Shown in pieces: positions 1 through 64,000 of a stretch of DNA of 64,000 nt (position 1 is the stretch's first letter; each line of letters opens with the position of its first letter). Under the pieces are notes generated by a model, which was not told the origin of the DNA, did no database searches, and was given only the letters and a program-made list of their open reading frames with translations. Origin of the DNA: Oscillatoria sp. FACHB-1407. Its GTDB lineage: Bacteria > Cyanobacteriota > Cyanobacteriia > Elainellales > Elainellaceae. A program made the translations under genes and the position numbers. Location of the stretch: positions 62,001 to 126,000 of the forward strand of contig NZ_JACJSA010000006.1 of NCBI RefSeq assembly GCF_014697545.1, read 5' to 3'.

Positions 1-132
1 TTTGATGATCAGGGGTTGCCGATTGGGTTGCAGATGATTGCCAATGTCCTACGGGAGGATTTGTTGTTTTCAGCAGCGTATGCTTACGAGCAAGCAACCC
101 CCTGGCATGAGCAAACACCGCAGTTGGATTAG
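1..132 (+). CDS. gatA: Amidase, probably GatA C-terminal end (partial)
   Basis: An open frame runs from the first base to TAG at 130-132 and encodes the last 43 residues of a protein; the start lies outside the window. The piece [19 protein letters not shown] followed by [15 protein letters not shown] is typical of the C-terminus of the amidase-signature family. It resembles cyanobacterial GatA, the glutaminase subunit of the Asp-tRNA(Asn)/Glu-tRNA(Gln) amidotransferase, which makes Gln-tRNA by transamidation. The catalytic Ser-Ser-Lys region is not in view, so another amidase cannot be excluded. Confidence 0.7.
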
Positions 133-150
133 TTAGGAAAGCGAATTAAA

Positions 151-232
151 TAAGTTCGATATTGGGTGAGCGCGGGTTTTGTCGTCAAATCCATTGCAGG
201 TTTAGCAGATGGGTCTGCTAAACCCGCCTGTA
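151..232 (+). repeat. Interspersed repeat family C, copy 1
   Basis: It begins with AAGTTCGAT, carries GCGGGTTTTGTCGTCAAA and ends with CTAAACCCGCCTGTA. A second copy lies at 61432-61513. The ends of the core (GCGGGTTT and AAACCCGC) are inverted repeats, and this copy also contains a perfect 9-bp stem TTTAGCAGA/TCTGCTAAA with a TGGG loop. It sits 19 bp after the gatA stop, so it may act as a transcript end. Function is not known. Confidence 0.6.
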
Positions 233-234
233 AA

Positions 235-371
235 GTGGTTGGTGGTTAATGGTCAATGGTCAATGGTTGGTGGTTGGTGGTTAATGGTCAATGGTCAATG
301 GTTAATGGTTAATGGTTAATGGTTAATGGTCAATGCTCAATGGTTAGTGGTCAGTGGTTAATGGTCAATGG
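235..371. repeat. Heptamer tandem repeat (STRR type), TGGTTAA/TGGTCAA
   Basis: About 135 bp of degenerate seven-base units (TGGTTAA, TGGTCAA, TGGTTGG) lie in an intergenic spacer. This matches the short tandemly repeated repetitive sequences known from filamentous cyanobacteria. The array continues briefly after the mobile element at 372-480, so that element landed inside the array. No coding capacity is seen. Confidence 0.75.
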
Positions 372-480
372 GGTGGTGTTCCAAACCTGTTGATAACCTC
401 TGTAAGACCCCCTGTAGTCCCCCTTGGTAAGGGGGACGGCGACAGCCAGGGGTTAGTGGCAACAGATCTGAAACACTACC
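372..480 (+). mobile_element. MITE-like element D, copy 1 (109 bp, 9-bp target duplication)
   Basis: The element starts GGTGGTGTTCCAAACCTGTTG, and its end reads, on the other strand, GGTAGTGTTTCAGATCTGTTG: 21-bp terminal inverted repeats with 17 matches. It is flanked on both sides by GGTCAATGG (363-371 and 481-489), a perfect 9-bp duplication, although the surrounding array is itself repetitive. The centre is the palindrome CCCCCTTGGTAAGGGGG. Copy 2 at 17242-17350 differs at only two bases outside the flipped three-base centre. There is no ORF, so it would need a transposase in trans. Confidence 0.75.
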
Positions 481-510
481 GGTCAATGGTTTACGAATGA
501 CTAATGACTG

Positions 511-684
511 TTAACTAACGTCAGTTCGGTTTAAGAGCCCGGCGAATGAATTCGCGGCTACTAGAGCGAAGTCCACCGACGCGGACTACCGAAAATCAAG
601 GTTTGACGAACCGACGCAGGTCGGTTTTGCTCTGATAGCGGCGGTTTTAACCGCCGAAATCCTGATCCCGAATTCACGTTAACT
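511..684 (+). repeat. MITE-like repeat family A, copy 1
   Basis: A roughly 175-bp copy runs from TTAACTAACGTCAGTTCGG to CCGAATTCACGTTAA. The ends are imperfect inverted repeats (AACGT.A.TTCGG), and internal dyads such as CGGCGGTTTTAACCGCCG give strong secondary structure. Its right end lies directly before the ATG of the hydrolase at 686; an inverted copy begins at that gene's stop codon. Other copies are at 1598, 4394, 10598, 18980, 37875 and 44980. Confidence 0.7.
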
Positions 685-685
685 A

Positions 686-1600
686 ATGCCTCATACCCCC
701 TTCTATCTCATCCGTATGAAAAGCTTATTTGCGTCGTTTCGCTGGTTGTCTCTGAGTGTAGTGGGGTTGCTGCTCGTTGCCTATGGCGGGATTTGTCTCT
801 ATCTCTATTTTCGACAGACCCGCTTCATTTTCTTTCCATCCCCTTACATTGAGACGACTCCTGACGAGTTTGGCATGGCGTATGAGGATGTGTGGTTGTC
901 TGTGGGCAATGGCAATCCCCCTGCCCAGCTACATAGCTGGTGGATTCCGGCGCAATCAACGTCACGAGGTGTTGTGTTATATCTGCATGGCAACGGTGCC
1001 AATATCGGTGCCAATGTCGCTCAGGCAGAGCGATTTCATCGGTTAGGGCTATCGGTGTTGTTGATCGACTATCGTGGCTATGGCAAGAGCACAGGCGGTT
1101 TTCCCTCGGAGGTGAAGGTCTATGAAGATGCAGCGATCGCCTGGAATTATCTGACGCAGGAACGGCAGATTCCGCCGCAACAGATTTTGCTGTACGGGCA
1201 TTCCCTGGGAGGGGCGATCGCCACTCAATTAGCCATTCAGCAGCCCGATGCAGCCGGGTTGATTGTGCAGTGTTCGTTCACCTCCATTCGGGAGATGACC
1301 AACCGTATGCCGCCTTATCGTCTGTTACCAATCGATCTCGTGTTGACTCAACGGTTTGACTCAATTCACAAAGTGCCCCGTTTACAAATGCCAGTGTTGT
1401 TTATTCATGGCATAGCAGATACGGAAGTCCCGGCGGATATGAGTCAGAGCTTGTTTGATGCGGCTCCTGAACCGAAACGACTCTGGCTAGTCCCTGGGGC
1501 AGGGCATAACAATGTGGGAGATACCGCAGGAGCAGAATACTTGCGAGTGGTGGAGCAATTCGTGCAGGAAACGATCCCTAATCCAGCAGTGATTGATTAA
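686..1600 (+). CDS. Alpha/beta hydrolase, membrane-anchored
   Basis: 304 residues. An N-terminal hydrophobic segment (about residues 18-40) is followed by an alpha/beta-hydrolase domain like those of the BEM46/ABHD13-type hydrolases. The oxyanion region LYLHGNGANIG lies near residue 100, the nucleophile elbow GHSLGG near 170, an acidic residue in IHGIADTEVP near 247 and the histidine in VPGAGHNN near 275, so the Ser-Asp-His triad looks complete. Substrate is unknown. ATG 686 follows repeat family A by two bases and has no clear ribosome-binding site; ATG 716 (MKSLFASF) is an alternative start that keeps the membrane anchor. The stop codon TAA overlaps the next repeat copy, so the gene is exactly bracketed by inverted repeats. 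Confidence 0.8.
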   Translation: MPHTPFYLIRMKSLFASFRWLSLSVVGLLLVAYGGICLYLYFRQTRFIFFPSPYIETTPDEFGMAYEDVWLSVGNGNPPAQLHSWWIPAQSTSRGVVLYLHGNGANIGANVAQAERFHRLGLSVLLIDYRGYGKSTGGFPSEVKVYEDAAIAWNYLTQERQIPPQQILLYGHSLGGAIATQLAIQQPDAAGLIVQCSFTSIREMTNRMPPYRLLPIDLVLTQRFDSIHKVPRLQMPVLFIHGIADTEVPADMSQSLFDAAPEPKRLWLVPGAGHNNVGDTAGAEYLRVVEQFVQETIPNPAVID

Positions 1601-1757
1601 TGTGAATTCGGGATCAGGATTTTGGCGGTTGAAACCGCTGCTGTCGGCACAAAACCGACCTGTATCAGTTCGTCTAACCCTTGATTTTTGATAGCCTGCG
1701 ACGGCAGATTTGGTTCCGGTCGCCGTGAATTCATTTGCCAGGGTCTTAAACTTGGTC
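1598..1757 (-). repeat. MITE-like repeat family A, copy 2 (inverted)
   Basis: This copy reads in the opposite direction to copy 1: TAATGTGAATTCGGGATCAGG at its left end, then the GGCGGTTGAAACCGC hairpin, and a degenerate far end (CCAGGGTCTTAAACTTGGTCA). The first TAA is the stop codon of the hydrolase at 686-1600. It also separates that gene from the convergent methyltransferase, whose stop is at 1763. Confidence 0.65.
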
Positions 1758-1762
1758 ATTTC

Positions 1763-3778
1763 CTAACCCTTCTGGCACCAAAACCGATACATAGCCGAGA
1801 AGGCAGTGGGATGAGTTGCCTCAAATTGGTCGAGCCAGGTCAGATTAGTTAGGGTGGGATCGTCCGGAAACTGAGCTTTGTATGCCTGAGTTAAATCGGG
1901 GGCGATCGGCTCTAGCCCAATCAAGTGTAAACCAAGGTGCTCTAGGATTTCGGCAATTTGTGGCAGGGTGTAGTTTTGCTCTTGCACATGAAAGATCAGA
2001 TCTCGACAACCGCTTAAGCTGTAGAAATCGGGCGATCGCATCACCTGTGTCACCAAATCATCGGTATTCAACTCAAAGATGGCTTGTCTGGCTTGCCGAA
2101 TGCCGTTGGTCGTCTGTTCAAAGCCTCGTTTGGCAATGAATGCTCGTGCTGACTGGACAGGTTGTCGGACGCGATCGTTATACAAAGCAATTCGCATGAT
2201 CCCCATCGGCTTCAACAGGTTGACGAGCACCCGCCAACCCGCTACCGGATCGTCCAGATGGTGTAACACACCCACCGACTCAATTACCGCAAAGGACTGT
2301 TGCAGTGATCCCAACTCCAAAATATCGCCCTGATAGAAAGTGATGTTTTGCACACCGAGTTCCGTTGCCATGCGACTGGCATAAGCAAGACTGGCACGAC
2401 TGAGATCAACAGCAACTACATTGCTGTTTTCGTAGGTTTGAGCCACGTCGATCGCGTGTTTGCCCGTGCCACATCCAGCTACGAGAACTTGTAGAGGTTC
2501 TTGCAAAAAGGGGGGTGGAGAAAAGTGGGGTAGTAGGCTAGTCAATAGGGTAGTCAGCGGACGAGGAGCGATCTTCGGAAGGCTAATCCAGCGAGGGTAA
2601 GGATTTTCCTCGTATTGAGTTTGAACCGCGAGGGAGATTTCATCTTGAATTGGAGTGATTGCCTGAAGGGTTGTTTGGATAGTCTGTTCTTGTTGGCGAT
2701 CGCGCACACTCCGTTTGACCAGCAATCGCATCAGGGGATGCCAGGATTCGGAGGTAACCTCTAACAGGCGATCGCTCCCGCATAGAGTGTGCAATGAAAG
2801 GTAGGTTGCGATCGTTGCGAGTTGCAGTTGAAATTCTGTAGTCGTGACAGGAGTCGTGACAGCCGATAATAACTGCTGCTTAAGCTGGGTTTGGTGCTGC
2901 TGTAGTGTTTGCTCTTCAGCCGCACTGACCGCAAAGACATACTCATTGTTGAAACACTGCACAGCTAGAGCCGCTACAAATGCGAGTGAGTTTGGGTCGG
3001 GCGATCGCTCCAACAGTTGCTTGCGGAGGTGAGTCAGGAAGATTTCTACTTCCGGGTCAACCAAAACTGACCGTATCAAAATCTGCTGGAGTAACGATTG
3101 CTGAAACAGCCACTCCAACTCTGATTGGGCTGAATTGATTAAAGTTGCTTCACGGTCGTGCAACAGACGAGTCATCTCTGGAGTCAGCTTGAGTAGATAG
3201 GTGGCGATCGCCCCCAGGGTTTGCTGATCCACTTCTGGCAAGTCAAAGCAATGCTCTATCGTTTGCAAGAACTCCGCATCCACAGTTGCAAAGGCTAAAT
3301 GGGGCAAACACCGGGCAAATCGAGAGAGGTAGTCTAAGTTTTGGGGATCGAGCCGCACCGCAACATAGGCATGGTTAAAGGCAACATCCCACTCACCTCG
3401 ATTGACTAAAACCCCAGCTAGACGGTGATGCACGGCGGGATCGCTGGGAGATTGCTGTAACGCCTGACGATAGATTGCTTCTGCTGTCTCCAGATTGCCG
3501 TTGCTGGAGTAGCGATCGCCTGCTTCTAACAATATCCCCACCAGTTCCGTTGTCCATGCTGTGACCTGATCTGGCTCCCCTTGAGCCAACACATACACCC
3601 AGGTAGATTCTGCCGCCAATGCATCACCCGCTAGCAGTTGCGCCAAACCCAACCGCCAGTAATGAGACGCTTCATCTGGCTCAGCCTCAATGCACTGCTC
3701 ATACAGAGCGATCGCCTGATCGGGTTGCTCGTGCGACAGAGCCTCGGATGCCTGGTGCAGCCATTGGGAAATAGCCAT
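1763..3778 (-). CDS. TPR protein fused to SAM-dependent methyltransferase
   Basis: 671 residues. The first 160 or so form tetratricopeptide-type helical pairs (for example AIALYEQCIEAEPDEASHYW and ETAEAIYRQALQQSPSDPAV). A middle helical region without a recognised domain follows. A class I methyltransferase lies in the last third: motif I is VLVAGCGTGKHA near residues 427-440, followed by VVAVDLSRASL and the ESVGVLHHLDDP motif. The family usually methylates small molecules or proteins; the acceptor here cannot be told. The start ATG is at 3778. It is divergent to nothing close and convergent with the hydrolase. Confidence 0.8.
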   Translation of the reverse strand: MAISQWLHQASEALSHEQPDQAIALYEQCIEAEPDEASHYWRLGLAQLLAGDALAAESTWVYVLAQGEPDQVTAWTTELVGILLEAGDRYSSNGNLETAEAIYRQALQQSPSDPAVHHRLAGVLVNRGEWDVAFNHAYVAVRLDPQNLDYLSRFARCLPHLAFATVDAEFLQTIEHCFDLPEVDQQTLGAIATYLLKLTPEMTRLLHDREATLINSAQSELEWLFQQSLLQQILIRSVLVDPEVEIFLTHLRKQLLERSPDPNSLAFVAALAVQCFNNEYVFAVSAAEEQTLQQHQTQLKQQLLSAVTTPVTTTEFQLQLATIATYLSLHTLCGSDRLLEVTSESWHPLMRLLVKRSVRDRQQEQTIQTTLQAITPIQDEISLAVQTQYEENPYPRWISLPKIAPRPLTTLLTSLLPHFSPPPFLQEPLQVLVAGCGTGKHAIDVAQTYENSNVVAVDLSRASLAYASRMATELGVQNITFYQGDILELGSLQQSFAVIESVGVLHHLDDPVAGWRVLVNLLKPMGIMRIALYNDRVRQPVQSARAFIAKRGFEQTTNGIRQARQAIFELNTDDLVTQVMRSPDFYSLSGCRDLIFHVQEQNYTLPQIAEILEHLGLHLIGLEPIAPDLTQAYKAQFPDDPTLTNLTWLDQFEATHPTAFSAMYRFWCQKG

Positions 3779-3838
3779 AGCATGACATTTACAGTTCTCC
3801 TTCAGTGTAGTCGGGGGCTATGGTTTGCCGGGAATAAA

Positions 3839-4273
3839 TCAGGAGCTTTTTTCTAGCTCAAATCGTGTGCAAGCGTCTGACGGTTCTCTAGAATCCGGCT
3901 GATTTTCCTGCTCTTGAGGCAATTGCCAGGTTTCGACATTCAGCCCCAGATCGACCATGACCTGATTAGTTGCCCAAGTCGCTCCCTCAAACAGTTGCAC
4001 CATTTCCAGAGAAGCAGACTCTAATTTTTGTCCAGTCATGTCGTACAGATTTACCTCCCCCGGTGCATCGCTGCCCTGTCCTGGCATCGCAATCAACATC
4101 GGGTAAGAACGCACGACGATGCAAAATTGACCATTCTGACTGGATTCAGTACTACGAATGTAAGACTGACAAGCCGTTAAAAACGTTGTGATTGACAACA
4201 GAAGCAAACTTCTCAAGCGGGATGATGGGTAGACGTTTCGGGGATAGCGCGATCGCCAAAGGGTCATAGTCAT
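3839..4273 (-). CDS. Putative lipoprotein, conserved hypothetical
   Basis: 144 residues. An arginine-containing start is followed by a hydrophobic stretch and the lipobox LTAC near residue 35, so it is predicted to be cut and lipidated at that cysteine. The mature part contains CIVVRSYPMLIAMPGQGS and a paired-looking later cysteine (ACTRFELE). No enzymatic motif is visible. The stop lies 60 bp before the start of the TPR-methyltransferase on the same strand, so the two could be cotranscribed. Function is unknown. Confidence 0.6.
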   Translation of the reverse strand: MTMTLWRSRYPRNVYPSSRLRSLLLLSITTFLTACQSYIRSTESSQNGQFCIVVRSYPMLIAMPGQGSDAPGEVNLYDMTGQKLESASLEMVQLFEGATWATNQVMVDLGLNVETWQLPQEQENQPDSREPSDACTRFELEKSS

Positions 4274-4393
4274 CCAGTCCAGCGTTGAACTCAGCTAAAT
4301 CTAATTCAGCCTTTTGTAGAGTTTTTTGAACTGTGAATTTGAACTGTGAATTAGACGCAGGTTAGTAGCACGACACAGTAGACTTGAACTAAA

Positions 4394-4564
4394 TTAACGT
4401 CAATTCGGGTTAAGCACTTGGCGAATGAATGCGCGGCTATCAAGACGCAGTCCACTGTTGCGGACTACCGGAAATCACAGGTTCGCTCAACCGACGCAGG
4501 TTGGTTTTGTGCCGATAGCTGCGGTTTCAACCGCCAAAATCCTGAATCTCGAACTCAGGTTAAA
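4394..4564 (+). repeat. MITE-like repeat family A, copy 3
   Basis: It starts TTAACGTCAATTCGGG and ends with CTCGAACTCAGGTTAA, with internal hairpin sequence CGCAGTCCACTGTTGCGG and GCGGTTTCAACCGC. It fills most of the 344-bp gap between the lipoprotein gene and hfq. The hfq start codon lies 54 bp beyond it, so the repeat is likely within or next to the hfq promoter or leader. Confidence 0.7.
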
Positions 4565-4617
4565 TTAGCAACAGCGATCGCCACTTTTTGAAAGGATTAC
4601 TGATAAGGATTACTGAT

Positions 4618-4833
4618 ATGTCAACCGAACTTGAAACTGGTCTACCGAGCATCCGCCAAATTCAAACCATGATTCGGGAAGAGCGGGAAGTTGAACTCAA
4701 GCTGATCACAAATGATCTATTGACGGGCAAGATGCGCTGGCAAGATCAAAACTGCATTTGTCTCATTGATCACTACGACCAGCCCACAATTATCTGGCGC
4801 AATGCCATTGTATTTATCAAACCCAAGCTCTAG
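4618..4833 (+). CDS. hfq: RNA chaperone Hfq, cyanobacterial type
   Basis: 71 residues, the usual length of the divergent cyanobacterial Hfq (Sm-like fold). The match extends over the whole protein: LPSIRQIQTMIREEREVELK, NDLLTGKMRWQD, then HYDQPTIIWRNAIVFIKP, which carries the Sm2-like strand. In Synechocystis the homologue is needed for motility and works with the pilus ATPase PilB1 rather than as a classical sRNA matchmaker. ATG 4618 is preferred over an upstream TTG at 4588 because of length and the AAGGAT site 8 bp upstream. The leader has a tandem repeat GGATTACTGATA, giving two ribosome-site-like sequences. The stop shares CTAG with the convergent antiporter stop. Confidence 0.9.
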   Translation: MSTELETGLPSIRQIQTMIREEREVELKLITNDLLTGKMRWQDQNCICLIDHYDQPTIIWRNAIVFIKPKL

Positions 4834-7181
4834 TTGTCTGGTTCGCGTGACCCATCGGCTGATACCAGATTTGGCACCGTCTCACTCACCGGAACTGTGA
4901 CGGCTGCAACTGGCAATTTAGATACCAGCGTCAATGGCACGATCCACTGCTGAGCCAGCTTTAGATTAGCATCACTGCCACATAACAAGAGGCGATCGCC
5001 TAGCTCCAACTCAGCGGTGCCATTGGGGAAGCGAATGAATTTGCCCTCGCGGCGAATAGCCTGTACCTGCACGCCATGTTGACGGCTCAGATCTAGCTCA
5101 GCCAGGGTCTTGTTGATAACTGGGCTATGATTAGGCACGATCAGCCACTGACAGCACGCCATTTCCTTTGCACGGACTGGGGCTTCGCCTTTTGCCAGAT
5201 CCTTAAACGCAGCTAGCTCCTCCGGCTCACCCACCAACAACAGGCGATCGCCTCCTTGCAACACCGTTTGACTGTCTGGATAGTCCTTTTCCTGCCCGTC
5301 TGTGCGTTGAATCGCCAGCAGGCTAACCCCTAGCAACCGCCGCAAATCAGCCTCTTCGAGGGTCATTCCCACTAAAGGAGACGTATCCGGTAAGGTGTAC
5401 CACTGGCGGTTCATATCCTGTGTTGCACTGCGGAGTTCGCGGGACACCTCATCCAGAGACTGTTCTGGGCGCAGGTCAAGGTAATGACTGTTGCGGATGT
5501 CTGCCACTTCCCGTTGGACTGTTCCAGGGTTCAATCCCATTTGAACTAGTAGATGGGAGGATAGCTCTAAACTTGCTTCAAATTCCGGTTGTACCACCTC
5601 CCGTGCGCCCAGTTGATACAGTAATTCGATGTCTTTATCCTGTCCTGCTCGGACGACAACATCCAGATCAGGAGCTAGTTCCAGGGCACGCTTGAGGCAC
5701 AGCCGAGTGCTCATCGGGTCAGGTAGGGCGATCGCCATTCCTTTGGCGCGGGTCACTCCTGCCGCCTCCATGACGTGTAGACTCGCCGCGTTGCCGTAGA
5801 TGTAGGACACACCCAGTTCACGCACCTGCTGAATCACCTGCTCCGACTGGTCAATGACCACAACCGGATAGTTGTGCTCCCGCAACAGGCGGACAATATT
5901 GCGACCGACTCGCCCATATCCGCACACCACAACATGATCTTGGGTGGGCACATCCTCTGACATCTCAACGGCGCGATCGGCACCCTCCAGCCAATCCTTA
6001 AACCAGGGAACAGTCTCTGCCCACAGGAAGAGTTGGGGCACCAATCGCAACACAAACGGTGTGAAGACTAACGTAACGGCAGTTGTTCCTAAAATCAGCA
6101 GGTAAACCTGACGAGAGACGATCCCCAATGCCTGACCTTTACTCGCCAGGACGAAGGAAAATTCCCCAATTTGAGCTAACCCCAACCCGGCAATCAAGGC
6201 AGTCTTGAGGGGATAGCGGAATGCTCGCACCAGCGGTGTGACGATGAGAAACTTGCCGACAAAAACCAGAGCAACCAATCCCAGGATCAATTCCAGGTTG
6301 TTCCAGATAAACACCGGGTCGATCAACATCCCCACGGCTGCAAAAAACAAACTCGCGAAGATATCACGAATCGGTTCTACGTAGGTCAGCGTTTGGTCGG
6401 CGTACTCCACCTCTGAGATCATGAGTCCGGCGATGAATGCCCCCATCTCAATCGACAGCCCCAAATGCTCTGTCAACAGGGCAATGCCAAGACAAAGCGC
6501 GACTACACCCAGCAGAAATAACTCTCGGCTCTCCGTCCGTGCCAGCAACCGCAACAGCGAGGGAATCACCCAAATGCCAGCGGCGATCGCTCCTGCGGCT
6601 AGCAGAGCGGTTTGCAACAATGCCCACCCGACAGCAATACCAATCTCATCAGCGGGGCGATCGAGGGCAGGCAACACCGCTAACATCAGTCCTAATGCCA
6701 GGTCTTGCACTACCAAAATGCCCAGCATGACTCGACCGTGTGGGGTTTCCGTCTCGTTGCGCTCCATCAAACACTTGAGCACAACCGCGGTCGATGAGAG
6801 CGACAAGATAGCCCCTAAAAACACCCCTTGAGTAGGAGATGTAACCCAGCCAATACCAATCGAAACCAGAGCCGTCACTAAAATCGTGGAGAGAATTTGT
6901 AGCGTCCCTCCCCCCAAACTGATGGCTTGCACTTTCCTCAATTCAGCAAAGGAGAATTCCACACCCAGTGCAAACAGCAAAAATGCAGCTCCCAGTTGTG
7001 CCAGTGTTTCTACCTGAACTAATTCCTTTATTAGCCCCAACCCAGCAGGGCCAACTAACACCCCTCCCACCAAATAACCCAGCAACACGGGCTGTTTTAA
7101 CAACGCGGCGAGCAATCCGCCTCCAGCTGCTGCTGCTAATACCATTACTAAATCAACAATCAGCCTGACGTCTTCTTGCAC
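4830..7181 (-). CDS. CPA2 cation:proton antiporter with RCK (TrkA) domains
   Basis: 783 residues. Residues 1-390 form about 12 membrane segments of the Na+/H+ exchanger (KefB-like CPA2) fold, including the QLGAAFLLFALGVEFSFAEL segment. A TrkA-N nucleotide-binding domain begins near residue 413 (VVVCGYGRVGRNIVRLLRE, a GxGxxG Rossmann loop). Two TrkA-C domains follow (about 590-660 and 690-755). The family exports K+ or Na+ in exchange for protons under control of bound nucleotides. Ion specificity cannot be read from the sequence. It converges with hfq, the two stop codons overlapping in CTAG. Confidence 0.9.
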   Translation of the reverse strand: MQEDVRLIVDLVMVLAAAAGGGLLAALLKQPVLLGYLVGGVLVGPAGLGLIKELVQVETLAQLGAAFLLFALGVEFSFAELRKVQAISLGGGTLQILSTILVTALVSIGIGWVTSPTQGVFLGAILSLSSTAVVLKCLMERNETETPHGRVMLGILVVQDLALGLMLAVLPALDRPADEIGIAVGWALLQTALLAAGAIAAGIWVIPSLLRLLARTESRELFLLGVVALCLGIALLTEHLGLSIEMGAFIAGLMISEVEYADQTLTYVEPIRDIFASLFFAAVGMLIDPVFIWNNLELILGLVALVFVGKFLIVTPLVRAFRYPLKTALIAGLGLAQIGEFSFVLASKGQALGIVSRQVYLLILGTTAVTLVFTPFVLRLVPQLFLWAETVPWFKDWLEGADRAVEMSEDVPTQDHVVVCGYGRVGRNIVRLLREHNYPVVVIDQSEQVIQQVRELGVSYIYGNAASLHVMEAAGVTRAKGMAIALPDPMSTRLCLKRALELAPDLDVVVRAGQDKDIELLYQLGAREVVQPEFEASLELSSHLLVQMGLNPGTVQREVADIRNSHYLDLRPEQSLDEVSRELRSATQDMNRQWYTLPDTSPLVGMTLEEADLRRLLGVSLLAIQRTDGQEKDYPDSQTVLQGGDRLLLVGEPEELAAFKDLAKGEAPVRAKEMACCQWLIVPNHSPVINKTLAELDLSRQHGVQVQAIRREGKFIRFPNGTAELELGDRLLLCGSDANLKLAQQWIVPLTLVSKLPVAAVTVPVSETVPNLVSADGSREPDN

Positions 7182-7366
7182 GGGTTCCTAGCGATCCTGA
7201 GAGAAATGTTAAATAGTCTTAATTCTTAGAATACAGAGTTTTGTAGGTGACTGGGAGAGGAGATTGGGTGAAACAGGTAATTTGTAAAAACAGTTGGAAC
7301 TCCTGGGAAAGGAATGTTAGTCTATCTGGTCAAGAGTGTTTGCCTCCTCATCGTCGCCTCCTCACC

Positions 7367-8278
7367 ATGACTTCTCTGATCTCTAGACTCCGCGTTGTCT
7401 CTCCTCAATTGAATCGTCTGATTCGTCAGCCTCGATTGATTCTTAGTCTATTTTTTGGCTTGATTGTTTTGTTATCGGTCTTAACTAGCCCTGCTCAAGC
7501 GTTTCAAGTGCAGGTGCAGCCAACGAATCCACAACTGGGAGACACGATCTCGGTAATTGTGCAGAGCGATCGCCCCAACACAACTCCCACAGTTACCTTT
7601 AACCAGAAGACCTACCCAACGTTTGCCACAGGCACCAATCGTTATCGAGCACTGCTGCCCACGACTCCGCTCGATCGCCCTGGGCGGATGACGATTCAGG
7701 TCACGGATGGTCAGGATGTCAGCAACTTAGCGGTAAACTTGCGCGATCGCTCCTTTCCCACACAGCGCATCCGCGTGAGGGGGGGTGGTTCTGACGGCAC
7801 AGATTTTGAGTTTAATCGGGTGAATGAGTTTAAGCGGTTAGTGACGCCTGAAAAGTTTTGGAGCGGGGCATTTGCCCGTCCGGCAGGGGGTGAAATTACC
7901 TCCGTGTACGGGGTACGGCGGTATTACAACGGTGTTTTTGCGCAAAACTACTATCACCGAGGCGTGGATTACGGCGGTGGTGCAGGTGCCCCAGTGGTGG
8001 CTCCGGCTCCCGGTCGAGTGGTGTTAGTAGGACGCGAATCGGAAGGATTTCGGCTCCATGGCAACACCATTGGTATTGACCATGGGCAGGGCGTTTCCAG
8101 CATTTTTCTGCATCTCAGCCGCATGGATGTGCGTGAGGGAGATTTTGTGCAAGCAGGGCAACGGATTGGGGCGATCGGGGCGACTGGTTCCGCCACTGGA
8201 CCCAATTTACATTGGGGCTTGTATGTGCATGGGCAGTCGGTTGACCCTGTTCCCTGGCGGTATGACGGGTTTGAGTAG
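7367..8278 (+). CDS. M23 family metallopeptidase, secreted
   Basis: 303 residues from ATG 7367. An upstream in-frame GTG at 7247 would put 40 atypical residues before a normal signal peptide and is not used here. The signal peptide (LILSLFFGLIVLLSVLTSP, then AQA) is near residue 45. A beta-rich N-terminal part follows, and the C-terminal LytM/M23 domain has its zinc ligands in YHRGVDYG (about residue 197), FLHLSRMDV (about 248) and NLHWGLYVHG (about 280). Members cut peptide cross-links in peptidoglycan or, when degenerate, activate amidases; here the ligands look intact. It acts in the periplasm. Confidence 0.9.
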   Translation: MTSLISRLRVVSPQLNRLIRQPRLILSLFFGLIVLLSVLTSPAQAFQVQVQPTNPQLGDTISVIVQSDRPNTTPTVTFNQKTYPTFATGTNRYRALLPTTPLDRPGRMTIQVTDGQDVSNLAVNLRDRSFPTQRIRVRGGGSDGTDFEFNRVNEFKRLVTPEKFWSGAFARPAGGEITSVYGVRRYYNGVFAQNYYHRGVDYGGGAGAPVVAPAPGRVVLVGRESEGFRLHGNTIGIDHGQGVSSIFLHLSRMDVREGDFVQAGQRIGAIGATGSATGPNLHWGLYVHGQSVDPVPWRYDGFE

Positions 8279-8417
8279 AGCTTACCTGTAGCATTGGCGC
8301 GAAAGTTTCACACAATCTATATCAAATTCGGTGCCTTTTATGGAATCTGGGGCAAACTATAGCTGAGGGACATAAGCTTGCCCCCTCAACGTCTCCCTGG
8401 ATATAGAGAACAACAAT

Positions 8418-8963
8418 ATGAGTATTGAGAAAATTGTTGAACAAGCCCTACAGGATGGGTATTTGACTCCTGCAATGGAAGCTGAAGTTGGGCGCATTTG
8501 TGATACCGCCTCAGAGCTTTCAATCGAAGAATACATGGCGTTAGATCGGCTCATGGGAGCTTTGCTAACGGGGGAAGTGGTTGCTGTTCCCCGGAAGCAG
8601 TTTATTAACGTGATGGAAGAACTGGTATTGACTGAGGCGATCGCCCGTGTCGCCGAGATTGAAGCCACCAGTGATTGCACCTTAGATTTAGGTGATATTG
8701 CGGCTTACGCACTCAACCGTCTCCCTCCCCTGTATGCCACAACCGAGGAAGGAGCCGACTATCAACGGGGGCGTGCTAAAGACGATCTGCAAGCTCTGAT
8801 TGCTCAGCAAGTCAGCGATGCGATCGCCCGTAGTCTCGATCGCCCTGACTTCTACCCTGAGCGGCAGGTGCTCGGCAAAAATGCTGGAGATGAGGTGTTG
8901 AGCCAAGTTAGCACGCTGCTGAAAGCTTATGCCCATAAATATGAGGCAGAGCCACAAAGTTAA
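8418..8963 (+). CDS. ComFB family protein, cyclic dinucleotide receptor candidate
   Basis: 181 residues. The C-terminal half carries the ComFB family signature: CTLDLGDIAAYALNRLPPLY followed by TTEEGADYQRGRAKDDLQAL. The N-terminal half is an added helical domain (MSIEKIVEQALQDGYLTPAM) common in cyanobacterial members. Cyanobacterial ComFB proteins have been reported as receptors for cyclic di-nucleotides that affect motility, natural competence or cell size; whether this member binds c-di-GMP or c-di-AMP is inference. It stands alone, 140 bp after the M23 gene. Confidence 0.8.
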   Translation: MSIEKIVEQALQDGYLTPAMEAEVGRICDTASELSIEEYMALDRLMGALLTGEVVAVPRKQFINVMEELVLTEAIARVAEIEATSDCTLDLGDIAAYALNRLPPLYATTEEGADYQRGRAKDDLQALIAQQVSDAIARSLDRPDFYPERQVLGKNAGDEVLSQVSTLLKAYAHKYEAEPQS

Positions 8964-9190
8964 CCCTACAAAAAGGTTACTTCACAGAAAAAGTAGCTCT
9001 GAGCGGAGGTTTCATGACCTTTTCAGCCAACCTGATGCTTTGACTGGTATCAAGGGATCTGGTTGAGGGAGCTATTAATCTGATTTCAAGGGTGCTTGAG
9101 TTGGCAAGCTTAGCTCAGACATCAAAGCTAAAGCCGTTTTTAAGACGGTGCATCGATTGGTTATCTCTGTCATTGGAATACTGTTTGGCT
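8964..9190 (+). other. Long 3' spacer, possible small RNA or trailer
   Basis: 227 bp without a credible ORF lie between comFB and a strong terminator. Short dyads include CCGTTTTTAAGACGG near 9132. It could be the comFB trailer or hold an independent small RNA ended by the terminator at 9191. No known RNA family was recognised. Confidence 0.3.
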
Positions 9191-9214
9191 AAGCGGGTGA
9201 AAGCCCGCTTTTTT
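9191..9214 (+). terminator. Rho-independent terminator
   Basis: The stem AAGCGGG/CCCGCTT with a six-base loop is followed by a run of T residues on the plus strand. It sits 227 bp after the comFB stop and 70 bp before ndhO, so it separates those two transcripts. Confidence 0.8.
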
Positions 9215-9283
9215 GTGCAATAAGCGTCATGACGGTTGCTATACAATGCAAAAAGGATTTAGTTGTGTCTAGGTAGTAACACT

Positions 9284-9499
9284 ATGGCAGTTAAGAGAGG
9301 CGATATCGTCCGCGCAGTTCGAGAAAAGCTAGACAATAGCCTGGAAGCGAAGGCAAGTGATACCCGTTTCCCCCCTTATATTTTTGAGACAAAGGGTGAA
9401 GTCGTAGACGCACGAGGCGATTATGTGCTGGTCAAGTTTGGGCATGTGCCTACTCCAAATGTTTGGCTCCGAGCTGACCAACTCGAAAAATTTGAATAG
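9284..9499 (+). CDS. ndhO: NAD(P)H-quinone oxidoreductase subunit O
   Basis: 71 residues, the normal length for NdhO. The family signature is present throughout: [39 protein letters not shown] and [15 protein letters not shown]. NdhO is a small oxygenic-phototroph-specific stromal/cytoplasmic subunit of the NDH-1 complex used in cyclic electron flow and respiration; it contacts the ferredoxin-binding region. ATG 9284 gives the standard N-terminus, so the longer frame from 9263 is not used. It is the first gene after the terminator at 9191 and lies 40 bp before the malate dehydrogenase gene, so the two may be cotranscribed. Confidence 0.92.
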
Positions 9500-9539
9500 C
9501 TATTTGTGATTGTGGCGATCGCTGCTATGGGGTTCCATT

Positions 9540-10505
9540 ATGATTTCACTTAACCCTTCCCCCGTTTACTGTCAGCATGCAAAGGTTGCGATTGTTGGTG
9601 CAGGTAACGTTGGCGGAACCTTGGCTCAACGCATTGTCGAACGTAATCTGGCAGATGTTGTGTTACTGGATGTCGTGTCAGGTCGTCCGCAGGGAATTGC
9701 ACTCGATCTGATGGAGGCTAGCGGCATCGAAGGACATAGCCGTCACATCAGCGGTACGACTAACTATGCGGATACGGCTGGGTCTGACATTGTGGTGATT
9801 ACCGCAGGCTTGCCTCGCAAACCCGGCATGAGTCGGGATGATCTGTTGAGGACTAACGCCAAAATCATCACAGATGCTGCAAAACAGGCGATCGCTCACT
9901 CTCCAGATGCTCTGCTCATCGTTGTCACTAATCCGCTGGATGTCATGACCTATCTGGCATGGCAAGCCAGTGGTCTACCCACAAACCGGGTGATGGGTAT
10001 GGCAGGTATTCTTGACTCTGCCCGGTTTCAAACCTTTATTGCCCTGGAGTTGGGGATTGCTGCTGCCGATGTCAACGCGATGGTGTTGGGGAGTCATGGT
10101 GACTTGATGGTGCCTTTACCCCGCTATTCCACGGTGAGCGGTGTGCCCATTACAGATTTGTTTGATGCTTCAACCATTGATCGCTTAATCGAGCGGACAC
10201 GCAATGGTGGGGCTGAAATTGTTGAATTGATGCAGACAGGCGGCGCGTACTATGCTCCTGCTTCTTCGACCTGTGTCATGATTGAAACGATTCTGCTCAA
10301 TCAACCCCGTCTCTTGCCCGTAGCCGCTTACCTGCATGGTCAGTATGGGCTGGAGGATATTTTTATTGGTGTGCCCGCCCGCTTAGGCTGTCGCGGAGTG
10401 GAGGGCATTTTAGAACTGAAGCTGACTGAAGCTGAATCTACTGCACTTCATTCTTCTGCTCAGGCAGTGCGGCAGAATATCGAGAAGGCTCTGGCTTTGT
10501 TGTAA
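9540..10505 (+). CDS. mdh: Malate dehydrogenase
   Basis: 321 residues from ATG 9540; a TTG 30 bp upstream is in frame but less likely. The NAD-binding loop [11 protein letters not shown] is at about residue 17. The arginines of [11 protein letters not shown], in the active-site loop of malate rather than lactate enzymes, are followed by [10 protein letters not shown] and the catalytic histidine in [11 protein letters not shown]. The protein is the LDH-like (type III) malate dehydrogenase that interconverts malate and oxaloacetate with NAD(H) in the cytoplasm. Length and motifs are complete. Confidence 0.92.
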
Positions 10506-10506
10506 T

Positions 10507-10594
10507 TATAGGTTTGGTCAGAAAGCTTAAGGCAACGGCAATGGCTCAAACCCTGATCTGGACAGGCTCTCTGACTCGCCTCCGCCTTACCATA
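10507..10594 (+). repeat. MITE-like repeat family B, copy 1 (right end missing)
   Basis: It starts TATAGGTTTGGTCAGAAAGC and continues to CTGACTCGCCTCCGCC. The terminal GGCTATGGCTATA seen in copy 4 is lost, and family A copy 4 begins immediately after. Full copies of the family are at 34874-34977 and 37734-37838. Confidence 0.65.
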
Positions 10595-10597
10595 CCA

Positions 10598-10742
10598 ATT
10601 TGAATTGAAACCGCGACAAAACCCTGTACGGGTTTGGCATTGCCAAACCCCTCCTAAACCTTGATTTTCCGTAGTCCGCGTCGGCGAACTTCGCTCTAGT
10701 AGCCGCGAATTCATTCGCCGGGCTCTTAAACCGAACTTAACT
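10598..10742 (-). repeat. MITE-like repeat family A, copy 4 (inverted)
   Basis: Reads inverted, ending in CGCCGGGCTCTTAAACCGAA. It abuts family B copy 1 and, with it, fills the 291-bp spacer between the convergent malate dehydrogenase and LCP genes. The CGTAGTCCGCGTCGGCG and AGTAGCCGCGAATTCATTCG parts match copy 1 closely. Confidence 0.65.
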
Positions 10743-10796
10743 GCATCTCTCTTCCACGTTTAGCCATTGACCAATGACGAAGGACAAATAATCATC

Positions 10797-12203
10797 TCAT
10801 TGATCTGTGGTTGCTGAGTGCATTTCTTGCCAGTCTTGCCCCAATTGGATCGTGACGTCGGATTGCAAATCGCCTGTACTTTCAACGCGAACTTCTCCAG
10901 TTCCCAGAACTTGCCGAATCGCTTCAGCCGTCTCGCGATCGCCATCTTGGGCAATAATGCGGGTCACTCTCAACGGTTGGCTCCAGGGGTCATCAACGAT
11001 GACGTTGCCGAAGCCTGCTTCTCCTAGAGTGTCGATGACGCGATCGATCGTGGGATCATCGCCAGTACTATCTTGAATTGCAACTCGGACATAGTCTGGA
11101 ATGACCTCTTCATCGACCACAGCACCCGCCTCAAAGTATCGGGCTGCCATCTCTTCAATGCGACTGGAACTGGGTAACCAGTAACTCACCTCATATTCCG
11201 TGGGAGAACTAAATTCTCCTGGCAGCATTAACATCTGCACACTGGAACGGTTCATTTCTGAAGCAAAGCTGGTGAGCGCGACCAACTCTTCGACGCTGAG
11301 GTTGGTGTCGAGGTTTTCTTGAATGACCGATAAGATTTGGGGTAAGCGGGTAATGGTAGCTGGGCTGAGAGCTTGCTCCATTAACGCCCGCATCATCATC
11401 TGTTGGCGTTGAATGCGCCCAATATCCCCGTTGCGATCGTGCCGGAAGCGCAAAAACTGCAATGCCTGACTGCCGTTGAGGTGCTGATCCCCTTGGTTGA
11501 GGTTGATGTACAGGTGTTGGCTGTCGTCCTGATAGTACATATCATAGGGAACGTAAATATCCACCCCCCCCAGAGCATCAATTAGCTTTTCAACCCCCTG
11601 CACGTTGATGCGAATGTAGCGATCGACAGGTACCCCACCTAATAAATCACTGGTTGAAGAAGCGGCTAGTGCAGGACCACCATAGAGGTTAGCTTCATTC
11701 AGCTTGGTGAGCCCAACTCCTTCAACCCAGGTGCGGGTGTCGCGGGGCAACGACAACACAACCAACTGCGAGGTTTCTGGGTCAAACCGCAGCAACAACA
11801 TTGTGTCAGACAATCCCTCAAACGAGTTCACCAGAGTGTGGTAGCCCAAATCCTGGGTTTCTGGTGGAGGTTCGTTGACATCAGAACTCAATACCTTAAC
11901 CCCCAACACGAGGATATTGACAGGGCGAGACAATCGCGGCAAGCGAAAATCCATTCCTGTGGAGATGTTTTCCTGATCAAACACCTCAGCTTCTTCGGGG
12001 CTTAGCTCTGTTTGCATCAGCGGCGTACTGGCGATCGACACTGCCACCAGTGCCCCTGCGGTTGCGGACACCATCGCCACGCCCAACAATCCCAGCACTA
12101 GCCAGAGTCCTCTATTTTTATTGGGTTTAGAGGGTTTTCGTCGCGGATCTTTGGGTTGAGGGGAGGGAGGATAATAAATTCGAGTTGACACAAACTTGCT
12201 CAC
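10797..12203 (-). CDS. LytR-CpsA-Psr (LCP) family protein
   Basis: 468 residues. A positively charged, proline-rich cytoplasmic start (KDPRRKPSKPNKNR) is followed by one membrane segment (GLWLVLGLLGVAMVSATAGA, about residues 32-58). The LCP domain covers about 95-290, with VVLSLPRDTRTWV and FLRFRHDRNGDIGRIQRQQ carrying the conserved arginines and aspartates that bind polyprenyl pyrophosphate and metal. A LytR C-terminal domain (about 375-460) ends the protein. LCP enzymes transfer polyprenyl-linked glycans to the cell wall. In cyanobacteria the acceptor and glycan are not settled. Confidence 0.88.
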   Translation of the reverse strand: MSKFVSTRIYYPPSPQPKDPRRKPSKPNKNRGLWLVLGLLGVAMVSATAGALVAVSIASTPLMQTELSPEEAEVFDQENISTGMDFRLPRLSRPVNILVLGVKVLSSDVNEPPPETQDLGYHTLVNSFEGLSDTMLLLRFDPETSQLVVLSLPRDTRTWVEGVGLTKLNEANLYGGPALAASSTSDLLGGVPVDRYIRINVQGVEKLIDALGGVDIYVPYDMYYQDDSQHLYINLNQGDQHLNGSQALQFLRFRHDRNGDIGRIQRQQMMMRALMEQALSPATITRLPQILSVIQENLDTNLSVEELVALTSFASEMNRSSVQMLMLPGEFSSPTEYEVSYWLPSSSRIEEMAARYFEAGAVVDEEVIPDYVRVAIQDSTGDDPTIDRVIDTLGEAGFGNVIVDDPWSQPLRVTRIIAQDGDRETAEAIRQVLGTGEVRVESTGDLQSDVTIQLGQDWQEMHSATTDQ

Positions 12204-12409
12204 ACTAAAGGAAATGCAAAGTCAATTTTGAGGAGATTACAAAGTCGATATTTCAAAGACACTATATCTAGAGCTATGAAACTTGAAGTGACGTCTTGAG
12301 CAAATATAGACCCTATATCTGTAAATTTCACTAATTTTCTAAAAAATTCTTTTAATCGACGTAATATTTCTGGTTTTTAATGAACCTTCACTAGCTTTAA
12401 CCTAAATCC

Positions 12410-12446
12410 ATGACAGTGTCATCGTACTACTGGTTGATAGTACGAT
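12410..12446. promoter_or_regulatory. Two adjacent dyads upstream of the LCP gene
   Basis: ATGACAGTGTCAT (12410-12422) is an odd 13-bp palindrome, and next to it ATCGTACTA/TAGTACGAT (12421-12446) forms a perfect 9-bp inverted repeat with an 8-base spacer. Neither is followed by a T-run on either strand, so they are more likely operator sites or a transcript structure than a terminator. They lie about 210 bp upstream of the LCP start in a 329-bp spacer. Confidence 0.35.
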
Positions 12447-12480
12447 TTGGATGGGTGAGTACCCTGAATGGTTCTTTAAG

Positions 12481-12550
12481 GGATGCGATCGCCGTTAGGG
12501 GATGCGATCGCCGTTAGGGGATGCGATCGCCGTTAGGGGATGCGATCGCC
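12481..12550. repeat. Tandem 19-bp repeat built on HIP1
   Basis: Three complete and one partial unit of GGATGCGATCGCCGTTAGG occur head to tail, each holding a GCGATCGC octamer. The last units run into the 3' end of the gene at 12533-12892 and encode its final residues (GDRIP) and stop. This is a minisatellite made from the genome's over-represented octamer. Confidence 0.85.
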
Positions 12551-12892
12551 CACCTGGCTCAACCCGGGTAGCCAGATAGATTTACGTCGCCACAACCGCA
12601 CCATCAGCCAAACATTAGTTAAGAAATAACCAGAGGTCAGCAGGCTACTCATGATCAAAAAAGGCAATGCGACCGTATCAGATGCCTGTGCTCCAGTGCC
12701 TAATAGCAGATACCCAAACAACCAGCCTGTTGCCAACAATACCGCCAATCGACTGACTGCCCGTTGTTGTTTGTTCCCCTGTCGTCGATAGAGCGACCAT
12801 AGAGCCGGGAAAAAACCAACCACTGGAATCAGGTAAATAAACGTTTGTAATCGACGCAGGTCTTGTTCACCAAAGGGATCAGCGGGTTTCAT
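12533..12892 (-). CDS. Small membrane protein, conserved hypothetical
   Basis: 119 residues with about three hydrophobic segments (FIYLIPVVGFFPALWSLY, LAVLLATGWLFGYLLLG, LPFLIMSSLLTSGYFLTNVW). The start ATG 12892 opens MKPADPFGEQDLRRLQTF, the style of a cyanobacterial family without assigned role. The C-terminal end is encoded by the HIP1 tandem repeat, so the original end may have differed. A purine-rich tract lies directly upstream. Confidence 0.6.
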   Translation of the reverse strand: MKPADPFGEQDLRRLQTFIYLIPVVGFFPALWSLYRRQGNKQQRAVSRLAVLLATGWLFGYLLLGTGAQASDTVALPFLIMSSLLTSGYFLTNVWLMVRLWRRKSIWLPGLSQVGDRIP

Positions 12893-12898
12893 AAGCAG

Positions 12899-12972
12899 GG
12901 GAGAAGGAGAAGAAAAAAAGAAGAGGGAAGAGAGAAAAAGAAGGATAAACGATAAAGGCTGAAGGATAAAAG
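12899..12972. repeat. Purine-rich low-complexity tract
   Basis: GAAGGAGAAG-like purine sequence followed by GGATAAACGATAAAGGCTGA and AAGGATAAAA. The same string recurs at 16219-16252 and, inverted, at 16440-16470; similar tracts are at 52408-52478 and 63601-63662. The 246-bp spacer also has a mirror-like pyrimidine tract at 13090-13139. Function unknown. Confidence 0.5.
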
Positions 12973-13138
12973 TAAAGAAGAGTAATCGATGGAGAATACC
13001 GTTGATCTGTGTGGATAAAGTACATCCAGAGTCTTATGTTCTAATCATTTGCACTTGGAGGTTAGACAGATCGAGGGCTGAAAGCATCTATTTTTTTCTT
13101 CATCTTTCTTCTATTTTCTTTTTTCCCTTTTCTTTCTT

Positions 13139-13798
13139 CTATGCGGCTAACTCCTTCTGAAGAAAGTCTAACGTACGACTCCAGGCATCGGTTGCTGCTT
13201 CAGCGTTATACACTTCAGGGCGAGTGTCATTAAAAAAGGCGTGGTCGGTGTTGGGATAGGTGTGAGTGGCGATCGCCCCTCCTGCCTCTTGAATGGAAGC
13301 TGCTAACGCCTTAACCGCATCTGCTGGAACGAAACTATCATTCTCAGCAAAGATCCCTAAAACGGGAGCAGTGAGTTTAGAAAAGTCGGGATGGACGTTG
13401 GGATGAATGCCATAAAAATCAACGACGGCTCCAACATTGTCGCTGACAGTTGCCGCTAACAATGCCAGTTGACCACCCATGCAAAAGCCAACTACCCCAA
13501 TCTTGGGAAGGGTCACCGCCTCTTGTCCCAATAAAAATCGGGCTGCAACCTGCAAATCTTGAGCGGTTTGGTCAATGTTGAGTGCCATCAGCAATCGCCC
13601 CGCCTCATCGGGAGAGGTGGTTTGAATCCCTTTAAAGAGATCGGGAGCAAGAGCAACAAAGCCTGCTGCTGCAAAGCGATCGGCAACTGATTTGATGTGA
13701 GGCACCAGACCCCACCATTCCTGTAGCACAATCACCCCTGGACCTGATCCAGATTCTGGCAACGCCAAGTAGCCAATTCCGTCAATGTCCATTCCCAT
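13139..13798 (-). CDS. Dienelactone hydrolase family protein
   Basis: 219 residues from ATG 13798. The longer frame to 13897 would overlap the divergent EamA gene, and GGAG lies 10 bp before 13798. The alpha/beta-hydrolase fold carries the dienelactone hydrolase signature: the nucleophile is a cysteine in GVVGFCMGGQLAL, with the acid in FAENDSFVP and the histidine in NTDHAFFND. VIVLQEWWGL near residue 25 is also typical. The founding enzyme opens dienelactone in chloroaromatic breakdown, but most cyanobacterial members have no known substrate. The gene is divergent from the exporter at 13865, only 66 bp away, so the two share a promoter region. Confidence 0.85.
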   Translation of the reverse strand: MGMDIDGIGYLALPESGSGPGVIVLQEWWGLVPHIKSVADRFAAAGFVALAPDLFKGIQTTSPDEAGRLLMALNIDQTAQDLQVAARFLLGQEAVTLPKIGVVGFCMGGQLALLAATVSDNVGAVVDFYGIHPNVHPDFSKLTAPVLGIFAENDSFVPADAVKALAASIQEAGGAIATHTYPNTDHAFFNDTRPEVYNAEAATDAWSRTLDFLQKELAA

Positions 13799-13864
13799 GC
13801 CTGCACACTCCGAGTAAGGTTTTATTACCGACAATACTCTAGCACTCCACCTAATTGAACGTTC

Positions 13865-14803
13865 ATGACCTCTGTAACCAAGCCCACCGCATGGCAAGTC
13901 GGACTGATCCTCACGCTGGGGATTGTCTCTGTTTCGACAGCCGCTATCTTTATTCGTTTGGCATTAGCGGCGGCTGATGCTCGTGGGGTTGGGTTTAGTT
14001 TAGTCCTGGCAGCCCTGCGACTGACGATGGCGGCGTTGTTGCTGGTTCCAGCATGGCGTAATTTTCGGAGCACATCATTTCAACCCAACGCCATGTATTA
14101 CTCATTAGCTGCGGGGGGTTGTCTGGCACTGCACTTTGGCACCTGGATTACGTCGCTGTCTTATACGTCGATCGCCGCTTCGACAACACTCGTAACCACT
14201 AATCCGATCTGGGTAGCGTTGTTGTCATGGGTGTGGTTTAAGGAAAAGCCAACGGTTCTAACAACCACAGGAATTGGCGTTACCCTGGCAGGGGGGGTGT
14301 TAGTTGGGTTGACGGGTTCAGAGACAGCGGATGCGGGTAGTAATCCTCTCTTAGGCAATATTCTGGCTCTGATCGGCTCCTGGGCAGTGAGTTTGTACTT
14401 TTTGTTGGGGCGGGAGGCGCAGCGACGGGGGCTTGGCATTGGTAGCCATGCGGTGTTGACCTATAGCACCGCTGCTCTGGTGTTGCTGCCGTTGCCGTTG
14501 CTGTTTAATTCGGCTTACACGGGCTATTCGGGGGAGGTGTACCTGTATATCTTTTTGATGGCGTTGTTTCCGCAAGCGATCGGGCATACCAGTTTTAACT
14601 GGGCGGTGCGCTGGATTTCACCGACTTTAGTGACGTTGGTGATTTTGGCGGAACCGGTTGGCTCAGGCATTCTGGGCTTTATCGTCTTTCGTGAAAACCC
14701 TGGCATTCGGGTGTTGGTTGGGGCGGTGATTATTCTGGCGGGGGTGGCGATCGCCGTCCTGGGTTCTCGTAAATCGGCTGAAACGGAGGCAAACCAAGCC
14801 TAG
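13865..14803 (+). CDS. EamA family transporter (drug/metabolite exporter)
   Basis: 312 residues with about ten membrane segments in two EamA repeats, as usual for the family. The first repeat includes SLSYTSIAASTTLVTTNPIW and the second FNWAVRWISPTLVTLVILAE, the family's characteristic stretches. Members export amino acids, purines or other metabolites by proton exchange; the substrate here is unknown. The start ATG at 13865 is supported by the divergent arrangement with the dienelactone hydrolase. The RmlD-like gene follows 63 bp later on the same strand. Confidence 0.88.
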   Translation: MTSVTKPTAWQVGLILTLGIVSVSTAAIFIRLALAAADARGVGFSLVLAALRLTMAALLLVPAWRNFRSTSFQPNAMYYSLAAGGCLALHFGTWITSLSYTSIAASTTLVTTNPIWVALLSWVWFKEKPTVLTTTGIGVTLAGGVLVGLTGSETADAGSNPLLGNILALIGSWAVSLYFLLGREAQRRGLGIGSHAVLTYSTAALVLLPLPLLFNSAYTGYSGEVYLYIFLMALFPQAIGHTSFNWAVRWISPTLVTLVILAEPVGSGILGFIVFRENPGIRVLVGAVIILAGVAIAVLGSRKSAETEANQA

Positions 14804-14866
14804 AATGGTAGGCGATGCTGATCAAGGACAACCGCGACCCTTGCGATAACGCCGGAGGCGCACGCT

Positions 14867-15739
14867 ATGAAAAAACTGTTAGTGACGGGTGCCAGTGGGT
14901 TCTTAGGGTGGAATGTTTGTCAGGCGGCTCAAGCCAATTGGCAAGTCTATGGCACCTATGCAACCCATCCAGTGACAATTTCTGGTGTGACAACGTTGAA
15001 GGTTGACCTGACTGACTACAGGGCTTTGCAGGAGCTATTTCAGTCGCTACAACCCGATGCGGTGATTCACCTAGCGGCGCAATCTAGCCCTAATGTGTGT
15101 CAAACCCAACCTGAAGCGGCTTATGCAATTAATGTCACTGCCTCAGCAAATCTAGCGGGCTTGAGTGGCGATCGCGCTATTCCCTGTGTGTTTACTTCCA
15201 GCGACCTGGTGTTTGACGGACGAAACGCCCCTTACACAGAAACTGATCCGGTGTGTCCCATCAGTCACTACGGCGAGCAAAAAGTGTTGGCAGAGCAAGA
15301 AATGCGATCGCGCCATCCGGGGGTGGCGGTTTGTCGTATGCCGTTGATGTTTGGCTACGCACCGAATGCCGTCAGCTTTCTTCAGCCCTTTCTCCAAACG
15401 ATGCGATCGGGGAAGCCCTTAAGCCTGTTTGTGGATGAGGTTCGTACTCCTGTTAGCGGTCGGGATGCGGCTCAAGGTTTGTTGCTGGCACTCGAACAGG
15501 TACAAGGTTACCTGCATTTGGGAGGATGCGATCGCCTGTCTCGGTATGAGTTTGGTCGTCACATGGTGGAAGTTCTGGAGTTGACGGAGGCGAATATCAG
15601 TGCCTGTCGGCAAGCCGATGTGCCCATGCCTGCGCCTCGCCCTGCTGATGTCTCACTTGACAGCTCCAAAGCCTTTGAGTTGGGATACAATCCCGGTTCT
15701 ATTCGCGAGGAGTTAGCGTTTCTGCGAGACGTGCTTTAA
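14867..15739 (+). CDS. SDR family oxidoreductase, RmlD/MAT2B-like
   Basis: 290 residues. The extended short-chain dehydrogenase fold has the nucleotide loop VTGASGFLGWNV at residues 5-16, a DLT acidic turn near 45, HLAAQSSPN near 75 and the active-site tyrosine and lysine in ISHYGEQKVLAEQ near 135. The closest family is RmlD (dTDP-4-dehydrorhamnose reductase) and its MAT2B relatives. Without rmlABC genes nearby, the rhamnose role is only a possibility. It follows the exporter on the same strand. Confidence 0.8.
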   Translation: MKKLLVTGASGFLGWNVCQAAQANWQVYGTYATHPVTISGVTTLKVDLTDYRALQELFQSLQPDAVIHLAAQSSPNVCQTQPEAAYAINVTASANLAGLSGDRAIPCVFTSSDLVFDGRNAPYTETDPVCPISHYGEQKVLAEQEMRSRHPGVAVCRMPLMFGYAPNAVSFLQPFLQTMRSGKPLSLFVDEVRTPVSGRDAAQGLLLALEQVQGYLHLGGCDRLSRYEFGRHMVEVLELTEANISACRQADVPMPAPRPADVSLDSSKAFELGYNPGSIREELAFLRDVL

Positions 15740-15817
15740 TTCGTGGTCAATCTAAAATCCGTTGATTGGGACATATCCCGTTCGAGATACCATAGAGACA
15801 GTGAAATGGATTGAGCT

Positions 15818-16213
15818 ATGGTTGAACGTCCTATCAAAAAATCTGAGCGGCAAGCGATCGCCCAATCGAGCGAAGAGGGCGGCGAAGCTCAAGGAACTGA
15901 ACTGACTGCTAAGCGGGATACCCCGAAACCTGTTCGGGCAAAAGATAAGCCCCCCGGTGGCAAGTCAGACGAGCGGAGATCAGACGATCGAAAATCAAAA
16001 GGGAAAGGCAAAGGCGGCAAACGGGGATCACGGGACGACGACCAACCCAAAGCTCCTGCTAATCTGGCAACGATGCGCGGTCCGCGCCCTGTAAAAGCCC
16101 AACCTGAACCAGAACCCGTAGTAGACGAAACCCCGACAGATGAATCGTTAGACGAAGCCTTGACTGAAGAAACGACAGACGAGGCAACTGAGGGAGTAGA
16201 GAGTGAGGCGTAG
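15818..16213 (+). CDS. Disordered charged protein, conserved hypothetical
   Basis: 131 residues, almost entirely charged and polar. A basic middle (KSKGKGKGGKRGSR, about 63-77) is followed by NLATMRGPRPVKAQPEPEP and an acidic tail rich in Asp, Glu and Thr. There is no predicted fold, signal peptide or membrane segment. The basic glycine/lysine stretch could bind nucleic acid or the ribosome, but nothing proves it. ATG 15818 is preceded by a short AT-rich leader. Confidence 0.55.
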   Translation: MVERPIKKSERQAIAQSSEEGGEAQGTELTAKRDTPKPVRAKDKPPGGKSDERRSDDRKSKGKGKGGKRGSRDDDQPKAPANLATMRGPRPVKAQPEPEPVVDETPTDESLDEALTEETTDEATEGVESEA

Positions 16214-16481
16214 GGGCAAAGGAAGGATAAACGATAAAGGCTGAAGGATAAAAGAAGAGGGAGTAGGGGGGCGGCGCGACGTGCGACTTAAAGGTTTAGC
16301 TCCCCTATTTTTTGTTGAGCAGTCCAGTCTGCTTCAGCAGACCTCATGCCATTAGCCCGCACTTGAGTTGTGGGTGGGGCTCCTGACTCGCCTCCGTCCC
16401 ATCAAATGTGGCTACAACTATAGCCTTCGCGATCGCCCTTTTCATGCTTCAGCTTTTATCGTTTATCCTTCTTTATTTCTC
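16214..16481. other. Spacer with repeat remnants
   Basis: The spacer contains the purine tract shared with 12941-12971 at its left (16219-16252), a dyad CTGCTTCAGCAG near 16330, a fragment of family B at 16378-16424, and an inverted copy of the purine tract (CTTTTATCGTTTATCCTTC, near 16453). No gene is seen. Confidence 0.5.
16378..16424 (+). repeat. Family B fragment, copy 2 (right half)
   Basis: The sequence GACTCGCCTCCGTCCCATC then AAATGTGGCTACAACTATA matches the right end of the full family B copy at 34874-34977, including the terminal TATA. The left half is missing. Confidence 0.6.
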
Positions 16482-17123
16482 CTACGGTTCAACAATGACC
16501 GTTGTACCCATTTCGATCTGAGCAAACAACGCCACAACGTCCTCATTTCGCATCCGTACGCACCCATTTGAGGCAGCCCGTCCAATCGACGAAAGGGTCG
16601 GTGTGCCGTGAAATCCGATAATGCCATTGGGCATTCGAGTAAAGCCAATCCAACGTACTCCCAGCGCACTATTGGGCCCCGGTGGGGTGACTTCACCCGT
16701 CCAGGGATTTTGCCAGCGAGGGTTTTCGATCATCTGAAATACTTGAAAGCGACCCGTTGGAGTGGGTGTATCCGATCGCCCAATCGCCACGGGGTAACTG
16801 GCTAAGACGCGATCGCCCTGATATAGATAGACTCGGCGTTGCCCCAGCTTCAACACAATGTGGGGTTCTGGCTCCTCAATCGTCGGCAGATAGTTGGATG
16901 GCGCAGCCAGCGGCGGCAAATCGGGAATACGAACATCAACGTAGGAAAATGAGAACGACGGATGAAGCGGCGTGAGTGGTAGAGGAGTGTTGGCGATCGC
17001 AGGAGTGGAGCCGAAAATGACCTGGGTTGCTCCGATAGAAAGGGCGATCGCAACCTGACGAGAGAATAAAGGGAAAGGTTTAGACCATTCAAACCGTTGC
17101 ATACAAGGGTTAACCGTTGACAT
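16482..17123 (-). CDS. L,D-transpeptidase (ErfK/YbiS/YcfS/YnhG)
   Basis: 213 residues. A signal-like hydrophobic segment (QVAIALSIGATQVIFG then STPAIANT, about residues 24-45) is followed by the YkuD domain from about residue 88 (IVLKLGQRRVYLYQGDRVLA). The active site motif is complete: the histidine in GFHGTP and the cysteine in ASNGCVRM near residue 195. The enzyme makes 3-3 cross-links in peptidoglycan or attaches proteins to it, in the periplasm. ATG 17123 is the first candidate; ATG at residue 8 (MQRFEWSK) would shorten the signal only slightly. Confidence 0.9.
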   Translation of the reverse strand: MSTVNPCMQRFEWSKPFPLFSRQVAIALSIGATQVIFGSTPAIANTPLPLTPLHPSFSFSYVDVRIPDLPPLAAPSNYLPTIEEPEPHIVLKLGQRRVYLYQGDRVLASYPVAIGRSDTPTPTGRFQVFQMIENPRWQNPWTGEVTPPGPNSALGVRWIGFTRMPNGIIGFHGTPTLSSIGRAASNGCVRMRNEDVVALFAQIEMGTTVIVEP

Positions 17124-17241
17124 CCACTCTAAGCCGACGAATCTGATGAGTTGTTGAGCCGAGGTAAGAAGCCCAACGTCTGTATAGGTTACGCTATGCT
17201 AACCTATCCTCAGGCTGATTTTACCCGCTAAACTTTCATCT

Positions 17242-17350
17242 GGTGGTGTTCCAAACCTGTTGATAACCTCTGTAAGACCCCCTGTAGTCCCCCTTACCAA
17301 GGGGGACGGCGACAGCCGGGGGTTAGTAGCAACAGATCTGAAACACTACC
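17242..17350 (+). mobile_element. MITE-like element D, copy 2 (109 bp, 9-bp target duplication)
   Basis: Same length and ends as the element at 372-480. It is flanked by CTTTCATCT on both sides (17233-17241 and 17351-17359), a perfect 9-bp target duplication in a non-repetitive setting. The core palindrome reads CCCCCTTACCAAGGGGG, the reverse complement of that in copy 1. The right duplication includes the stop codon (TGA on the minus strand, 17354-17356) of the neighbouring gene, so insertion was at the very end of that gene. Confidence 0.85.
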
Positions 17351-17353
17351 CTT

Positions 17354-18937
17354 TCATCTTGGGCTTTCAGGGCGTTTGCCTGCGTTTCGCACGTTGATAA
17401 TCTTGCCCAACAAATCAAACCAGAAAGACGCTCCCATAGAGATGGCTAGACCGCTAACTATCCATCCCGGCAACCCTTTCAGAAATTTCAGCACTGACGA
17501 GCCATTCTCAGGAAACTGTTGACTTCTATTGTCCTCACTCCAACCAATGGGCAGTGGCAGCGATTGGCTGACGCCAGTCCGAAGGCACTCCAATGCGGCA
17601 TTGTTGTCGCCTCCTGTGGACTGAGATGGACAAGCCGCAACCACAAAATCTGCATTGTTAGCCAACGCATCTCGCAATGCTGCATCAGTTGAGAGGCGAT
17701 CGACGATATGAAACGTGTCTGCATTGATGACCAACGCCAATAGAAAACCGATTAAAAAGGCTACTCCCTTGGCATTGCGTTTATAAACTCCTGAGGCACG
17801 CTCCATAGAGCGGTCAAACCAGGTTTGTACCTCTACTTGAAATTGGCTTAACTCAGTTTCAACCACCTCAACTTTGGCTTGAGCCCGTTGTAGATTCAAT
17901 TGGGCGCGTCGGGCAAGAGCAGCTAAGCTCTGACGCACGGAAGGAGATAGTTTATTAGAAACCTTGTTGATCTCTTGCTTGACAGAGTCATAAGCTCCAT
18001 ACAGGCGATCGGCAGGCTCAGCGGCTTCAATCTCCTGACGCAACGTAAGATAGGTCTGGTGTTTGGCTTTAGCCTCATCTACAACGTCATCGACTAACAG
18101 GTCGAGTGTTTGCACCAAACTGGGTTGCAATCGTGCCATAAACTCGTTGATATGGTCATCCGTGCCATCTTTAAATAAAGTTTTTCTGATGGCAGCTAGT
18201 TGATCGACGAGTTGTTGCACAACCGATTCATCTTGAGTGAGCAGTTGTACCTGATTAATGAATGAGGTATTTACTGTTAGATCTAATTCATCCTCGATTT
18301 GATTGACAGCGGCAAATAAAGTGATTGTCTCATCTCTGTAGGCTTGACAGATTTCAATCAGCCTTGCTTCTAAAGTGGTGAAACCTGCGGTTAACGTTTC
18401 ACGAATGGCATCATTGAGCTGCAAATTTGGATCGTCTAGATAGCTTCTAACCTTAGTACTAATTTCGATATCGACTAATTTTTGTAGGTTGAGAGCTACT
18501 AATTTTTGGTTGAGTTGAGGGATGTTTAATCGCTCTAATAACGTGCTTGCAAAGGTTTCAGCGGGGATATAAGATGGCTCGTTGCCCACCAGGGTTCTAT
18601 TTTTTCGTAGCCCAAATAGGGTAACAATCATCCGCGCTATTTTTCGGAGCGTTGCTTCTATTCCTTCAAACGATCCCTGGCTGATATTTTTAACTAAAGG
18701 ATTGTTGTAAATATCATCAACAATTTCTCTTGCTTTCCTGCGGTTTTCTGTATCTCTTGCTTGATTGTCTAAATCGTCTCCACCTGCCAATAAAATCTCA
18801 ATCGACTTCTTCAGATGAGCTGCTCTCCATTGCAGGATTGTGGTCAGCAATTCCTGAATTTCTGAGGCTAGAAGGCTAATAATTAGATAAATAAAGACTA
18901 GACCGATCGCCACATCGAGAATAAAAGGCAAATTCAC
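17354..18937 (-). CDS. Large membrane protein with coiled region, unknown function
   Basis: 527 residues. The N-terminal membrane segment (FILDVAIGLVFIYLIISLLA, residues 5-24) is followed by a long charged helical region (about 25-385) with coiled-coil character (LQRAQAKVEVVETELSQFQ). A second membrane segment (VAFLIGFLLALVINADTF) lies near 395-415 and a third (GWIVSGLAISMGASFWFDLL) near 495-515, just before a positively charged tail. The architecture occurs in bacterial membrane proteins of unknown role; no enzymatic motif was found. Its stop codon lies in the target duplication of MITE D copy 2, and its C-terminus appears unaltered. Confidence 0.65.
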   Translation of the reverse strand: MNLPFILDVAIGLVFIYLIISLLASEIQELLTTILQWRAAHLKKSIEILLAGGDDLDNQARDTENRRKAREIVDDIYNNPLVKNISQGSFEGIEATLRKIARMIVTLFGLRKNRTLVGNEPSYIPAETFASTLLERLNIPQLNQKLVALNLQKLVDIEISTKVRSYLDDPNLQLNDAIRETLTAGFTTLEARLIEICQAYRDETITLFAAVNQIEDELDLTVNTSFINQVQLLTQDESVVQQLVDQLAAIRKTLFKDGTDDHINEFMARLQPSLVQTLDLLVDDVVDEAKAKHQTYLTLRQEIEAAEPADRLYGAYDSVKQEINKVSNKLSPSVRQSLAALARRAQLNLQRAQAKVEVVETELSQFQVEVQTWFDRSMERASGVYKRNAKGVAFLIGFLLALVINADTFHIVDRLSTDAALRDALANNADFVVAACPSQSTGGDNNAALECLRTGVSQSLPLPIGWSEDNRSQQFPENGSSVLKFLKGLPGWIVSGLAISMGASFWFDLLGKIINVRNAGKRPESPR

Positions 18938-18979
18938 TGGAATAACTCCAAATTTCTACTTTATCCATTCAATAGCATG

Positions 18980-19028
18980 TATAGCCGCGGTTTTAACCGC
19001 CAAAATCCTTGTCCTGAATTCACGTAAA
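18980..19028 (+). repeat. Family A fragment, copy 5
   Basis: ATAGCCGCGGTTTTAACCGC followed by CAAAATCC and CTGAATTCACGTAAA corresponds to the right third of family A. It lies just upstream of the 527-residue membrane protein's start. Confidence 0.55.
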
Positions 19029-19146
19029 TAACCATTAACGAAATCAGGTTTCTTAGCCTATTGAGACAATGTAAAGATTGTAGTTTTGCTGATGGTGATG
19101 ACTGGAACTCAAGATAGCAGTCCTCAATCATCTGTACAGATATTGG

Positions 19147-19194
19147 CAAACAAGTATTTACAAACAAGTATTTACAAACAAGTATTGGCAAACA
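19147..19194. repeat. Tandem 14-bp repeat
   Basis: Three units of CAAACAAGTATTTA (the third ending in TGG) plus a partial unit lie head to tail. The minus-strand frame through them is a by-product, not a gene. The surrounding spacer, 18938-19777, is AT-rich and carries otherwise only repeat copies A5 and B3. Confidence 0.75.
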
Positions 19195-19564
19195 GGGGGT
19201 TTACGCTTCTCGCCTCTCACAACTCACTTGGGTGGCTGTAGACCCAACACAGTTAGAATCAACCCAATTAAAATAGTGTTATCTTTAATACCATAAGTTT
19301 CTGATCTAATACTTAGTCAGAGTAAATCAAAATTTAAGAATAGATTCACTGGGTATAAATTCACATTGAAACTTGGTTACATTGTTGAAAGTCGTCATAA
19401 GTATAAAATGGGTTGATTAAATTTAGGGATATTGAGAACGCTTCATCATTTCCCAACTTTGCGCTGTCAAATTATTTTGTGTTGTCAAATATTACTGGCT
19501 GACTCAAAGTTATCAGAATAAACTCAATAGCCTGTCTTTTGGTTTGATCGATCGTCAGGGTGAG

Positions 19565-19663
19565 TATAGCCGTAGCCACCCCTGGAACGGAGGCGAGTCA
19601 GGAAGCTTTCCCAGCATTAGGGTTTGAGCCATTGACTTTGCCTTAAGCCTTTTGACCGACGCC
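19565..19663 (-). repeat. MITE-like repeat family B, copy 3 (inverted)
   Basis: It begins TATAGCCGTAGCCACCCC, then GGAGGCGAGTCAGGAAGC and TTTGAGCCATTGACTTTGCC, the reverse complement of the family consensus. It lies about 115 bp upstream of the hybrid kinase start. Confidence 0.65.
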
Positions 19664-19777
19664 ATATATTCATTTTTTGGTATGAAATTGAGTAGAAAGA
19701 ATCATTTCTGTTGAATTTCCCCTCCTGTAGAGCTTGATTGTGTGAGCGCAGACCCGTAGAGAACCCCAAAGAATCCT

Positions 19778-21934
19778 ATGTACGACTTATTCAACTTATT
19801 CTTCTCAGAGGCGTTTATTCCTCATGGGCATTGTTATCTTTGGAAACCAAGTCTGGTCTGGCTCCACCTCCTCTCAGACTCCTTCATCGGTTTAGCGTAT
19901 TACTCCATTCCGCTAACCCTGTCTTATTTTGTGCGGAGACGACAAGATCTCCCCTTTAACTGGATATTTTTGCTCTTTGCGGCATTCATTGTCGCCTGTG
20001 GAACGACTCACCTGATGGAAGTCTGGACGCTGTGGCATCCGGTCTATTGGTTTTCTGGAGCCATTAAGGTGTTTACCGCGATCGTTTCTGTGTTCACAGC
20101 AGTTCAACTCATTCCACTTGTACCAAAAGCCCTAGCCCTCCCCAGTCCGGCTCAATTAGAACAGGCAAACCGCGAACTTAAGCTCTATCAGAACCAATTG
20201 GAAGATTTGGTGGCAGCCCGAACGGCTGAACTGGTGGCTGCAAACCAGCAGTTGCAGCAAGAAATTAGCGATCGCAAACAGGCTGAGTTAGAAAGAGAAC
20301 GTCTCTTAGCTCAACTGCAAGAAGCTAACGCACTGCTCGACACCTTGTTTAATAACGCGCCGATTGGCATTGGGTTGTGGGATGAGCGATCGCGGTATGT
20401 GCGCCTCAACCAGGCGTTGGCTGATATCAATGGCTTGCCCCAAGATGTTCATATTGGTAAGACCGTAGCTGAGTTATTACCCACAGTGAGTGCAAATGTG
20501 ACAGAGGCGTTTCGTCATGTCCTGACAACAGGGGAATCATTGTTAAACCAGGAGGCAATGGGTGAAACGCCAGCGATGCCTGGTAAACAACGGTTCTGGC
20601 TGGTCAGCTATTACCCCATTCGGTTACCGAGAAATATCACCTGGGTTGGTGCAGTGTGCGAGGAAATTACAGAACGAAAACGAGCCGAGGCTGAACGGGA
20701 AGATCTCCTGGTTCGAGAACGGGCAGCACGAGAAGAGGCAGAAGCCGCAAACCGTACGAAAGACGAATTTTTAGCGGTGTTATCGCATGAGTTGCGATCG
20801 CCCCTCAACCCCATCTTGGGCTGGGCGCAGTTGCTTCGCACCCGCAAATTTGACGAAGTCGGGACCGCTCGTGCCTTAGAAACGATTGAACGCAACGCCC
20901 GGTTGCAAACTCAGCTGATTGAAGATTTGTTGGATGTCTCCCGGATCTTACGGGGAAAAATGGTACTTAACGTCGAACCTGTCAGTTTAGTGTTGCCTAT
21001 TGAAGCGGCATTAGAAACGGTGCAACTGGCGGCAGAAGCGAAAAATATTCAGATTGACACGCACCTCGATCACCAGATCAAACCGATCGCAGGAGACTCT
21101 AACCGACTCCAGCAAATTGTTTGGAATCTTCTGTCAAACGCGATTAAGTTCACGCCAGAGGGTGGACGAGTGGAGGTGAAGTTGGAGAGTGTTGAGAGCC
21201 TAGACATAACTCAGTCAGACGGCTCAACTCAAAACTCAACCTCCAAACTTCAACCCTTGTACAACTATGCTCAGATTCAAGTGAGTGATACGGGTCAGGG
21301 CATTAATCCAGCCTTTTTGCCGCGTGTGTTTGATTACTTTCGCCAAGCTGATGGCAGCACCACTCGTAAATTCGGCGGGTTGGGGTTGGGGTTGGCGATC
21401 GTTCGTCATCTGGTTGAACTCCACGGAGGCACAGTTCATGCTGCCAGTCCTGGTGAAGGCATGGGAGCAACGTTCACCGTTAAGTTGCCGCTGATGACAA
21501 ACGTGCCCCAATCAACGCTAAATTCAGAGCCGATCTCCAGTACCATCGATTTAAGTGATGTTCAAGTGCTTGTGGTGGATGATGAAGCCGATATGCGCGA
21601 CCTGATGACGACTGTTTTACAGGAATATGGAGCCAAAACCCAGGTGGCTACCTCTGCGACTGAGGCGATCGCCCTGATTACCCAATCCAAACCCGACATT
21701 TTACTGAGCGATATTGGGATGCCCGGAGAAGATGGCTACATGTTAGTGCGTAAACTGCGACAAATGTCCCCGGAGCAGGGAGGCACCATTCCGGCGATCG
21801 CCCTGACTGCCTATGCCGGAGAGATTAATCGTCAGAAAGCACTCCTGGCAGGATTTCAACTCCACGTTCCCAAGCCAATTGAACCGACAGAGTTGGTGAA
21901 GGCGATCGCAAGTCTGGTGGGCTCCCAGCCATAA
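19778..21934 (+). CDS. Hybrid histidine kinase with ethylene-receptor-like sensor
   Basis: 718 residues. The N-terminal 115 form three membrane segments like the ethylene-binding domain of plant ETR1 and cyanobacterial Slr1212. The motif ACGTTHLMEVWTLWHP places a cysteine and histidine four residues apart, the copper(I)-binding pair. Next come a coiled linker (about 125-185), a PAS domain (about 190-310), HisKA with the phosphorylated histidine in LSHELRSPLN near 338, a HATPase domain (NLLSNAIKFTPEGG, then GLGLGLAIVRHL) and a C-terminal receiver with the acceptor aspartate in LLSDIGMPGEDG near 645. All catalytic residues are present, unlike the kinase at 56754. The output partner is unknown; no regulator gene is adjacent. 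It opens the accessory island. Confidence 0.88.
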   Translation: MYDLFNLFFSEAFIPHGHCYLWKPSLVWLHLLSDSFIGLAYYSIPLTLSYFVRRRQDLPFNWIFLLFAAFIVACGTTHLMEVWTLWHPVYWFSGAIKVFTAIVSVFTAVQLIPLVPKALALPSPAQLEQANRELKLYQNQLEDLVAARTAELVAANQQLQQEISDRKQAELERERLLAQLQEANALLDTLFNNAPIGIGLWDERSRYVRLNQALADINGLPQDVHIGKTVAELLPTVSANVTEAFRHVLTTGESLLNQEAMGETPAMPGKQRFWLVSYYPIRLPRNITWVGAVCEEITERKRAEAEREDLLVRERAAREEAEAANRTKDEFLAVLSHELRSPLNPILGWAQLLRTRKFDEVGTARALETIERNARLQTQLIEDLLDVSRILRGKMVLNVEPVSLVLPIEAALETVQLAAEAKNIQIDTHLDHQIKPIAGDSNRLQQIVWNLLSNAIKFTPEGGRVEVKLESVESLDITQSDGSTQNSTSKLQPLYNYAQIQVSDTGQGINPAFLPRVFDYFRQADGSTTRKFGGLGLGLAIVRHLVELHGGTVHAASPGEGMGATFTVKLPLMTNVPQSTLNSEPISSTIDLSDVQVLVVDDEADMRDLMTTVLQEYGAKTQVATSATEAIALITQSKPDILLSDIGMPGEDGYMLVRKLRQMSPEQGGTIPAIALTAYAGEINRQKALLAGFQLHVPKPIEPTELVKAIASLVGSQP

Positions 21935-22025
21935 TGGGACTGGCGCGAATCGGAGTTTAGCTAGAGACAACGCCTAATCAAGCGATTGCTTGACTGTCCC
22001 TGACGATTTGACTGGAGACGAGAGG

Positions 22026-24131
22026 ATGATCTCATCGGTTGCAATCCGACCCGATACTGAAGCTGATCAACTCAAACGAGCCTTTGCCGAGACGATGGTG
22101 GCAGCCTCCGGGCAACTCTTCCAAGCGGTGACCCAAGCTGCCCTTCAAGAGATCAGTGCGATCGCCCCTCATGTGGCTGAAGCGGCAGAGCATTTGCAAC
22201 CCTGGCTCTCCGATGACACTTGCCTGTATCCCTTCTGGGCATTGGGTGCGTTTTACACCCATCAGGCGACCTATAACCAGGCACTCGTCTGGTATGAACA
22301 GGCGATTGCCACTGCTGAAGCTCGCCTGGGAGTAGATCATCCCCTGGTTGCCCAAAGCCTGATGCAGTTCGGCACTGCCCTCCACACTCAGCGTGGCGAT
22401 CTTGCCCAAGCAGAGGCTCTCTATCGGCGATCGCTTCAGATTCTCGAACAGCAGTTTGGTTCTGATTCAGTGGAAGTGGTGCCAGCCCTGGTTGGATTAG
22501 CAACACTCTGTCAGCAGCCAGGCCGCTATGCAGAAGGGGACGCCCTCTACCAGCGATCGCTCCAGATCCTCGAACAGCAGCCAGAGCCAAATCCTCTTGC
22601 CATTGCCACGACTCTCGATCATTGGGCAGAGTTGTGTCGTGCTTGGGGGCATTACGGTCAGGCGGAGTCACTTTATCAGCGATCGCTGCAAATTCTCGAA
22701 CAGCAACCAGATCCCAATCCCACTGCCGTTTCCATATTCCTCAACAATCAGGCACGGCTCTACACGAACCGCAAGCAATACTCCAAGGCAGAAGCGTTGT
22801 ATCAGCGATCGCTACACCTGTTGGAGCAGGAATTGGGGACAGATCACCCCGGTTTGGGGGCAACGCTCAAAAACCTGGCAAACCTCTACGCCTATCAGCG
22901 ACGTTTTGCTGAGTCTGTGCAAGTGCACCAACGATTGATCCACATTGTCGAACAGCAGCTTGTTCCCAATCATCCCATGCTGACGACTGCCCTCAACGAT
23001 CTGGCAGTGTTGTATTGTGACCAACTGCGCTATGACGAGGCAGCACCCCTGTTTGAGCGATCGCTCCAGATTATGGAAGACCACTTGGGTGCCGATCATG
23101 TAGCGGTTGCCCAGGCTCTGAATAACCTGGGGGTGCTCTACTGTGAGCAGCAGCGGTTTGCCGAAGCCGAACCCCTGTTGCGTCGTGCTGTGAGCATCAG
23201 TCAGAGGCAAGTTGGAGAGAATCATCCGGCTACTCGCAAAATTCAAGAGAGCCTGGATAGCCTGGTCACGGCTCTGCAAACTCCTCACACACCACCCCCC
23301 AACCCTGACTTCACCATTGAGGAGATTCAGGGGGTGAAGTTCCTCCAATCCTTAGGTCGCTTTGGTGAAGCGGAAGCGCAGCTTAAGTTCATTCTGTCCG
23401 CCCGCGAACGTACCTTTGGACGCGACCATCCCCATGTGGCAGAGGTGCTCAGCTTGTTGGCGCGGCAATACCTGGAGCAACGGCGATTTGCGGAAGCCCA
23501 ACCCTTGCTAGAGCGATCGGTCAATATGCAGGAACGGTTGTTAGGTGCAGCAGATCCGGATACCGCAGAAACCTTCCACAACCTGGCATCGCTGTATCTT
23601 GAACAACACCGCTACGCTGATGCTGAGAAGCTATTGCTGCGATCGCTCCAGGTTTGGCAATCACTGGGCAGCGATCGCCTGGAGGTGGCAGCCACTCTCA
23701 ATGCCCTGGCAAGAGCCTATCAGGGGCAGGGATTTTATGGAAAAGCAGAAGACGCCTTTCGTCGCGCCTTAGATATTGATCAGAAGCGGTTGGGGTTCAA
23801 TCATCCCCATGTTGCCAACGACTTGAATAACCTGGCAATGCTGTATTGCCAGCAGAAACGATTTGCCGAGGCAAAACGATTACTACAACAGGCGTTTGCA
23901 ATTCTAGAACAGCACCTTGGGCGCAACCATCCTGACACCCGCAAGGTGGCACAAAATCTGTTGATGCTGTCTCCACTCCGATTTCTGATTGCCCTTCTTT
24001 TTTGGCTTCTGTGGCTTTTGAATAAGGGAATTCGGGGACTGTGGTGGGTGGTGCGGTTACTCCTGTTTTTGCTGCTATTACCGTTTTTGCTAGCGACAGG
24101 GCGAGTGCGATTGGTGGTGCGCCGACGCTAA
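22026..24131 (+). CDS. TPR (kinesin light chain type) protein with C-terminal membrane anchor
   Basis: 701 residues from ATG 22026, which has GGAG and AGAGG upstream; the TTG 36 bp earlier is less likely. The N-terminal cap (TEADQLKRAFAETM, then IAPHVAEAAEHLQPWL) is the same type that opens the TPR protein at 25831. About twelve 42-residue repeats follow (YRRSLQILEQQ pattern), with a linker near 430-450 (TPHTPPPNPDFTIEE). The C-terminus has two hydrophobic stretches (LRFLIALLFWLLWLL, LLLFLLLLPFLLATG) and an Arg-rich end, so the repeats are probably held at the membrane. In NB-ARC/TPR proteins these repeats sense the ligand. Here no NTPase precedes them, so it may be an orphan sensor or adaptor. 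Confidence 0.8.
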   Translation: MISSVAIRPDTEADQLKRAFAETMVAASGQLFQAVTQAALQEISAIAPHVAEAAEHLQPWLSDDTCLYPFWALGAFYTHQATYNQALVWYEQAIATAEARLGVDHPLVAQSLMQFGTALHTQRGDLAQAEALYRRSLQILEQQFGSDSVEVVPALVGLATLCQQPGRYAEGDALYQRSLQILEQQPEPNPLAIATTLDHWAELCRAWGHYGQAESLYQRSLQILEQQPDPNPTAVSIFLNNQARLYTNRKQYSKAEALYQRSLHLLEQELGTDHPGLGATLKNLANLYAYQRRFAESVQVHQRLIHIVEQQLVPNHPMLTTALNDLAVLYCDQLRYDEAAPLFERSLQIMEDHLGADHVAVAQALNNLGVLYCEQQRFAEAEPLLRRAVSISQRQVGENHPATRKIQESLDSLVTALQTPHTPPPNPDFTIEEIQGVKFLQSLGRFGEAEAQLKFILSARERTFGRDHPHVAEVLSLLARQYLEQRRFAEAQPLLERSVNMQERLLGAADPDTAETFHNLASLYLEQHRYADAEKLLLRSLQVWQSLGSDRLEVAATLNALARAYQGQGFYGKAEDAFRRALDIDQKRLGFNHPHVANDLNNLAMLYCQQKRFAEAKRLLQQAFAILEQHLGRNHPDTRKVAQNLLMLSPLRFLIALLFWLLWLLNKGIRGLWWVVRLLLFLLLLPFLLATGRVRLVVRRR

Positions 24132-24194
24132 AAGTGAGGTTCATTGCACCTCATAATTTATTGGTTCTCACCAATTTGTCTCCATCTGCTGCAA

Positions 24195-24214
24195 GGGCGT
24201 TTCGCGAAACGCCC
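24195..24214. repeat. Perfect 20-bp palindrome
   Basis: GGGCGTTTCGCGAAACGCCC is self-complementary and followed by CTAC. A related imperfect copy is at 34118-34137. Next to it, 24246-24282 has AAATC-type short repeats. The spacer 24132-24364 otherwise shows no gene. Confidence 0.6.
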
Positions 24215-24308
24215 CTACAAATTCACATATCCGATCAGCAATGCCCCCAATCCAAAATCGCAAATCTAAAATCCAAAATGGCATAGCTGTCTTATAAGGT
24301 TGCCTGTG

Positions 24309-24330
24309 AAGCAAGCTATAACAGAAGAAA
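24309..24330 (+). promoter_or_regulatory. Shared 22-bp upstream sequence, copy 1
   Basis: The block AAGCAAGCTATAACAGAAG plus AAA occurs identically at 27789-27810, upstream of the TIR gene. CTATAAC could serve as a -10 element. Here it lies 35 bp upstream of the broken TPR start at 24365. It suggests that the two modules descend from the same promoter region. Confidence 0.4.
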
Positions 24331-24364
24331 ATTTCAAGCCCCCCAACTCCCTGAGGATGACCCG

Positions 24365-24460
24365 ATGGTGCAGCTTGCAGTTCAGCAAAATACAGAAGCC
24401 AAGCAACTGAAGCGATCGCTGTGTTAGGTGATAGTGGCGATCGCCCCATGTCATAACCCA
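24365..24460 (+). pseudogene. Broken N-terminus of a TPR sensor gene
   Basis: ATG 24365 opens MVQLAVQQNTEAKQLKRSLC, then TAG at 24425-24427; reading on gives VIVAIAPCHNPP. This matches the first residues of the intact TPR protein at 25831 and the remnant at 27465. The remainder of the gene is absent. It lies between the orphan TPR gene and the NB-ARC gene and is best read as debris of an earlier module copy. Confidence 0.65.
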
Positions 24461-24503
24461 CCCTCATGCGAAACATTAAAACCTCACCCGATGCTAACTA
24501 GTC

Positions 24504-25844
24504 ATGACAGATGAACTGATTCAGAAGCTGAAACAACTCATCGAAGAAGATCTCCAAACTGCACCAGCAGCAGCTTCAATCGAGCAATTAGTTGAGCGTC
24601 TCCAGCAAGACGAACGCATTGAGCAGGCGATTCAAATTAACACGGGGGATGCCGTTGGGTTTCAAGCGATGGTACAGGAGGGCGGTGTTGCTAACATGGG
24701 CATTCACCTCCACGGCTGGGAAGAGGAAAAACTCACTCAGGTGCTGACCACATTTCTCAAGTCCCTCCAGCCCAAAGAAATCCCTAACAATGTTCCTTGC
24801 AGTGGCGTTGCCAAATTCATCGGACGTAAACCGGAACTGGAACGACTCCACACTCAACTGCAACAGGGAAGTTTGGTTTCCATTTCAGCCGTGGAGGGCA
24901 TGGGCGGTGTCGGCAAAACGGAGCTAGCTATTCAATACACCCAACGGTATGCGTCTGCCTATGAAGGAGGAATTGCCTGGTTGTATGCCAGAGAGTTCAA
25001 CGTGGGCACTCAGGTTGTGGGGTTTGCTCAGTCCCGCTTAAATTTGAAAATTCCAGAAGGACTGGAACTGCCGGATCAGGTTGCCTATTGCTGGCGTAAC
25101 TGGCGTGAAGGGGATGTACTGCTCGTATTGGATGATGTGGTCAACTATGGTCGGGATGTAGAACCCTATTTGCCGCCGCCTGCATCAAGTCGATTTAAGG
25201 TGGTCATGACCACTCGACTTACCTTTGGTCCACCGATTCAGTCGCTATCACTTAATGTGTTGTCTCCCGATCAAGCTTTAGAATTGCTGACGGTTTTAAT
25301 TGGAGACGCACGGGTACAGCCAGAGTTAGAGATTGCTAAAACCCTCTGCACCTGGTTGGAATATTTACCGTTGGGCATTGAGTTAGTGGGTCGTTATCTG
25401 CTCAAACGGACTGACCTATCGTTGGCTACCTTGCTATTTCGGCTGCAAGAAAAAGCCAAGAAACGACAAGCTATCCAACACGATGCCCTACAACGCGATG
25501 AAGCAACGGCAACCTCCACGGCACGACGGGGAGCCGAAGCTGCCTTTGAGTTGAGTTGGGACGAGTTGAATGAACCGAGTCAACATCTTGGTAAACTGTT
25601 GAGCCTATTCGCTCCTGCTCCCATTCCCTGGTATTTAGCAGAGCAGGTGGAGCAGAAGTATTGCGAGAATTCCGAGGGGGCGATCGCCTTTGATGATGAG
25701 GAGTTTGAGAATGCCAGAACCAAACTGTTGGATCTGCATTTACTACAACTTTCCCAACAGCAAGAGCAAACCTATCGACTCCATGCCCTGATTCGAGAGT
25801 TCTTCAGAAGCAAGTTGGAAGGGGAAACCGATGTTGCAGCTTGA
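24504..25844 (+). CDS. NB-ARC STAND NTPase (NLR-like)
   Basis: 446 residues. Residues 1-95 are a helical N-terminal region (MTDELIQKLKQLIEEDLQTA) followed by the glycine-containing stretch GFQAMVQEGGVANMGIHLHG. The NB-ARC ATPase has Walker A GMGGVGKTEL at 132-141, Walker B VLLVLDDV near 206, a sensor in VVMTTRL near 233 and the GLPL-like LEYLPLGIELVG near 287. The winged-helix end carries RLHALIREFF in place of the MHD motif. NB-ARC proteins switch between ADP and ATP states and oligomerise when the sensor is triggered. Its sensor is the overlapping TPR gene at 25831; the two frames overlap by 14 bp. An effector is not obvious in this chain. Confidence 0.88.
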   Translation: MTDELIQKLKQLIEEDLQTAPAAASIEQLVERLQQDERIEQAIQINTGDAVGFQAMVQEGGVANMGIHLHGWEEEKLTQVLTTFLKSLQPKEIPNNVPCSGVAKFIGRKPELERLHTQLQQGSLVSISAVEGMGGVGKTELAIQYTQRYASAYEGGIAWLYAREFNVGTQVVGFAQSRLNLKIPEGLELPDQVAYCWRNWREGDVLLVLDDVVNYGRDVEPYLPPPASSRFKVVMTTRLTFGPPIQSLSLNVLSPDQALELLTVLIGDARVQPELEIAKTLCTWLEYLPLGIELVGRYLLKRTDLSLATLLFRLQEKAKKRQAIQHDALQRDEATATSTARRGAEAAFELSWDELNEPSQHLGKLLSLFAPAPIPWYLAEQVEQKYCENSEGAIAFDDEEFENARTKLLDLHLLQLSQQQEQTYRLHALIREFFRSKLEGETDVAA

Positions 25845-27459
25845 GAAGAATCAGAAAACAGAGGCAGAACAACTAAAACGGGCATTGTGTCAGGTCATGG
25901 CAACAGTAGCGATCCAAGTTCCGCCATCCCCTACCAAATTTCTCATTCAGCAGATTGCTCCTGCTATCCCCCATATTGCTGAAGCTGCAACAACCTTGCA
26001 TTCCTGGTTAACCGATACAGATATCATTGCCCCCTATCTGGGCTTGGGTTACTTCTACCAAGGACAGGCTCTCTACTCTCAAGCTCTGATCTGGTTTGAA
26101 CATTGCCTCGCAACTGCTTGTTCTCGCTTCGGAGATGAACACCCGTATGTCGCCACCAGTCTCAATGAATTGGCATCACTTCATCAGGAACAAGGACAGT
26201 ATGCAGAGGCGGAGTCACTGTATCGGCGATCGCTCACCATTCGAGAACAGCAGTTCAATCCAGACCATATTGCGATCGCAGCCAGTCTCAACAATCTCGC
26301 AAGACTCCATCAAGCGCAGGGGCACTATGAAGAAGCTGAACTGCTATATCAGCGATCGCTGCTCATCCTCGAACAGCAAAGTGAACCAAACAATGCGTTC
26401 TTAGCATCCAGTCTCAACAATCTAGCGGAAGTCTATCAGGAGCAGGGACGGTATGCAGAGGCGGAGCGACTCTATCAGCGATCGCTCAGCATTTGGGAGC
26501 AACAGTTCGGAGCCAATCACCCCGATGTTGCAACTGGACTGAATAATCTGGCGAATCTTTACCTATCCCAGGGACGCTATACAGAAGCCGAACGCTTTTA
26601 TCAGCAGTCGTTATCCATCTATGAGCAACAGTTGAGCACTGACCATCCAGCTATTGCAGATGCTCTCACCAATCTGGCAGCGTTACATTACCTTCAGGGA
26701 CGCTATACAGAAGCCGAACGCTTTTATCAGCAATCGCTCGCCATTCAGGAAGAGCACTTGGGAGTAGAGCATCCCGATGTTGCCACCAGTCTCAACAATT
26801 TAGCAGGTCTTTACCATTTCCAACGGCACTACAGTGAAGCAGAAAGGCTCTATCAACGAGCATTGACGATCCAGAAAACGCAATTGGGCGCAGATCATCC
26901 TGCGATCGCTACCACTCTTCAGAACCTGGCTAATCTCTACCAACTCCAAGGGTTTTATGCGAAAGCAGAGCCTTTGTATCGGCAATCGCTGATGATTCAA
27001 GAACAACAGTTGGGAAGCAATCACCCTGCGGTCGTTGTTGGATTGAATAATCTTGCCAATCTCTATCGCTTACAATCTCGTAGCGTTGATGCCGAACCTC
27101 TATTCGTGCGATCGCTAACCATCCTTGAGCATCACTTCGGGAGTGACCATCCTGAAGTCGCTACCAGCCTCGACAGTTTAGCTAGTCTCTACCTGTCCCA
27201 AGCTCGTTATGCAGATGCCGAAACCCTCTACCAGCGATCGTTCGCTATTTACAAACACCACTTGGGAGCAACCCATCCTCACATCGCTACCAGTCTCAAT
27301 AACCTGGCTAATCTCTACAAAGCCCAAGGAGACTACGGCAAAGCTAAGTCTTTCTATAAACAAGCCCTTCAAATTGTTGAGCCGCAACTCGGGACGAACC
27401 ATCCCCACACCACTACCATCCGCCAGAACTTGGAATTGATATCAGAAGTTGGAGGGTAA
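25831..27459 (+). CDS. TPR sensor protein (kinesin light chain type)
   Basis: 542 residues. A cap (TEAEQLKRALCQVM, then IAPAIPHIAEAATTLHSWL) precedes about ten 42-residue tetratricopeptide repeats with the NNLA.LY..QG.Y.EAE pattern. In many cyanobacterial proteins this region directly continues an NB-ARC protein. Here it starts at ATG 25831 inside the last codons of the NB-ARC gene, in another frame, so the pair is translationally coupled but separate. The same start sequence ATGTTGCAGCTTGAG recurs in the remnant at 27465, which argues for a true start rather than a sequencing frameshift. The near identity of neighbouring repeats implies recent repeat expansion. Confidence 0.85.
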   Translation: MLQLEKNQKTEAEQLKRALCQVMATVAIQVPPSPTKFLIQQIAPAIPHIAEAATTLHSWLTDTDIIAPYLGLGYFYQGQALYSQALIWFEHCLATACSRFGDEHPYVATSLNELASLHQEQGQYAEAESLYRRSLTIREQQFNPDHIAIAASLNNLARLHQAQGHYEEAELLYQRSLLILEQQSEPNNAFLASSLNNLAEVYQEQGRYAEAERLYQRSLSIWEQQFGANHPDVATGLNNLANLYLSQGRYTEAERFYQQSLSIYEQQLSTDHPAIADALTNLAALHYLQGRYTEAERFYQQSLAIQEEHLGVEHPDVATSLNNLAGLYHFQRHYSEAERLYQRALTIQKTQLGADHPAIATTLQNLANLYQLQGFYAKAEPLYRQSLMIQEQQLGSNHPAVVVGLNNLANLYRLQSRSVDAEPLFVRSLTILEHHFGSDHPEVATSLDSLASLYLSQARYADAETLYQRSFAIYKHHLGATHPHIATSLNNLANLYKAQGDYGKAKSFYKQALQIVEPQLGTNHPHTTTIRQNLELISEVGG

Positions 27460-27464
27460 AATCA

Positions 27465-27566
27465 ATGTTGCAGCTTGAGGTTCAGCAAAATACCGAAGCC
27501 GAGCAACTGAAGCGATCGCTGTGTCAGGTGATGGTGGCGATCGCCCCTCATAACCCTCCTCCTTAG
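27465..27566 (+). pseudogene. Truncated second copy of TPR sensor N-terminus
   Basis: ATG 27465 lies 6 bp after the TPR stop and opens MLQLEVQQNTEAEQLKRSLC, then QVMVAIAPHNPPP and TAG. It repeats the start of the intact gene at 25831 and then breaks off. The GGAGGG in the end of the previous gene could serve as its ribosome site, so a 33-residue peptide might be made. It is most simply a partial duplication or the end left by deletion of a former NB-ARC/TPR unit. Confidence 0.65.
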
Positions 27567-27666
27567 AAACACCCGCACTTGGCACCCGTAAGCGCCCCAC
27601 AACTACCTCATTCACACCTGATCGGAGGGGGTTTGGGGGACGCGCCTCGTCCTCCAGCAAGGGGGA

Positions 27667-27687
27667 TTGGGGGAAAGCTTCCCCCAA
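27667..27687. repeat. Inverted repeat, 9-bp stem
   Basis: TTGGGGGAA and TTCCCCCAA are separated by AGC. It lies in the 261-bp spacer between the TPR remnant and the TIR gene, within G-rich sequence (GGAGGGGGTTTGGGGGAC). It could end transcripts from the left, but no T-run follows. Confidence 0.5.
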
Positions 27688-27788
27688 GGCTCGCTTCCCA
27701 AACCTTCATTTTTAGCAACGTGTAACGATCGCCTTCCTTAATCTACTGCTGTGTTGAAATCCACAAAGGAACTATAGGACACTTTATA

Positions 27789-27810
27789 AAGCAAGCTATA
27801 ACAGAAGAAA
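27789..27810 (+). promoter_or_regulatory. Shared 22-bp upstream sequence, copy 2
   Basis: Identical to 24309-24330. It lies 17 bp upstream of the TIR gene's ATG at 27828, preceded by CTTTATA. A -10-like CTATAAC is included. Whether it is a promoter element or simply the retained end of a duplicated module is not decided. Confidence 0.4.
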
Positions 27811-27827
27811 TTCTCTCGTTCTTCCCT

Positions 27828-28472
27828 ATGGCAACGCCCCCATCCTCCACACCTGCCAACTCTCCCCTTGAAGTCTTCTTCTCCTATGCTCACGAAGACG
27901 AAGGCTTACGCGATAAACTTGCTAATCACCTCAAACTGTTAGAGCGACAAGGGGTTATCAAGAAATGGCACGATCGCCAAATTCTACCGGGGTCAGAGTG
28001 GAAAGGACAGATTGACGGTCACTTAGAATCCGCCCACATTATCCTGCTGTTGATTAGCTCCGACTTCCTCGCTTCCGATTACTGCTACGACGTTGAGATG
28101 ACCCGCGCCCTGCAACGTCACGATGCCAAAGAAGCGATCGTTATTCCCATCATTCTGCGTCCAATCGATAACTGGAATAAAAGTCCCTTCGGCAAACTCC
28201 AGGCACTTCCTACCGATGGTAAGGCTATCACCACTTGGTCAAACCAGGATGAAGCCTTTACCAATGTGGCTCAAGGCATTCGTCGAGTCGCTGAGGCATT
28301 CAACTCAGGCAGCTCAGCCGCCGATACAACCCCTCAACCAACCGTTACACCTCCTCCCTCTCCACCCTCTCCATCTCCGCTCATGAGCCAGACCAACACA
28401 GGCAATAGTACTGGCTGGCAGATTAACGTCAGCGGCGGCACCGTCAATATTGGTCATCCTCCTCAACTCTGA
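27828..28472 (+). CDS. TIR domain protein
   Basis: 214 residues. The TIR domain covers about 13-155: strand A is LEVFFSYAHEDEGLRDKL, the BB-loop region has WHDRQILPGSEWK, and SSDFLASDYCYDVEMTRAL holds the glutamate that is catalytic in NAD-cleaving TIRs. A proline/serine linker (about 170-190) leads to WQINVSGGTVNIGHPP and TGA. Such linkers normally continue into an NB-ARC. Directly after the TGA, in the same frame, the sequence continues with an NB-ARC start (next entry). The protein as it stands is a free TIR, possibly an NADase effector or an immune signalling enzyme. Confidence 0.85.
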   Translation: MATPPSSTPANSPLEVFFSYAHEDEGLRDKLANHLKLLERQGVIKKWHDRQILPGSEWKGQIDGHLESAHIILLLISSDFLASDYCYDVEMTRALQRHDAKEAIVIPIILRPIDNWNKSPFGKLQALPTDGKAITTWSNQDEAFTNVAQGIRRVAEAFNSGSSAADTTPQPTVTPPPSPPSPSPLMSQTNTGNSTGWQINVSGGTVNIGHPPQL

Positions 28473-28721
28473 CTAGAGTCGTCCGACCAGGAACGGACAG
28501 ACCTAAATCCTCCACAAAACTTGCCCCGCAGTGGTGTTGTCGAATTTGTTGGACGCGCCGATGAACTGCACCAACTCCACACCCAACTCCAACAAAACGA
28601 TCGCCTCGCTATCACCGCCATTCAAGGCATGGGAGGCATCGGCAAAACCGAACTCGCCCTGCAATATGCGATCGCCCCTCCCCATAACCCCATTCCTCTC
28701 AATCCTCTAGTAGCCGCATGA
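28473..28721 (+). pseudogene. NB-ARC fragment continuing the TIR frame
   Basis: After the TIR stop TGA (28470-28472) the same frame stays open for 82 codons: SGVVEFVGRADELHQLHTQL, then the Walker A loop GMGGIGKTELALQYA, as in the intact NB-ARC at 24504. It then changes to IAPPHNPIPLNP and stops. The ancestral gene was therefore TIR-NB-ARC; it has lost everything after Walker A and gained a stop in the linker. The tail resembles the IAPHNPP of the TPR remnants, with the switch at a GCGATCGC octamer. Confidence 0.7.
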
Positions 28722-29253
28722 CTGAGATCGTGACATCTGGAAATGCTAAAGGTTGAATGTCTCCATCCGTCAAAACAACCTCCGAACTATAGTCACCATT
28801 CACCGGATGACGGAATACGTGAAGCTGGTGTTTGGCTAAGTTCATGACCCAGTACTCACGGATGCCTGCGATCGCATACGTTTTGCGTTTACTGTCCAAA
28901 TCCTTAGCCAGACTGGTGTTGGAGAACTCAATGAGCCAGAAGATATTGTCTGGGTAAGGGTGGTGGCGCAGATACTCACGTCCCAAAGGTTGCACAATCG
29001 CCAGATCTGGTTCTGGTTCAGAATCGCTGGATGGGATTGTAATGGGAGCCCCTTCTCGAATTTTGACGCGATCGCCCAGGAGCACAGCCAGATAATCCTT
29101 GGCTTCCGTCCGGTAGTAGGCATGAGGTTCGCCTTCAGGTGACATCTCAATAATTTCTCCATTCAGCAACTCAACTGAACGCCCCTCCAGCAGCCCGACC
29201 TCAATCATTCGGTGATAGTCATCTAATGTCCACTTTGCGATCGCAACACTCAT
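28699..29253 (-). CDS. Uma2 (DUF820) family endonuclease-like protein, copy 1
   Basis: 184 residues. The Uma2/DUF820 fold is a restriction-endonuclease-like PD-(D/E)XK domain. Visible signature parts are VELLNGEIIEMSPEGEPHAY near 28, PEPDLAIV near 80 and WLIEFSNTSLAKDLDSKRK near 107, where the acidic and lysine residues sit. These genes are greatly expanded in cyanobacteria and their function is unsettled. The 3' end overlaps the NB-ARC fragment, read from the other strand, by 23 bp. It is not an obvious partner of the TIR gene. Confidence 0.85.
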   Translation of the reverse strand: MSVAIAKWTLDDYHRMIEVGLLEGRSVELLNGEIIEMSPEGEPHAYYRTEAKDYLAVLLGDRVKIREGAPITIPSSDSEPEPDLAIVQPLGREYLRHHPYPDNIFWLIEFSNTSLAKDLDSKRKTYAIAGIREYWVMNLAKHQLHVFRHPVNGDYSSEVVLTDGDIQPLAFPDVTISVMRLLED

Positions 29254-29457
29254 ATCATTCTCCCCTTAAGGGTTGGAGCCTTTTCTCATTTTATGTCGCT
29301 TGCCCCCTGAGGAAAGGAAATTTGTCAGCTAGTCTTGCAGCTAATCATCAAGCGTGAGTTACGCTATGACTAACGAAAAATCTGGTCTTCAGCGATCGCG
29401 CTTGAGCACTGGGTATCCAATTGAGAAAGATAGCTCTTACTGATAAAGGATGTGCTT

Positions 29458-29910
29458 ATGGACCCCGCTACTCTGACTGCATTTCTTGCCCCCTTCCTGC
29501 CCACGCTGATGCAGTTCGGTGGCAAAGTTTTGGAGAGTGCTGCTGCAAAAACTGGAGAAAGCGCAGGCTCAACGTTAACCGAGAACGCATTGAAAAAAGC
29601 AGGTGCCATCTGGGAAAAGCTATTCCCGAAAGTGGAGGCGAAGGAATCGGCGAAAGAAGCAGCGGAAGATGTGGCGAAAGCTCCCGATGATGCCGATGCT
29701 CAGGCGGCGTTGCGCTTGCAGTTGAAGAAGATCCTGGAAGCTGACCCGGATCTGGCAGAGGCGATCGCCCAAATCATGCAAGAGGATGCGCCCGACGGCA
29801 CAGCCGGAACGCAAATTGTGCAACATGTTATGGGCAATCAGAACCAGGTGATCGGTCAAGTGACGGGTGGCAACGTCTTTGGCAACATTACGGGCAATGT
29901 GAATCTATAG
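29458..29910 (+). CDS. BELL-like effector candidate with C-terminal amyloid-type motif
   Basis: 150 residues from ATG 29458, with AAAGGA 7 bp upstream. Residues 1-110 are predicted mostly helical, opening with the hydrophobic MDPATLTAFLAPFLPTLMQF, then AGAIWEKLFPKVEAKES and LRLQLKKILEADPDLAEAI. After a short linker, residues 126-140 read GNQNQVIGQVTGGNV, followed by FGNITGNVNL. The NACHT protein 20 bp downstream has GDRNQVIGQMLGGVV at residues 20-34, with 10 of 15 positions identical. Small helical BELL proteins with a C-terminal amyloid motif matched by the N-terminus of an adjacent NLR are known in multicellular bacteria. Assignment to BELL is inference from this layout; the fold has not been checked. 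Confidence 0.6.
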   Translation: MDPATLTAFLAPFLPTLMQFGGKVLESAAAKTGESAGSTLTENALKKAGAIWEKLFPKVEAKESAKEAAEDVAKAPDDADAQAALRLQLKKILEADPDLAEAIAQIMQEDAPDGTAGTQIVQHVMGNQNQVIGQVTGGNVFGNITGNVNL

Positions 29911-29929
29911 GGATTGGAGTTGCAGGGTT

Positions 29930-32062
29930 GTGTCAACGGATTCTGACGCTTCAAACCAACATTTGCAGATGCAGCAAGAGGTGACGGGCGATCGCAATCA
30001 GGTGATTGGGCAAATGTTGGGGGGTGTTGTGATCAACCAACTCACCATCCATGAGCGGATTCCTGAACCATCACTGCCACCCCCTATCAGTACAGCGAAG
30101 CCTCTGACCCAGCAGGAATATCGTCAACGCAAGGTCTTACTCAACAAGGTCAAAGAATATTGGGTCAAAGGTGTCCTCGAAACGTCTTTACATGCCAGGG
30201 CATTGATTGCACTAGGATTGCAAGAACGCCCTGACCTGGTGCAACGCCCCTTCAGTGGCGTTAAGGAGTTTGCCGAAACCCCGGGACAAGTCCTACCAAA
30301 TGGCATCCCTGCCACGACCGTTTTTGACCAGATGGAAGCCGGACGCACCCTGTTGATTTTGGGCGAACCGGGTTCTGGCAAAACCATCACCCTGTTAAAG
30401 CTGGCTGAAGATTTGATCGCTCGGACGGAGACAGATTTCAGTCAACCCATTCCAGTCGTGTTCAATCTATCGTCCTGGGCTAGAAAACCGCAATCCATTA
30501 AAACCTGGTTGATTCAAGAACTGCTGGAGAAATACCAGGTCTCAAAAGCTCTGGGAAAAACCTGGGTGGAAACGGAAGCCTTGATTCTGTTACTGGATGG
30601 ACTGGATGAAGTCAAAGCCGAGCAGCGCAGTGCCTGTGTGCAAGCCTTGAACCAGTTCATGCAAACCTACGGCACCACGGAACTCACGATCTGCTGCCGC
30701 ATCAAGGACTATCAGGCTTTGGCCCAGCAGTTAATGCTCCGCAGTGCTGTTTGCATCCAACCCCTCACTCTGGATCAGATTGATCACTACGTCGATCAGG
30801 TCGGCGAACAACTCAACGCCTTAAAAACAGCATTGCATCAGGATGAGGAGTTGCAAGCGTTAGCTCAATCACCGCTCATGCTGAGCATTATGACGTTAGC
30901 TTATCAGGGCTGTGCCGTCGAAGAGATCAAACACAGCGGAACAATTGTTGATTATCGCCACCGTCTATTTGATGCCTATATCGAGCGTATGTTTCAACGA
31001 CGGAGCACCACCCAACGCTACTCTCGGATGCAAACCCAGCACTGGTTGATCTGGTTGGCACAACGGATGACGAAAGCGGCTCAGACCGTGTTTTTAATTG
31101 AGAGATTACAGCCTGGTTGGCTACAGACTTCATGGCAGCGGCTCTGCTATCGCTTGATGAGCAGCGTCATTGGGATACTCATTGTAGCCTGTGCCAGCAG
31201 CATTCTGACTGGTGTTGTGGGTGGGTTATATGGTGCTCTATGGGGTGGGTTAACTTATGGGTTTCGCACCATGCTGGTTGTGGGGGTCTTATTTGGTCTA
31301 GCTATAGGGATGGGATATGGATTAGGGGGCGGTTTTCTACTTGGGATCATCTATGGCATTGTGGCACTCACCCTAAATGCCATTCAACCTGTTGAAACGT
31401 TGAGATGGTCTGGGCTAGCGGCCAAACAGAGTTTTTGGCAAGGTGCACTATTTGGGTTAGTTGGTGGACTGCTATTAGGGTTGTTGCTTGGGTTCTTTCC
31501 ACAATGGTTTTCTAATGCAGAGTTTACGCGGCTTTCTACCCAAATGGGAGGCTTCACCTTTGGATTGCTGATAGGAATTATGTATGGATTATTTTTTGCG
31601 ATCGCGGCAGGAGGAATCAGTGCCCTTTTAGGAGGGTTTCGCGGAGGCAGCATTCAAACCACGAGTCAGCCCAATCAGGGGATCTGGTCATCAGTACGGA
31701 ATGCGATCACGCTGTCTCTTGCGGTAGGCGTGGTGATAGAAGCGATCGCCGTGTTAATCGTTGGTGGTCTAACCGATGGCTTTAGAGATGGCTTGCGTAA
31801 TGAGTTAGTAGACGGCATCGTATTTGCACTGACTGGTGCGGTCATGGGTGGGCTGCTGGGGGGTGGTTCAGCTTGCATTCGGCACATCACTCTGCGACTG
31901 ATGCTTTATTGCCTGGGGTATAGCCCCTGGAATTATGCCCACTTCCTCAACGACTGCACCGATCGCCTCTTCCTGCAAAAAGTCGGGGGTGGCTATATTT
32001 TTGTTCATCGAATGCTGCTAGAGCATTTTGCAGCAATGTCATTAGAACGGGGAGGGCGTTGA
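29930..32062 (+). CDS. NACHT NTPase with C-terminal membrane domain (NLR-like)
   Basis: 710 residues. GTG 29930 lies 20 bp after the effector candidate. Residues 20-34 carry GDRNQVIGQMLGGVV, the counterpart of that protein's C-terminal motif. A proline linker and a conserved helical stretch (NKVKEYWVKGVLETSLHAR) lead to the NACHT ATPase: Walker A LLILGEPGSGKTITLL near 138-153, Walker B LILLLDGLDEV near 218-228 and the sensor ELTICCRIKDYQAL near 252. From about 405 to 665 there are roughly eight glycine-rich membrane segments (GVVGGLYGALWGG type), and the end has GGYIFVHRMLLEHFA, usual in this subfamily. There is no TPR or WD sensor; the membrane part may sense or anchor. Confidence 0.85.
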   Translation: MSTDSDASNQHLQMQQEVTGDRNQVIGQMLGGVVINQLTIHERIPEPSLPPPISTAKPLTQQEYRQRKVLLNKVKEYWVKGVLETSLHARALIALGLQERPDLVQRPFSGVKEFAETPGQVLPNGIPATTVFDQMEAGRTLLILGEPGSGKTITLLKLAEDLIARTETDFSQPIPVVFNLSSWARKPQSIKTWLIQELLEKYQVSKALGKTWVETEALILLLDGLDEVKAEQRSACVQALNQFMQTYGTTELTICCRIKDYQALAQQLMLRSAVCIQPLTLDQIDHYVDQVGEQLNALKTALHQDEELQALAQSPLMLSIMTLAYQGCAVEEIKHSGTIVDYRHRLFDAYIERMFQRRSTTQRYSRMQTQHWLIWLAQRMTKAAQTVFLIERLQPGWLQTSWQRLCYRLMSSVIGILIVACASSILTGVVGGLYGALWGGLTYGFRTMLVVGVLFGLAIGMGYGLGGGFLLGIIYGIVALTLNAIQPVETLRWSGLAAKQSFWQGALFGLVGGLLLGLLLGFFPQWFSNAEFTRLSTQMGGFTFGLLIGIMYGLFFAIAAGGISALLGGFRGGSIQTTSQPNQGIWSSVRNAITLSLAVGVVIEAIAVLIVGGLTDGFRDGLRNELVDGIVFALTGAVMGGLLGGGSACIRHITLRLMLYCLGYSPWNYAHFLNDCTDRLFLQKVGGGYIFVHRMLLEHFAAMSLERGGR

Positions 32063-32177
32063 GCGTGCTGATCACCTACCGTTGATGCCATCGCCTATGC
32101 TATCAGTAACGCATTGTGCGTTTCCCTACATGCCCCTATTCCCAGATGCGATCGCCCAGACCCCGTAGGAGGACACC

Positions 32178-32726
32178 ATGACCCTCACCGTCGAAGACCT
32201 CAAACGCTTCCAGCAACAACATCCTGACTACCGCCTCGAACTCGTCGATGGAGCCATCATTGTCATGAGTCCATCTGGTTTTGAATCCGATGAAATCGCT
32301 GCCGCCATTATCGCCCAACTCTGGGCATGGGTTCATCCTAGACGATTAGGGCGCGTTACCGCCTCCAGCGCAGGCTTCAAACTGCCAAACGCAGGTGAAG
32401 ATGTCCGCGCTCCGGATGCCTCCTTTGTCAAAGCGGAACGCCTCAAACGCACCACGGAGGACTACGCCAACCTCGTCCCCGACCTGATCTTTGAAGTTCG
32501 CTCCAAAACCGATGATCTCGACACCCTGCGTGCCAAAATCCGACAGTTTCTGGAACTGGGTACCACTGTCGGTGCCCTGGTAGACTACCGCACCCAAACT
32601 ATTGAAGTCTTTCGCCACCAGATAGACCCCGTGATTCTCAGCAATGGCGATCGCTTCACCGTCCCTGACCTCCTCCCTGGTTGGGAAATGGAGGTCTCTA
32701 GCATCTGGGCACCCGAATTCGACTAA
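32178..32726 (+). CDS. Uma2 (DUF820) family endonuclease-like protein, copy 2
   Basis: 182 residues. Signature parts: YRLELVDGAIIVMSPSGFES near 18, EDVRAPDASFV near 74 and LVPDLIFEVRSKTDDLDTLR near 97, giving the PD...E.K arrangement of the nuclease core. It belongs to a different Uma2 subgroup from the copy at 28699. AGGAGG at 32167-32172 is a strong ribosome site 6 bp before ATG 32178. A broken NACHT piece begins 27 bp after its stop. Confidence 0.85.
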   Translation: MTLTVEDLKRFQQQHPDYRLELVDGAIIVMSPSGFESDEIAAAIIAQLWAWVHPRRLGRVTASSAGFKLPNAGEDVRAPDASFVKAERLKRTTEDYANLVPDLIFEVRSKTDDLDTLRAKIRQFLELGTTVGALVDYRTQTIEVFRHQIDPVILSNGDRFTVPDLLPGWEMEVSSIWAPEFD

Positions 32727-32753
32727 TGCCCGCCATTGTCAGTCAGTCCCACT

Positions 32754-32969
32754 ATGAACGAACCTCACCCCATTCCCCAACTCCTGGTTTTTGACCACAT
32801 GGCAGTAGGGCGCACGCTCTTAATCTTGGGCGAACCTGGATCGGGCAAAACAATCACACTCCTGAAGCTGGCTCAAAACTTGCTTGCCCGTACTGAGGCA
32901 GATTTAGTTCATTTACCGCCTCAAGGGTGTACTCGAGTCATTTGCCCATCGTACTTAAACCGTCCTTAA
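32754..32969 (+). pseudogene. NACHT Walker A fragment
   Basis: MNEPHPIPQLLVFDHMAVGR is followed by TLLILGEPGSGKTITLLKLA and NLLARTEADL. The Walker A part is almost identical to the intact NACHT protein at 29930 (FDQMEAGRTLLILGEPGSG). After about 50 residues the similarity ends and an unrelated tail reaches a stop at 32969. No ATPase could be made. It is debris of a paralogue. Confidence 0.75.
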
Positions 32970-33080
32970 AAGTGTCCTTAAATGGGTGGAAAATCTCAAC
33001 CATTTCTGGCTATGTCAGAGTTTGCCAGAGATTGCGGTTTAAGGACTCAAAGCCTTATATGTCTTAACTTCGGGGTGAAC

Positions 33081-33153
33081 GGGACTGGCGCGAATCGAAC
33101 GCGCGACCTACCGCTTAGGAGGCGGTCGCTCTATCCTACTGAGCTACAGCCCC
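33081..33153 (-). tRNA. tRNA-Arg (CCT)
   Basis: On the minus strand, 73 bases fold as a cloverleaf. The acceptor stem GGGGCTG pairs with CAGTCCC (one G-T), the D arm is GCTC/GAGC, the anticodon stem ACCGC/GCGGT encloses CTCCTAA with CCT as anticodon, and the T arm has GTTCGATTC. CCA is not encoded. It reads AGG codons. It marks the right border of the accessory island; tRNA genes are frequent insertion points, but no attachment repeat was recognised. Confidence 0.95.
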
Positions 33154-33200
33154 AAACGAACTATAGCCATCATAGCAAGAGAGCCAGAAGAGTTTTCAGC

Positions 33201-34022
33201 TTAGTCACGGACTGATACAGAGCGTATGGGTAGCGAATGATGACCATTGAGTTTAGCGTTGAGTTCAGCTAATAGCTTGACTGCCAGAGGTTCCAGCGAT
33301 CGCCCCACCATTGGCTCGACCACACGTCCTTGATAAAGTGGACGCAACACTGATTTTCCAATTGGGATGGCAACTGGTTCGCGGTGTCCTCCCGCAATTT
33401 CTGCCTTAATGAATCCTGAACCCGATCGGTTGCCGAACTCATTGGCAAACCAGGCAACATCACTTGCTTCGGGTGAACTGGCTAGATTACCTGCAATCGT
33501 GTCGTTCTCAAATGAGATCAGGGCTGTCAGGTTAAACAATCGGCTCGTTTGGATGAGAGTTTGGATGGCTTGACGAGTCGGTGTTGCTCCCAGGTTGTAG
33601 CGATCGAGCAGTTGTGCTAACGCTGGGATGGGGAGTGCATCCGTTGTATCAGAGATATCAGGAGCCATCAATAAACTGGGTTGGTTGAACAGTTGACCCA
33701 ACGCTTCTAATAACACAATGTACTTGCAACCCAAACTATGACCAACCCAAACGTGTGGAATCGTAGCAGGATAATTCAACTCTGCACGAATGCGATCGCG
33801 TTCTTTTAATAAACCTTCAGCGATCGCAGTATGATTGAAACCAAGTCGAAAGGGTACAGCAATTACTGTATATCGTGCGTGATACAAACAGTTTAAAAAA
33901 TGTGCATAAGATACGTGAGGCAATGTTCCATAGAGAGCACCTCCTAAGAACTCAATCACACCGATTGGGTCAGGATGTTGAGCAACCCAACTATGGGAAA
34001 TTGGTCGAAAAATTGTAGTCAT
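33201..34022 (-). CDS. DUF1350 family alpha/beta hydrolase-like protein
   Basis: 273 residues. The family is found in cyanobacteria and plastids. The opening PIGVIEFLGGALYGTLPHVS and the elbow VWVGHSLGCKYIVLLEALG (near 92-110) are diagnostic; the second gives a GHSLG nucleophile serine. DVAWFANEFGNRSGSGF and the C-terminal VEPMVGRSLEPLAVKLLAEL also fit. The catalytic activity of the family has not been established. The 3' end lies 48 bp from tRNA-Arg on the same strand. Confidence 0.85.
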   Translation of the reverse strand: MTTIFRPISHSWVAQHPDPIGVIEFLGGALYGTLPHVSYAHFLNCLYHARYTVIAVPFRLGFNHTAIAEGLLKERDRIRAELNYPATIPHVWVGHSLGCKYIVLLEALGQLFNQPSLLMAPDISDTTDALPIPALAQLLDRYNLGATPTRQAIQTLIQTSRLFNLTALISFENDTIAGNLASSPEASDVAWFANEFGNRSGSGFIKAEIAGGHREPVAIPIGKSVLRPLYQGRVVEPMVGRSLEPLAVKLLAELNAKLNGHHSLPIRSVSVRD

Positions 34023-34117
34023 GTGAAGGAGTACCAGGAGTATTGTGTCGATCTAAGAGAGAAGCTTAAGTTTGTAGGAGAGTTGTCTGTGAAGAGAGTG
34101 ACAGAAGAGAGATAAAA

Positions 34118-34137
34118 GGGCGTTGTGTGAAACGCCC
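34118..34137. repeat. Imperfect palindrome related to 24195-24214
   Basis: GGGCGTTGTGTGAAACGCCC followed by CCTAC: the arms GGGCGTT and AACGCCC are conserved while the centre differs from the first copy. It lies in the 182-bp spacer upstream of DUF1350. Confidence 0.5.
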
Positions 34138-34204
34138 CTACTGCTTGATGACCCTATGTTTTAGAGATAGGTAGAACAGTGAACCTTCTGCGCGTTGCTC
34201 CAAA

Positions 34205-34759
34205 TTACGCAGTCAGCTTGATGATGCTTCCGGGATTAGCAGTTGGTAAAGGATAGGACTGCTGATCAAAGTCAGGATTAGGAACCGACAAATCACCCGG
34301 CAGGAAGGTGCCACGGGTTTGGGGAGTGACTAACAGTTCCACCGCTTTGTTAGGAGAATAAGGAGACAGAGTAATTTCAACATAACCCCGCACTTCTAAG
34401 TCAGCAACTTGTAAGCTAGCCCGATTTGGAGCAGGTTTAGAGATGTCTGGTTGCAGAATGAACAATGCGGTTTTGCCGGAGGGTAGAGTCAATTGTTGAC
34501 TGGGTTTTCCGGTTACAGGATCAGCCACTAAATCAGTGAACGTATTGCCGTCGCCCATATCAGCGATCGCGATCAACTCGTCGTTATTCAAACCAGGTGT
34601 AGCATTAAATTGAATGGAGAAAGCGGCATCTGCTTCACCCAGTGCGTTAATGTTTGAGATTTGCAGGAAATATGCTTGAACTACTCGGCGAGAGACTTTC
34701 GGGTCAAAAGGACCGGGTGCGATGGGCTTAACCAGCAATTCAAAGGAAGAGACGATCAT
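34205..34759 (-). CDS. Conserved hypothetical protein
   Basis: 184 residues from ATG 34759, which has AGGAG 9 bp upstream; a longer frame to 34822 lacks support. The protein opens MIVSSFELLVKPIAPGPFDP and is rich in beta-prone segments (AYFLQISNINALGEADAAFS, ADLEVRGYVEITLSPYS). No signal peptide or membrane segment is visible. The composition suggests a beta-sandwich, but this is inference. Single gene, no clear partners. Function not recognised. Confidence 0.6.
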   Translation of the reverse strand: MIVSSFELLVKPIAPGPFDPKVSRRVVQAYFLQISNINALGEADAAFSIQFNATPGLNNDELIAIADMGDGNTFTDLVADPVTGKPSQQLTLPSGKTALFILQPDISKPAPNRASLQVADLEVRGYVEITLSPYSPNKAVELLVTPQTRGTFLPGDLSVPNPDFDQQSYPLPTANPGSIIKLTA

Positions 34760-34873
34760 TTGAAAGAACTCCTGTGTCGTTACTCTTCCACGAAAACACT
34801 GGTACCTGTGTGATCGCAGCACACACAGGGGTACTTCTACAGATTTCCTAAAGATTCCTGCGAACCATTGAGG

Positions 34874-36051
<1,178 letters not shown>

Positions 36052-36774
36052 TTAGGATTGCAGGATTTGGTAGAGATAGTAAGTCGCCATTGGAATAACC
36101 GTTGCTGCTACCAATAACCCAATCACCCAAACCGTTGCATTACTCTGCTTTGTTTCCTCAGGAGTCGCAAAAGTTCCTTCGGTTTGAACATTTGCCACGA
36201 TTACTGGAGGACCGGGGTCAGGCTGACCGGATAAAACTGCAACGAGGCGATCGCCTGCATCTGAAAACGCTTGATTGTACTTGTTGCCTTTCCGTAAAGG
36301 GGCTAACAACGTCTCCTGAGCAATGCTTTCAGCGATGTCATCGGGCAAGCTCTCTTTCACCGCCGCTCCCGTTTGAATGGCACTGGTGTTCGTCACGTTG
36401 TCTAGAACCATCAGGACTTGGTTAGCCTGTTCTTCGGGAGTGGGAAACCACTTTTCAAACAGTTGGTTTGTGAAACTCTCAATCGTCTCACCGTAATCTA
36501 ACCGATGAATCGTGACAAACCTGACCTCATTCCCCGTCTGTTTCGCTACATCTCCCAAACTTCCACTGACGTTCCCTTCAGTGAGGCGACTCAAAATGTC
36601 TGCCTCATCAATCACCCAATCTCCCGTGGCAGGTTTGATGGGGAAGTCGTATACACCTGTCGCGTTGGCAGGAGCTACCCAGAGATAAAAAGGCAACAAC
36701 AGCCCGACCAAAAGTGCCAGTGCAACCTGGAGCTTCGCTTTTAATTGAGATGGAGAGATGTGAAAAGAGGTCAT
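36052..36774 (-). CDS. psb32: TPM-domain protein, Psb32-like
   Basis: 240 residues. A signal/anchor segment (VALALLVGLLLPFYLWV, then APANA) lies near residues 17-38. The TPM domain covers about 55-185 (DWVIDEADILSRLTEGNVS, NEVRFVTIHRLDYGETIESF, QVLMVLDNVTN). A C-terminal membrane segment (TVWVIGLLVAATVIPMATYY) is near 215-235. This architecture, lumenal domain plus C-terminal anchor, matches Psb32 of Synechocystis and plant TLP18.3, which help photosystem II repair. The symbol is by similarity; a second TPM gene is at 38047. It lies directly upstream of the tocopherol cyclase gene. Confidence 0.75.
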   Translation of the reverse strand: MTSFHISPSQLKAKLQVALALLVGLLLPFYLWVAPANATGVYDFPIKPATGDWVIDEADILSRLTEGNVSGSLGDVAKQTGNEVRFVTIHRLDYGETIESFTNQLFEKWFPTPEEQANQVLMVLDNVTNTSAIQTGAAVKESLPDDIAESIAQETLLAPLRKGNKYNQAFSDAGDRLVAVLSGQPDPGPPVIVANVQTEGTFATPEETKQSNATVWVIGLLVAATVIPMATYYLYQILQS

Positions 36775-36921
36775 GCTGTGTCTTTCAGTACTTTTTCCTC
36801 AAAATACAATAAATCTATACACAAATAAATAGCTCAAGCCGAATATGGGGTGTTGCTGACGATCACGACAGCTATGCAGGGATGTTCATTAGCCATACCC
36901 CTCTCATGTCTCATCTACGCC

Positions 36922-37551
36922 TTATCCAACCCCATTGCCCTCTTTACCGTAGGCTTGCCACGCTAGATCAACTAATCCATTCATGATCGCAGACGCCACA
37001 ACAGAACTGCCTTTGCGTCCTTCGATACGAATGTGGGGAATGAGGGAATCTTTCAACCGTTGCACTGCCGCGTCAACCCCAACAAACCCAGCGGGGGTAC
37101 CCACGACCAAAGCTGGACGAATCTCCTCTGCTTCAATCAGATCCACGATCGCCGTCAGAGCAGTCTGTGCTTCCCCCACTACAAAAATTCCTTCCGGATA
37201 GCGTTTTGCCAGCGTTTCAATGCCCCACGCCGCCTTTGTTTTTTCTCGTTGAGGACGGGTCAGCGCATCCATACTACAGTAGACCGGATTAGAGAATGTG
37301 CTCTGGATGTTAGGGGTAATGCCAACCTGCACCATGGGCACATCAACCACAATTGTGCTGCGGGCAGCCAAAGCGGCGGCTCCAGCCTGCAAAGCTTGGT
37401 CAGAAAATCGGATTAAGGACTTGTACTCAAAGTCGGCTGTTGCGTAAATAACTCGTCGTACAATCTCGTACTCGGAGGGGGAAAACGTATGTTCACCAAT
37501 TTCCCGATCGATAATCCTTAAGCTTTGAGCATCAGTGACGTGCCACTCCAT
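36922..37551 (-). CDS. cobH: Precorrin-8X methylmutase
   Basis: 209 residues, the usual length of CobH/CbiC. It moves a methyl group from C11 to C12 of precorrin-8X to make hydrogenobyrinate in cobalamin synthesis. Diagnostic parts are SLRIIDREIGEHTFSPSEYE near the start, VVDVPMVQVGI near 70, VVGTPAGFVGVDAAVQRLKD near 155 and IRIEGRKGSSVVASAIMNG near 175. No other cobalamin gene is in the window, so the pathway is scattered, as usual in cyanobacteria. The flanking genes are the two TPM proteins. Confidence 0.92.
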   Translation of the reverse strand: MEWHVTDAQSLRIIDREIGEHTFSPSEYEIVRRVIYATADFEYKSLIRFSDQALQAGAAALAARSTIVVDVPMVQVGITPNIQSTFSNPVYCSMDALTRPQREKTKAAWGIETLAKRYPEGIFVVGEAQTALTAIVDLIEAEEIRPALVVGTPAGFVGVDAAVQRLKDSLIPHIRIEGRKGSSVVASAIMNGLVDLAWQAYGKEGNGVG

Positions 37552-37733
37552 GAACTCCCCTGAAAAATTTGGTCATCCCATTCTATAGCAACCGTCAAGT
37601 TGATTGGAGCAGGGAGGCGTGGGGCGATATCTCTAGTCAGAGGTTCCACCTCTGCACCCTGGCTTAACCAACCCTCTAAGGGTGCTACAAACCTTCATTA
37701 GACCTTAAATAGCGATCGATTCCAAGCAAAATA

Positions 37734-37838
37734 TATAGTTTTGGTCAGAAAGCTTAGGGCAAAGGGGACGGCTCAAATCCTGATTTTTGGGGAGCTTCTT
37801 ATCTCGCCTCCGCCCCATCGAACCTGGCGACGGCTAGA
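37734..37838 (+). repeat. MITE-like repeat family B, copy 5
   Basis: From TATAGTTTTGGTCAGAAAGC to GGCGACGGCTAGATA, nearly the full length of copy 4. Family A copy 6 follows 37 bp later, the second time the two families lie side by side (compare 10507-10742). Confidence 0.65.
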
Positions 37839-37874
37839 TAACAGCCCTCAACCCGTTGTGATCGGAAATCTAAG

Positions 37875-37987
37875 TGAACGTCAATCCGGGTTAAACACCG
37901 GGTGAATCAATTCGCGGCTATGGGAGCGAAGTCTGCCTGCGCGGACTACAGGAAACCAAGGGTTGCCAAACCGACGCAGGTCGGTTT
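37875..37987 (+). repeat. MITE-like repeat family A, copy 6 (right end missing)
   Basis: Starts GAACGTCAATCCGGGTTAAA and continues to CGACGCAGGTCGGTTTTT; the GGCGGTTT hairpin and right terminal repeat are absent. The CGACGCAGGTCGG sequence followed by T residues could also act as a terminator. It fills the spacer upstream of cobH together with B5. Confidence 0.6.
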
Positions 37988-38046
37988 TTCGCACTCACCC
38001 TGTAAGGAGTAAACATTCAACTTGACTGGATCTGATCCAGGACTGC

Positions 38047-38847
38047 TCAGGTTTCAGAAGCCGAAGCGTTGAACATAGGCGAGAGATAGGCAACCAAAGC
38101 ACCCAGCACAAACCCAGCAACGTTACGAAGCAGAGGTAGCCAATCAGCAGTGCGGGTCACGACAGGACCAATGCCAAAGGCGATGAACAAAATCCCCCAA
38201 AGCGGTGAAAAAATAAGTGCCCACTGCCATGAAAAGGCTTGTCCAGGCTGACGGGGGTGAGCCGCAAAACCGAAGATCACTCCACCTAGTACAGAAGTAA
38301 TCAGGGTCAAGATCCATTGCTCTTTTGGCAGGCCTGGAACAACGTTGCATCCGCCCTGACGCAGGCACGCTTCAACTGACTCCAGCGCACCTAAAATCGA
38401 GCCATCCTCGCCGTTTTCACGTACGAAGAACTGATTGCCATAACGGGTTTGCAATTCAATCCAAAAGGTGCGGGGCAGGAACTCATAAAAGGCATCGCCC
38501 ACACTAAAGTTGAGCAAGTTGCCACCACGGGGATCAGCAACTAGCAAAACGCTTTTTTCATCGAGATTCCAAAACTCTTTGACGGCACGACCGGGAGTAC
38601 GGTCAAACTGAGTCAACACGCGCAGTTTCCAGCCCGTCTCCTCCTCAAAGTCCTTGAGATGCCTATCTAGATCGGCTTGTTGAACGGTGGTGAGAGAGTC
38701 AGCCAGATCAATGATGTTGGTCGGGGCATTGGGTAACAAATCAGGGTTGTCGTAGGCATAAGCCGCAGGGGCGATCGCCCAACTCATGACCGACAACATA
38801 GCAACGGCAAGGTAAATGAAAATTTTATTGAGAGAGGATTTTAACAT
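38047..38847 (-). CDS. TPM-domain protein, thylakoid/lumen type
   Basis: 266 residues. A signal peptide (IYLAVAMLSVMSWAIAP, then AAYA) ends near residue 31. The TPM domain (about 40-165) contains IDLADSLTTVQQADLDRHLK, GWKLRVLTQFDRTPGRAVKE and SVLLVADPRGGN. Three membrane segments follow: ILTLITSVLGGVIFGFAAH, WALIFSPLWGILFIAFGIG and NVAGFVLGALVAYLS. It differs from the Psb32-like gene at 36052 in having three rather than one C-terminal segment, and resembles plant lumenal 15-kDa type proteins. Role unknown, probably thylakoid or plasma membrane. Confidence 0.75.
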   Translation of the reverse strand: MLKSSLNKIFIYLAVAMLSVMSWAIAPAAYAYDNPDLLPNAPTNIIDLADSLTTVQQADLDRHLKDFEEETGWKLRVLTQFDRTPGRAVKEFWNLDEKSVLLVADPRGGNLLNFSVGDAFYEFLPRTFWIELQTRYGNQFFVRENGEDGSILGALESVEACLRQGGCNVVPGLPKEQWILTLITSVLGGVIFGFAAHPRQPGQAFSWQWALIFSPLWGILFIAFGIGPVVTRTADWLPLLRNVAGFVLGALVAYLSPMFNASASET

Positions 38848-39133
38848 CGGCGGATTTGCGGCGACTCTAGTGCGGATCAGACATAACCAGGATCGAAGTA
38901 GTGAGAGCGAGAAATTATGTGGACTGAGTCTCTAATTTAGAGATTGCATCCCTGAACCCTATCTCAACCCGTCGATCGACTGCTGTGTAACGGCTATCTA
39001 ACAAATGTAAAGGTTAGCTGAGAAATACTTTACACTTGTTTACTTTAATCTAATACTAATCATACTAAGGATGCAAAGCGAGGCAGTCAATCCTTATCGC
39101 CATCCCTTCAATTAATTTTTATAGGTCAAATTT

Positions 39134-39826
39134 TCATGCCTCTGTCTCTTCAACCCGGTGCTGATGGGTTGCAGGGTTGTTAGGGTCACCAGTCTGCTCA
39201 AGGGGATAGTATTCATCCTCATCGGTTAAGCCAGACGAGTGATAGTCCGGTGAGGCGTAATCAGGTAAGTCGTAATCAGACGAGTCGTAGTCGGGCGAGT
39301 CGTAATCGAGCGAGTCGTAATCCGGTGAAGCCTCTGTCAGGTCTACAAAAGACTCCTCAGCATAAAACTCGCGTGCGGTTGAAGCATTGTAAAGCGGGTA
39401 GGAAGCATCGTTAAGGGGCGATCGCTCCGACTGAGGCAGACGCTCTGGAGGGCGGCGACTGTTGGGGCGTTTGAACGCTCTCCAAGCGGCTTTAAATCCA
39501 ACCACTAAACTGCGAGTTGTGAGTTGCGCTTTCTTGGCTTGCTTTTTTACTCCCCTCAGACTGTCATCAAATTGTTTAACAACTCGTCCTGCACTCTGAA
39601 CCCCCTCGCTGACATCATCCGTTAGGTCGCTGATCTCCATACCTGTCAAGCGGATGGCTTCCAAAGTGGGAGGTAGCTCCCGACTTAACGTATCAAATAA
39701 TTTTTCAGCACTGCGGGCGGCTCGTGCTAACTCACGCAACGCGGGTAGAGCCGCCACTAGAACTGCCGTTAAGCTGACAGCGACAAATAGGATAGACAGT
39801 CCTAACCAAAACAGGGGATCAACCAC
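39134..39826 (-). CDS. DUF948-like membrane protein with Asp-Tyr repeats
   Basis: 230 residues. One N-terminal membrane segment (LFWLGLSILFVAVSLTAVLV, about 4-28) is followed by a helical region (AARSAEKLFDTLSRELPPTL, DVSEGVQSAGRVVKQFDDSL) typical of DUF948, a family of small envelope or stress proteins. The C-terminal third is low-complexity: five-residue units around SPDYD repeat about five times (near residues 166-195). The matching 15-base units at about 39236-39330 will vary in number. It heads a run of three small envelope genes on the minus strand (39134, 39940, 40434). Confidence 0.7.
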   Translation of the reverse strand: MVDPLFWLGLSILFVAVSLTAVLVAALPALRELARAARSAEKLFDTLSRELPPTLEAIRLTGMEISDLTDDVSEGVQSAGRVVKQFDDSLRGVKKQAKKAQLTTRSLVVGFKAAWRAFKRPNSRRPPERLPQSERSPLNDASYPLYNASTAREFYAEESFVDLTEASPDYDSLDYDSPDYDSSDYDLPDYASPDYHSSGLTDEDEYYPLEQTGDPNNPATHQHRVEETEA

Positions 39827-39939
39827 AATCGTTTGCTTGTATCAAGCTGAAACCACAGAAATCGATAATAGACAATGATTTTGAATGTGGCATCTCTAAC
39901 GTCACATTCAACCCCATTACCCAATTCAGCATCGCTCCA

Positions 39940-40296
39940 TTAAGAACCACGAACCGTGGGGCGAGATTCGGGAGTGGGTTTTGGCTCACTCGAAATCGTC
40001 TGTTGGCGATCGCGTTGACTGGCTTCTAACCCGGCGGCAATCGCTTCTCGTAATCGACCCAGTGTGCCATCCCAATTGCGAACCGCTGATTCTGAAAGGC
40101 GATCTGCCTGCAACTGCACACTGCTCGATAAATCTTCTGCTAACTCTGGTAAGGCATCAGCTGATTTTCTTAAAAACTGGCGGGTTTCTCGACCAGAGCG
40201 AGGGGCTAACAGCAATCCCGCAACCGCACCCGCTGCGGCACCAATTAACATTCCCCCGACAAACCAGCCTGCGCCACTATTGCCATTCTCTGCCAT
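39940..40296 (-). CDS. YtxH domain-containing protein
   Basis: 118 residues from ATG 40296, which gives the standard start MAENGNSGAGWFVGGMLIG; the longer frame to 40347 is less likely. The glycine/alanine-rich membrane segment GGMLIGAAAGAVAGLLLAP followed by RSGRETRQFLRKSADALPEL is the YtxH pattern. A helical region with ALPELAEDLSSSVQLQADRL ends in a disordered tail. Members are stress-associated small membrane proteins of unknown mechanism. It lies between two other small envelope genes and is probably cotranscribed with them. Confidence 0.8.
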   Translation of the reverse strand: MAENGNSGAGWFVGGMLIGAAAGAVAGLLLAPRSGRETRQFLRKSADALPELAEDLSSSVQLQADRLSESAVRNWDGTLGRLREAIAAGLEASQRDRQQTISSEPKPTPESRPTVRGS

Positions 40297-40433
40297 GTTT
40301 TTAGCCCTACCTTGACTGATATTCCATGCGCTCGCAATACTGCCCATGATAAAAGTTCATGGCGGAAATAGAAATCAATTTTTTGAGATTATAGCTAGCC
40401 GTTGTAGAGACAGATCCCGGTGTAAGGAGCTAG

Positions 40434-40814
40434 TCATCGAGGGTTTCGTCTGTGGTTGAGGTTGGGCTTCTGTCGTCTTGAGGGAGTGCGCTGTTGCCAG
40501 AGTGAGCGACCCAGACCTACCAGTGCCATAATTTGTTGCACCTTCTGGAGTTGCTGCGTTTGTTGACGCAACTGGTACACTCCCAACTGACCTTTAACAA
40601 TGGCATCTGGAGCACCGTGCAACACCTGATGCGTATTGCGCTCAGCGATGATCAAAACATCTGCGATCGCCGCTAAAGTCCGTTTCAACCGCCACACTCG
40701 CCAGGCGGCATAAAGGCACGCCAGACCAATCAGGCTATTGAGAATAACAACGACAGTCACCATAAAGACGAGGACAGGAGCAGCAGCGGATTGAACCTGC
40801 AAAAGCAGGATCAC
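40434..40814 (-). CDS. Small membrane protein, conserved hypothetical
   Basis: 126 residues. One N-terminal membrane segment (VLVFMVTVVVILNSLIGLAC, then LYAAW) is followed by an amphipathic helix (RLKRTLAAIADVLIIAERNT), a glutamine-rich stretch (LRQQTQQLQKVQQIMALVG) and a basic tail. It resembles the DUF948/YtxH neighbours in plan (anchor plus cytoplasmic helices), which suggests a common envelope function. No family is recognised. Confidence 0.6.
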   Translation of the reverse strand: MILLLQVQSAAAPVLVFMVTVVVILNSLIGLACLYAAWRVWRLKRTLAAIADVLIIAERNTHQVLHGAPDAIVKGQLGVYQLRQQTQQLQKVQQIMALVGLGRSLWQQRTPSRRQKPNLNHRRNPR

Positions 40815-41062
40815 CTATTTGAATCATACTGACACATTACAAAGCTAGAAGGACGAAGAGTAGCAGAGTAAAACTAGAGCTACAGTCAACGGCGTCTGCT
40901 AATTTGTGTCTGCCAATTTGTGTCTGCCAATTGCCTCTGTAATGCCTCTGTAAAAAGATGAGAGTCATTAAATTTATGCGTATGAATGAAGGGGGGGTGT
41001 CAAAGGGTGTGCGATTATGCAAAAGGCAAAAAGCAGAATGTTGTGTTTGTAGAGAGGGATCG

Positions 41063-44023
41063 ATGACGCAATCGCCAACGCCACCAGTCTTTTATGTCAA
41101 TCCTGTTCGCGGCAACGACAATGCAACGGGGAGTCAGGGAAGCCCCTATCGCACCATCACACGCGCCCTGCGACAGGCAACATCGGGCAGTGTCATTCGA
41201 TTAGCGACGGGCAACTACACGGCAATGAATGGTGAGGTGTTTCCGATTGTGATTCCGACGGGGGTGTCGATCATCGGGGATGAAACCCAAAAGGGGAATG
41301 GCACTGTTATTGAGGGAGGGGGTGAATATGTCAGCCCCACCTTTAACCGACAAAATGTTGCCATTCGCCCCGAAAATAATGCTCAACTGCGGGGGGTCAT
41401 GGTGGTGAACCGAGCCGCTCGCGGGACAGGAGTGTGGATCGAGTCTACTAATCCGGTGATTGCTAATAATATCTTTGTCACCTGTGGACGGGAGGGAGTA
41501 TTTATCACTGGGAATGCCACACCTGAAATATCTGATAATATCTTTCAGCGCAATGCAGCCAGCGGCATTTCTATCGTTCGCAATGCTAAGGGCGACATTC
41601 GTCGAAACTTGTGCCAAAACACGGGTTTTGGCATCGCCATCAGTGATAACGCCGCTCCCCTGCTGCTGGGTAACCAAGTTGTCGAAAACCGTTCCGGTGT
41701 CGTGATTTCGGATGCTGCCCGACCCGTTTTACGTAGCAATCGCATTGAGCGTAACGCTAGTGATGGCTTGGTGGTGCTTAATTCTGCAATACCTGATTTA
41801 GGGCGAACTCAAGACCCAGGCAATAATTCGTTTCAAGGCAACGCAGCGGCTGACCTGCGAAATGATACCCCTGCGGCTCTCGTATCCGTGGGGAATCAAG
41901 TCAATCCAGCGCGTGTCACGGGCAACATTAATTTTGTCACGGCTGAAGTGCCGCCCGCAGGCATTACCCCGACTCCTGCTCCTGCCCCGCCACCCCGACC
42001 GACCCCACAACCTGGACCCAGTCCCCAACCTATCCCGGCTCCTTTACCCAGAACGGTGCTGACTGACATTACTGGGCACTGGGCTGAGGCGTTCATTCAG
42101 GCGTTGGTTGTGCGGGAGGTGGTTGGTGGATTTCCAGACAACACTTTTAAACCAGAAGCAAACTTGACGCGGGTGCAGTATGCAGCGGCGATCGCCAAAG
42201 CGTTTAATCTGCCTGCAAAACGGCAAAGCAGTCGGTTTGTCGATGTACCTGACAACTTTTGGGGAGCCGCCGCGATCGCCAGAGCAGAAGAGATGGGCTT
42301 CATCGCAGGATTCCCCGATGGCACCTTTCGCCCCAACCAAAACCTGACCCGGGTGCAAACGATCGTTTCATTGGTGAGCGGATTGGGCTTGACCGGAGGT
42401 AACCCTAACTCCCTCGATGCTTATAGCGATCGCGCCCAAGTTCCTAGTTATGCCATTAATGCGGTGGCAACAGCAACCCAGCGTCGTATGGTCGTCAACC
42501 ATCCTCGTATTGACCAACTGGAGCCGATGGTGGACATAACACGGGCAGAGGTGGTTGCCATGATCTATCAGGCATTGGTAGCCGTGGGTCAGGTACGAGC
42601 CATTCCTTCTCCTTATATTGTGCAACCGGATGTCTCGGCACCTTCCTTTGCTGACCTGGAGGGCTATTGGGCGGCTGACTTCATTCGTGGTTTAGCCAGT
42701 CAGGGTTTCATCAGTGGCTTTGCCGATGGCACCTTTAGACCCGATGCCGAGATGACTCGCGCTCAGTATGCCGTTTTGATGGTCAATACCTTTAACCCGA
42801 CTCCCAAACGTCCGGCGGTTGCCTTCGTAGATGTGCCGGAGAATTTTTGGGCGGCCGCTGCGATTCGTCGTGCCTATCAAGGGGGGCTGATGTCGGGAGC
42901 CGCTGATGGTACATTCCAGCCGAACCAAAACGTATCGCGCATTCAAGTGCTTCTGTCGTTAGCCAATGGCTTGCAGTTGCCTGCTGGCGATCAGACGTTG
43001 CTGCGGTTGTATGAAGACGAAGCAGCCATTCCCACCGTAGCGCGAGGGGCAGTTGCTAGTGCAACCGCCAACCGGATTGTGGTCAATTTTCCTCGAATTC
43101 CTCAGCTAAACCCCAATCGGGCAGCAACACGGGGAGAGGTTGCCTCAATGGTTTATCAGGCGGTGGTGTATCTGGGGCGATCGCCTGCGATCAATTCGCC
43201 CTACATTGTCAATCCCGTTCAACCGGGTGGTTCAGCGGCTCGTTCACCGTCTCCTTCCCCCTCCCCCCCTCCTCCCGCGCCCTCCCCTACTCCGTCTCCC
43301 TTGCCGCGATCGGTCGCTCCGTCTCCTGCGCCTTCACCGACTCCGACCCCTACCCCTCGGGCAGTCGCCCCCACTCCGACTCCAACCCCAATTCCTGCTC
43401 CGTTGCCGCGATCGGTTGCGCCCACTCCCTCCCCCACGCCACCTCCGTTGCCGCGATCGGTGAATCAGTTGGTCATGATTGACCCAGGGCATGGCGGCAG
43501 CGATCCCGGTGCGATCGGTATTGAGGGATTGCGTGAAAAAGATGTTGTTCTGGCGATCGCCCGACAGGTCGCGACTGTACTGACGCAAAACGGCTTGCGA
43601 ACTGCCATGACTCGGAGCGGCGATGAGGATTTAGAGCTTAATCCCAGAGTCCGGATTGCGGAACAAGCGAGAGCCAATTTGTTTGTCAGCATTCACGCCA
43701 ATGCCATCAGCCTCGATCGCCCCGAAGTCAATGGGCTGGAAACCTATCACTATCCCGGTTCAAGCCGCAGCGCAACCCTGGCTCAAGCCATCCAAACCAG
43801 CATCCTCAATACGATTCAGATTCGCGATCGCGGCGTTCGGCAAGCCAACTTTTATGTCCTCAAAAACACCTCTATGCCCGCTGTTTTAGTGGAAGTGGGG
43901 TTTGTCACGGGACAAGAAGATGCCGTCAACCTGGCTCGATCCGATTATCAAAGCCGCATGGCAGAAGCGATCGCCAGAGGTATCTTGCTCTATGTCAGTG
44001 CAAATGGTGGGAATATAAATTAA
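41063..44023 (+). CDS. Beta-helix/SLH/amidase_3 protein
   Basis: 986 residues from ATG 41063, which has AGAGAGGG just upstream; the longer frame from 40958 has unusual residues and no signal peptide. Order: a DUF1565-type parallel beta-helix (about 10-265; FYVNPVRGNDNATGSQGSPY), six S-layer homology units in two groups of three (about 330-535 and 530-730; VGGFPDNTFKPEANLTRVQY is one), a Pro/Ser/Thr linker, and an N-acetylmuramoyl-L-alanine amidase (about 805-985) with MIDPGHGGSDPGA and FVSIHANA giving zinc ligands and VEVGFVTGQEDA the glutamate. It would cut the amide of peptidoglycan while bound to the wall. No signal peptide is visible from this start, which is odd. Confidence 0.85.
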   Translation: MTQSPTPPVFYVNPVRGNDNATGSQGSPYRTITRALRQATSGSVIRLATGNYTAMNGEVFPIVIPTGVSIIGDETQKGNGTVIEGGGEYVSPTFNRQNVAIRPENNAQLRGVMVVNRAARGTGVWIESTNPVIANNIFVTCGREGVFITGNATPEISDNIFQRNAASGISIVRNAKGDIRRNLCQNTGFGIAISDNAAPLLLGNQVVENRSGVVISDAARPVLRSNRIERNASDGLVVLNSAIPDLGRTQDPGNNSFQGNAAADLRNDTPAALVSVGNQVNPARVTGNINFVTAEVPPAGITPTPAPAPPPRPTPQPGPSPQPIPAPLPRTVLTDITGHWAEAFIQALVVREVVGGFPDNTFKPEANLTRVQYAAAIAKAFNLPAKRQSSRFVDVPDNFWGAAAIARAEEMGFIAGFPDGTFRPNQNLTRVQTIVSLVSGLGLTGGNPNSLDAYSDRAQVPSYAINAVATATQRRMVVNHPRIDQLEPMVDITRAEVVAMIYQALVAVGQVRAIPSPYIVQPDVSAPSFADLEGYWAADFIRGLASQGFISGFADGTFRPDAEMTRAQYAVLMVNTFNPTPKRPAVAFVDVPENFWAAAAIRRAYQGGLMSGAADGTFQPNQNVSRIQVLLSLANGLQLPAGDQTLLRLYEDEAAIPTVARGAVASATANRIVVNFPRIPQLNPNRAATRGEVASMVYQAVVYLGRSPAINSPYIVNPVQPGGSAARSPSPSPSPPPPAPSPTPSPLPRSVAPSPAPSPTPTPTPRAVAPTPTPTPIPAPLPRSVAPTPSPTPPPLPRSVNQLVMIDPGHGGSDPGAIGIEGLREKDVVLAIARQVATVLTQNGLRTAMTRSGDEDLELNPRVRIAEQARANLFVSIHANAISLDRPEVNGLETYHYPGSSRSATLAQAIQTSILNTIQIRDRGVRQANFYVLKNTSMPAVLVEVGFVTGQEDAVNLARSDYQSRMAEAIARGILLYVSANGGNIN

Positions 44024-44054
44024 GGTCACAATAAGTGTTTGACAAGGAAATATT

Positions 44055-44390
44055 ATGGCTGAAATTCAATTTTCGCGGGGTGTAACAGAGGAAGTTATTC
44101 CAGATGTACGCCTGCGACGCTCAAAAGATGGCACCAATGGCACGGCTGTCTTTTACTTTCAAAACCCAAAGGCACTGAGTAATGACAGTACTCAAGAAAT
44201 TACAGGGATGTATCTGGTTGACGAAGAAGGGGAGCTAGTGACCAGGGAGGTCAAAGCCAAATTCATCAACGGTCAACCGGAAGCACTGGAAGCGGTGTAT
44301 GTCATGAAAAGCGTCGCCGATTGGGATCGCTTCATCCGATTTATGGATCGATATGCCGAACAGCACGATCTCGGATTTAACAAAAGCTAG
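44055..44390 (+). CDS. psb28: Photosystem II reaction center protein Psb28
   Basis: 111 residues, the normal length. The N-terminal [20 protein letters not shown], then [12 protein letters not shown] and [14 protein letters not shown] are characteristic. Psb28 is a cytoplasmic-side assembly factor that binds the CP47 module during photosystem II biogenesis and repair. AAGGA lies 8 bp before ATG 44055. It follows the amidase gene by 31 bp and precedes moaB by 20 bp, so these genes may form one transcript, although their functions are unrelated. Confidence 0.93.
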
Positions 44391-44410
44391 GATCTGAACA
44401 ACGCTGAACC

Positions 44411-44923
44411 ATGGCTCATCGTCCTCATCCCGATGCCCACCCTACTGTTGTTCGTTGTGCTGTGATCACCGTCAGCGATACACGCACAACCGAAACCGAT
44501 CGCAGTGGTCAACTGCTCCAACAGTTGCTTCGGGATGCTGGACACTCTATCGTGACCTATGACATCGTGCCTGATGAGCCAGGGCAAATCGTGACGCTCC
44601 TGCTAACCCTATGTGACAGGGCAGATGTAGAGGCGATTGTGTTGAATGGAGGAACGGGGATCGCTCCTCGTGATACAACCTATGATGCGATCGCACGATT
44701 ACTCGAAAAGGTCTTACCTGGCTTTGGCGAGTTGTTTCGGTGGTTGAGCTATCAAGAGATTGGTTCACGGGCAATGGCATCTAGAGCGATCGCCGGGGTT
44801 TGTCGCGCTAAATTGATCTTCTCGTTGCCGGGGTCAACTAATGCAGTGCGGCTTGCCACCGAAAAGCTGATTCTTCCAGAATTAGTGCATCTAACGCAAC
44901 AACTCAAAAGCACTTCTCTTTAA
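44411..44923 (+). CDS. moaB: Molybdenum cofactor biosynthesis protein MoaB/MogA family
   Basis: 170 residues. The MPT-binding fold is shown by VRCAVITVSDTRTTETDRSG at the start, ALVLNGGTG-type sequence AIVLNGGTGIAPRDTTYDA near 75, and VCRAKLIFSLPGSTNAVRLA near 135. The family adenylates molybdopterin or acts in an equivalent step of molybdenum cofactor synthesis. The msrP-like enzyme at 60314 uses this cofactor. It is the last gene before a terminator-like hairpin at 44928. Confidence 0.9.
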   Translation: MAHRPHPDAHPTVVRCAVITVSDTRTTETDRSGQLLQQLLRDAGHSIVTYDIVPDEPGQIVTLLLTLCDRADVEAIVLNGGTGIAPRDTTYDAIARLLEKVLPGFGELFRWLSYQEIGSRAMASRAIAGVCRAKLIFSLPGSTNAVRLATEKLILPELVHLTQQLKSTSL

Positions 44924-44927
44924 AACG

Positions 44928-44963
44928 AAGAAGTCGGAGCTTCCGAAAAAACTCCGACTTCTT
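44928..44963. terminator. Strong hairpin after moaB
   Basis: AAGAAGTCGGAG pairs perfectly with CTCCGACTTCTT over 12 bp with a 12-base A-rich loop. It begins 5 bp after the moaB stop. The 3' arm ends in CTTCTT, which acts poorly as a T-run, but position and stability favour a terminator. Confidence 0.7.
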
Positions 44964-44979
44964 AATAGATAAAACTAGA

Positions 44980-45086
44980 TAACGTCAATTCGGTTTAAGA
45001 CTCTGACGAATGAATTTGCGGCTATTTGAGCCAGGTCTGCTAGGTGCGGTTCCAACCGCCAAAATCCTGATTCCGAATTCACGTTA
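44980..45086 (+). repeat. MITE-like repeat family A, copy 7 (short form)
   Basis: A 107-bp form with the best preserved ends: TAACGTCAATTCGG at the left and CCGAATTCACGTTA at the right, a 14-bp inverted repeat with one mismatch. Its middle is shorter than copy 1, missing the CGACGCAGGTCGG hairpin but keeping GGTGCGGTTCCAACCGCC. It lies between moaB and ctp, 17 bp from the ctp stop. Confidence 0.75.
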
Positions 45087-45103
45087 GATAGAAGCCGCAA
45101 CTT

Positions 45104-46456
45104 TTAGCGGAGACTTTGCTGAGTCTCGTTTTGCTGAGCTTCTAAGTTGGGACGTCGGCTAGCTTGAGGATTCGCTCGATTTGCGATAATGTCCTCCCGC
45201 AAGGCTGAAACCGCTGCTGAATACTGGGGATCGGAGTTCGTTCCAATCAAGGTTGGGGTGGCAGACAGTTGTTCTCGCTGAGCCTCGGTCAACTCAATTG
45301 GGACGTCGGGTGCAATACCACGATGGCTGATATCTGTGCCATCCGGGGTGTAGTAATGGGCGATGGTCACCGCTAGACCAGAACCATCTGACAGCGAGTG
45401 AACCGACTGCACCAGGGCTTTACCAAAGGTTTGAGTCCCAACAATCGTTGCCCGTTCGTTGTCCATTAATGCTCCGGTCAAGATTTCGCTGGAGCTTGCC
45501 GAGCTACCATCGACCAACACAGCCAAAGGTAAGTCTGTAATTGCAGTATGGTTTGCAGTGATTTCCTCGCTGGCTCCTACGCGATCGACCGTACGAACAA
45601 TCGAGCCACTCCCTAACCACATCCGGGCAATGTCGATACTGGCTTGCAATAATCCACCCGGATTGCCCCGCAGGTCAAGCACAAAAGCTTCTGCACCTTG
45701 CTCGGTCAGGTCAGAGATGGCACGACGCATTTGGCTTGCCGCGTGGGCACTGAACTCGTTGAGCCGGATGTAACCGATCCGGGTATTGCCATCTTGCTGA
45801 AGGCTGTAACGGACAGTGGGTAGCTCAATTCGTGCCCGCACTAATGGCAAATCAAAAGCATCCTCACCTTCTCGTAGAATTCGCAGAGTGATCCGTGTAC
45901 CAACCTCACCTCGAATCAGGCTAGAGGCATCCTCAACGCTCATGCCCTCGGTGGATTTGCCATCAATTGCCAAAATGCGATCGCCCGCCCGAATGCCTGC
46001 CGATGAAGCGGGTGAGTTAGGAATCGGCTCAACAACCGCGAGTGCCCCTGACTCTTCAAGTGCCTGAAGGCGAATGCCCACCCCCGACAACTCACCGGAT
46101 GTCTGACTGGTCAGTTGTTCATATTGCCTGGGATCCATGAAGCGAGTGTAGGGATCATTCAGTCGCTCTAACGCCTCTCGTAAAGCGGTATAAGCCTCTT
46201 CTTGAGAGGTGTAGTTACGGCTCAACAACTCCTGGCGCACCGTGTGCCAATCGACGTTGTTAAAGCTGGTGTCTACATACTCTCGGTTGACAATCTGCCA
46301 TGCCTCATCCAGGATTGCCTTTGGGCTATCACTAAGCGAAGCTTGAACCGATGGACTAAGAGCAGGACTGAGGAGAGAGAGAGTAGTGGTAGCGGCGATC
46401 GCCCCACCAAACAGGGTTGCATGGAGCAGGCGAGGGAATCTGAAAGGGTGCTTCAT
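45104..46456 (-). CDS. C-terminal processing protease (S41)
   Basis: 450 residues. A signal peptide (LHATLFGGAIAATTTLSLLS, about 11-35) is followed by a helical part with NREYVDTSFNNVDWHTVRQE, a PDZ domain (about 120-205; VEPIPNSPASSAGIRAGDRI) and the S41 protease core. The catalytic serine is in VDGSSASSSEIL near 318 and the lysine in TFGKALVQS near 344. The cyanobacterial family has several members; CtpA matures the D1 protein, and this one may be CtpA, CtpB or CtpC. It acts in the lumen or periplasm. Confidence 0.9.
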   Translation of the reverse strand: MKHPFRFPRLLHATLFGGAIAATTTLSLLSPALSPSVQASLSDSPKAILDEAWQIVNREYVDTSFNNVDWHTVRQELLSRNYTSQEEAYTALREALERLNDPYTRFMDPRQYEQLTSQTSGELSGVGIRLQALEESGALAVVEPIPNSPASSAGIRAGDRILAIDGKSTEGMSVEDASSLIRGEVGTRITLRILREGEDAFDLPLVRARIELPTVRYSLQQDGNTRIGYIRLNEFSAHAASQMRRAISDLTEQGAEAFVLDLRGNPGGLLQASIDIARMWLGSGSIVRTVDRVGASEEITANHTAITDLPLAVLVDGSSASSSEILTGALMDNERATIVGTQTFGKALVQSVHSLSDGSGLAVTIAHYYTPDGTDISHRGIAPDVPIELTEAQREQLSATPTLIGTNSDPQYSAAVSALREDIIANRANPQASRRPNLEAQQNETQQSLR

Positions 46457-46931
46457 CGATGTGACCGGGTTTGGCTAACGAGATTAAAGATTTTTGAGTA
46501 GGCAGATGGCACAGTCAAAGGAAACGTTTGAGTTCAAGCAGAAGTGGGTAGGGGAACCTGAGAGGAACTGAGCAAGCCACTACCTCAAATCATTCCGCTT
46601 TATCTTCTTAGATCCCGGATATGCTTAGCTGGAACATTGGCTACAAGATACTCAAGTAGCAAGATGAAATTCAGCTAATTATGTGCCAGTTTCCTAGACT
46701 GTCCTCATCCGAAAGATAGACTTCGAGTAAGCCGCAACAGTCTTTGGACAGAAATCAAAAAACTTTCTAGATAATCTAACCTTTATGGATTCGTAGATCC
46801 CAGGAGTTATTACGAAAATTTACGAAGTTTTTAAATAGCTATAGTAAAAAATTAGCATACGGCTCACACCGTAGAGGTTACCTCCTGACGAATAGAATGA
46901 AAGCGTTACAAAATGATGTTCATCGGAAGTA
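46457..46931. other. Divergent intergenic region, nothing recognised
   Basis: 475 bp between the starts of the protease gene and the YdcF-like gene. It becomes AT-rich toward the right (46790-46860). It must hold both promoters, but no clear elements, repeats or small genes are visible. Confidence 0.4.
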
Positions 46932-47600
46932 ATGCCCATGCCCAATAAGGCTCGTCAGATCGTTAGAACACTGCAATTTAGCCTGGGGATCGTCAGTGTG
47001 ATCGGGATTAGTTGGTTACTGACCCTCACTATTGCATTGCGATCGGCGGCAGCGGCTCCAGTAGATGCTTTGTTTGTGTTAGGCGGCAGTATAAAGCGAG
47101 AGATTTATGTTGCTGATTTGGCGAAACAATACCCTGATATTCCTGTTTTGATCTCCACAGGCTCACAAGACCCCTGTATTCGCCTCATCTTTGAGCGGGC
47201 GGAGACTCCGCTGGAGCAGGTATGGCTAGAGAAGTGTGCTGACTCAACCTTTGATAATTTTTTCTACAGCACACCGATTTTGGAGCGATGGGACACTCAC
47301 AAGGTCAAATTGATTACTTCTGAAACCCATTTACCCAGAGCGGTGTGGTTAGCGCAGATTTTGCTTGGTGCTCATGGAATCTGGGTTGAGCCAGATATTG
47401 TGCTTGAGGAGGGGGTTCCGGGCAATCGAGAATCGTGGCTCAAAACGGCAGTTGATGTAGGTCGTAGCTTGGTTTGGGCAGTTGTAAGCCAGTTTTACTC
47501 TCCCCAATGCGATCGCCTCACCGAGTTAACAACGGTTGATCTTGAGGAATGGCAACAACGGGGGTTTGATTGTGAGCGTCAGGGCAACCTAGGAGTGTGA
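46932..47600 (+). CDS. YdcF/DUF218 family protein
   Basis: 222 residues. One N-terminal membrane segment (LGIVSVIGISWLLTLTIAL, about 17-38) is followed by a DUF218 domain: VDALFVLGGSIKREIYVADL, STGSQDPC, and STFDNFFYSTPILERW with VKLITSETHLPRAVWLA. The SETH.PRA part is the family's conserved site. Members such as ElyC and SanA affect envelope biogenesis, possibly by acting on polyprenyl-linked intermediates. It stands alone. Confidence 0.8.
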   Translation: MPMPNKARQIVRTLQFSLGIVSVIGISWLLTLTIALRSAAAAPVDALFVLGGSIKREIYVADLAKQYPDIPVLISTGSQDPCIRLIFERAETPLEQVWLEKCADSTFDNFFYSTPILERWDTHKVKLITSETHLPRAVWLAQILLGAHGIWVEPDIVLEEGVPGNRESWLKTAVDVGRSLVWAVVSQFYSPQCDRLTELTTVDLEEWQQRGFDCERQGNLGV

Positions 47601-47895
47601 AATCTTCCTTAAAAAGAGGAAAATTAATAGAGTGAGTGTTGTTTTGGCAACAAACCAAATTTGTACTTCTGTCAAGACTAGACCTTAGGGATGGGGAAAA
47701 AAGAGTTTTATTTAAGCTTTACTAAGTCGTATTCGCTCCTGCCTTTAGGTGTCTTCTATGGCACCCATAGAGGAGGGAGTGGAACTATCTCTACATTTTT
47801 CCTCATCAAGTTTTAAGACGCTCCTAGAGCAAGTCTGTGTCACAATGAAAGCGGTTTTGCCAATTCGATTAAGAAGATTGAAGTGGGCGTGAGTC
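47601..47895. other. ndhF upstream region
   Basis: 295 bp containing a small dyad (TCTATGG/CCATAGA, 47755-47771). It should hold the ndhF promoter; no recognisable element or gene is seen. Confidence 0.35.
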
Positions 47896-49995
47896 ATGGA
47901 AGCAGTTTATGAATATGCCTGGCTAATTCCAGTATTGCCTCTGATTGGGGCAATGTTAGTCGGCATCGGGTTAGTGTCCTATAGCAAGTCAGTCAACCGT
48001 CTTCGCAAGCCGAGCGCAATTTTTATTGTCTCGCTACTAGGGGCGGCGATGGTTCTTTCTTTTGCAATCTTATGGAGTCAAATTCAAGGGCATGAACCCT
48101 ACAGCCGCATTATCGATTGGGCGGCAGCAGGAGACTTTCACCTGACGATGGGCTACACCATCGACCATCTAACCGCTCTGATGCTGGTCGTTGTTACCAC
48201 AGTGGCGTTTCTGGTGATGGTTTACACCGATGGCTACATGGCTCACGACCCAGGCTATGTTCGGTTTTATGCCTACCTCAGCTTGTTTAGCTCCTCCATG
48301 TTGGGCTTGGTGATTAGCCCCAACTTGGTGCAGGTTTACATTTTCTGGGAATTGGTCGGCATGTGTTCCTATTTGCTGATTGGTTTCTGGTACGACCGCA
48401 AGGCAGCGGCTGAGGCGTGTCAAAAAGCTTTTGTTACCAACCGGGTGGGTGACTTTGGTCTGCTGTTGGGGATGCTGGGTCTATTTTGGGCAACCGGCAG
48501 TTTCGAATTTGAGGTGATTGGCGATCGCCTCCAGGAGTTAGTGCAGTCGGGTGCTCTCAGCACTGGGGTCGCATCTCTGCTCGCGATCCTGGTATTTTTG
48601 GGCCCAGTGGCTAAGTCAGCCCAGTTCCCTCTACATGTATGGTTGCCTGATGCCATGGAGGGTCCTACCCCGATTTCAGCCCTAATTCACGCAGCAACGA
48701 TGGTTGCGGCGGGCGTGTTCTTGATTGCCCGCATGTTCTCGGTGTTTGAGGGCTTGCCTGGAGCGATGGATGTCATTGCCTATACCGGAGCGTTCACCGC
48801 CTTCCTGGGGGCGACGATCGCGATCACACAGAACGATATTAAGAAAGGTTTGGCTTACTCCACCATGTCGCAGTTGGGCTACATGGTGATGGGGATGGGC
48901 GTTGGTGCTTACGGAGCAGGCTTGTTTCACCTGATGACTCACGCCTATTTCAAGGCGATGCTGTTTCTGGGTTCCGGTTCCGTTATTCATGGGATGGAAG
49001 CGGTTGTCGGACATGACCCCGTTCTGGCGCAAGATATGCGTCTGATGGGGGGTCTACGAAAGTATATGCCGATTACCGCGATCACTTTTCTGATTGGCAC
49101 GCTAGCCATTTCTGGAATTCCTCCTTTCGCTGGATTCTGGTCTAAAGATGAGATTTTGGGAGCGACCTACGAGGCGAATCCGCTGTTGTGGGGTGTGGGC
49201 TGGTTAACTGCCGGAATCACCGCCTTCTATATGTTCCGGATGTATTTCACCACTTTCGAGGGTGCCTTCCGGGGTAAGGACGAATCTATCAAGACACAAC
49301 TCAAGAACGAGCAACTTCAACGCATGGGGTTGGCGTTTGGTCCCGGGGCGATGAATCCCAAGGAATTAACCGAGCGTCCAGAAGAAATCCATCAAGAGAC
49401 GCATGATCATGAGGCGCATGAAGGACACCATAGCGATACACCCCATGAATCACCCTTCTCAATGGCGTTTCCGCTGGTGGCGTTAGCAATTCCTTCCTTG
49501 CTAATTGGTCTAGTTGGTACGCCGTTTGCTAACTACTTTGAGGCATTCATTCACCCTGCTGGCGAAGAAGTGCATGGCTTCCCACAACTAGAGATTCCGG
49601 CTGACTTTGAATGGACGGAGTTTCTGGTCATGGGTGGTAGTTCTGTGGGTATTGCACTCATTGGCATTACCCTGGCATCTTTCATGTACCTGTACGGCAA
49701 GATCAATCCTGGGGCGATCGCCAAGCAAATTCAGCCACTCTACAAGCTCTCGCTCAACAAGTGGTACTTCGACGAAATTTACGATGCTGTGTTTGTGCAA
49801 GGTAGCCGCCGTTTAGCCAGACAGGTGTTAGAAGTCGATGTTCGCATTGTGGATGGAGTGGTCAACCTGGCAGGCTTCATCACTCTGGTCACGGGCGAAG
49901 GACTAAAATATCTTGAAAATGGAAGGGTTCAATTCTACGCTCTGATAGTATTTGGAGCAGTTCTGGGTTTAGTTCTCGTCTCTGGCATTACTTGA
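47896..49995 (+). CDS. ndhF: NAD(P)H-quinone oxidoreductase subunit 5
   Basis: 699 residues with about 15 membrane segments and the long lateral helix near the C-terminus. NdhF is the distal proton-pumping subunit of the NDH-1L complex. Recognised parts are WLPDAMEGPTPISALIHAAT near 250 (proton channel lysine region), SQLGYMVMGMGVGAYGAGLF, and the histidine-rich loop HQETHDHEAHEGHHSD near 500. ATG 47896 gives MEAVYEYAWLIPVLPLIGA, the standard start. It is followed by ndhD 143 bp later, the usual ndhF1-ndhD1 pairing of the respiratory/cyclic-flow complex rather than the CO2-uptake forms. Confidence 0.95.
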   Translation: MEAVYEYAWLIPVLPLIGAMLVGIGLVSYSKSVNRLRKPSAIFIVSLLGAAMVLSFAILWSQIQGHEPYSRIIDWAAAGDFHLTMGYTIDHLTALMLVVVTTVAFLVMVYTDGYMAHDPGYVRFYAYLSLFSSSMLGLVISPNLVQVYIFWELVGMCSYLLIGFWYDRKAAAEACQKAFVTNRVGDFGLLLGMLGLFWATGSFEFEVIGDRLQELVQSGALSTGVASLLAILVFLGPVAKSAQFPLHVWLPDAMEGPTPISALIHAATMVAAGVFLIARMFSVFEGLPGAMDVIAYTGAFTAFLGATIAITQNDIKKGLAYSTMSQLGYMVMGMGVGAYGAGLFHLMTHAYFKAMLFLGSGSVIHGMEAVVGHDPVLAQDMRLMGGLRKYMPITAITFLIGTLAISGIPPFAGFWSKDEILGATYEANPLLWGVGWLTAGITAFYMFRMYFTTFEGAFRGKDESIKTQLKNEQLQRMGLAFGPGAMNPKELTERPEEIHQETHDHEAHEGHHSDTPHESPFSMAFPLVALAIPSLLIGLVGTPFANYFEAFIHPAGEEVHGFPQLEIPADFEWTEFLVMGGSSVGIALIGITLASFMYLYGKINPGAIAKQIQPLYKLSLNKWYFDEIYDAVFVQGSRRLARQVLEVDVRIVDGVVNLAGFITLVTGEGLKYLENGRVQFYALIVFGAVLGLVLVSGIT

Positions 49996-50138
49996 GTGTG
50001 ATCGCATGAGCCACTACAAGTTCAACTGGTTTTGAGAAAGTTGATGTTTTTGGTGGGCGGCGGGCGCAGCCTGTCGCCCATTACAACATTCAGTCGATGC
50101 AACCAACCAAATTCAAACTGCTCATAAAAAGCTGACTA

Positions 50139-51734
50139 ATGGATATTGCTAATTTTCCTTGGTTAACAACCGCCATCTTATTTCCAATCGCAGCGTCGCT
50201 GTTGATTCCTGTTCTGCCTGATAAAGACGGCAAGACAATCCGTTGGTATGCACTGGCTGTAGGTCTAATTGATTTTGCAGTTCTGGTCTATGCCTTTTAC
50301 AGTCAATATGATTTGTCAAATCCTGAACTGCAACTGGTTGAGAGTTATTCCTGGGTTTCAGCATTGGATCTGAGATGGTCAGTTGGGGCAGATGGGTTAT
50401 CTATGCCACTGATTCTGCTGACAGGATTCATTACGACACTGGCAATTTTGGCATCGTGGCCTGTCACCCTCAAACCTCGCCTGTTCTATTTCTTGATGCT
50501 GGCAATGTACGGCGGTCAAATCGCAGTGTTTGCCGTTCAAGACATGCTTCTCTTCTTCCTCGTGTGGGAGTTGGAACTGATCCCGGTCTATCTACTGCTG
50601 GCAATTTGGGGCGGGAAAAAACGCCTCTATGCTGCTACAAAGTTTATTCTGTATACAGCAGGTGGCTCCCTTTTCATTCTGGTGGCTGCGTTGGCGATGG
50701 CGTTTTATGGCGATACGGTCACGTTTGATATGCGATCGCTCATGGCAAAAGACTTCCCCATCAACTTCCAGTTGTTGGTGTATGGGGGTTTTCTAATCGC
50801 CTATGCGGTTAAACTGCCAATCTTTCCACTTCATACGTGGCTCCCAGATGCTCACGGTGAAGCCACTGCACCCGTGCATATGTTGCTGGCGGGTATTCTA
50901 CTCAAGATGGGTGGATACGCGCTGATCCGCATGAATGTGGAGATGTTGCCTGATGCTCACGCCTACTTCGCCCCAATTCTGGTAATTTTGGGAGTTGTCA
51001 ACATTATCTACGCCGCGTTGACCTCCTTCGCCCAGCGCAATTTGAAGCGCAAAATCGCCTATTCCTCCATCTCTCACATGGGGTTTGTGTTAATCGGGAT
51101 GGCCTCCTTTACTGATCTGGGTTTGAGTGGTGCCATGCTACAAATGGTCTCTCACGGTCTGATCGGTGCCAGTCTGTTCTTTCTGGTGGGCGCAACCTAC
51201 GATCGCACCCATACGCTGATCCTGGACGAGATGGGCGGAGTTGGTAAGAAGATGCCTAAGATCTTCGCGATGTTCACCGCCTGTTCCCTTGCCTCGCTGG
51301 CGTTGCCGGGAATGAGTGGATTTATTGCCGAGATCATGGTGTTTGTTGGTTTTGCGACTAGCGATGCCTACACGCTCACGTTTAAGGTGCTGATTGTGAT
51401 TTTGGCGGCGGTTGGTGTGATCCTCACGCCGATCTACCTGCTCTCGATGTTGCGGGAGATTTTCTACGGTCCTGAAAACAAAGAGTTGGTGGAACATGAG
51501 GTACTGGTGGATGCAGAACCTCGCGAGGTGTTTATCATCGCTTGCCTGCTGATCCCCATTATTGGCATCGGCTTCTATCCGAAGTTGATGACTCAGGTCT
51601 ACGATGCTAAAACATCTCAGTTGACGGCTCGGATGCAAGAGTCAGTGATTACGTTGGAAGAACGGAAATCAGCTGAGACTGTAGAGGCTATGGTAGAACC
51701 GTTGCAGGCACCTGCCCTCACCAACGCCGTCTAA
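50139..51734 (+). CDS. ndhD: NAD(P)H-quinone oxidoreductase subunit 4
   Basis: 531 residues with about 14 membrane segments. NdhD is a proton-pumping subunit of NDH-1. It has the antiporter-type motifs [20 protein letters not shown] (conserved glutamate near 145) and [20 protein letters not shown] (near 230). Placement next to ndhF suggests ndhD1, the form in NDH-1L. The 3' end overlaps the convergent nuclease gene by 17 bp. Membrane-integral, thylakoid. Confidence 0.95.
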
Positions 51735-52407
51735 ACCGCTCAAACTCTGCTACCCGTGCTTGCCACTGGTGCCATTGGTGTACGAGGTCTTCTGGTTCAA
51801 ACCAGAAGACCTCTGCTTTTTGATCAGGGATGGCTACTACTAACAACGCATGACGTAGATGTACTCCATGCTCTACATAGGAGTGGTTGACTGCACCGCA
51901 ATAGGCGGCTAGTTGTAACGGTCCATCATGAAGCCGTTCGATTGACCCTTTTGGTGCGTCTGCTGTCTTCCAATCACAAATGCAGGGAATTCCTTGATAA
52001 CTTGCCACGCAATCGACCTTTCCGGCGTAGCCCAGATCATAGTGAAAGACAGCATTCTCGACCAATCTCACCTCCTGAATCTCAGCCAAAACAGGCTCTA
52101 TACTCTCCCAGTAAGGTTTGACCGTGTCCGGGCAAGACATTTCTTCTCCTAGTAAGTAATGCCTGATGTATTTGTGGGTTTGGGTGCCGCGTCTGCTAGC
52201 ACGACTGGTGACTTGCCCTGCCACTTCTGCCCCCAGGCGATCGCGCCATCGTGCTAATGCCTCTCGCGCCTCTTGGGGTTTGGTGGCATTCAAAATCGTC
52301 GAAACACTGGGTAGTCGCACCCCACGCGCATCGACAAAATAGCTCCGTCCGCCTTCTCGTACCGATTTGGCAGAATAGCTGGGTAAGAGCTGAGGCTTCG
52401 GCAACAT
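51718..52407 (-). CDS. PD-(D/E)XK nuclease-like protein
   Basis: 229 residues. The sequence around [20 protein letters not shown] is an N-terminal signature of the family. The catalytic elements are a histidine in [13 protein letters not shown] near 92, the aspartate in [16 protein letters not shown] near 127, the DWKTA motif near 148 and a glutamine in [12 protein letters not shown] near 166. This resembles the RecB/Cas4/MGME1-type exonucleases and fits a single-strand nuclease. There is no Cas gene nearby, so a Cas4 role is unlikely. The 3' end overlaps ndhD. Confidence 0.75.
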
Positions 52408-52587
52408 GGAGAGAAAAAAGAAGAAGGAAAAGAGAAGAGAGAAGAGGGAAGCGAGAAGAAGGAATAAGGAGTAGATGGGGAAATGGTTAGGGGTTAGTGG
52501 TCAATAGTTAATGGTCAATAGTTAATGGTCAATAGTGAATGGTCAATAGTGAATGGTCAATGGTCAATCGTCAATGGTTAGTGGTTA
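52408..52587. repeat. Purine tract followed by heptamer repeats
   Basis: 52408-52478 is almost pure purine (AGAAGAAGGAAAAGAGAAGA). 52483-52587 holds degenerate heptamers (TGGTCAA, TAGTTAA, TAGTGAA), related to the array at 235-371. Together they form the 234-bp spacer between dapF and the nuclease. Confidence 0.7.
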
Positions 52588-52641
52588 TTCTGCTTGCCAC
52601 ACCTGTTCCCCTAATCCCTACTCCTCCACTCTCCTACTCCC

Positions 52642-53490
52642 TTAATTTCTGCTGCCGCTAAAGACCTTCATTGCTGGTCCCGTCATGTAGAGGTGTTGAT
52701 CTACGGCTGACCACTCGATATGAAGGCACCCACCGGGAAGTTCAACGGTTGCAGCACGATCGCACTTATCGTTTAACACGCCTGCCACGAGAGAGGCACA
52801 GGCTCCCGTTCCACAGGCGAGGGTGATCCCCGCACCCCGTTCCCACACGCGCATTTTCAGGTAGTCGCGGCTCACAATCTGAATGAACTCAGTATTAGTG
52901 CGCTTGGGAAATACGGAATGGTGCTCAAACTTTGGGCCAATGCTCTCTAAAGCGATCGCCTCCACATCTTCGACAAAGGTGATGCAATGGGGATTGCCCA
53001 TGCTGACACAAGTTACCTGCCAGGAGTGCCCTGCCACTTCTAAAGGTTGGTCAACCACTTGCTGATCGGGGGCAGTGAGCGTTGTGGGAATTTCTGCCGC
53101 CAGTAAGCGGGGTAACCCCATATCTACAGTGATTTGTCCATCGCTTTCCAACTTGGGAATCATCAATCCTGCCAGGGTATGAATGCGGTATGCAGGACGG
53201 GCTGATCCAGTCTCGGTTCGTTCCAAATCGGCAATAAATTGCGCCAGACAGCGAATCCCATTGCCACACATCTCCGGTTCAGAGCCATCGGAGTTAAAGA
53301 TCCGCATGGTGTAGTCCGTGTCATCCTGACCTGGCAGCGCAAAAATGACCCCATCTGCTCCAATGCCAAAGTGGCGATCGCACCACTCCACTGCTTGCTC
53401 TGGTGTAATGAGAGGGTCAACCTGGTGGCGATTATCCACCAAAATGAAGTCATTGCCTAAGCCGTGATACTTGGTAAAGTCAATTGCCAT
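52642..53490 (-). CDS. dapF: Diaminopimelate epimerase
   Basis: 282 residues. Converts L,L- to meso-diaminopimelate for lysine and peptidoglycan synthesis. Both catalytic cysteines are present: [12 protein letters not shown] near 75 and [13 protein letters not shown] near 225. The start [20 protein letters not shown] is standard. Cytoplasmic. It lies between the nuclease and kaiC on the same strand, 106 bp downstream of kaiC, so readthrough from the kai cluster is possible. Confidence 0.95.
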
Positions 53491-53596
53491 TGAGTTCGTT
53501 GAATTGAGATGTGTTGAATAGAATTAGCTTACAAATAGAAGGTCAATTGCAGAAATCATTAAGGACTTTATCTAAAATCGTAAATTCAAAATCGAT

Positions 53597-55159
53597 TTAG
53601 CTCTCGTTCTCTGTTTTTTCCTGAAACCCACGCACAATTCTCGACAATTCGCTCTTCTCATCCACTGCAATGCGACTGGGTGAACCCGTAATTACCCGCT
53701 CAAAGTTGCGGAAGGAATCCCGAATTTCCGGTCCGTTCTCACTGATGATGTATTCGCGAATGCCCTTGTCATGCCAGGAACCGCGCATCTTGAAGACGTT
53801 AAGGGCACGAGACATCTCTCCGCGAATCTCAACGTATTGCAACATCAAGATCGTGTCAGTGATGGTGGAAATATGAGAGTCCGTAATGGAGTGTGACCCC
53901 ATAAACTGATCGGTGGTATTGGTAAAGAAGCCCGTAATCTCCTCCTGTTTAGCGTAGCCCGTCACCCCAATAACGAACTGCCGGAAAGCGTTGTTGCTGA
54001 CTCCTCGTGCCAGGGCTGAAAGGGAGTCGATCGCAATTCGAGAGGGCTTAAACTCAGCAATCTCAGATTTAATGATTTGCAAGTGATCCTCTAAGCCTGC
54101 CGATTCAGGGTAAGCGCAGATGATTTTCAGCAATCCTTTCTGCTCTAAATCTTCAAAGTCAATCCCCCAGGAGTAAGCGTTTCGAGACAACTGTGCTCGC
54201 GACTCCTCATAAGCAAACAGGATGGCGCGTTCACCCACTTTGCAGGCATCTTGCAGAAACATACTGACTAACAGTGTTTTGCCTGTACCCGTTGCTCCCG
54301 TTGCCAAAATAATCGAATCTTTGAAAAAGCCACCTCCGCACATCTCGTCCAGGGTCTTGACGCCAGAAGATACCCGCGCATTGGACGATCGCTGAGTCAG
54401 ACGCATGGCTCCAAGTGGGAAGATGTTAATGCCTTGATTTGTAATCGTAAAGGGATACTCCCCTTTCATATGGGTCGTACCCCGCAATTTGAGGATCTCA
54501 ATCGTGCGTCGTCGCCGTTCCCCTTCTAGAACATTTCGTACGATCACCACGTTGTCTGAGACAAATTCTTCAACTCCAAAACGAGCAACGGGGCCATATT
54601 CCTCCACGCGCTCTGTAGTCATAATTGTTGTCGCCCCAACCTGTTTTAACCGTGCCACTAGGCGAAAAATCTCGCGTCGGACGACGGACGCTGCATCATA
54701 TTGCTGAAATACGGCGGTAACAGAATCAATCGAGACTCGTCGAGCTTTGTATTTACGAATGGCGTATTGAATTCGTTCAATCAAAGCAGACAAATCAAAA
54801 TTTCCAACGACTTCTTGTCCTTCGGGGTCGGGGGAAGCATCCAGAATGAATAATTTTCCTTCCTCGATTAATTTTTGTAAATCCCATCCAAAGCTATGGG
54901 AATTTTTGATGATGTCAGCAGGGGATTCCTCAAAGGTGACAAACACTCCTGGCTCATCGAATTGAAGGATGCCATTGTAGAGAAATTGCACAGCAAAGAG
55001 GGTTTTGCCTGTGCCGGAGGTGCCGCTTACTAAAGTTGTTCTACCGACGGGTAAACCGCCATTACTAATATCATCAAACCCTTCAATCATCGTACGGATC
55101 TTTTGAACCCCTGCCATCGATGATTCGTTCTTTTGCCCAATCGGGTTGGTCTGCGTCAT
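53597..55159 (-). CDS. kaiC: Circadian clock protein KaiC
   Basis: 520 residues; two RecA-like ATPase domains. CI has Walker A GTSGTGKT near 48 and the EE pair in VFVTFEESP; CII has GATGTGKT near 290 and FAYEESRAQL. The phosphorylation sites are conserved: HSITDSHISTITDT carries the residues corresponding to T426, S431 and T432 of Synechococcus, and the N-terminal spacing is the same. The hexamer auto-phosphorylates and dephosphorylates with a 24-hour cycle under KaiA and KaiB. It is the last gene of kaiABC; kaiB ends 68 bp upstream. Confidence 0.97.
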   Translation of the reverse strand: MTQTNPIGQKNESSMAGVQKIRTMIEGFDDISNGGLPVGRTTLVSGTSGTGKTLFAVQFLYNGILQFDEPGVFVTFEESPADIIKNSHSFGWDLQKLIEEGKLFILDASPDPEGQEVVGNFDLSALIERIQYAIRKYKARRVSIDSVTAVFQQYDAASVVRREIFRLVARLKQVGATTIMTTERVEEYGPVARFGVEEFVSDNVVIVRNVLEGERRRRTIEILKLRGTTHMKGEYPFTITNQGINIFPLGAMRLTQRSSNARVSSGVKTLDEMCGGGFFKDSIILATGATGTGKTLLVSMFLQDACKVGERAILFAYEESRAQLSRNAYSWGIDFEDLEQKGLLKIICAYPESAGLEDHLQIIKSEIAEFKPSRIAIDSLSALARGVSNNAFRQFVIGVTGYAKQEEITGFFTNTTDQFMGSHSITDSHISTITDTILMLQYVEIRGEMSRALNVFKMRGSWHDKGIREYIISENGPEIRDSFRNFERVITGSPSRIAVDEKSELSRIVRGFQEKTENES

Positions 55160-55227
55160 AAACTTGCTGTAGCTCTATTAATAAGGAGAAATATCTTTAT
55201 ACCAATAGCCAATGATCCGTGAAGCAA

Positions 55228-55545
55228 TTATTGAATCTCTGGCTCATCCTCCCGCAATTCATCATACAAAAGGTCTAAACCAATCAGGACTTTTTCTCGA
55301 TCGGAGAGATCTCCAATGATTTTGCGTACAGGGGGAGGCAATATTTTAGCCAAGGTTGGGGTCGCTAAAATCTTATCTTCTTCAGCCAGTTGTGGATTTT
55401 TTAAGACATCGATCACTTTCAAGGCGTACACCCCTTGAAATTCTTTTTCAAGAATGTTGTTAAGCGTTTTTAGAGCACGCACAGAATTTGGCGTATTTCC
55501 TGCAACGTAAAGCTTAAGGATGTAGGTCTTTTTTAGAGAACTCAT
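55228..55545 (-). CDS. kaiB: Circadian clock protein KaiB
   Basis: 105 residues, standard length. The N-terminal [40 protein letters not shown], and [20 protein letters not shown] are signature. KaiB changes fold to a thioredoxin-like form, binds the CI ring of phosphorylated KaiC and sequesters KaiA. The usual acidic C-terminal tail ([10 protein letters not shown]) is present. It lies 67 bp downstream of kaiA and 68 bp upstream of kaiC. Confidence 0.97.
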
Positions 55546-55612
55546 GAGTAATGTTGGTGTTTTTTTAAAGCTAGACCGATATGACTAAGAGATTGCAGAT
55601 TACTCAAATCGT

Positions 55613-56578
55613 TTAAGATTCCCTGGGGATGGAGCGGCGATACATCTCGCAGAGATGAGCGAGGGTATCAATCAAAGTGAGCCGATAATCGAGCAAGATT
55701 TCTTCACTCCGACCCTCCAGCTTTAACTGTTTAGAAAACTCATCCATCAAATCCATATGAATTTCTACAATTTGCGCCACTGGAACATCAGCAAAAAATG
55801 CCAGATCGACGAAGCTATCAATACTTTGGTTTAAGTCGTTATCGTTAGCGAAGTAGTGCAGGATGATATGACGATAATCGGCTTTAAGTTGCTGTAACAG
55901 TTCCTGCCGCTCAAGCTCATTCATGTGACGCAAAAAATGGGCTGGGTTTCGTTTGTAATAAACTCCCAGGTAGCCTAATCGCTCTTTTAATTTTTCGGCG
56001 AGACGTTGTTGTTGTTGCATTAATGAACGTTGAACATTAAGAGCAGTAAGGGTTCCTGGGGTCGTTTCACGAGTGAGGGAAACTGGAGCAGACAAATTCA
56101 GAAAATTGGCGATCGCCTCTTCTACAAAATCACTAATATGGCTCAGGTTAGACCCATCAACCTGCAATACAGCAGCATGATATAGAACCGCCTCTTGCGA
56201 TTGTTCCCCTGGGGCAGCAGGAATATCATTTACTACGGAGGTTGGGTGAGATTTTGAAGATTGGGTAGTGAGCACCAGTGCCGGAATCAGGATGGACTGT
56301 GTTTGAAGGGAGTGAAACAGTTTAGGTAAGGATGAAATGTCTTCAAGAATTAAACAATCGATCGAGGAGTGCGTTTGTTGCAGAAAGTAAAGGAAGTCGC
56401 TCTCTTGCTGAAAACGAGTGAGCACAAAGCGATGCGACGCGGTTTCTGCAACAGCATGATCACCGCTCTCTGTCACTGAGTCAGGTTGCAACTGTGCCGC
56501 TAATGCTTGCGCTAAAGCTTCAGATTGTAGCAAAGCACAAAGAGCAATTTTAGAGCGTGTTTTTTGGGAAGAGGCCAT
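55613..56578 (-). CDS. kaiA: Circadian clock protein KaiA, full length
   Basis: 321 residues. An N-terminal pseudo-receiver (about 1-145) is weakly conserved, as is usual. A linker leads to the C-terminal four-helix domain (about 180-321) with RLGYLGVYYKRNPAHFLRHM, NDLNQSIDSFVDLAFFADVP and EGRSEEILLDYRLTLIDTLA. The latter part stimulates KaiC phosphorylation by binding its tail. Nostocales have only the short form, so the full form is a taxonomic hint. It is the first gene of the cluster, divergent from the kinase at 56754; the 175-bp gap should contain both promoters. Confidence 0.95.
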   Translation of the reverse strand: MASSQKTRSKIALCALLQSEALAQALAAQLQPDSVTESGDHAVAETASHRFVLTRFQQESDFLYFLQQTHSSIDCLILEDISSLPKLFHSLQTQSILIPALVLTTQSSKSHPTSVVNDIPAAPGEQSQEAVLYHAAVLQVDGSNLSHISDFVEEAIANFLNLSAPVSLTRETTPGTLTALNVQRSLMQQQQRLAEKLKERLGYLGVYYKRNPAHFLRHMNELERQELLQQLKADYRHIILHYFANDNDLNQSIDSFVDLAFFADVPVAQIVEIHMDLMDEFSKQLKLEGRSEEILLDYRLTLIDTLAHLCEMYRRSIPRES

Positions 56579-56753
56579 AGGGCCAGGTGCCAGTTTTTTT
56601 AGAAATGTAACCAGTCATTAGAATATTTAACAATCATTGTAGAGGTAAATGCCATTGGTATCCCGTTAGGCAGTCATAATTGAGTCAGACTCTTTTTGTG
56701 GGCACCTTACAAGAATAGGGTTTAGATTAGGTGGGGTTTGGCTCCTTGGGGTA

Positions 56754-59700
56754 ATGCATACAACTTCTTTGAGGGAATTCGTCGAGACTGTTCCAGTCTG
56801 CGCCACCACCGCTAGCCTGGATGTCGTGCTGAGTTTATTTCGACAAACCCAGTTTGAGTGGTTGTTGCTAGTCGATGAGCACCATGCCCCCGTTGGAGTG
56901 TTTAACTTTCGTAATCTATTGCCCTATCTGCTGACGTCTCCATCCCAGCGGGATGAACTCCCGGCAACATTAAACCCTCCGTCTGCATCCTTCGATCTGA
57001 CCCAATTTCCAATCGAGCCGATTGGGACCTTATCGCTAGATTGGCAGCCTTCTCAAGTGGTAGCGCGGTTGCAGACAAGCCAATCGTCTCCCCAGGAGAA
57101 CTGTGCATCCATCCACTGGGTGTTGGTAGATGCTTCGGGGGCTTGTCTTGGGCTGCTGAATCAGTTGAAATTTTGGCAACAATATCTGACAAACCCAGCA
57201 TCCCTTTTGCCTGAGCAGACGATTGAGCCACCCTTGTTAGAAACGCCTCAAGCTGAGACTCCCGAACTGGAAACTCCTGAACTAGAGACACCTCCATTAG
57301 AAGCTCTGAAATCAGCACTGAGTCCGACCTTGACCAGTCATTTTCAAGTGCAGTTATTTTCGCAATTAGTGCAGGTGTTAGAGCAGTTGCCTATTCCGAT
57401 TATGTTGCAGACCGGAGATGGGCGAGTCATTGGTCAGAATTTGGCATGGCGGCAACAAATTGGTGAGTTGAAGGATTTACCGACGGTTCAACGAGAAGCA
57501 ACCCTGCTACTGGAAACATCGTCTGGTGGGTCAGAGACAAACACCTCTCTGGAAAGCTTCATGGATGCGTCAGATTTGTATGGCGATCGCTCCAATCCTT
57601 TGTCTTCTACTACGCTGCCACGGTTGTCTGATTTATCTCCAACCCCTGCTCCTTACAGTAGTGGTGTATCAGTGCAGTCTTCTCAACCGCCAACGTCAAG
57701 TGTGTGTCATTCGGGCACCAACTCCGACACCTGTGTGTGTATCTGTTCCATGAAGAATGGGCAGGAACGAGTTTGGCAGTTTGTCAAAATTCCTTTGAGG
57801 CTAGCACCGGATCATACGACGATCGACTGGTCAAACTCCACTACTGGCGATCGCTTTTTGACGATACCGCCGTTTCATCTAGCATCCCTTGCCTCAAACC
57901 TGGGAGTGGATGGCTCCCTGGTAGATTTGTCAGCGATTGCTACTGCAAATACCTTATGGCTCGTCCAGGCTCAAGACACCACTGAGCAACAGCAAGTTGC
58001 GAAGGAATTAGCTGCCAAAAATGCTGACTTGATTCAGCTAAACCGCCTTAAAGATGAATTCTTAGCCTGTATCAGCCACGAACTCAAAACTCCTCTAACG
58101 TCAATTTTGGGGTTGTCGAGTCTACTCAAAGATCAATTGTTAGGACCGCTCAATGAGCGTCAAGCTCGCTACACCCAACTGATTTACCAGGGGGGGCGGC
58201 ACCTGATTCTCATCGTTAATGACATTCTGGATCTGACGCGAATTGAGACAGGTCAGTTAGAACTGATTCCAGAGCCAGTCAACATTGAACTGGTGTGTCA
58301 CCGCGCCTTTGAGCAAGCACGACACCTGTTATTGGCGGCAGACAATGGCAGTACAGACCATCAAACGGAACTTAAGCTCGAAACTCAGTTTTCCCTCGAC
58401 ATTGATCCCAATCTCAATACCCTGATCGCTGACGAACTGCGTCTGCGCCAGATGCTAGCTAATCTGTTGTCCAATGCCCTGAAGTTTACCGAGATTGGTG
58501 GGGACATTGGTTTGAGAGTGAGTTTTTGGGAGGGATGGATTGCTTTTACCGTTTGGGATACGGGAATTGGCATCCCGGCGAATAAGCAACACCTGATTTT
58601 TCAAAAGTTTCAACAACTTGAGAACCCCTTAACTCGTCGTTTTGAGGGTACCGGGCTGGGGTTGGTGCTAACTCAGCGGTTAGCCCGGTTGCATGGGGGC
58701 GATGTCACCTTTACTTCGGTTGAAGGGCAGGGGAGTGAGTTTACGCTCTTGTTGCCGCCTAGCCCACCCACCCCACAAGGGATTCGTCCTGCTTCAAAGG
58801 CGATCGCATTTCCGCCAGTGGCTTTGAGCAAGCGATTAGTCATGGTGGTTGAGGCAGTACCTCGATTTTTAGAGGATTTGACCCAACAGTTAACGGGGTT
58901 GGGATGTCGAGTGGCGATCGCCCGTTCAGGTACAGAGGCACTGGAGAAAATTCGTCGGCTTCAACCTGCTATTGTCTTTTTGAATCCGGTGTTGCCCCTG
59001 CTGTCGGGATGGGATGTCTTGACTCTGCTCAAATCTGATAGTGAGACGCGACACATTCCTGTGGTGGTGACCGCAACGCGAGTTGAAAAAAGTCAGGCTT
59101 ACAGCAACGGAGCAAATAGCTTTTTAAGCCTGCCCATTCAACCGAATGCTTTACAGCACAGCCTGGAATATTGGATGGAGCGTCCCTCACAGGAAGAAGT
59201 CAGCGAACCACAAAATACTCTCACCGTGCTGCATCTACGCCCAATCGTAGAGGATGGAGACACTTTGGGTGACTCTGACCCCGATCCTTATAAACCCGTC
59301 ATTACAGATCTGAGTAACCTGCTGCACCCATATCATTGTCGGGTGCTGGAAGTGGACGATCTAGAGCAAGCAGATTTATTGGCTCGCGTGTGGAAGCCTG
59401 ATCTCATCCTGCTCGACGGTACGATGGCAAACCCGGTTCACTATTTGATCCAACTGAGCCAATCTCCGTTTTTGGCAGCGTTGCCATTGGTGACATTAAC
59501 TTCAGAGATGACTCAAGCTGCCAATCAAGTGCCCGATCTGGCAGTCTTCCCTTGCCTCGCCACGCTAAATTCAGACTCTTTGGAGTCAGGACAGTCCGAT
59601 GTTTTGGCTCTGTGGCAGGTGATGCAAATTGCGGTGGGCACTCATTGGACATCTCATATCCTGATTGCGGACTTAGCAACGTTACCACTTGATCTGATGG

Positions 59701-60119
59701 CAGGAGGAGATGGGATTGGTGCAGTAGGAGCAGCGGATGAGGCGATCGCCCAACTTGCATCTAACCAAAAAGTTAATGAGTGGTTGCAGGTGTTGCTGCA
59801 ATACATTCAGACTGCCAAGTTTCGAGCATCTCTGGGGCAATCGTGGAGCGATGTGCTACATCAAATTCAACATGGTGGTGTCGATCTGTTGCTGTTATGC
59901 GTTCATGCAACCCAGCTTGAAAGGGTGCAACCTGCCATTGAGGCATTAGCTCAACTGGAGTCTAAACCGCCAATTTTGGTGTGGGATTGCTCCTCACAGT
60001 CGCTGGTGGATCCATCATTACTGGCATCACTGGGGGCGATCGCCACTCGCGTGATTCCTGTCTCACTGTCAATGCAAGACCTCTTAGAAGAGATTCAGCG
60101 AACCTTAAACGTGAGATAA
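56754..60119 (+). CDS. Hybrid histidine kinase with CBS and degenerate receiver domains
   Basis: 1121 residues. The N-terminal region has CBS-like halves (SLREFVETVPVCATTASLDV and APVGVFNFRNLLPYLL). A PAS-like stretch lies near 205-245 (EQLPIPIMLQTGDGRVIGQN). HisKA begins near 432 with the histidine in ISHELKTPLTS; the HATPase domain (about 545-665) has NLLSNALKFTEIGG, VWDTGIGIP and GTGLGLVLTQRL. Receiver-like domains follow. In the first (about 695-810) the phosphoacceptor aspartate is replaced by asparagine (VFLNPVLPLLSGWD) and the N-terminal acidic pair is VEA. A second (about 850-960) has LILLDGTMANP. A third degenerate region closes the protein. It is divergent from kaiA. Confidence 0.85.
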   Translation: MHTTSLREFVETVPVCATTASLDVVLSLFRQTQFEWLLLVDEHHAPVGVFNFRNLLPYLLTSPSQRDELPATLNPPSASFDLTQFPIEPIGTLSLDWQPSQVVARLQTSQSSPQENCASIHWVLVDASGACLGLLNQLKFWQQYLTNPASLLPEQTIEPPLLETPQAETPELETPELETPPLEALKSALSPTLTSHFQVQLFSQLVQVLEQLPIPIMLQTGDGRVIGQNLAWRQQIGELKDLPTVQREATLLLETSSGGSETNTSLESFMDASDLYGDRSNPLSSTTLPRLSDLSPTPAPYSSGVSVQSSQPPTSSVCHSGTNSDTCVCICSMKNGQERVWQFVKIPLRLAPDHTTIDWSNSTTGDRFLTIPPFHLASLASNLGVDGSLVDLSAIATANTLWLVQAQDTTEQQQVAKELAAKNADLIQLNRLKDEFLACISHELKTPLTSILGLSSLLKDQLLGPLNERQARYTQLIYQGGRHLILIVNDILDLTRIETGQLELIPEPVNIELVCHRAFEQARHLLLAADNGSTDHQTELKLETQFSLDIDPNLNTLIADELRLRQMLANLLSNALKFTEIGGDIGLRVSFWEGWIAFTVWDTGIGIPANKQHLIFQKFQQLENPLTRRFEGTGLGLVLTQRLARLHGGDVTFTSVEGQGSEFTLLLPPSPPTPQGIRPASKAIAFPPVALSKRLVMVVEAVPRFLEDLTQQLTGLGCRVAIARSGTEALEKIRRLQPAIVFLNPVLPLLSGWDVLTLLKSDSETRHIPVVVTATRVEKSQAYSNGANSFLSLPIQPNALQHSLEYWMERPSQEEVSEPQNTLTVLHLRPIVEDGDTLGDSDPDPYKPVITDLSNLLHPYHCRVLEVDDLEQADLLARVWKPDLILLDGTMANPVHYLIQLSQSPFLAALPLVTLTSEMTQAANQVPDLAVFPCLATLNSDSLESGQSDVLALWQVMQIAVGTHWTSHILIADLATLPLDLMAGGDGIGAVGAADEAIAQLASNQKVNEWLQVLLQYIQTAKFRASLGQSWSDVLHQIQHGGVDLLLLCVHATQLERVQPAIEALAQLESKPPILVWDCSSQSLVDPSLLASLGAIATRVIPVSLSMQDLLEEIQRTLNVR

Positions 60120-60313
60120 CAGCCTTTAAAGTGAGGTAACAGCCTTTGCAGAAAACCCCTGCGAAGCTACTGGATGTGAAGCTTGCTCATGACCTTTCCC
60201 ATCCTACACGCTACACCCAACCCCAACCCCCTTGTCAGATTTAACCTGCTTCTCATAAAACAACCGTTCTAGCTTTTATAGTGAAAAAAGCGCGGTTTAA
60301 CCTGTGATTTCCT

Positions 60314-61294
60314 ATGCCCTTTATTCATGTGCCAAAATCCTGGCAACTTCCCGAACGAGTTGTCACTTCAGAAGCCGCGTTTCTTCAGCGACGGCGATTT
60401 CTTAAGGCGTTAACGGGCTTCAGCATTGCTGGGTCTGCCCTGGCTCTGGCTGGATGCCAATCTAAACAAGCCACTGGAGATACGGCTCCAATCGCAGGCA
60501 CAAAAGCATTGGAGGCTATTTCAAATCCAGCCTTTGTAGACGCTGATCGTCCCATTACCAATGAGCTGATTGCTGCTACTTACAACAACTTCTACGAGTT
60601 TGGGGGTAACAAGTCCATCTGGCAAAATGCTCAAGCCTTACCCACTGACCCCTGGAAGGTGGAAGTGACGGGTCTAGTCAATAACCCACGGGTATTTGAC
60701 CTGGATGACCTGTTGAACTTTCCACTTGAAGAGCGGATCTATCGATTTCGTTGTGTCGAGGCGTGGGCGATGGTCGTGCCCTGGTTGGGATTCCCGATGA
60801 GTGCTTTGATGAAAGCGGTTGAACCCACCTCAAATGCTAAATTCGTGCGGTTTACCTCCTATTTCGACCCACAAGTGACGAAGGGACCAGGATTCCCTCC
60901 AGTGCAATTTCTCCCTTTTCCTTACACCGAAGGGCTACGCATTGAAGAGATGGCAAATGAGCTTGCCTTCTTTGCCGTAGGCATTTATGGTCATACCTTG
61001 CCTAAGCAACACGGTGCGCCAATTCGGGCGGTGTTGCCCTGGAAGTATGGCTTTAAGGGGGCAAAGTCGATTGTCAAAATCGAATTTATCAGTACTCAAC
61101 CTGCCACTTACTGGAACACGATCAGTCCCGGTGAATATAAGTTTGAGTCGAATGTTGACCCGCAAGTGCCTCATCCTCGCTGGTCGCAAGCCAAGGAACG
61201 GTTGATTAGTCCTGGTGGGCAGTTTGCCTGGGAAGAGGTGCCAACGCTGAAGTACAACGGCTACGGGGAATACGTCGCTTCCCTGTATAGCTGA
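60314..61294 (+). CDS. msrP: Protein-methionine-sulfoxide reductase catalytic subunit MsrP
   Basis: 326 residues. A twin-arginine signal (FLQRRRFLKALTGFSIAGSA) is followed by ALALAGCQ, which looks like a lipobox, so the mature enzyme may be lipidated. The sulfite-oxidase-type molybdopterin domain is close to E. coli YedY/MsrP; the molybdenum-binding cysteine is in YRFRCVEAWAMVVPWLGFP near 147. NNFYEFGGNKS, VPWKYGFKG and HPRWSQAKERLI are also family signatures. It reduces oxidised methionines of periplasmic proteins. Its usual membrane partner, msrQ, is not found in the window. Confidence 0.92.
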   Translation: MPFIHVPKSWQLPERVVTSEAAFLQRRRFLKALTGFSIAGSALALAGCQSKQATGDTAPIAGTKALEAISNPAFVDADRPITNELIAATYNNFYEFGGNKSIWQNAQALPTDPWKVEVTGLVNNPRVFDLDDLLNFPLEERIYRFRCVEAWAMVVPWLGFPMSALMKAVEPTSNAKFVRFTSYFDPQVTKGPGFPPVQFLPFPYTEGLRIEEMANELAFFAVGIYGHTLPKQHGAPIRAVLPWKYGFKGAKSIVKIEFISTQPATYWNTISPGEYKFESNVDPQVPHPRWSQAKERLISPGGQFAWEEVPTLKYNGYGEYVASLYS

Positions 61295-61431
61295 AGACTT
61301 AATAGTTACGGAATGGAGACTATAGCGATCGCCAAAATCAATAGGACATTGAATTTAAGCCCTGTCGAGAGAGACATGATTAATTGCGTCTGTCCTGTTG
61401 AGTGCCTTTCTTAACTGAGGTGACTACGGCG

Positions 61432-61513
61432 ATAAGTTCGATAGCTGATAGGGGCGGGTTTTGCCGTCAAAATCATGGCAGGGTGCCGATTGAGTCGCTA
61501 AACCCGCCCGTAT
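61432..61513 (+). repeat. Interspersed repeat family C, copy 2
   Basis: Matches 151-232: AAGTTCGATAGCTGATAGGG, then GCGGGTTTTGCCGTCAAAAT and CTAAACCCGCCCGTAT. The inner hairpin of copy 1 is degenerate here. It lies between msrP and panB in a 247-bp spacer. Confidence 0.6.
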
Positions 61514-61541
61514 AGGTTATGGATTTGTTCAATTGACAATC

Positions 61542-62318
61542 CTAGGGGAATTTGTGCTCTCTGACCTCAGTGCAGTAAGTCTGAACGGCTTGCGTCACAG
61601 TTTCCCGTAGATTGACATAGGACTTGGCAAAGGGAGGTTGCCAGTCTGATAAGCCCAACAGATCAGCAGTAACGAGCACCTGTCCATCACAGTGAGGACC
61701 CGCCCCAATCCCAATGGTGGGAATGGTTAGCTTCTGACTAATACGCAGTCCAAGCTCTGAGGGAATGTGTTCCAGAATGATGCCAAATACCCCTGCTTGT
61801 TCGAGGGCGATCGCCTCTTCAACAATGCGATCGCTGGCTTCGGGCGAGGTGCCCTGCTTGCGATAGCCCCCAAACTGATGCACCGATTGCGGGGTTAACC
61901 CCACATGCCCCAACACGGGAATGCCTGCCTGCACTAACCGTGCCACGGTGGCAACCATCGCCGGATAGCCACCCTCCAGCTTCACAGCTTGTGCCCCTGC
62001 CTCTTTTAGGGCGCGTCCTGCTGCCCGAATTGCTTGCTCCGGGCTTTCCTGATAGCTCATAAACGGCAGATCGACGACAACCAATGCTTGCTTTACTCCA
62101 CGGCGCACAGCTTTGGCATGGTGCAAAATTTCATCTAACGTCAGTGGCAGCGTCGTGTCATAGCCCAGTGCCACCATCGCCAACGAATCGCCAACTAAAA
62201 TCAAATCGACCCCTGCCTGATCCAGGAGGGATGCTAAAAGATAATCCCAGGCAGTGACAGCGGCGATCGCCTTGCCCTGCTGTTTAAGTCGGATTAACTG
62301 CTGAGTGGTGATTGCCAT
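61542..62318 (-). CDS. panB: 3-methyl-2-oxobutanoate hydroxymethyltransferase
   Basis: 258 residues, standard length. Transfers a hydroxymethyl group from methylene-tetrahydrofolate to alpha-ketoisovalerate in pantothenate synthesis. Signature: [20 protein letters not shown] near 36-55, [12 protein letters not shown] near 80, AVKLEGG near 112 and [19 protein letters not shown] near 130. Cytoplasmic. Convergent with msrP. Confidence 0.95.
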
Positions 62319-62529
62319 AGGTCAATGAATAAAGAATGCCTGATAGCGAATGCAAATAGTAAGAGTTCGTCTATAAAACGATTGTAGTCCTCCGCCTTCA
62401 GCATTCGTGTCCTCTCTTATGGTGAGGATGAAGGGGACTCAAACGCAATGGGGCGATCGCAAAGTGGTAGATTGATTCGGTGAGGGCAGCATCTCTGATC
62501 TCTCATCCGCTGCATTTAAGAGAACGATC

Positions 62530-63513
62530 ATGTCGCAGGATCAACCACCCAATTCCAATCCATTGCCTGATGATGACCTGGATGATGTGTGGGATTCACC
62601 AACGCCAGATCCCTCATCTGCGTCGCAGGCTTCGCCATCGCCATCCCCACGAAGCTCTAGCCAGAAGCCGACTACGCCACAACCTACTTCCCGATTGACC
62701 ATTAACCCTGAACGGGTAGCACAGATTGTCAGTCAGCTTCAAACGGGGTTAAACCAGGCTAAAACAACTCTGAATACCCAATTCAATCAGATTCGTCCTG
62801 AGTTAGATAATCTATCAAACAAACTTCGTCCAGCTTTAGCAACAGCGATCGATAAACTTCGTCCTCTCCTGGAAAAACTGCAAACTTGGTGGAGTGCCAC
62901 CTTACCCAAGGTGCGCCAAGTATTGCCGGACTCGCTCAAGCGATCGCTTTCCGATCGAGTCCTGACTAACATCGCGATCGGTTTACTGATCATTGTGCTG
63001 TGGAGCTTGCCAGGGATTCTGTTTGGGACACCGACACGCGCTAGTCAGCCTTCCAGCCAGACCCCAATGAATCAACCTGCCCCTATTGTGCAACCTTCCC
63101 CACAACCTGAAATACCCATAACTCCTACCCCCGTCATCCCATCCCCCATCTCTAATCAACCTCCTAGCCCTCCACCACCGCTAGACCTGACTCCAGCCCA
63201 AAGCTTGATTGCAGCGATTCAAGATCAGGTTGCTGAGGTCACGAACCAATATGCCAACGGCTTGATTCAATCAGTGCAAGCCAACTTTCGCAGTAGCCGC
63301 TTGATTGTCGTTGTGGGCGATGAATGGTACGACTTATCTTCAGCCCGTCAAGATACTGTCGCTGCCGAAATGCAGAAACGCGCCAAAGAGCTTGGTTTCA
63401 CAAAACTCGAAATTACCGATGCCCATGAAACTCTGTTAGCTCGTAGTCCCGTGGTGGGTGAAGTGATGTTGATTTTGCAACGAGCTAAGGGGCAAGTGGG
63501 GAGTAGAGAGTAG
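62530..63513 (+). CDS. Proline-rich single-pass membrane protein, conserved hypothetical
   Basis: 327 residues. A Ser/Pro-rich start (about 1-55) precedes a helical region (about 60-140; VAQIVSQLQTGLNQAKTTLN). One membrane segment (ILTNIAIGLL-type: VLTNIAIGLLIIVLWSLPGI, about 145-165) is followed by a proline-rich linker (about 170-220) and a folded C-terminal part (LTPAQSLIAAIQDQVAEVTN, LIVVVGDEWYDLSSARQDTV). The latter resembles domains of cyanobacterial envelope proteins of unknown role. The last residues (GQVGSRE) lie in the heptamer repeat. AGAGAACGATC before the ATG is a weak ribosome site. Confidence 0.65.
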   Translation: MSQDQPPNSNPLPDDDLDDVWDSPTPDPSSASQASPSPSPRSSSQKPTTPQPTSRLTINPERVAQIVSQLQTGLNQAKTTLNTQFNQIRPELDNLSNKLRPALATAIDKLRPLLEKLQTWWSATLPKVRQVLPDSLKRSLSDRVLTNIAIGLLIIVLWSLPGILFGTPTRASQPSSQTPMNQPAPIVQPSPQPEIPITPTPVIPSPISNQPPSPPPPLDLTPAQSLIAAIQDQVAEVTNQYANGLIQSVQANFRSSRLIVVVGDEWYDLSSARQDTVAAEMQKRAKELGFTKLEITDAHETLLARSPVVGEVMLILQRAKGQVGSRE

Positions 63514-63577
63514 GGAGTGGGAAGTAGGGAGTGAAAGAGTAGGGAGTAAGGGAGTGGGGAGTGGGGAGTAGGAAGGG
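63496..63577. repeat. Heptamer tandem repeat (STRR type), GGGAGTA/GGGGAGT
   Basis: Units such as GGGGAGT, AGGGAGT and GGAAGTA are tandem, overlapping the 3' end of the preceding gene and supplying its stop. A pyrimidine-rich tract (CTTCATCCTTCATCCTT) follows at 63601-63662. Confidence 0.75.
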
Positions 63578-63672
63578 AATTGGGGAGCTTGATCTAGCGA
63601 TCGCCCTTTTTATCCTTCATCCTTCATCCTTAAACTCTTTTATCCTTTACCCTTTCTTTTTTTCCTTGTCTC

Positions 63673-64000
63673 TCATCCGCCTCGCTGATATCGCATTCCT
63701 GGAAGCTGGGAAATCAATCCCATTAATTCCAACTGGGCGAGGGAACTGAGGACAGTTGCCGTATCTAATCCAACCTGTTGCACAATTAGGTCGATCGCCA
63801 GAGGTTCCAGGGGTACGGCTTCAAAGACCTGTTTGAGCACGGGTTCTCCAATTAACGGCTCTAGAATGCGCGGTTGAGGACGGCTCATCTCCAGTTCATC
63901 CTCATCCTCTTCCTCAAAGAGGGAGAGTTGGTTAGTGGGGAGTTGCGCAGTGTCAAGTTGGGGGAGTGACTCTAGAGCCGCCAAAAGCTGCTTTTCTCCC
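63673..64000 (-). CDS. dprA: DNA processing protein DprA, C-terminal part (partial)
   Basis: The frame is open to the window edge; at least 109 residues are visible and the start is outside. The visible part is the linker (LSLFEEEDEDELEMSRPQ) and the winged-helix end: EPLAIDLIVQQVGLDTATVL followed by SSLAQLELMGLISQLPGMRY, typical of the DprA C-terminal domain. DprA loads RecA on incoming single strands during transformation. The Rossmann-like DNA-binding part lies beyond the edge. Moderately sure. Confidence 0.75.
   Translation of the reverse strand, partial: GEKQLLAALESLPQLDTAQLPTNQLSLFEEEDEDELEMSRPQPRILEPLIGEPVLKQVFEAVPLEPLAIDLIVQQVGLDTATVLSSLAQLELMGLISQLPGMRYQRGG

Follow-up and report, generated by a model that had tools for sequence, protein, structure and literature searches.

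The element present twice in the window (the whole stretch of 64,000 nucleotides analysed) is most likely an IS1-type MITE whose hairpin loop undergoes DNA-hairpin-mediated minute inversion, a reading given a probability of about 75%. Comparison between copies shows a loop that is reverse-complemented with arms and ends unchanged, from which at least one inversion, and probably several, can be inferred within the MITE. The flip does not seem special to this element: as reversed loops are common to unrelated hairpin repeats, it looks like a property of the short-loop hairpins of this genome.

The element and its IS1 parentage

Both 109-bp copies lie where the sequence-only reading had placed them, each enclosed by the perfect 9-bp duplications it had described (Table 1). 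Apart from the loop they differ, as it had also stated, at only two bases, which are element positions 77 and 87; the loop (bases 55–57) reads GGT versus ACC, and the 17-bp core of copy 1 is the exact reverse complement of the core of copy 2. The 21-bp ends are inverted as claimed, but imperfectly so, with 17/21 bases matching and mismatches at positions 4, 10, 13 and 15. The stop codon of a reverse-strand ORF (17354–18937) is located inside the right-hand duplication of copy 2. At gathering score the MITE has no match to Rfam, and a known structured RNA family is rejected, the sole Rfam match in the window being a tRNA at 33080–33153.

Table 1. Coordinates of the two MITE copies and their parts in the window
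Feature	Position	Strand	Remark
MITE copy 1, 109 bp	372..480	+	sequence
MITE copy 2, 109 bp	17242..17350	+	sequence
Target duplication GGTCAATGG, 9 bp, left of copy 1	363..371	.	identical to 481-489
Target duplication GGTCAATGG, 9 bp, right of copy 1	481..489	.	identical to 363-371
Target duplication CTTTCATCT, 9 bp, left of copy 2	17233..17241	.	
Target duplication CTTTCATCT, 9 bp, right of copy 2	17351..17359	.	
Copy 1 left inverted end GGTGGTGTTCCAAACCTGTTG	372..392	+	19/21 bases as in left end of IS1-like copy in L067
Copy 1 right inverted end	460..480	-	18/21 bases as in right end of IS1-like copy in L066
Copy 1 core hairpin	417..437	+	9-bp arms 417-425 and 429-437; loop 426-428 GGT
Copy 2 core hairpin	17287..17307	+	9-bp arms 17287-17295 and 17299-17307; loop 17296-17298 ACC

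The genome search for further copies that had been proposed found 49 core sites in the own genome at ≤3 mismatches (backwards-read control: 0), and MITE copies are present on both strands. The duplication of copy 1 would by itself be weak evidence, because this copy lies within a GGTTAATG-type tandem repeat; the duplications of other copies settle the reality of target duplication despite this setting. Exact 8- or 9-bp duplications were reproduced at 16 of the 51 extracted copies, where about 0.001 would be expected by chance (arithmetic), and are absent from the other 35. Their length is not always 9 bp, as 9 of these 16 copies have 8 bp and 7 have 9 bp. The 51-copy set excludes L041 and L047 and takes in copies that are truncated or composite and whose borders are uncertain; shifting the borders by ≤3 bases gained only L009 as a possible match, which is not counted.

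The claim of a MITE holds and can be extended to a parentage, as the element ends match IS1-family elements of the same genome, which also carries IS1 genes; together these support an IS1-type MITE, i.e. a putative non-autonomous IS1-family miniature. The end matches are same-sided, left resembling left and right resembling right (Table 1). IS1 profile matches comprise PF03400 (145.9 bits), the InsA domains PF12759 and PF03811, and NF033558 (115.5 bits). The IS1-like copy in L066 (838 bp, gene in two frames, without matching flanks) has PF03400, PF12759 and PF03811 all above cut-off, while against NF033558 its DDE part is above the cut-off of 100 (115.5 bits) and its InsA part below (81.6). 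The IS1-family elements of this genome are mostly decayed: among 7 PF03400 matches, 5 are partial, 4 contain stops and 3 have no stop in the matched stretch. Target duplications of the IS1 family are 8–9 bp long, a value which the MITE duplications fit. The MITE shares with the IS1 family and IS-derived MITEs similar asymmetric ends starting GGTNNTGTT, 8- or 9-bp duplications and the occurrence of IS1 transposase genes in the same genome; it differs in being 109 bp long and gene-free, in its interior hairpin, which is absent from the two IS1-like copies read, and in its core, which stands by itself at single sites in other genomes. An IS1-type transposase would presumably move the element, recognising two different ends and making the 8- or 9-bp duplications. 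The recent activity proposed earlier is plausible because, outside the loop, one haplotype is common to 13 copies and a second to 7, but no partner transposase that is clearly intact and has exactly matching ends was found among the 7 IS1 gene matches of this genome.

Loop states among the copies and in other genomes

The loop reads GGT at 25 of the 49 core sites, ACC at 17 and otherwise at 7. The counts per position and the end-marker test comprise the 39 copies of 109 bp, 14 of the 53 extracted rows being left out (L031, L038, L049–L055, L059, L061, L062 and two relatives, L041 and L047); broken copies contain further core sites that were left unextracted, e.g. one that is divided between L056 and L057. 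Outside the loop, the minority state is carried by ≤3 copies at every site except position 87, the sole other common polymorphism, and the loop state is independent of it (G:A 6:15 with GGT, 4:12 with ACC; p = 1.0). Seven copies that are identical outside the loop comprise 3 GGT and 4 ACC, while 13 copies of a second such background comprise 8 GGT, 4 ACC and 1 AGT; as copies identical elsewhere carry either state, the states are not point mutations. This between-copy comparison within one genome supports the earlier proposal that the core flips with the arms fixed. One-sided arm changes are retained in several copies (positions 48, 49, 52, 54, 61 and 64), hence the arms give no hint of the repair that may accompany template switching. 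The C at position 54 occurs once with a GGT loop and once with ACC, and the A at position 77 on both position-87 backgrounds. End-type markers stay put in the 39 copies, except for two isolated single bases (L006 and L033), and whole-element inversion is thus rejected as the origin of the loop states.

MITE matches were obtained in 7 of 60 genomes, the own one included; none of the 60 relatives surveyed is a second genome of the genus. Outside the own genome, full-length relatives occur only in G007 (2 copies, about 85%), whose loops, GGC and GCC, are reverse complements yet one base apart. The core was found in 2 of 386 genomes, i.e. the own one and a single site in G047 (loop GAT); among named genomes, core stretches occur in a Leptolyngbyaceae MAG (loop GGC) and in Kamptonema (loop AGT), while Gloeocapsopsis has one plasmid match (78%). 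No informative loop pair was found in 400 kb of the relative G002, and three Leptolyngbya IS1 copies have ends alike, with no target duplication found.

Reversed loops in unrelated hairpins

In 2.06 Mb, matched 3–4-nt hairpins form 194 differing loop pairs, of which 49 (25.3%) are exact reverse complements, against a mean of 1.9% and a maximum of 4.8% in 500 shuffles, while reversed-only and complement-only pairs are both 0. The pair count drops hairpins near stretch ends and pairs with unclear orientation, and the shuffle comparison omits 92 pairs with self-complementary loops. The 49 pairs, to which the MITE contributes 6, represent 11 loop classes whose arms differ, some of them from the same larger repeat, and are not independent, about 14 minority copies standing behind them in oriented tallies; several classes have a single minority copy (GGCGGT 14:1, GTCCGC 12:1, TGAGCG 6:1). 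In a stricter run, the pairs with 3-nt loops were reverse-complement in 17 cases, the same in 17 and other in 28; for 4-nt loops the numbers were 3, 3 and 12, respectively. Two adjacent hairpins of one element vary in state separately, with 3 of 4 combinations seen. A site-specific invertible element with a common recombinase site is rejected, as one family of flipping hairpins differs from another in its arms.

The sharing of loop reversal by unrelated hairpin repeats had been missed by the sequence-only reading. An earlier count of 27 pairs included one 12-nt loop pair located in a tandem repeat and two GTTTGGC pairs with weakly alike flanks, none of which is among the 49.

The GTCCGC hairpin has 108 sites in the own genome, and among the matches listed 2 carry GTCG and 1 ATCG, the loop being mostly CGAC or CGAT; it was found in 2 of 40 genomes (own and G021), with CGTT at 3/3 sites of G021. 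The hairpin with the reversed loop TCT has 40 own sites, 3 of them with TCT (one of uncertain orientation), and occurs in 8 of 40 genomes. TCT is found in G007 (1/2) and G037 (1/7), where orientation rests on few bases, and is absent from the hairpin sites in G020 and G041; G023 and G048 have other loops, and a self-overlapping site in G038 was left out of the tally.

Proposed mechanism, alternatives and known systems

The minute inversion probably proceeds via template switching. Inside the element, the 3-base loop is enclosed by a 9-bp perfect inverted repeat; when replication passes this hairpin, the nascent strand would change to the complementary template at one arm, copy the loop from the other strand and then return. 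Such inversion would act on short-loop hairpins of various sequence, so that unrelated dispersed repeats would share the flip. Consistent with this, the reverse-complemented loop lies between unchanged arms and flanks when compared across copies, and its occurrence is independent of arm sequence (11 loop classes, different arms).

Within the MITE, an appearance of repeated flips could also come from one old flip followed by recombination or by recurrent change at position 87. The strongest competitor, less likely but quite possible, is a single ancestral flip from which GGT and ACC lineages spread by transposition of two master copies, their markers being mixed by such recombination or recurrent change. 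A burst from few masters would give the large groups of copies identical outside the loop, and the mixing at positions 54 and 77 also suits it; it nevertheless requires one inversion, plus the same kind of inversion in other hairpin repeats, and does not sit well with the lack of association between loop and position 87. Ectopic gene conversion or homologous recombination between opposite copies, swapping only the palindromic core, is unlikely. Copies do occur on both strands and the core is the longest part aligning perfectly in reverse, but the ends also align in reverse at 17/21 bases while their markers are fixed apart from the single bases in L006 and L033. Perfect homology extends over only 9 bp on each side, which is short for RecA, and no pair among the 51 copies shares a crossed-over target duplication.

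Hairpins are able to cause chimeric reads, and the genome is a draft assembly of 66 contigs, both of which would suit hairpins mis-joined in sequencing or assembly. This is very improbable, since several repeats with well-defined flanks contain reversed loops, and G007 and G037 have one each, where, as noted, few bases give the orientation; moreover, the 9-bp arms of the MITE are shorter than usual assembly words, so words spanning the loop also include asymmetric flank. It is hardly credible that the loop states arose by independent point mutation at three adjacent bases. Loops changed at a single base do occur (AGT and ATC, once each among 39 copies), but all three bases have changed together in 16/39 copies, compared with 29 changes summed over the 105 other positions (without position 87) of the same 39 copies, and no pair was found in the reversed or complemented controls, against 49 reverse-complement pairs. 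The copy counts, the identical backgrounds and the zero controls thus reject point mutation, the explanation that the sequence-only reading had named as its own refutation.

If minute inversion is the cause, multicopy hairpin elements work as a natural assay, their dozens of copies serving as parallel trials, which would allow the rate of loop inversion to be compared with point mutation and with arm and loop length. Three neighbouring differences that resemble strong divergence can be a single event, with consequences for trees, typing and primer design. A broader and doubtful extension is that the short-loop hairpins of this free-living cyanobacterium, and perhaps of its relatives, are reversible 3–4-base switches whose frequent flipping has already brought young mobile elements close to an even mix of the two states, a bacterial counterpart of plastid minute inversions arising from the same replication habit.

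Hairpin minute inversion is already known from plastids and rRNA genes, while the literature searched gave no report of it for bacterial MITEs. Among MITEs, Correia elements of Neisseria also show inversion polymorphism, but in PMC10969869 it is the element that is said to invert, whereas only three loop bases do so here; Nezha (Zhou et al. 2008) is likewise a cyanobacterial MITE and, by its title, an active one. In rRNA hairpins, PMC8794818 describes 69 mutation clusters with loop inversion only, bacterial examples included, and proposes inter-strand template switching as the cause; those inversions are described as rare and the loops as conserved, in contrast to a quarter of the differing loop pairs in dispersed repeats here. 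Minute or small inversions in chloroplast hairpin loops (Kelchner and Wendel 1996, as cited in PMC2903610 and PMC12371153) are described as frequent in several plant lineages (PMC2903610). As in the hairpins of this genome, a segment between short inverted repeats is reversed there (PMC2903610, PMC12371153), although plastid inversions are typically 4 to 50 bp according to the review (PMC2903610 / PMC12371153), as against loops of 3–4 nt in multicopy mobile repeats of a bacterial genome here. The likeness suggests a possible link between plastid minute inversions and the cyanobacterial relatives of plastids.

Orientation of the loop among copies of the MITE

The sequence-only reading described two copies of a 109-bp MITE differing at two bases plus the central three, and this description is right: copies 1 and 2 are each 109 bp long, with differences confined to element positions 77, 87 and 55–57, the last being the loop of a core with perfect 9-bp arms (GTCCCCCTT - loop - AAGGGGGAC). 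The 21-bp length given for the inverted ends also holds, but the ends match each other at 17 of 21 positions and are hence imperfect. Single-strand folding of copy 1 yields a nested hairpin that has the core loop at one tip; its z-scores relative to shuffled sequences are -3.6 (DNA) and -4.3 (RNA).

Variation among 39 full-length copies is greatest in the loop; the only other position with a sizeable minority is 87 (10 G versus 29 A). One group of copies identical outside the loop comprises 3 GGT and 4 ACC and a second comprises 8 GGT, 4 ACC and 1 AGT, while position 87 and loop state are independent in the 39 copies (p = 1.0). As the loop is independent of position 87 and both states occur in identical backgrounds, these copies imply either at least two flips, in which the loop becomes its reverse complement between unchanged arms, or one flip together with recombination or recurrent change at position 87. 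Exchange with inverted copies, considered as the source of the flip, is opposed by the end markers, which are fixed in the 39 copies except for two isolated single bases.

Reversed loops in other hairpins

The reversed loop of the MITE is well supported, and hairpins with short loops in several further repeats of the same genome show such reversal too. The sample of hairpin pairs comprised about 2.0 Mb of this genome and the window (2,061,777 bases). Requiring 7-bp or longer arms and 75% or greater similarity in each flank gave 49 reverse-complement, 0 reversed and 0 complemented loop pairs; with an arm minimum of 8 bp and similar flanks the counts were 27, 0 and 0, a few of the 27 being weak. 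The 49 flipped pairs have loops of 3 nt (28) or 4 nt (21) and no other length. Loops of 10 nt, under the 7-bp and 75% thresholds, are the same in 24 pairs, differing in 3 and flipped in none; an upper loop-length limit on flipping is suggested, longer loops giving few pairs. Shuffling loops among hairpins (500 shuffles) produced a mean of 9.6 and a maximum of 23 reverse-complement pairs versus the 49 observed, whose share of differing pairs was 25.3% (49/194) versus a shuffled mean of 1.9% and maximum of 4.8%.

These pairs sort into 11 loop classes, namely gga/tcc, gaa/ttc, atc/gat, taaa/ttta on two different arms (two classes), cgac/gtcg, gaa/ttc on other arms, acc/ggt (that of the MITE), aga/tct, gga/tcc on other arms and agga/tcct. 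Independent families number fewer than 11, since some classes are part of one larger repeat, and about 14 minority copies (the sum of oriented tallies) lie behind the 49 pairs. Because the pairs are not independent, the case rests on the loop classes and the zero controls.

Two hairpin families were listed throughout the genome. A hairpin with 21-bp arms occurs at 33 sites, 15 of them oriented by their flanks, with 4 GAT versus 4 ATC in one subfamily and 4 TTT, 2 AAA and 1 AAT in the other. This hairpin belongs to a dispersed element other than the MITE, bordered by TATAGC-type sequences (stretches L175-L189), which shows both loop orientations in each of two subfamilies. The second hairpin of a two-hairpin element reads TCC (18), TTC (12), GGA (11), GAA (3), AAA (1) and AGA (1) at 46 sites, and its neighbour reads GAA instead of TTC at 1 of 46; these tallies indicate that the two hairpins differ in state separately, and no copy among the 46 sites has both turned.

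Evidence for the flip outside this genome is thin. A reversed loop was found at one of two sites in the relative G007 and one of seven in G037, where orientation rests on few bases, and 400 kb of G002 yielded no reversed loop and no informative pairs at all.

Copies, insertions and parentage of the element

The 8.13-Mb genome (66 contigs) contains at least 40 full or nearly full-length MITE matches and one partial match (40 of 88 candidates scored). The core pattern was found at 49 sites, versus 0 for its backwards-read control, with the loops GGT (25), ACC (17), ATC (3), AGT, GAT, GCC and GGC (one each). The target duplications reported for copies 1 and 2 recur at other copies, being exact in 16 of the 51 extracted, larger and shorter variants included (8 bp at nine, 9 bp at seven). 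Fifteen of the 16 are among the 40 matches and the remaining one is L049, a 412-bp composite; no crossed-over duplication common to two copies was found among the 51. Four composites of 365-539 bp with MITE-like ends contain other dispersed repeats and none of the IS1 gene matches described below. The C-rich region within copy 1 might adopt an intrastrand triplex like those discussed in PMC4666352, excerpts of which associate repeats able to form triplexes with genetic instability in E. coli and describe them as abundant in cyanobacteria.

Positions of the MITE copies, composites and neighbouring features (L, extracted stretches)
Feature	Stretch	Position	Remark
Tandem repeats	window	300-371	GGTTAATG-like, immediately before copy 1; insertion target inside array
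Copy 1	window	372-480	
C-rich region	window	408-437	order CCCCC, spacer, CCCCCTT, loop, AAGGGGG
Hairpin GGCGGT[taaa]	window	~644	another dispersed repeat; loop reversed in 1/15 oriented relatives
Hairpin GTTTGGC[aat]GCCAAAC	window	~10637	reversed loop in two weakly similar relatives
Copy 2	window	17242-17350	
Copy 2 target duplication	window	17351-17359	contains stop codon of reverse-strand ORF 17354-18937, which the insertion thus left whole
Composite	L049	545-956	8-bp duplication present
Composite	L050	553-1091	
Composite	L052	1626-1990	
Composite	L054	813-1206	
Putatively split MITE, contig ends C25 and C1	L056; L057	617-669; 209-274	apparently split in core; GTCCCCCT at both ends, as expected of 8-bp duplication; looks interrupted by another insertion element

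The IS1 transposase family has 7 matches in the genome, two of them nearly complete. L066 contains an IS1-like element of 838 bp in which InsA (zinc ribbon and HTH) occupies one frame and, past an A-run, the DDE part occupies another; L067 contains a decayed copy with the ends GGTGGTGTTCCAGACCTGTGG and GGTAGTGTTCTAGACCTGTGG. The left end of the MITE matches that of L067 at 19 of 21 positions, and its right end matches that of L066 at 18 of 21. The element is an IS1-type MITE, ordinary as such, and annotated IS1 elements on Leptolyngbya plasmids have similar ends. These matches, together with related stretches in a Leptolyngbyaceae MAG and in Kamptonema, point to a cyanobacterial host.

Possible routes to turned short loops, here and in known systems

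By established principles, recombination of straight duplexes cannot turn a 3-base duplex, and we infer that such turning needs a hairpin, a cruciform or a switch to the opposite strand. Inter-strand template switching would account for an inverted loop with perfect stems unchanged, and it is proposed for rRNA hairpins in excerpts of PMC8794818. No report of loop inversion in bacterial MITEs was found in the open-licence literature, as far as its available text extends, which is weak evidence of novelty; loop inversion is likewise absent from excerpts of PMC3733652 and PMC10969869, whose subject is palindromic repeats and MITEs of bacteria. Small inversions of plastids are tied to hairpins in excerpts of PMC2903610 and PMC12371153.
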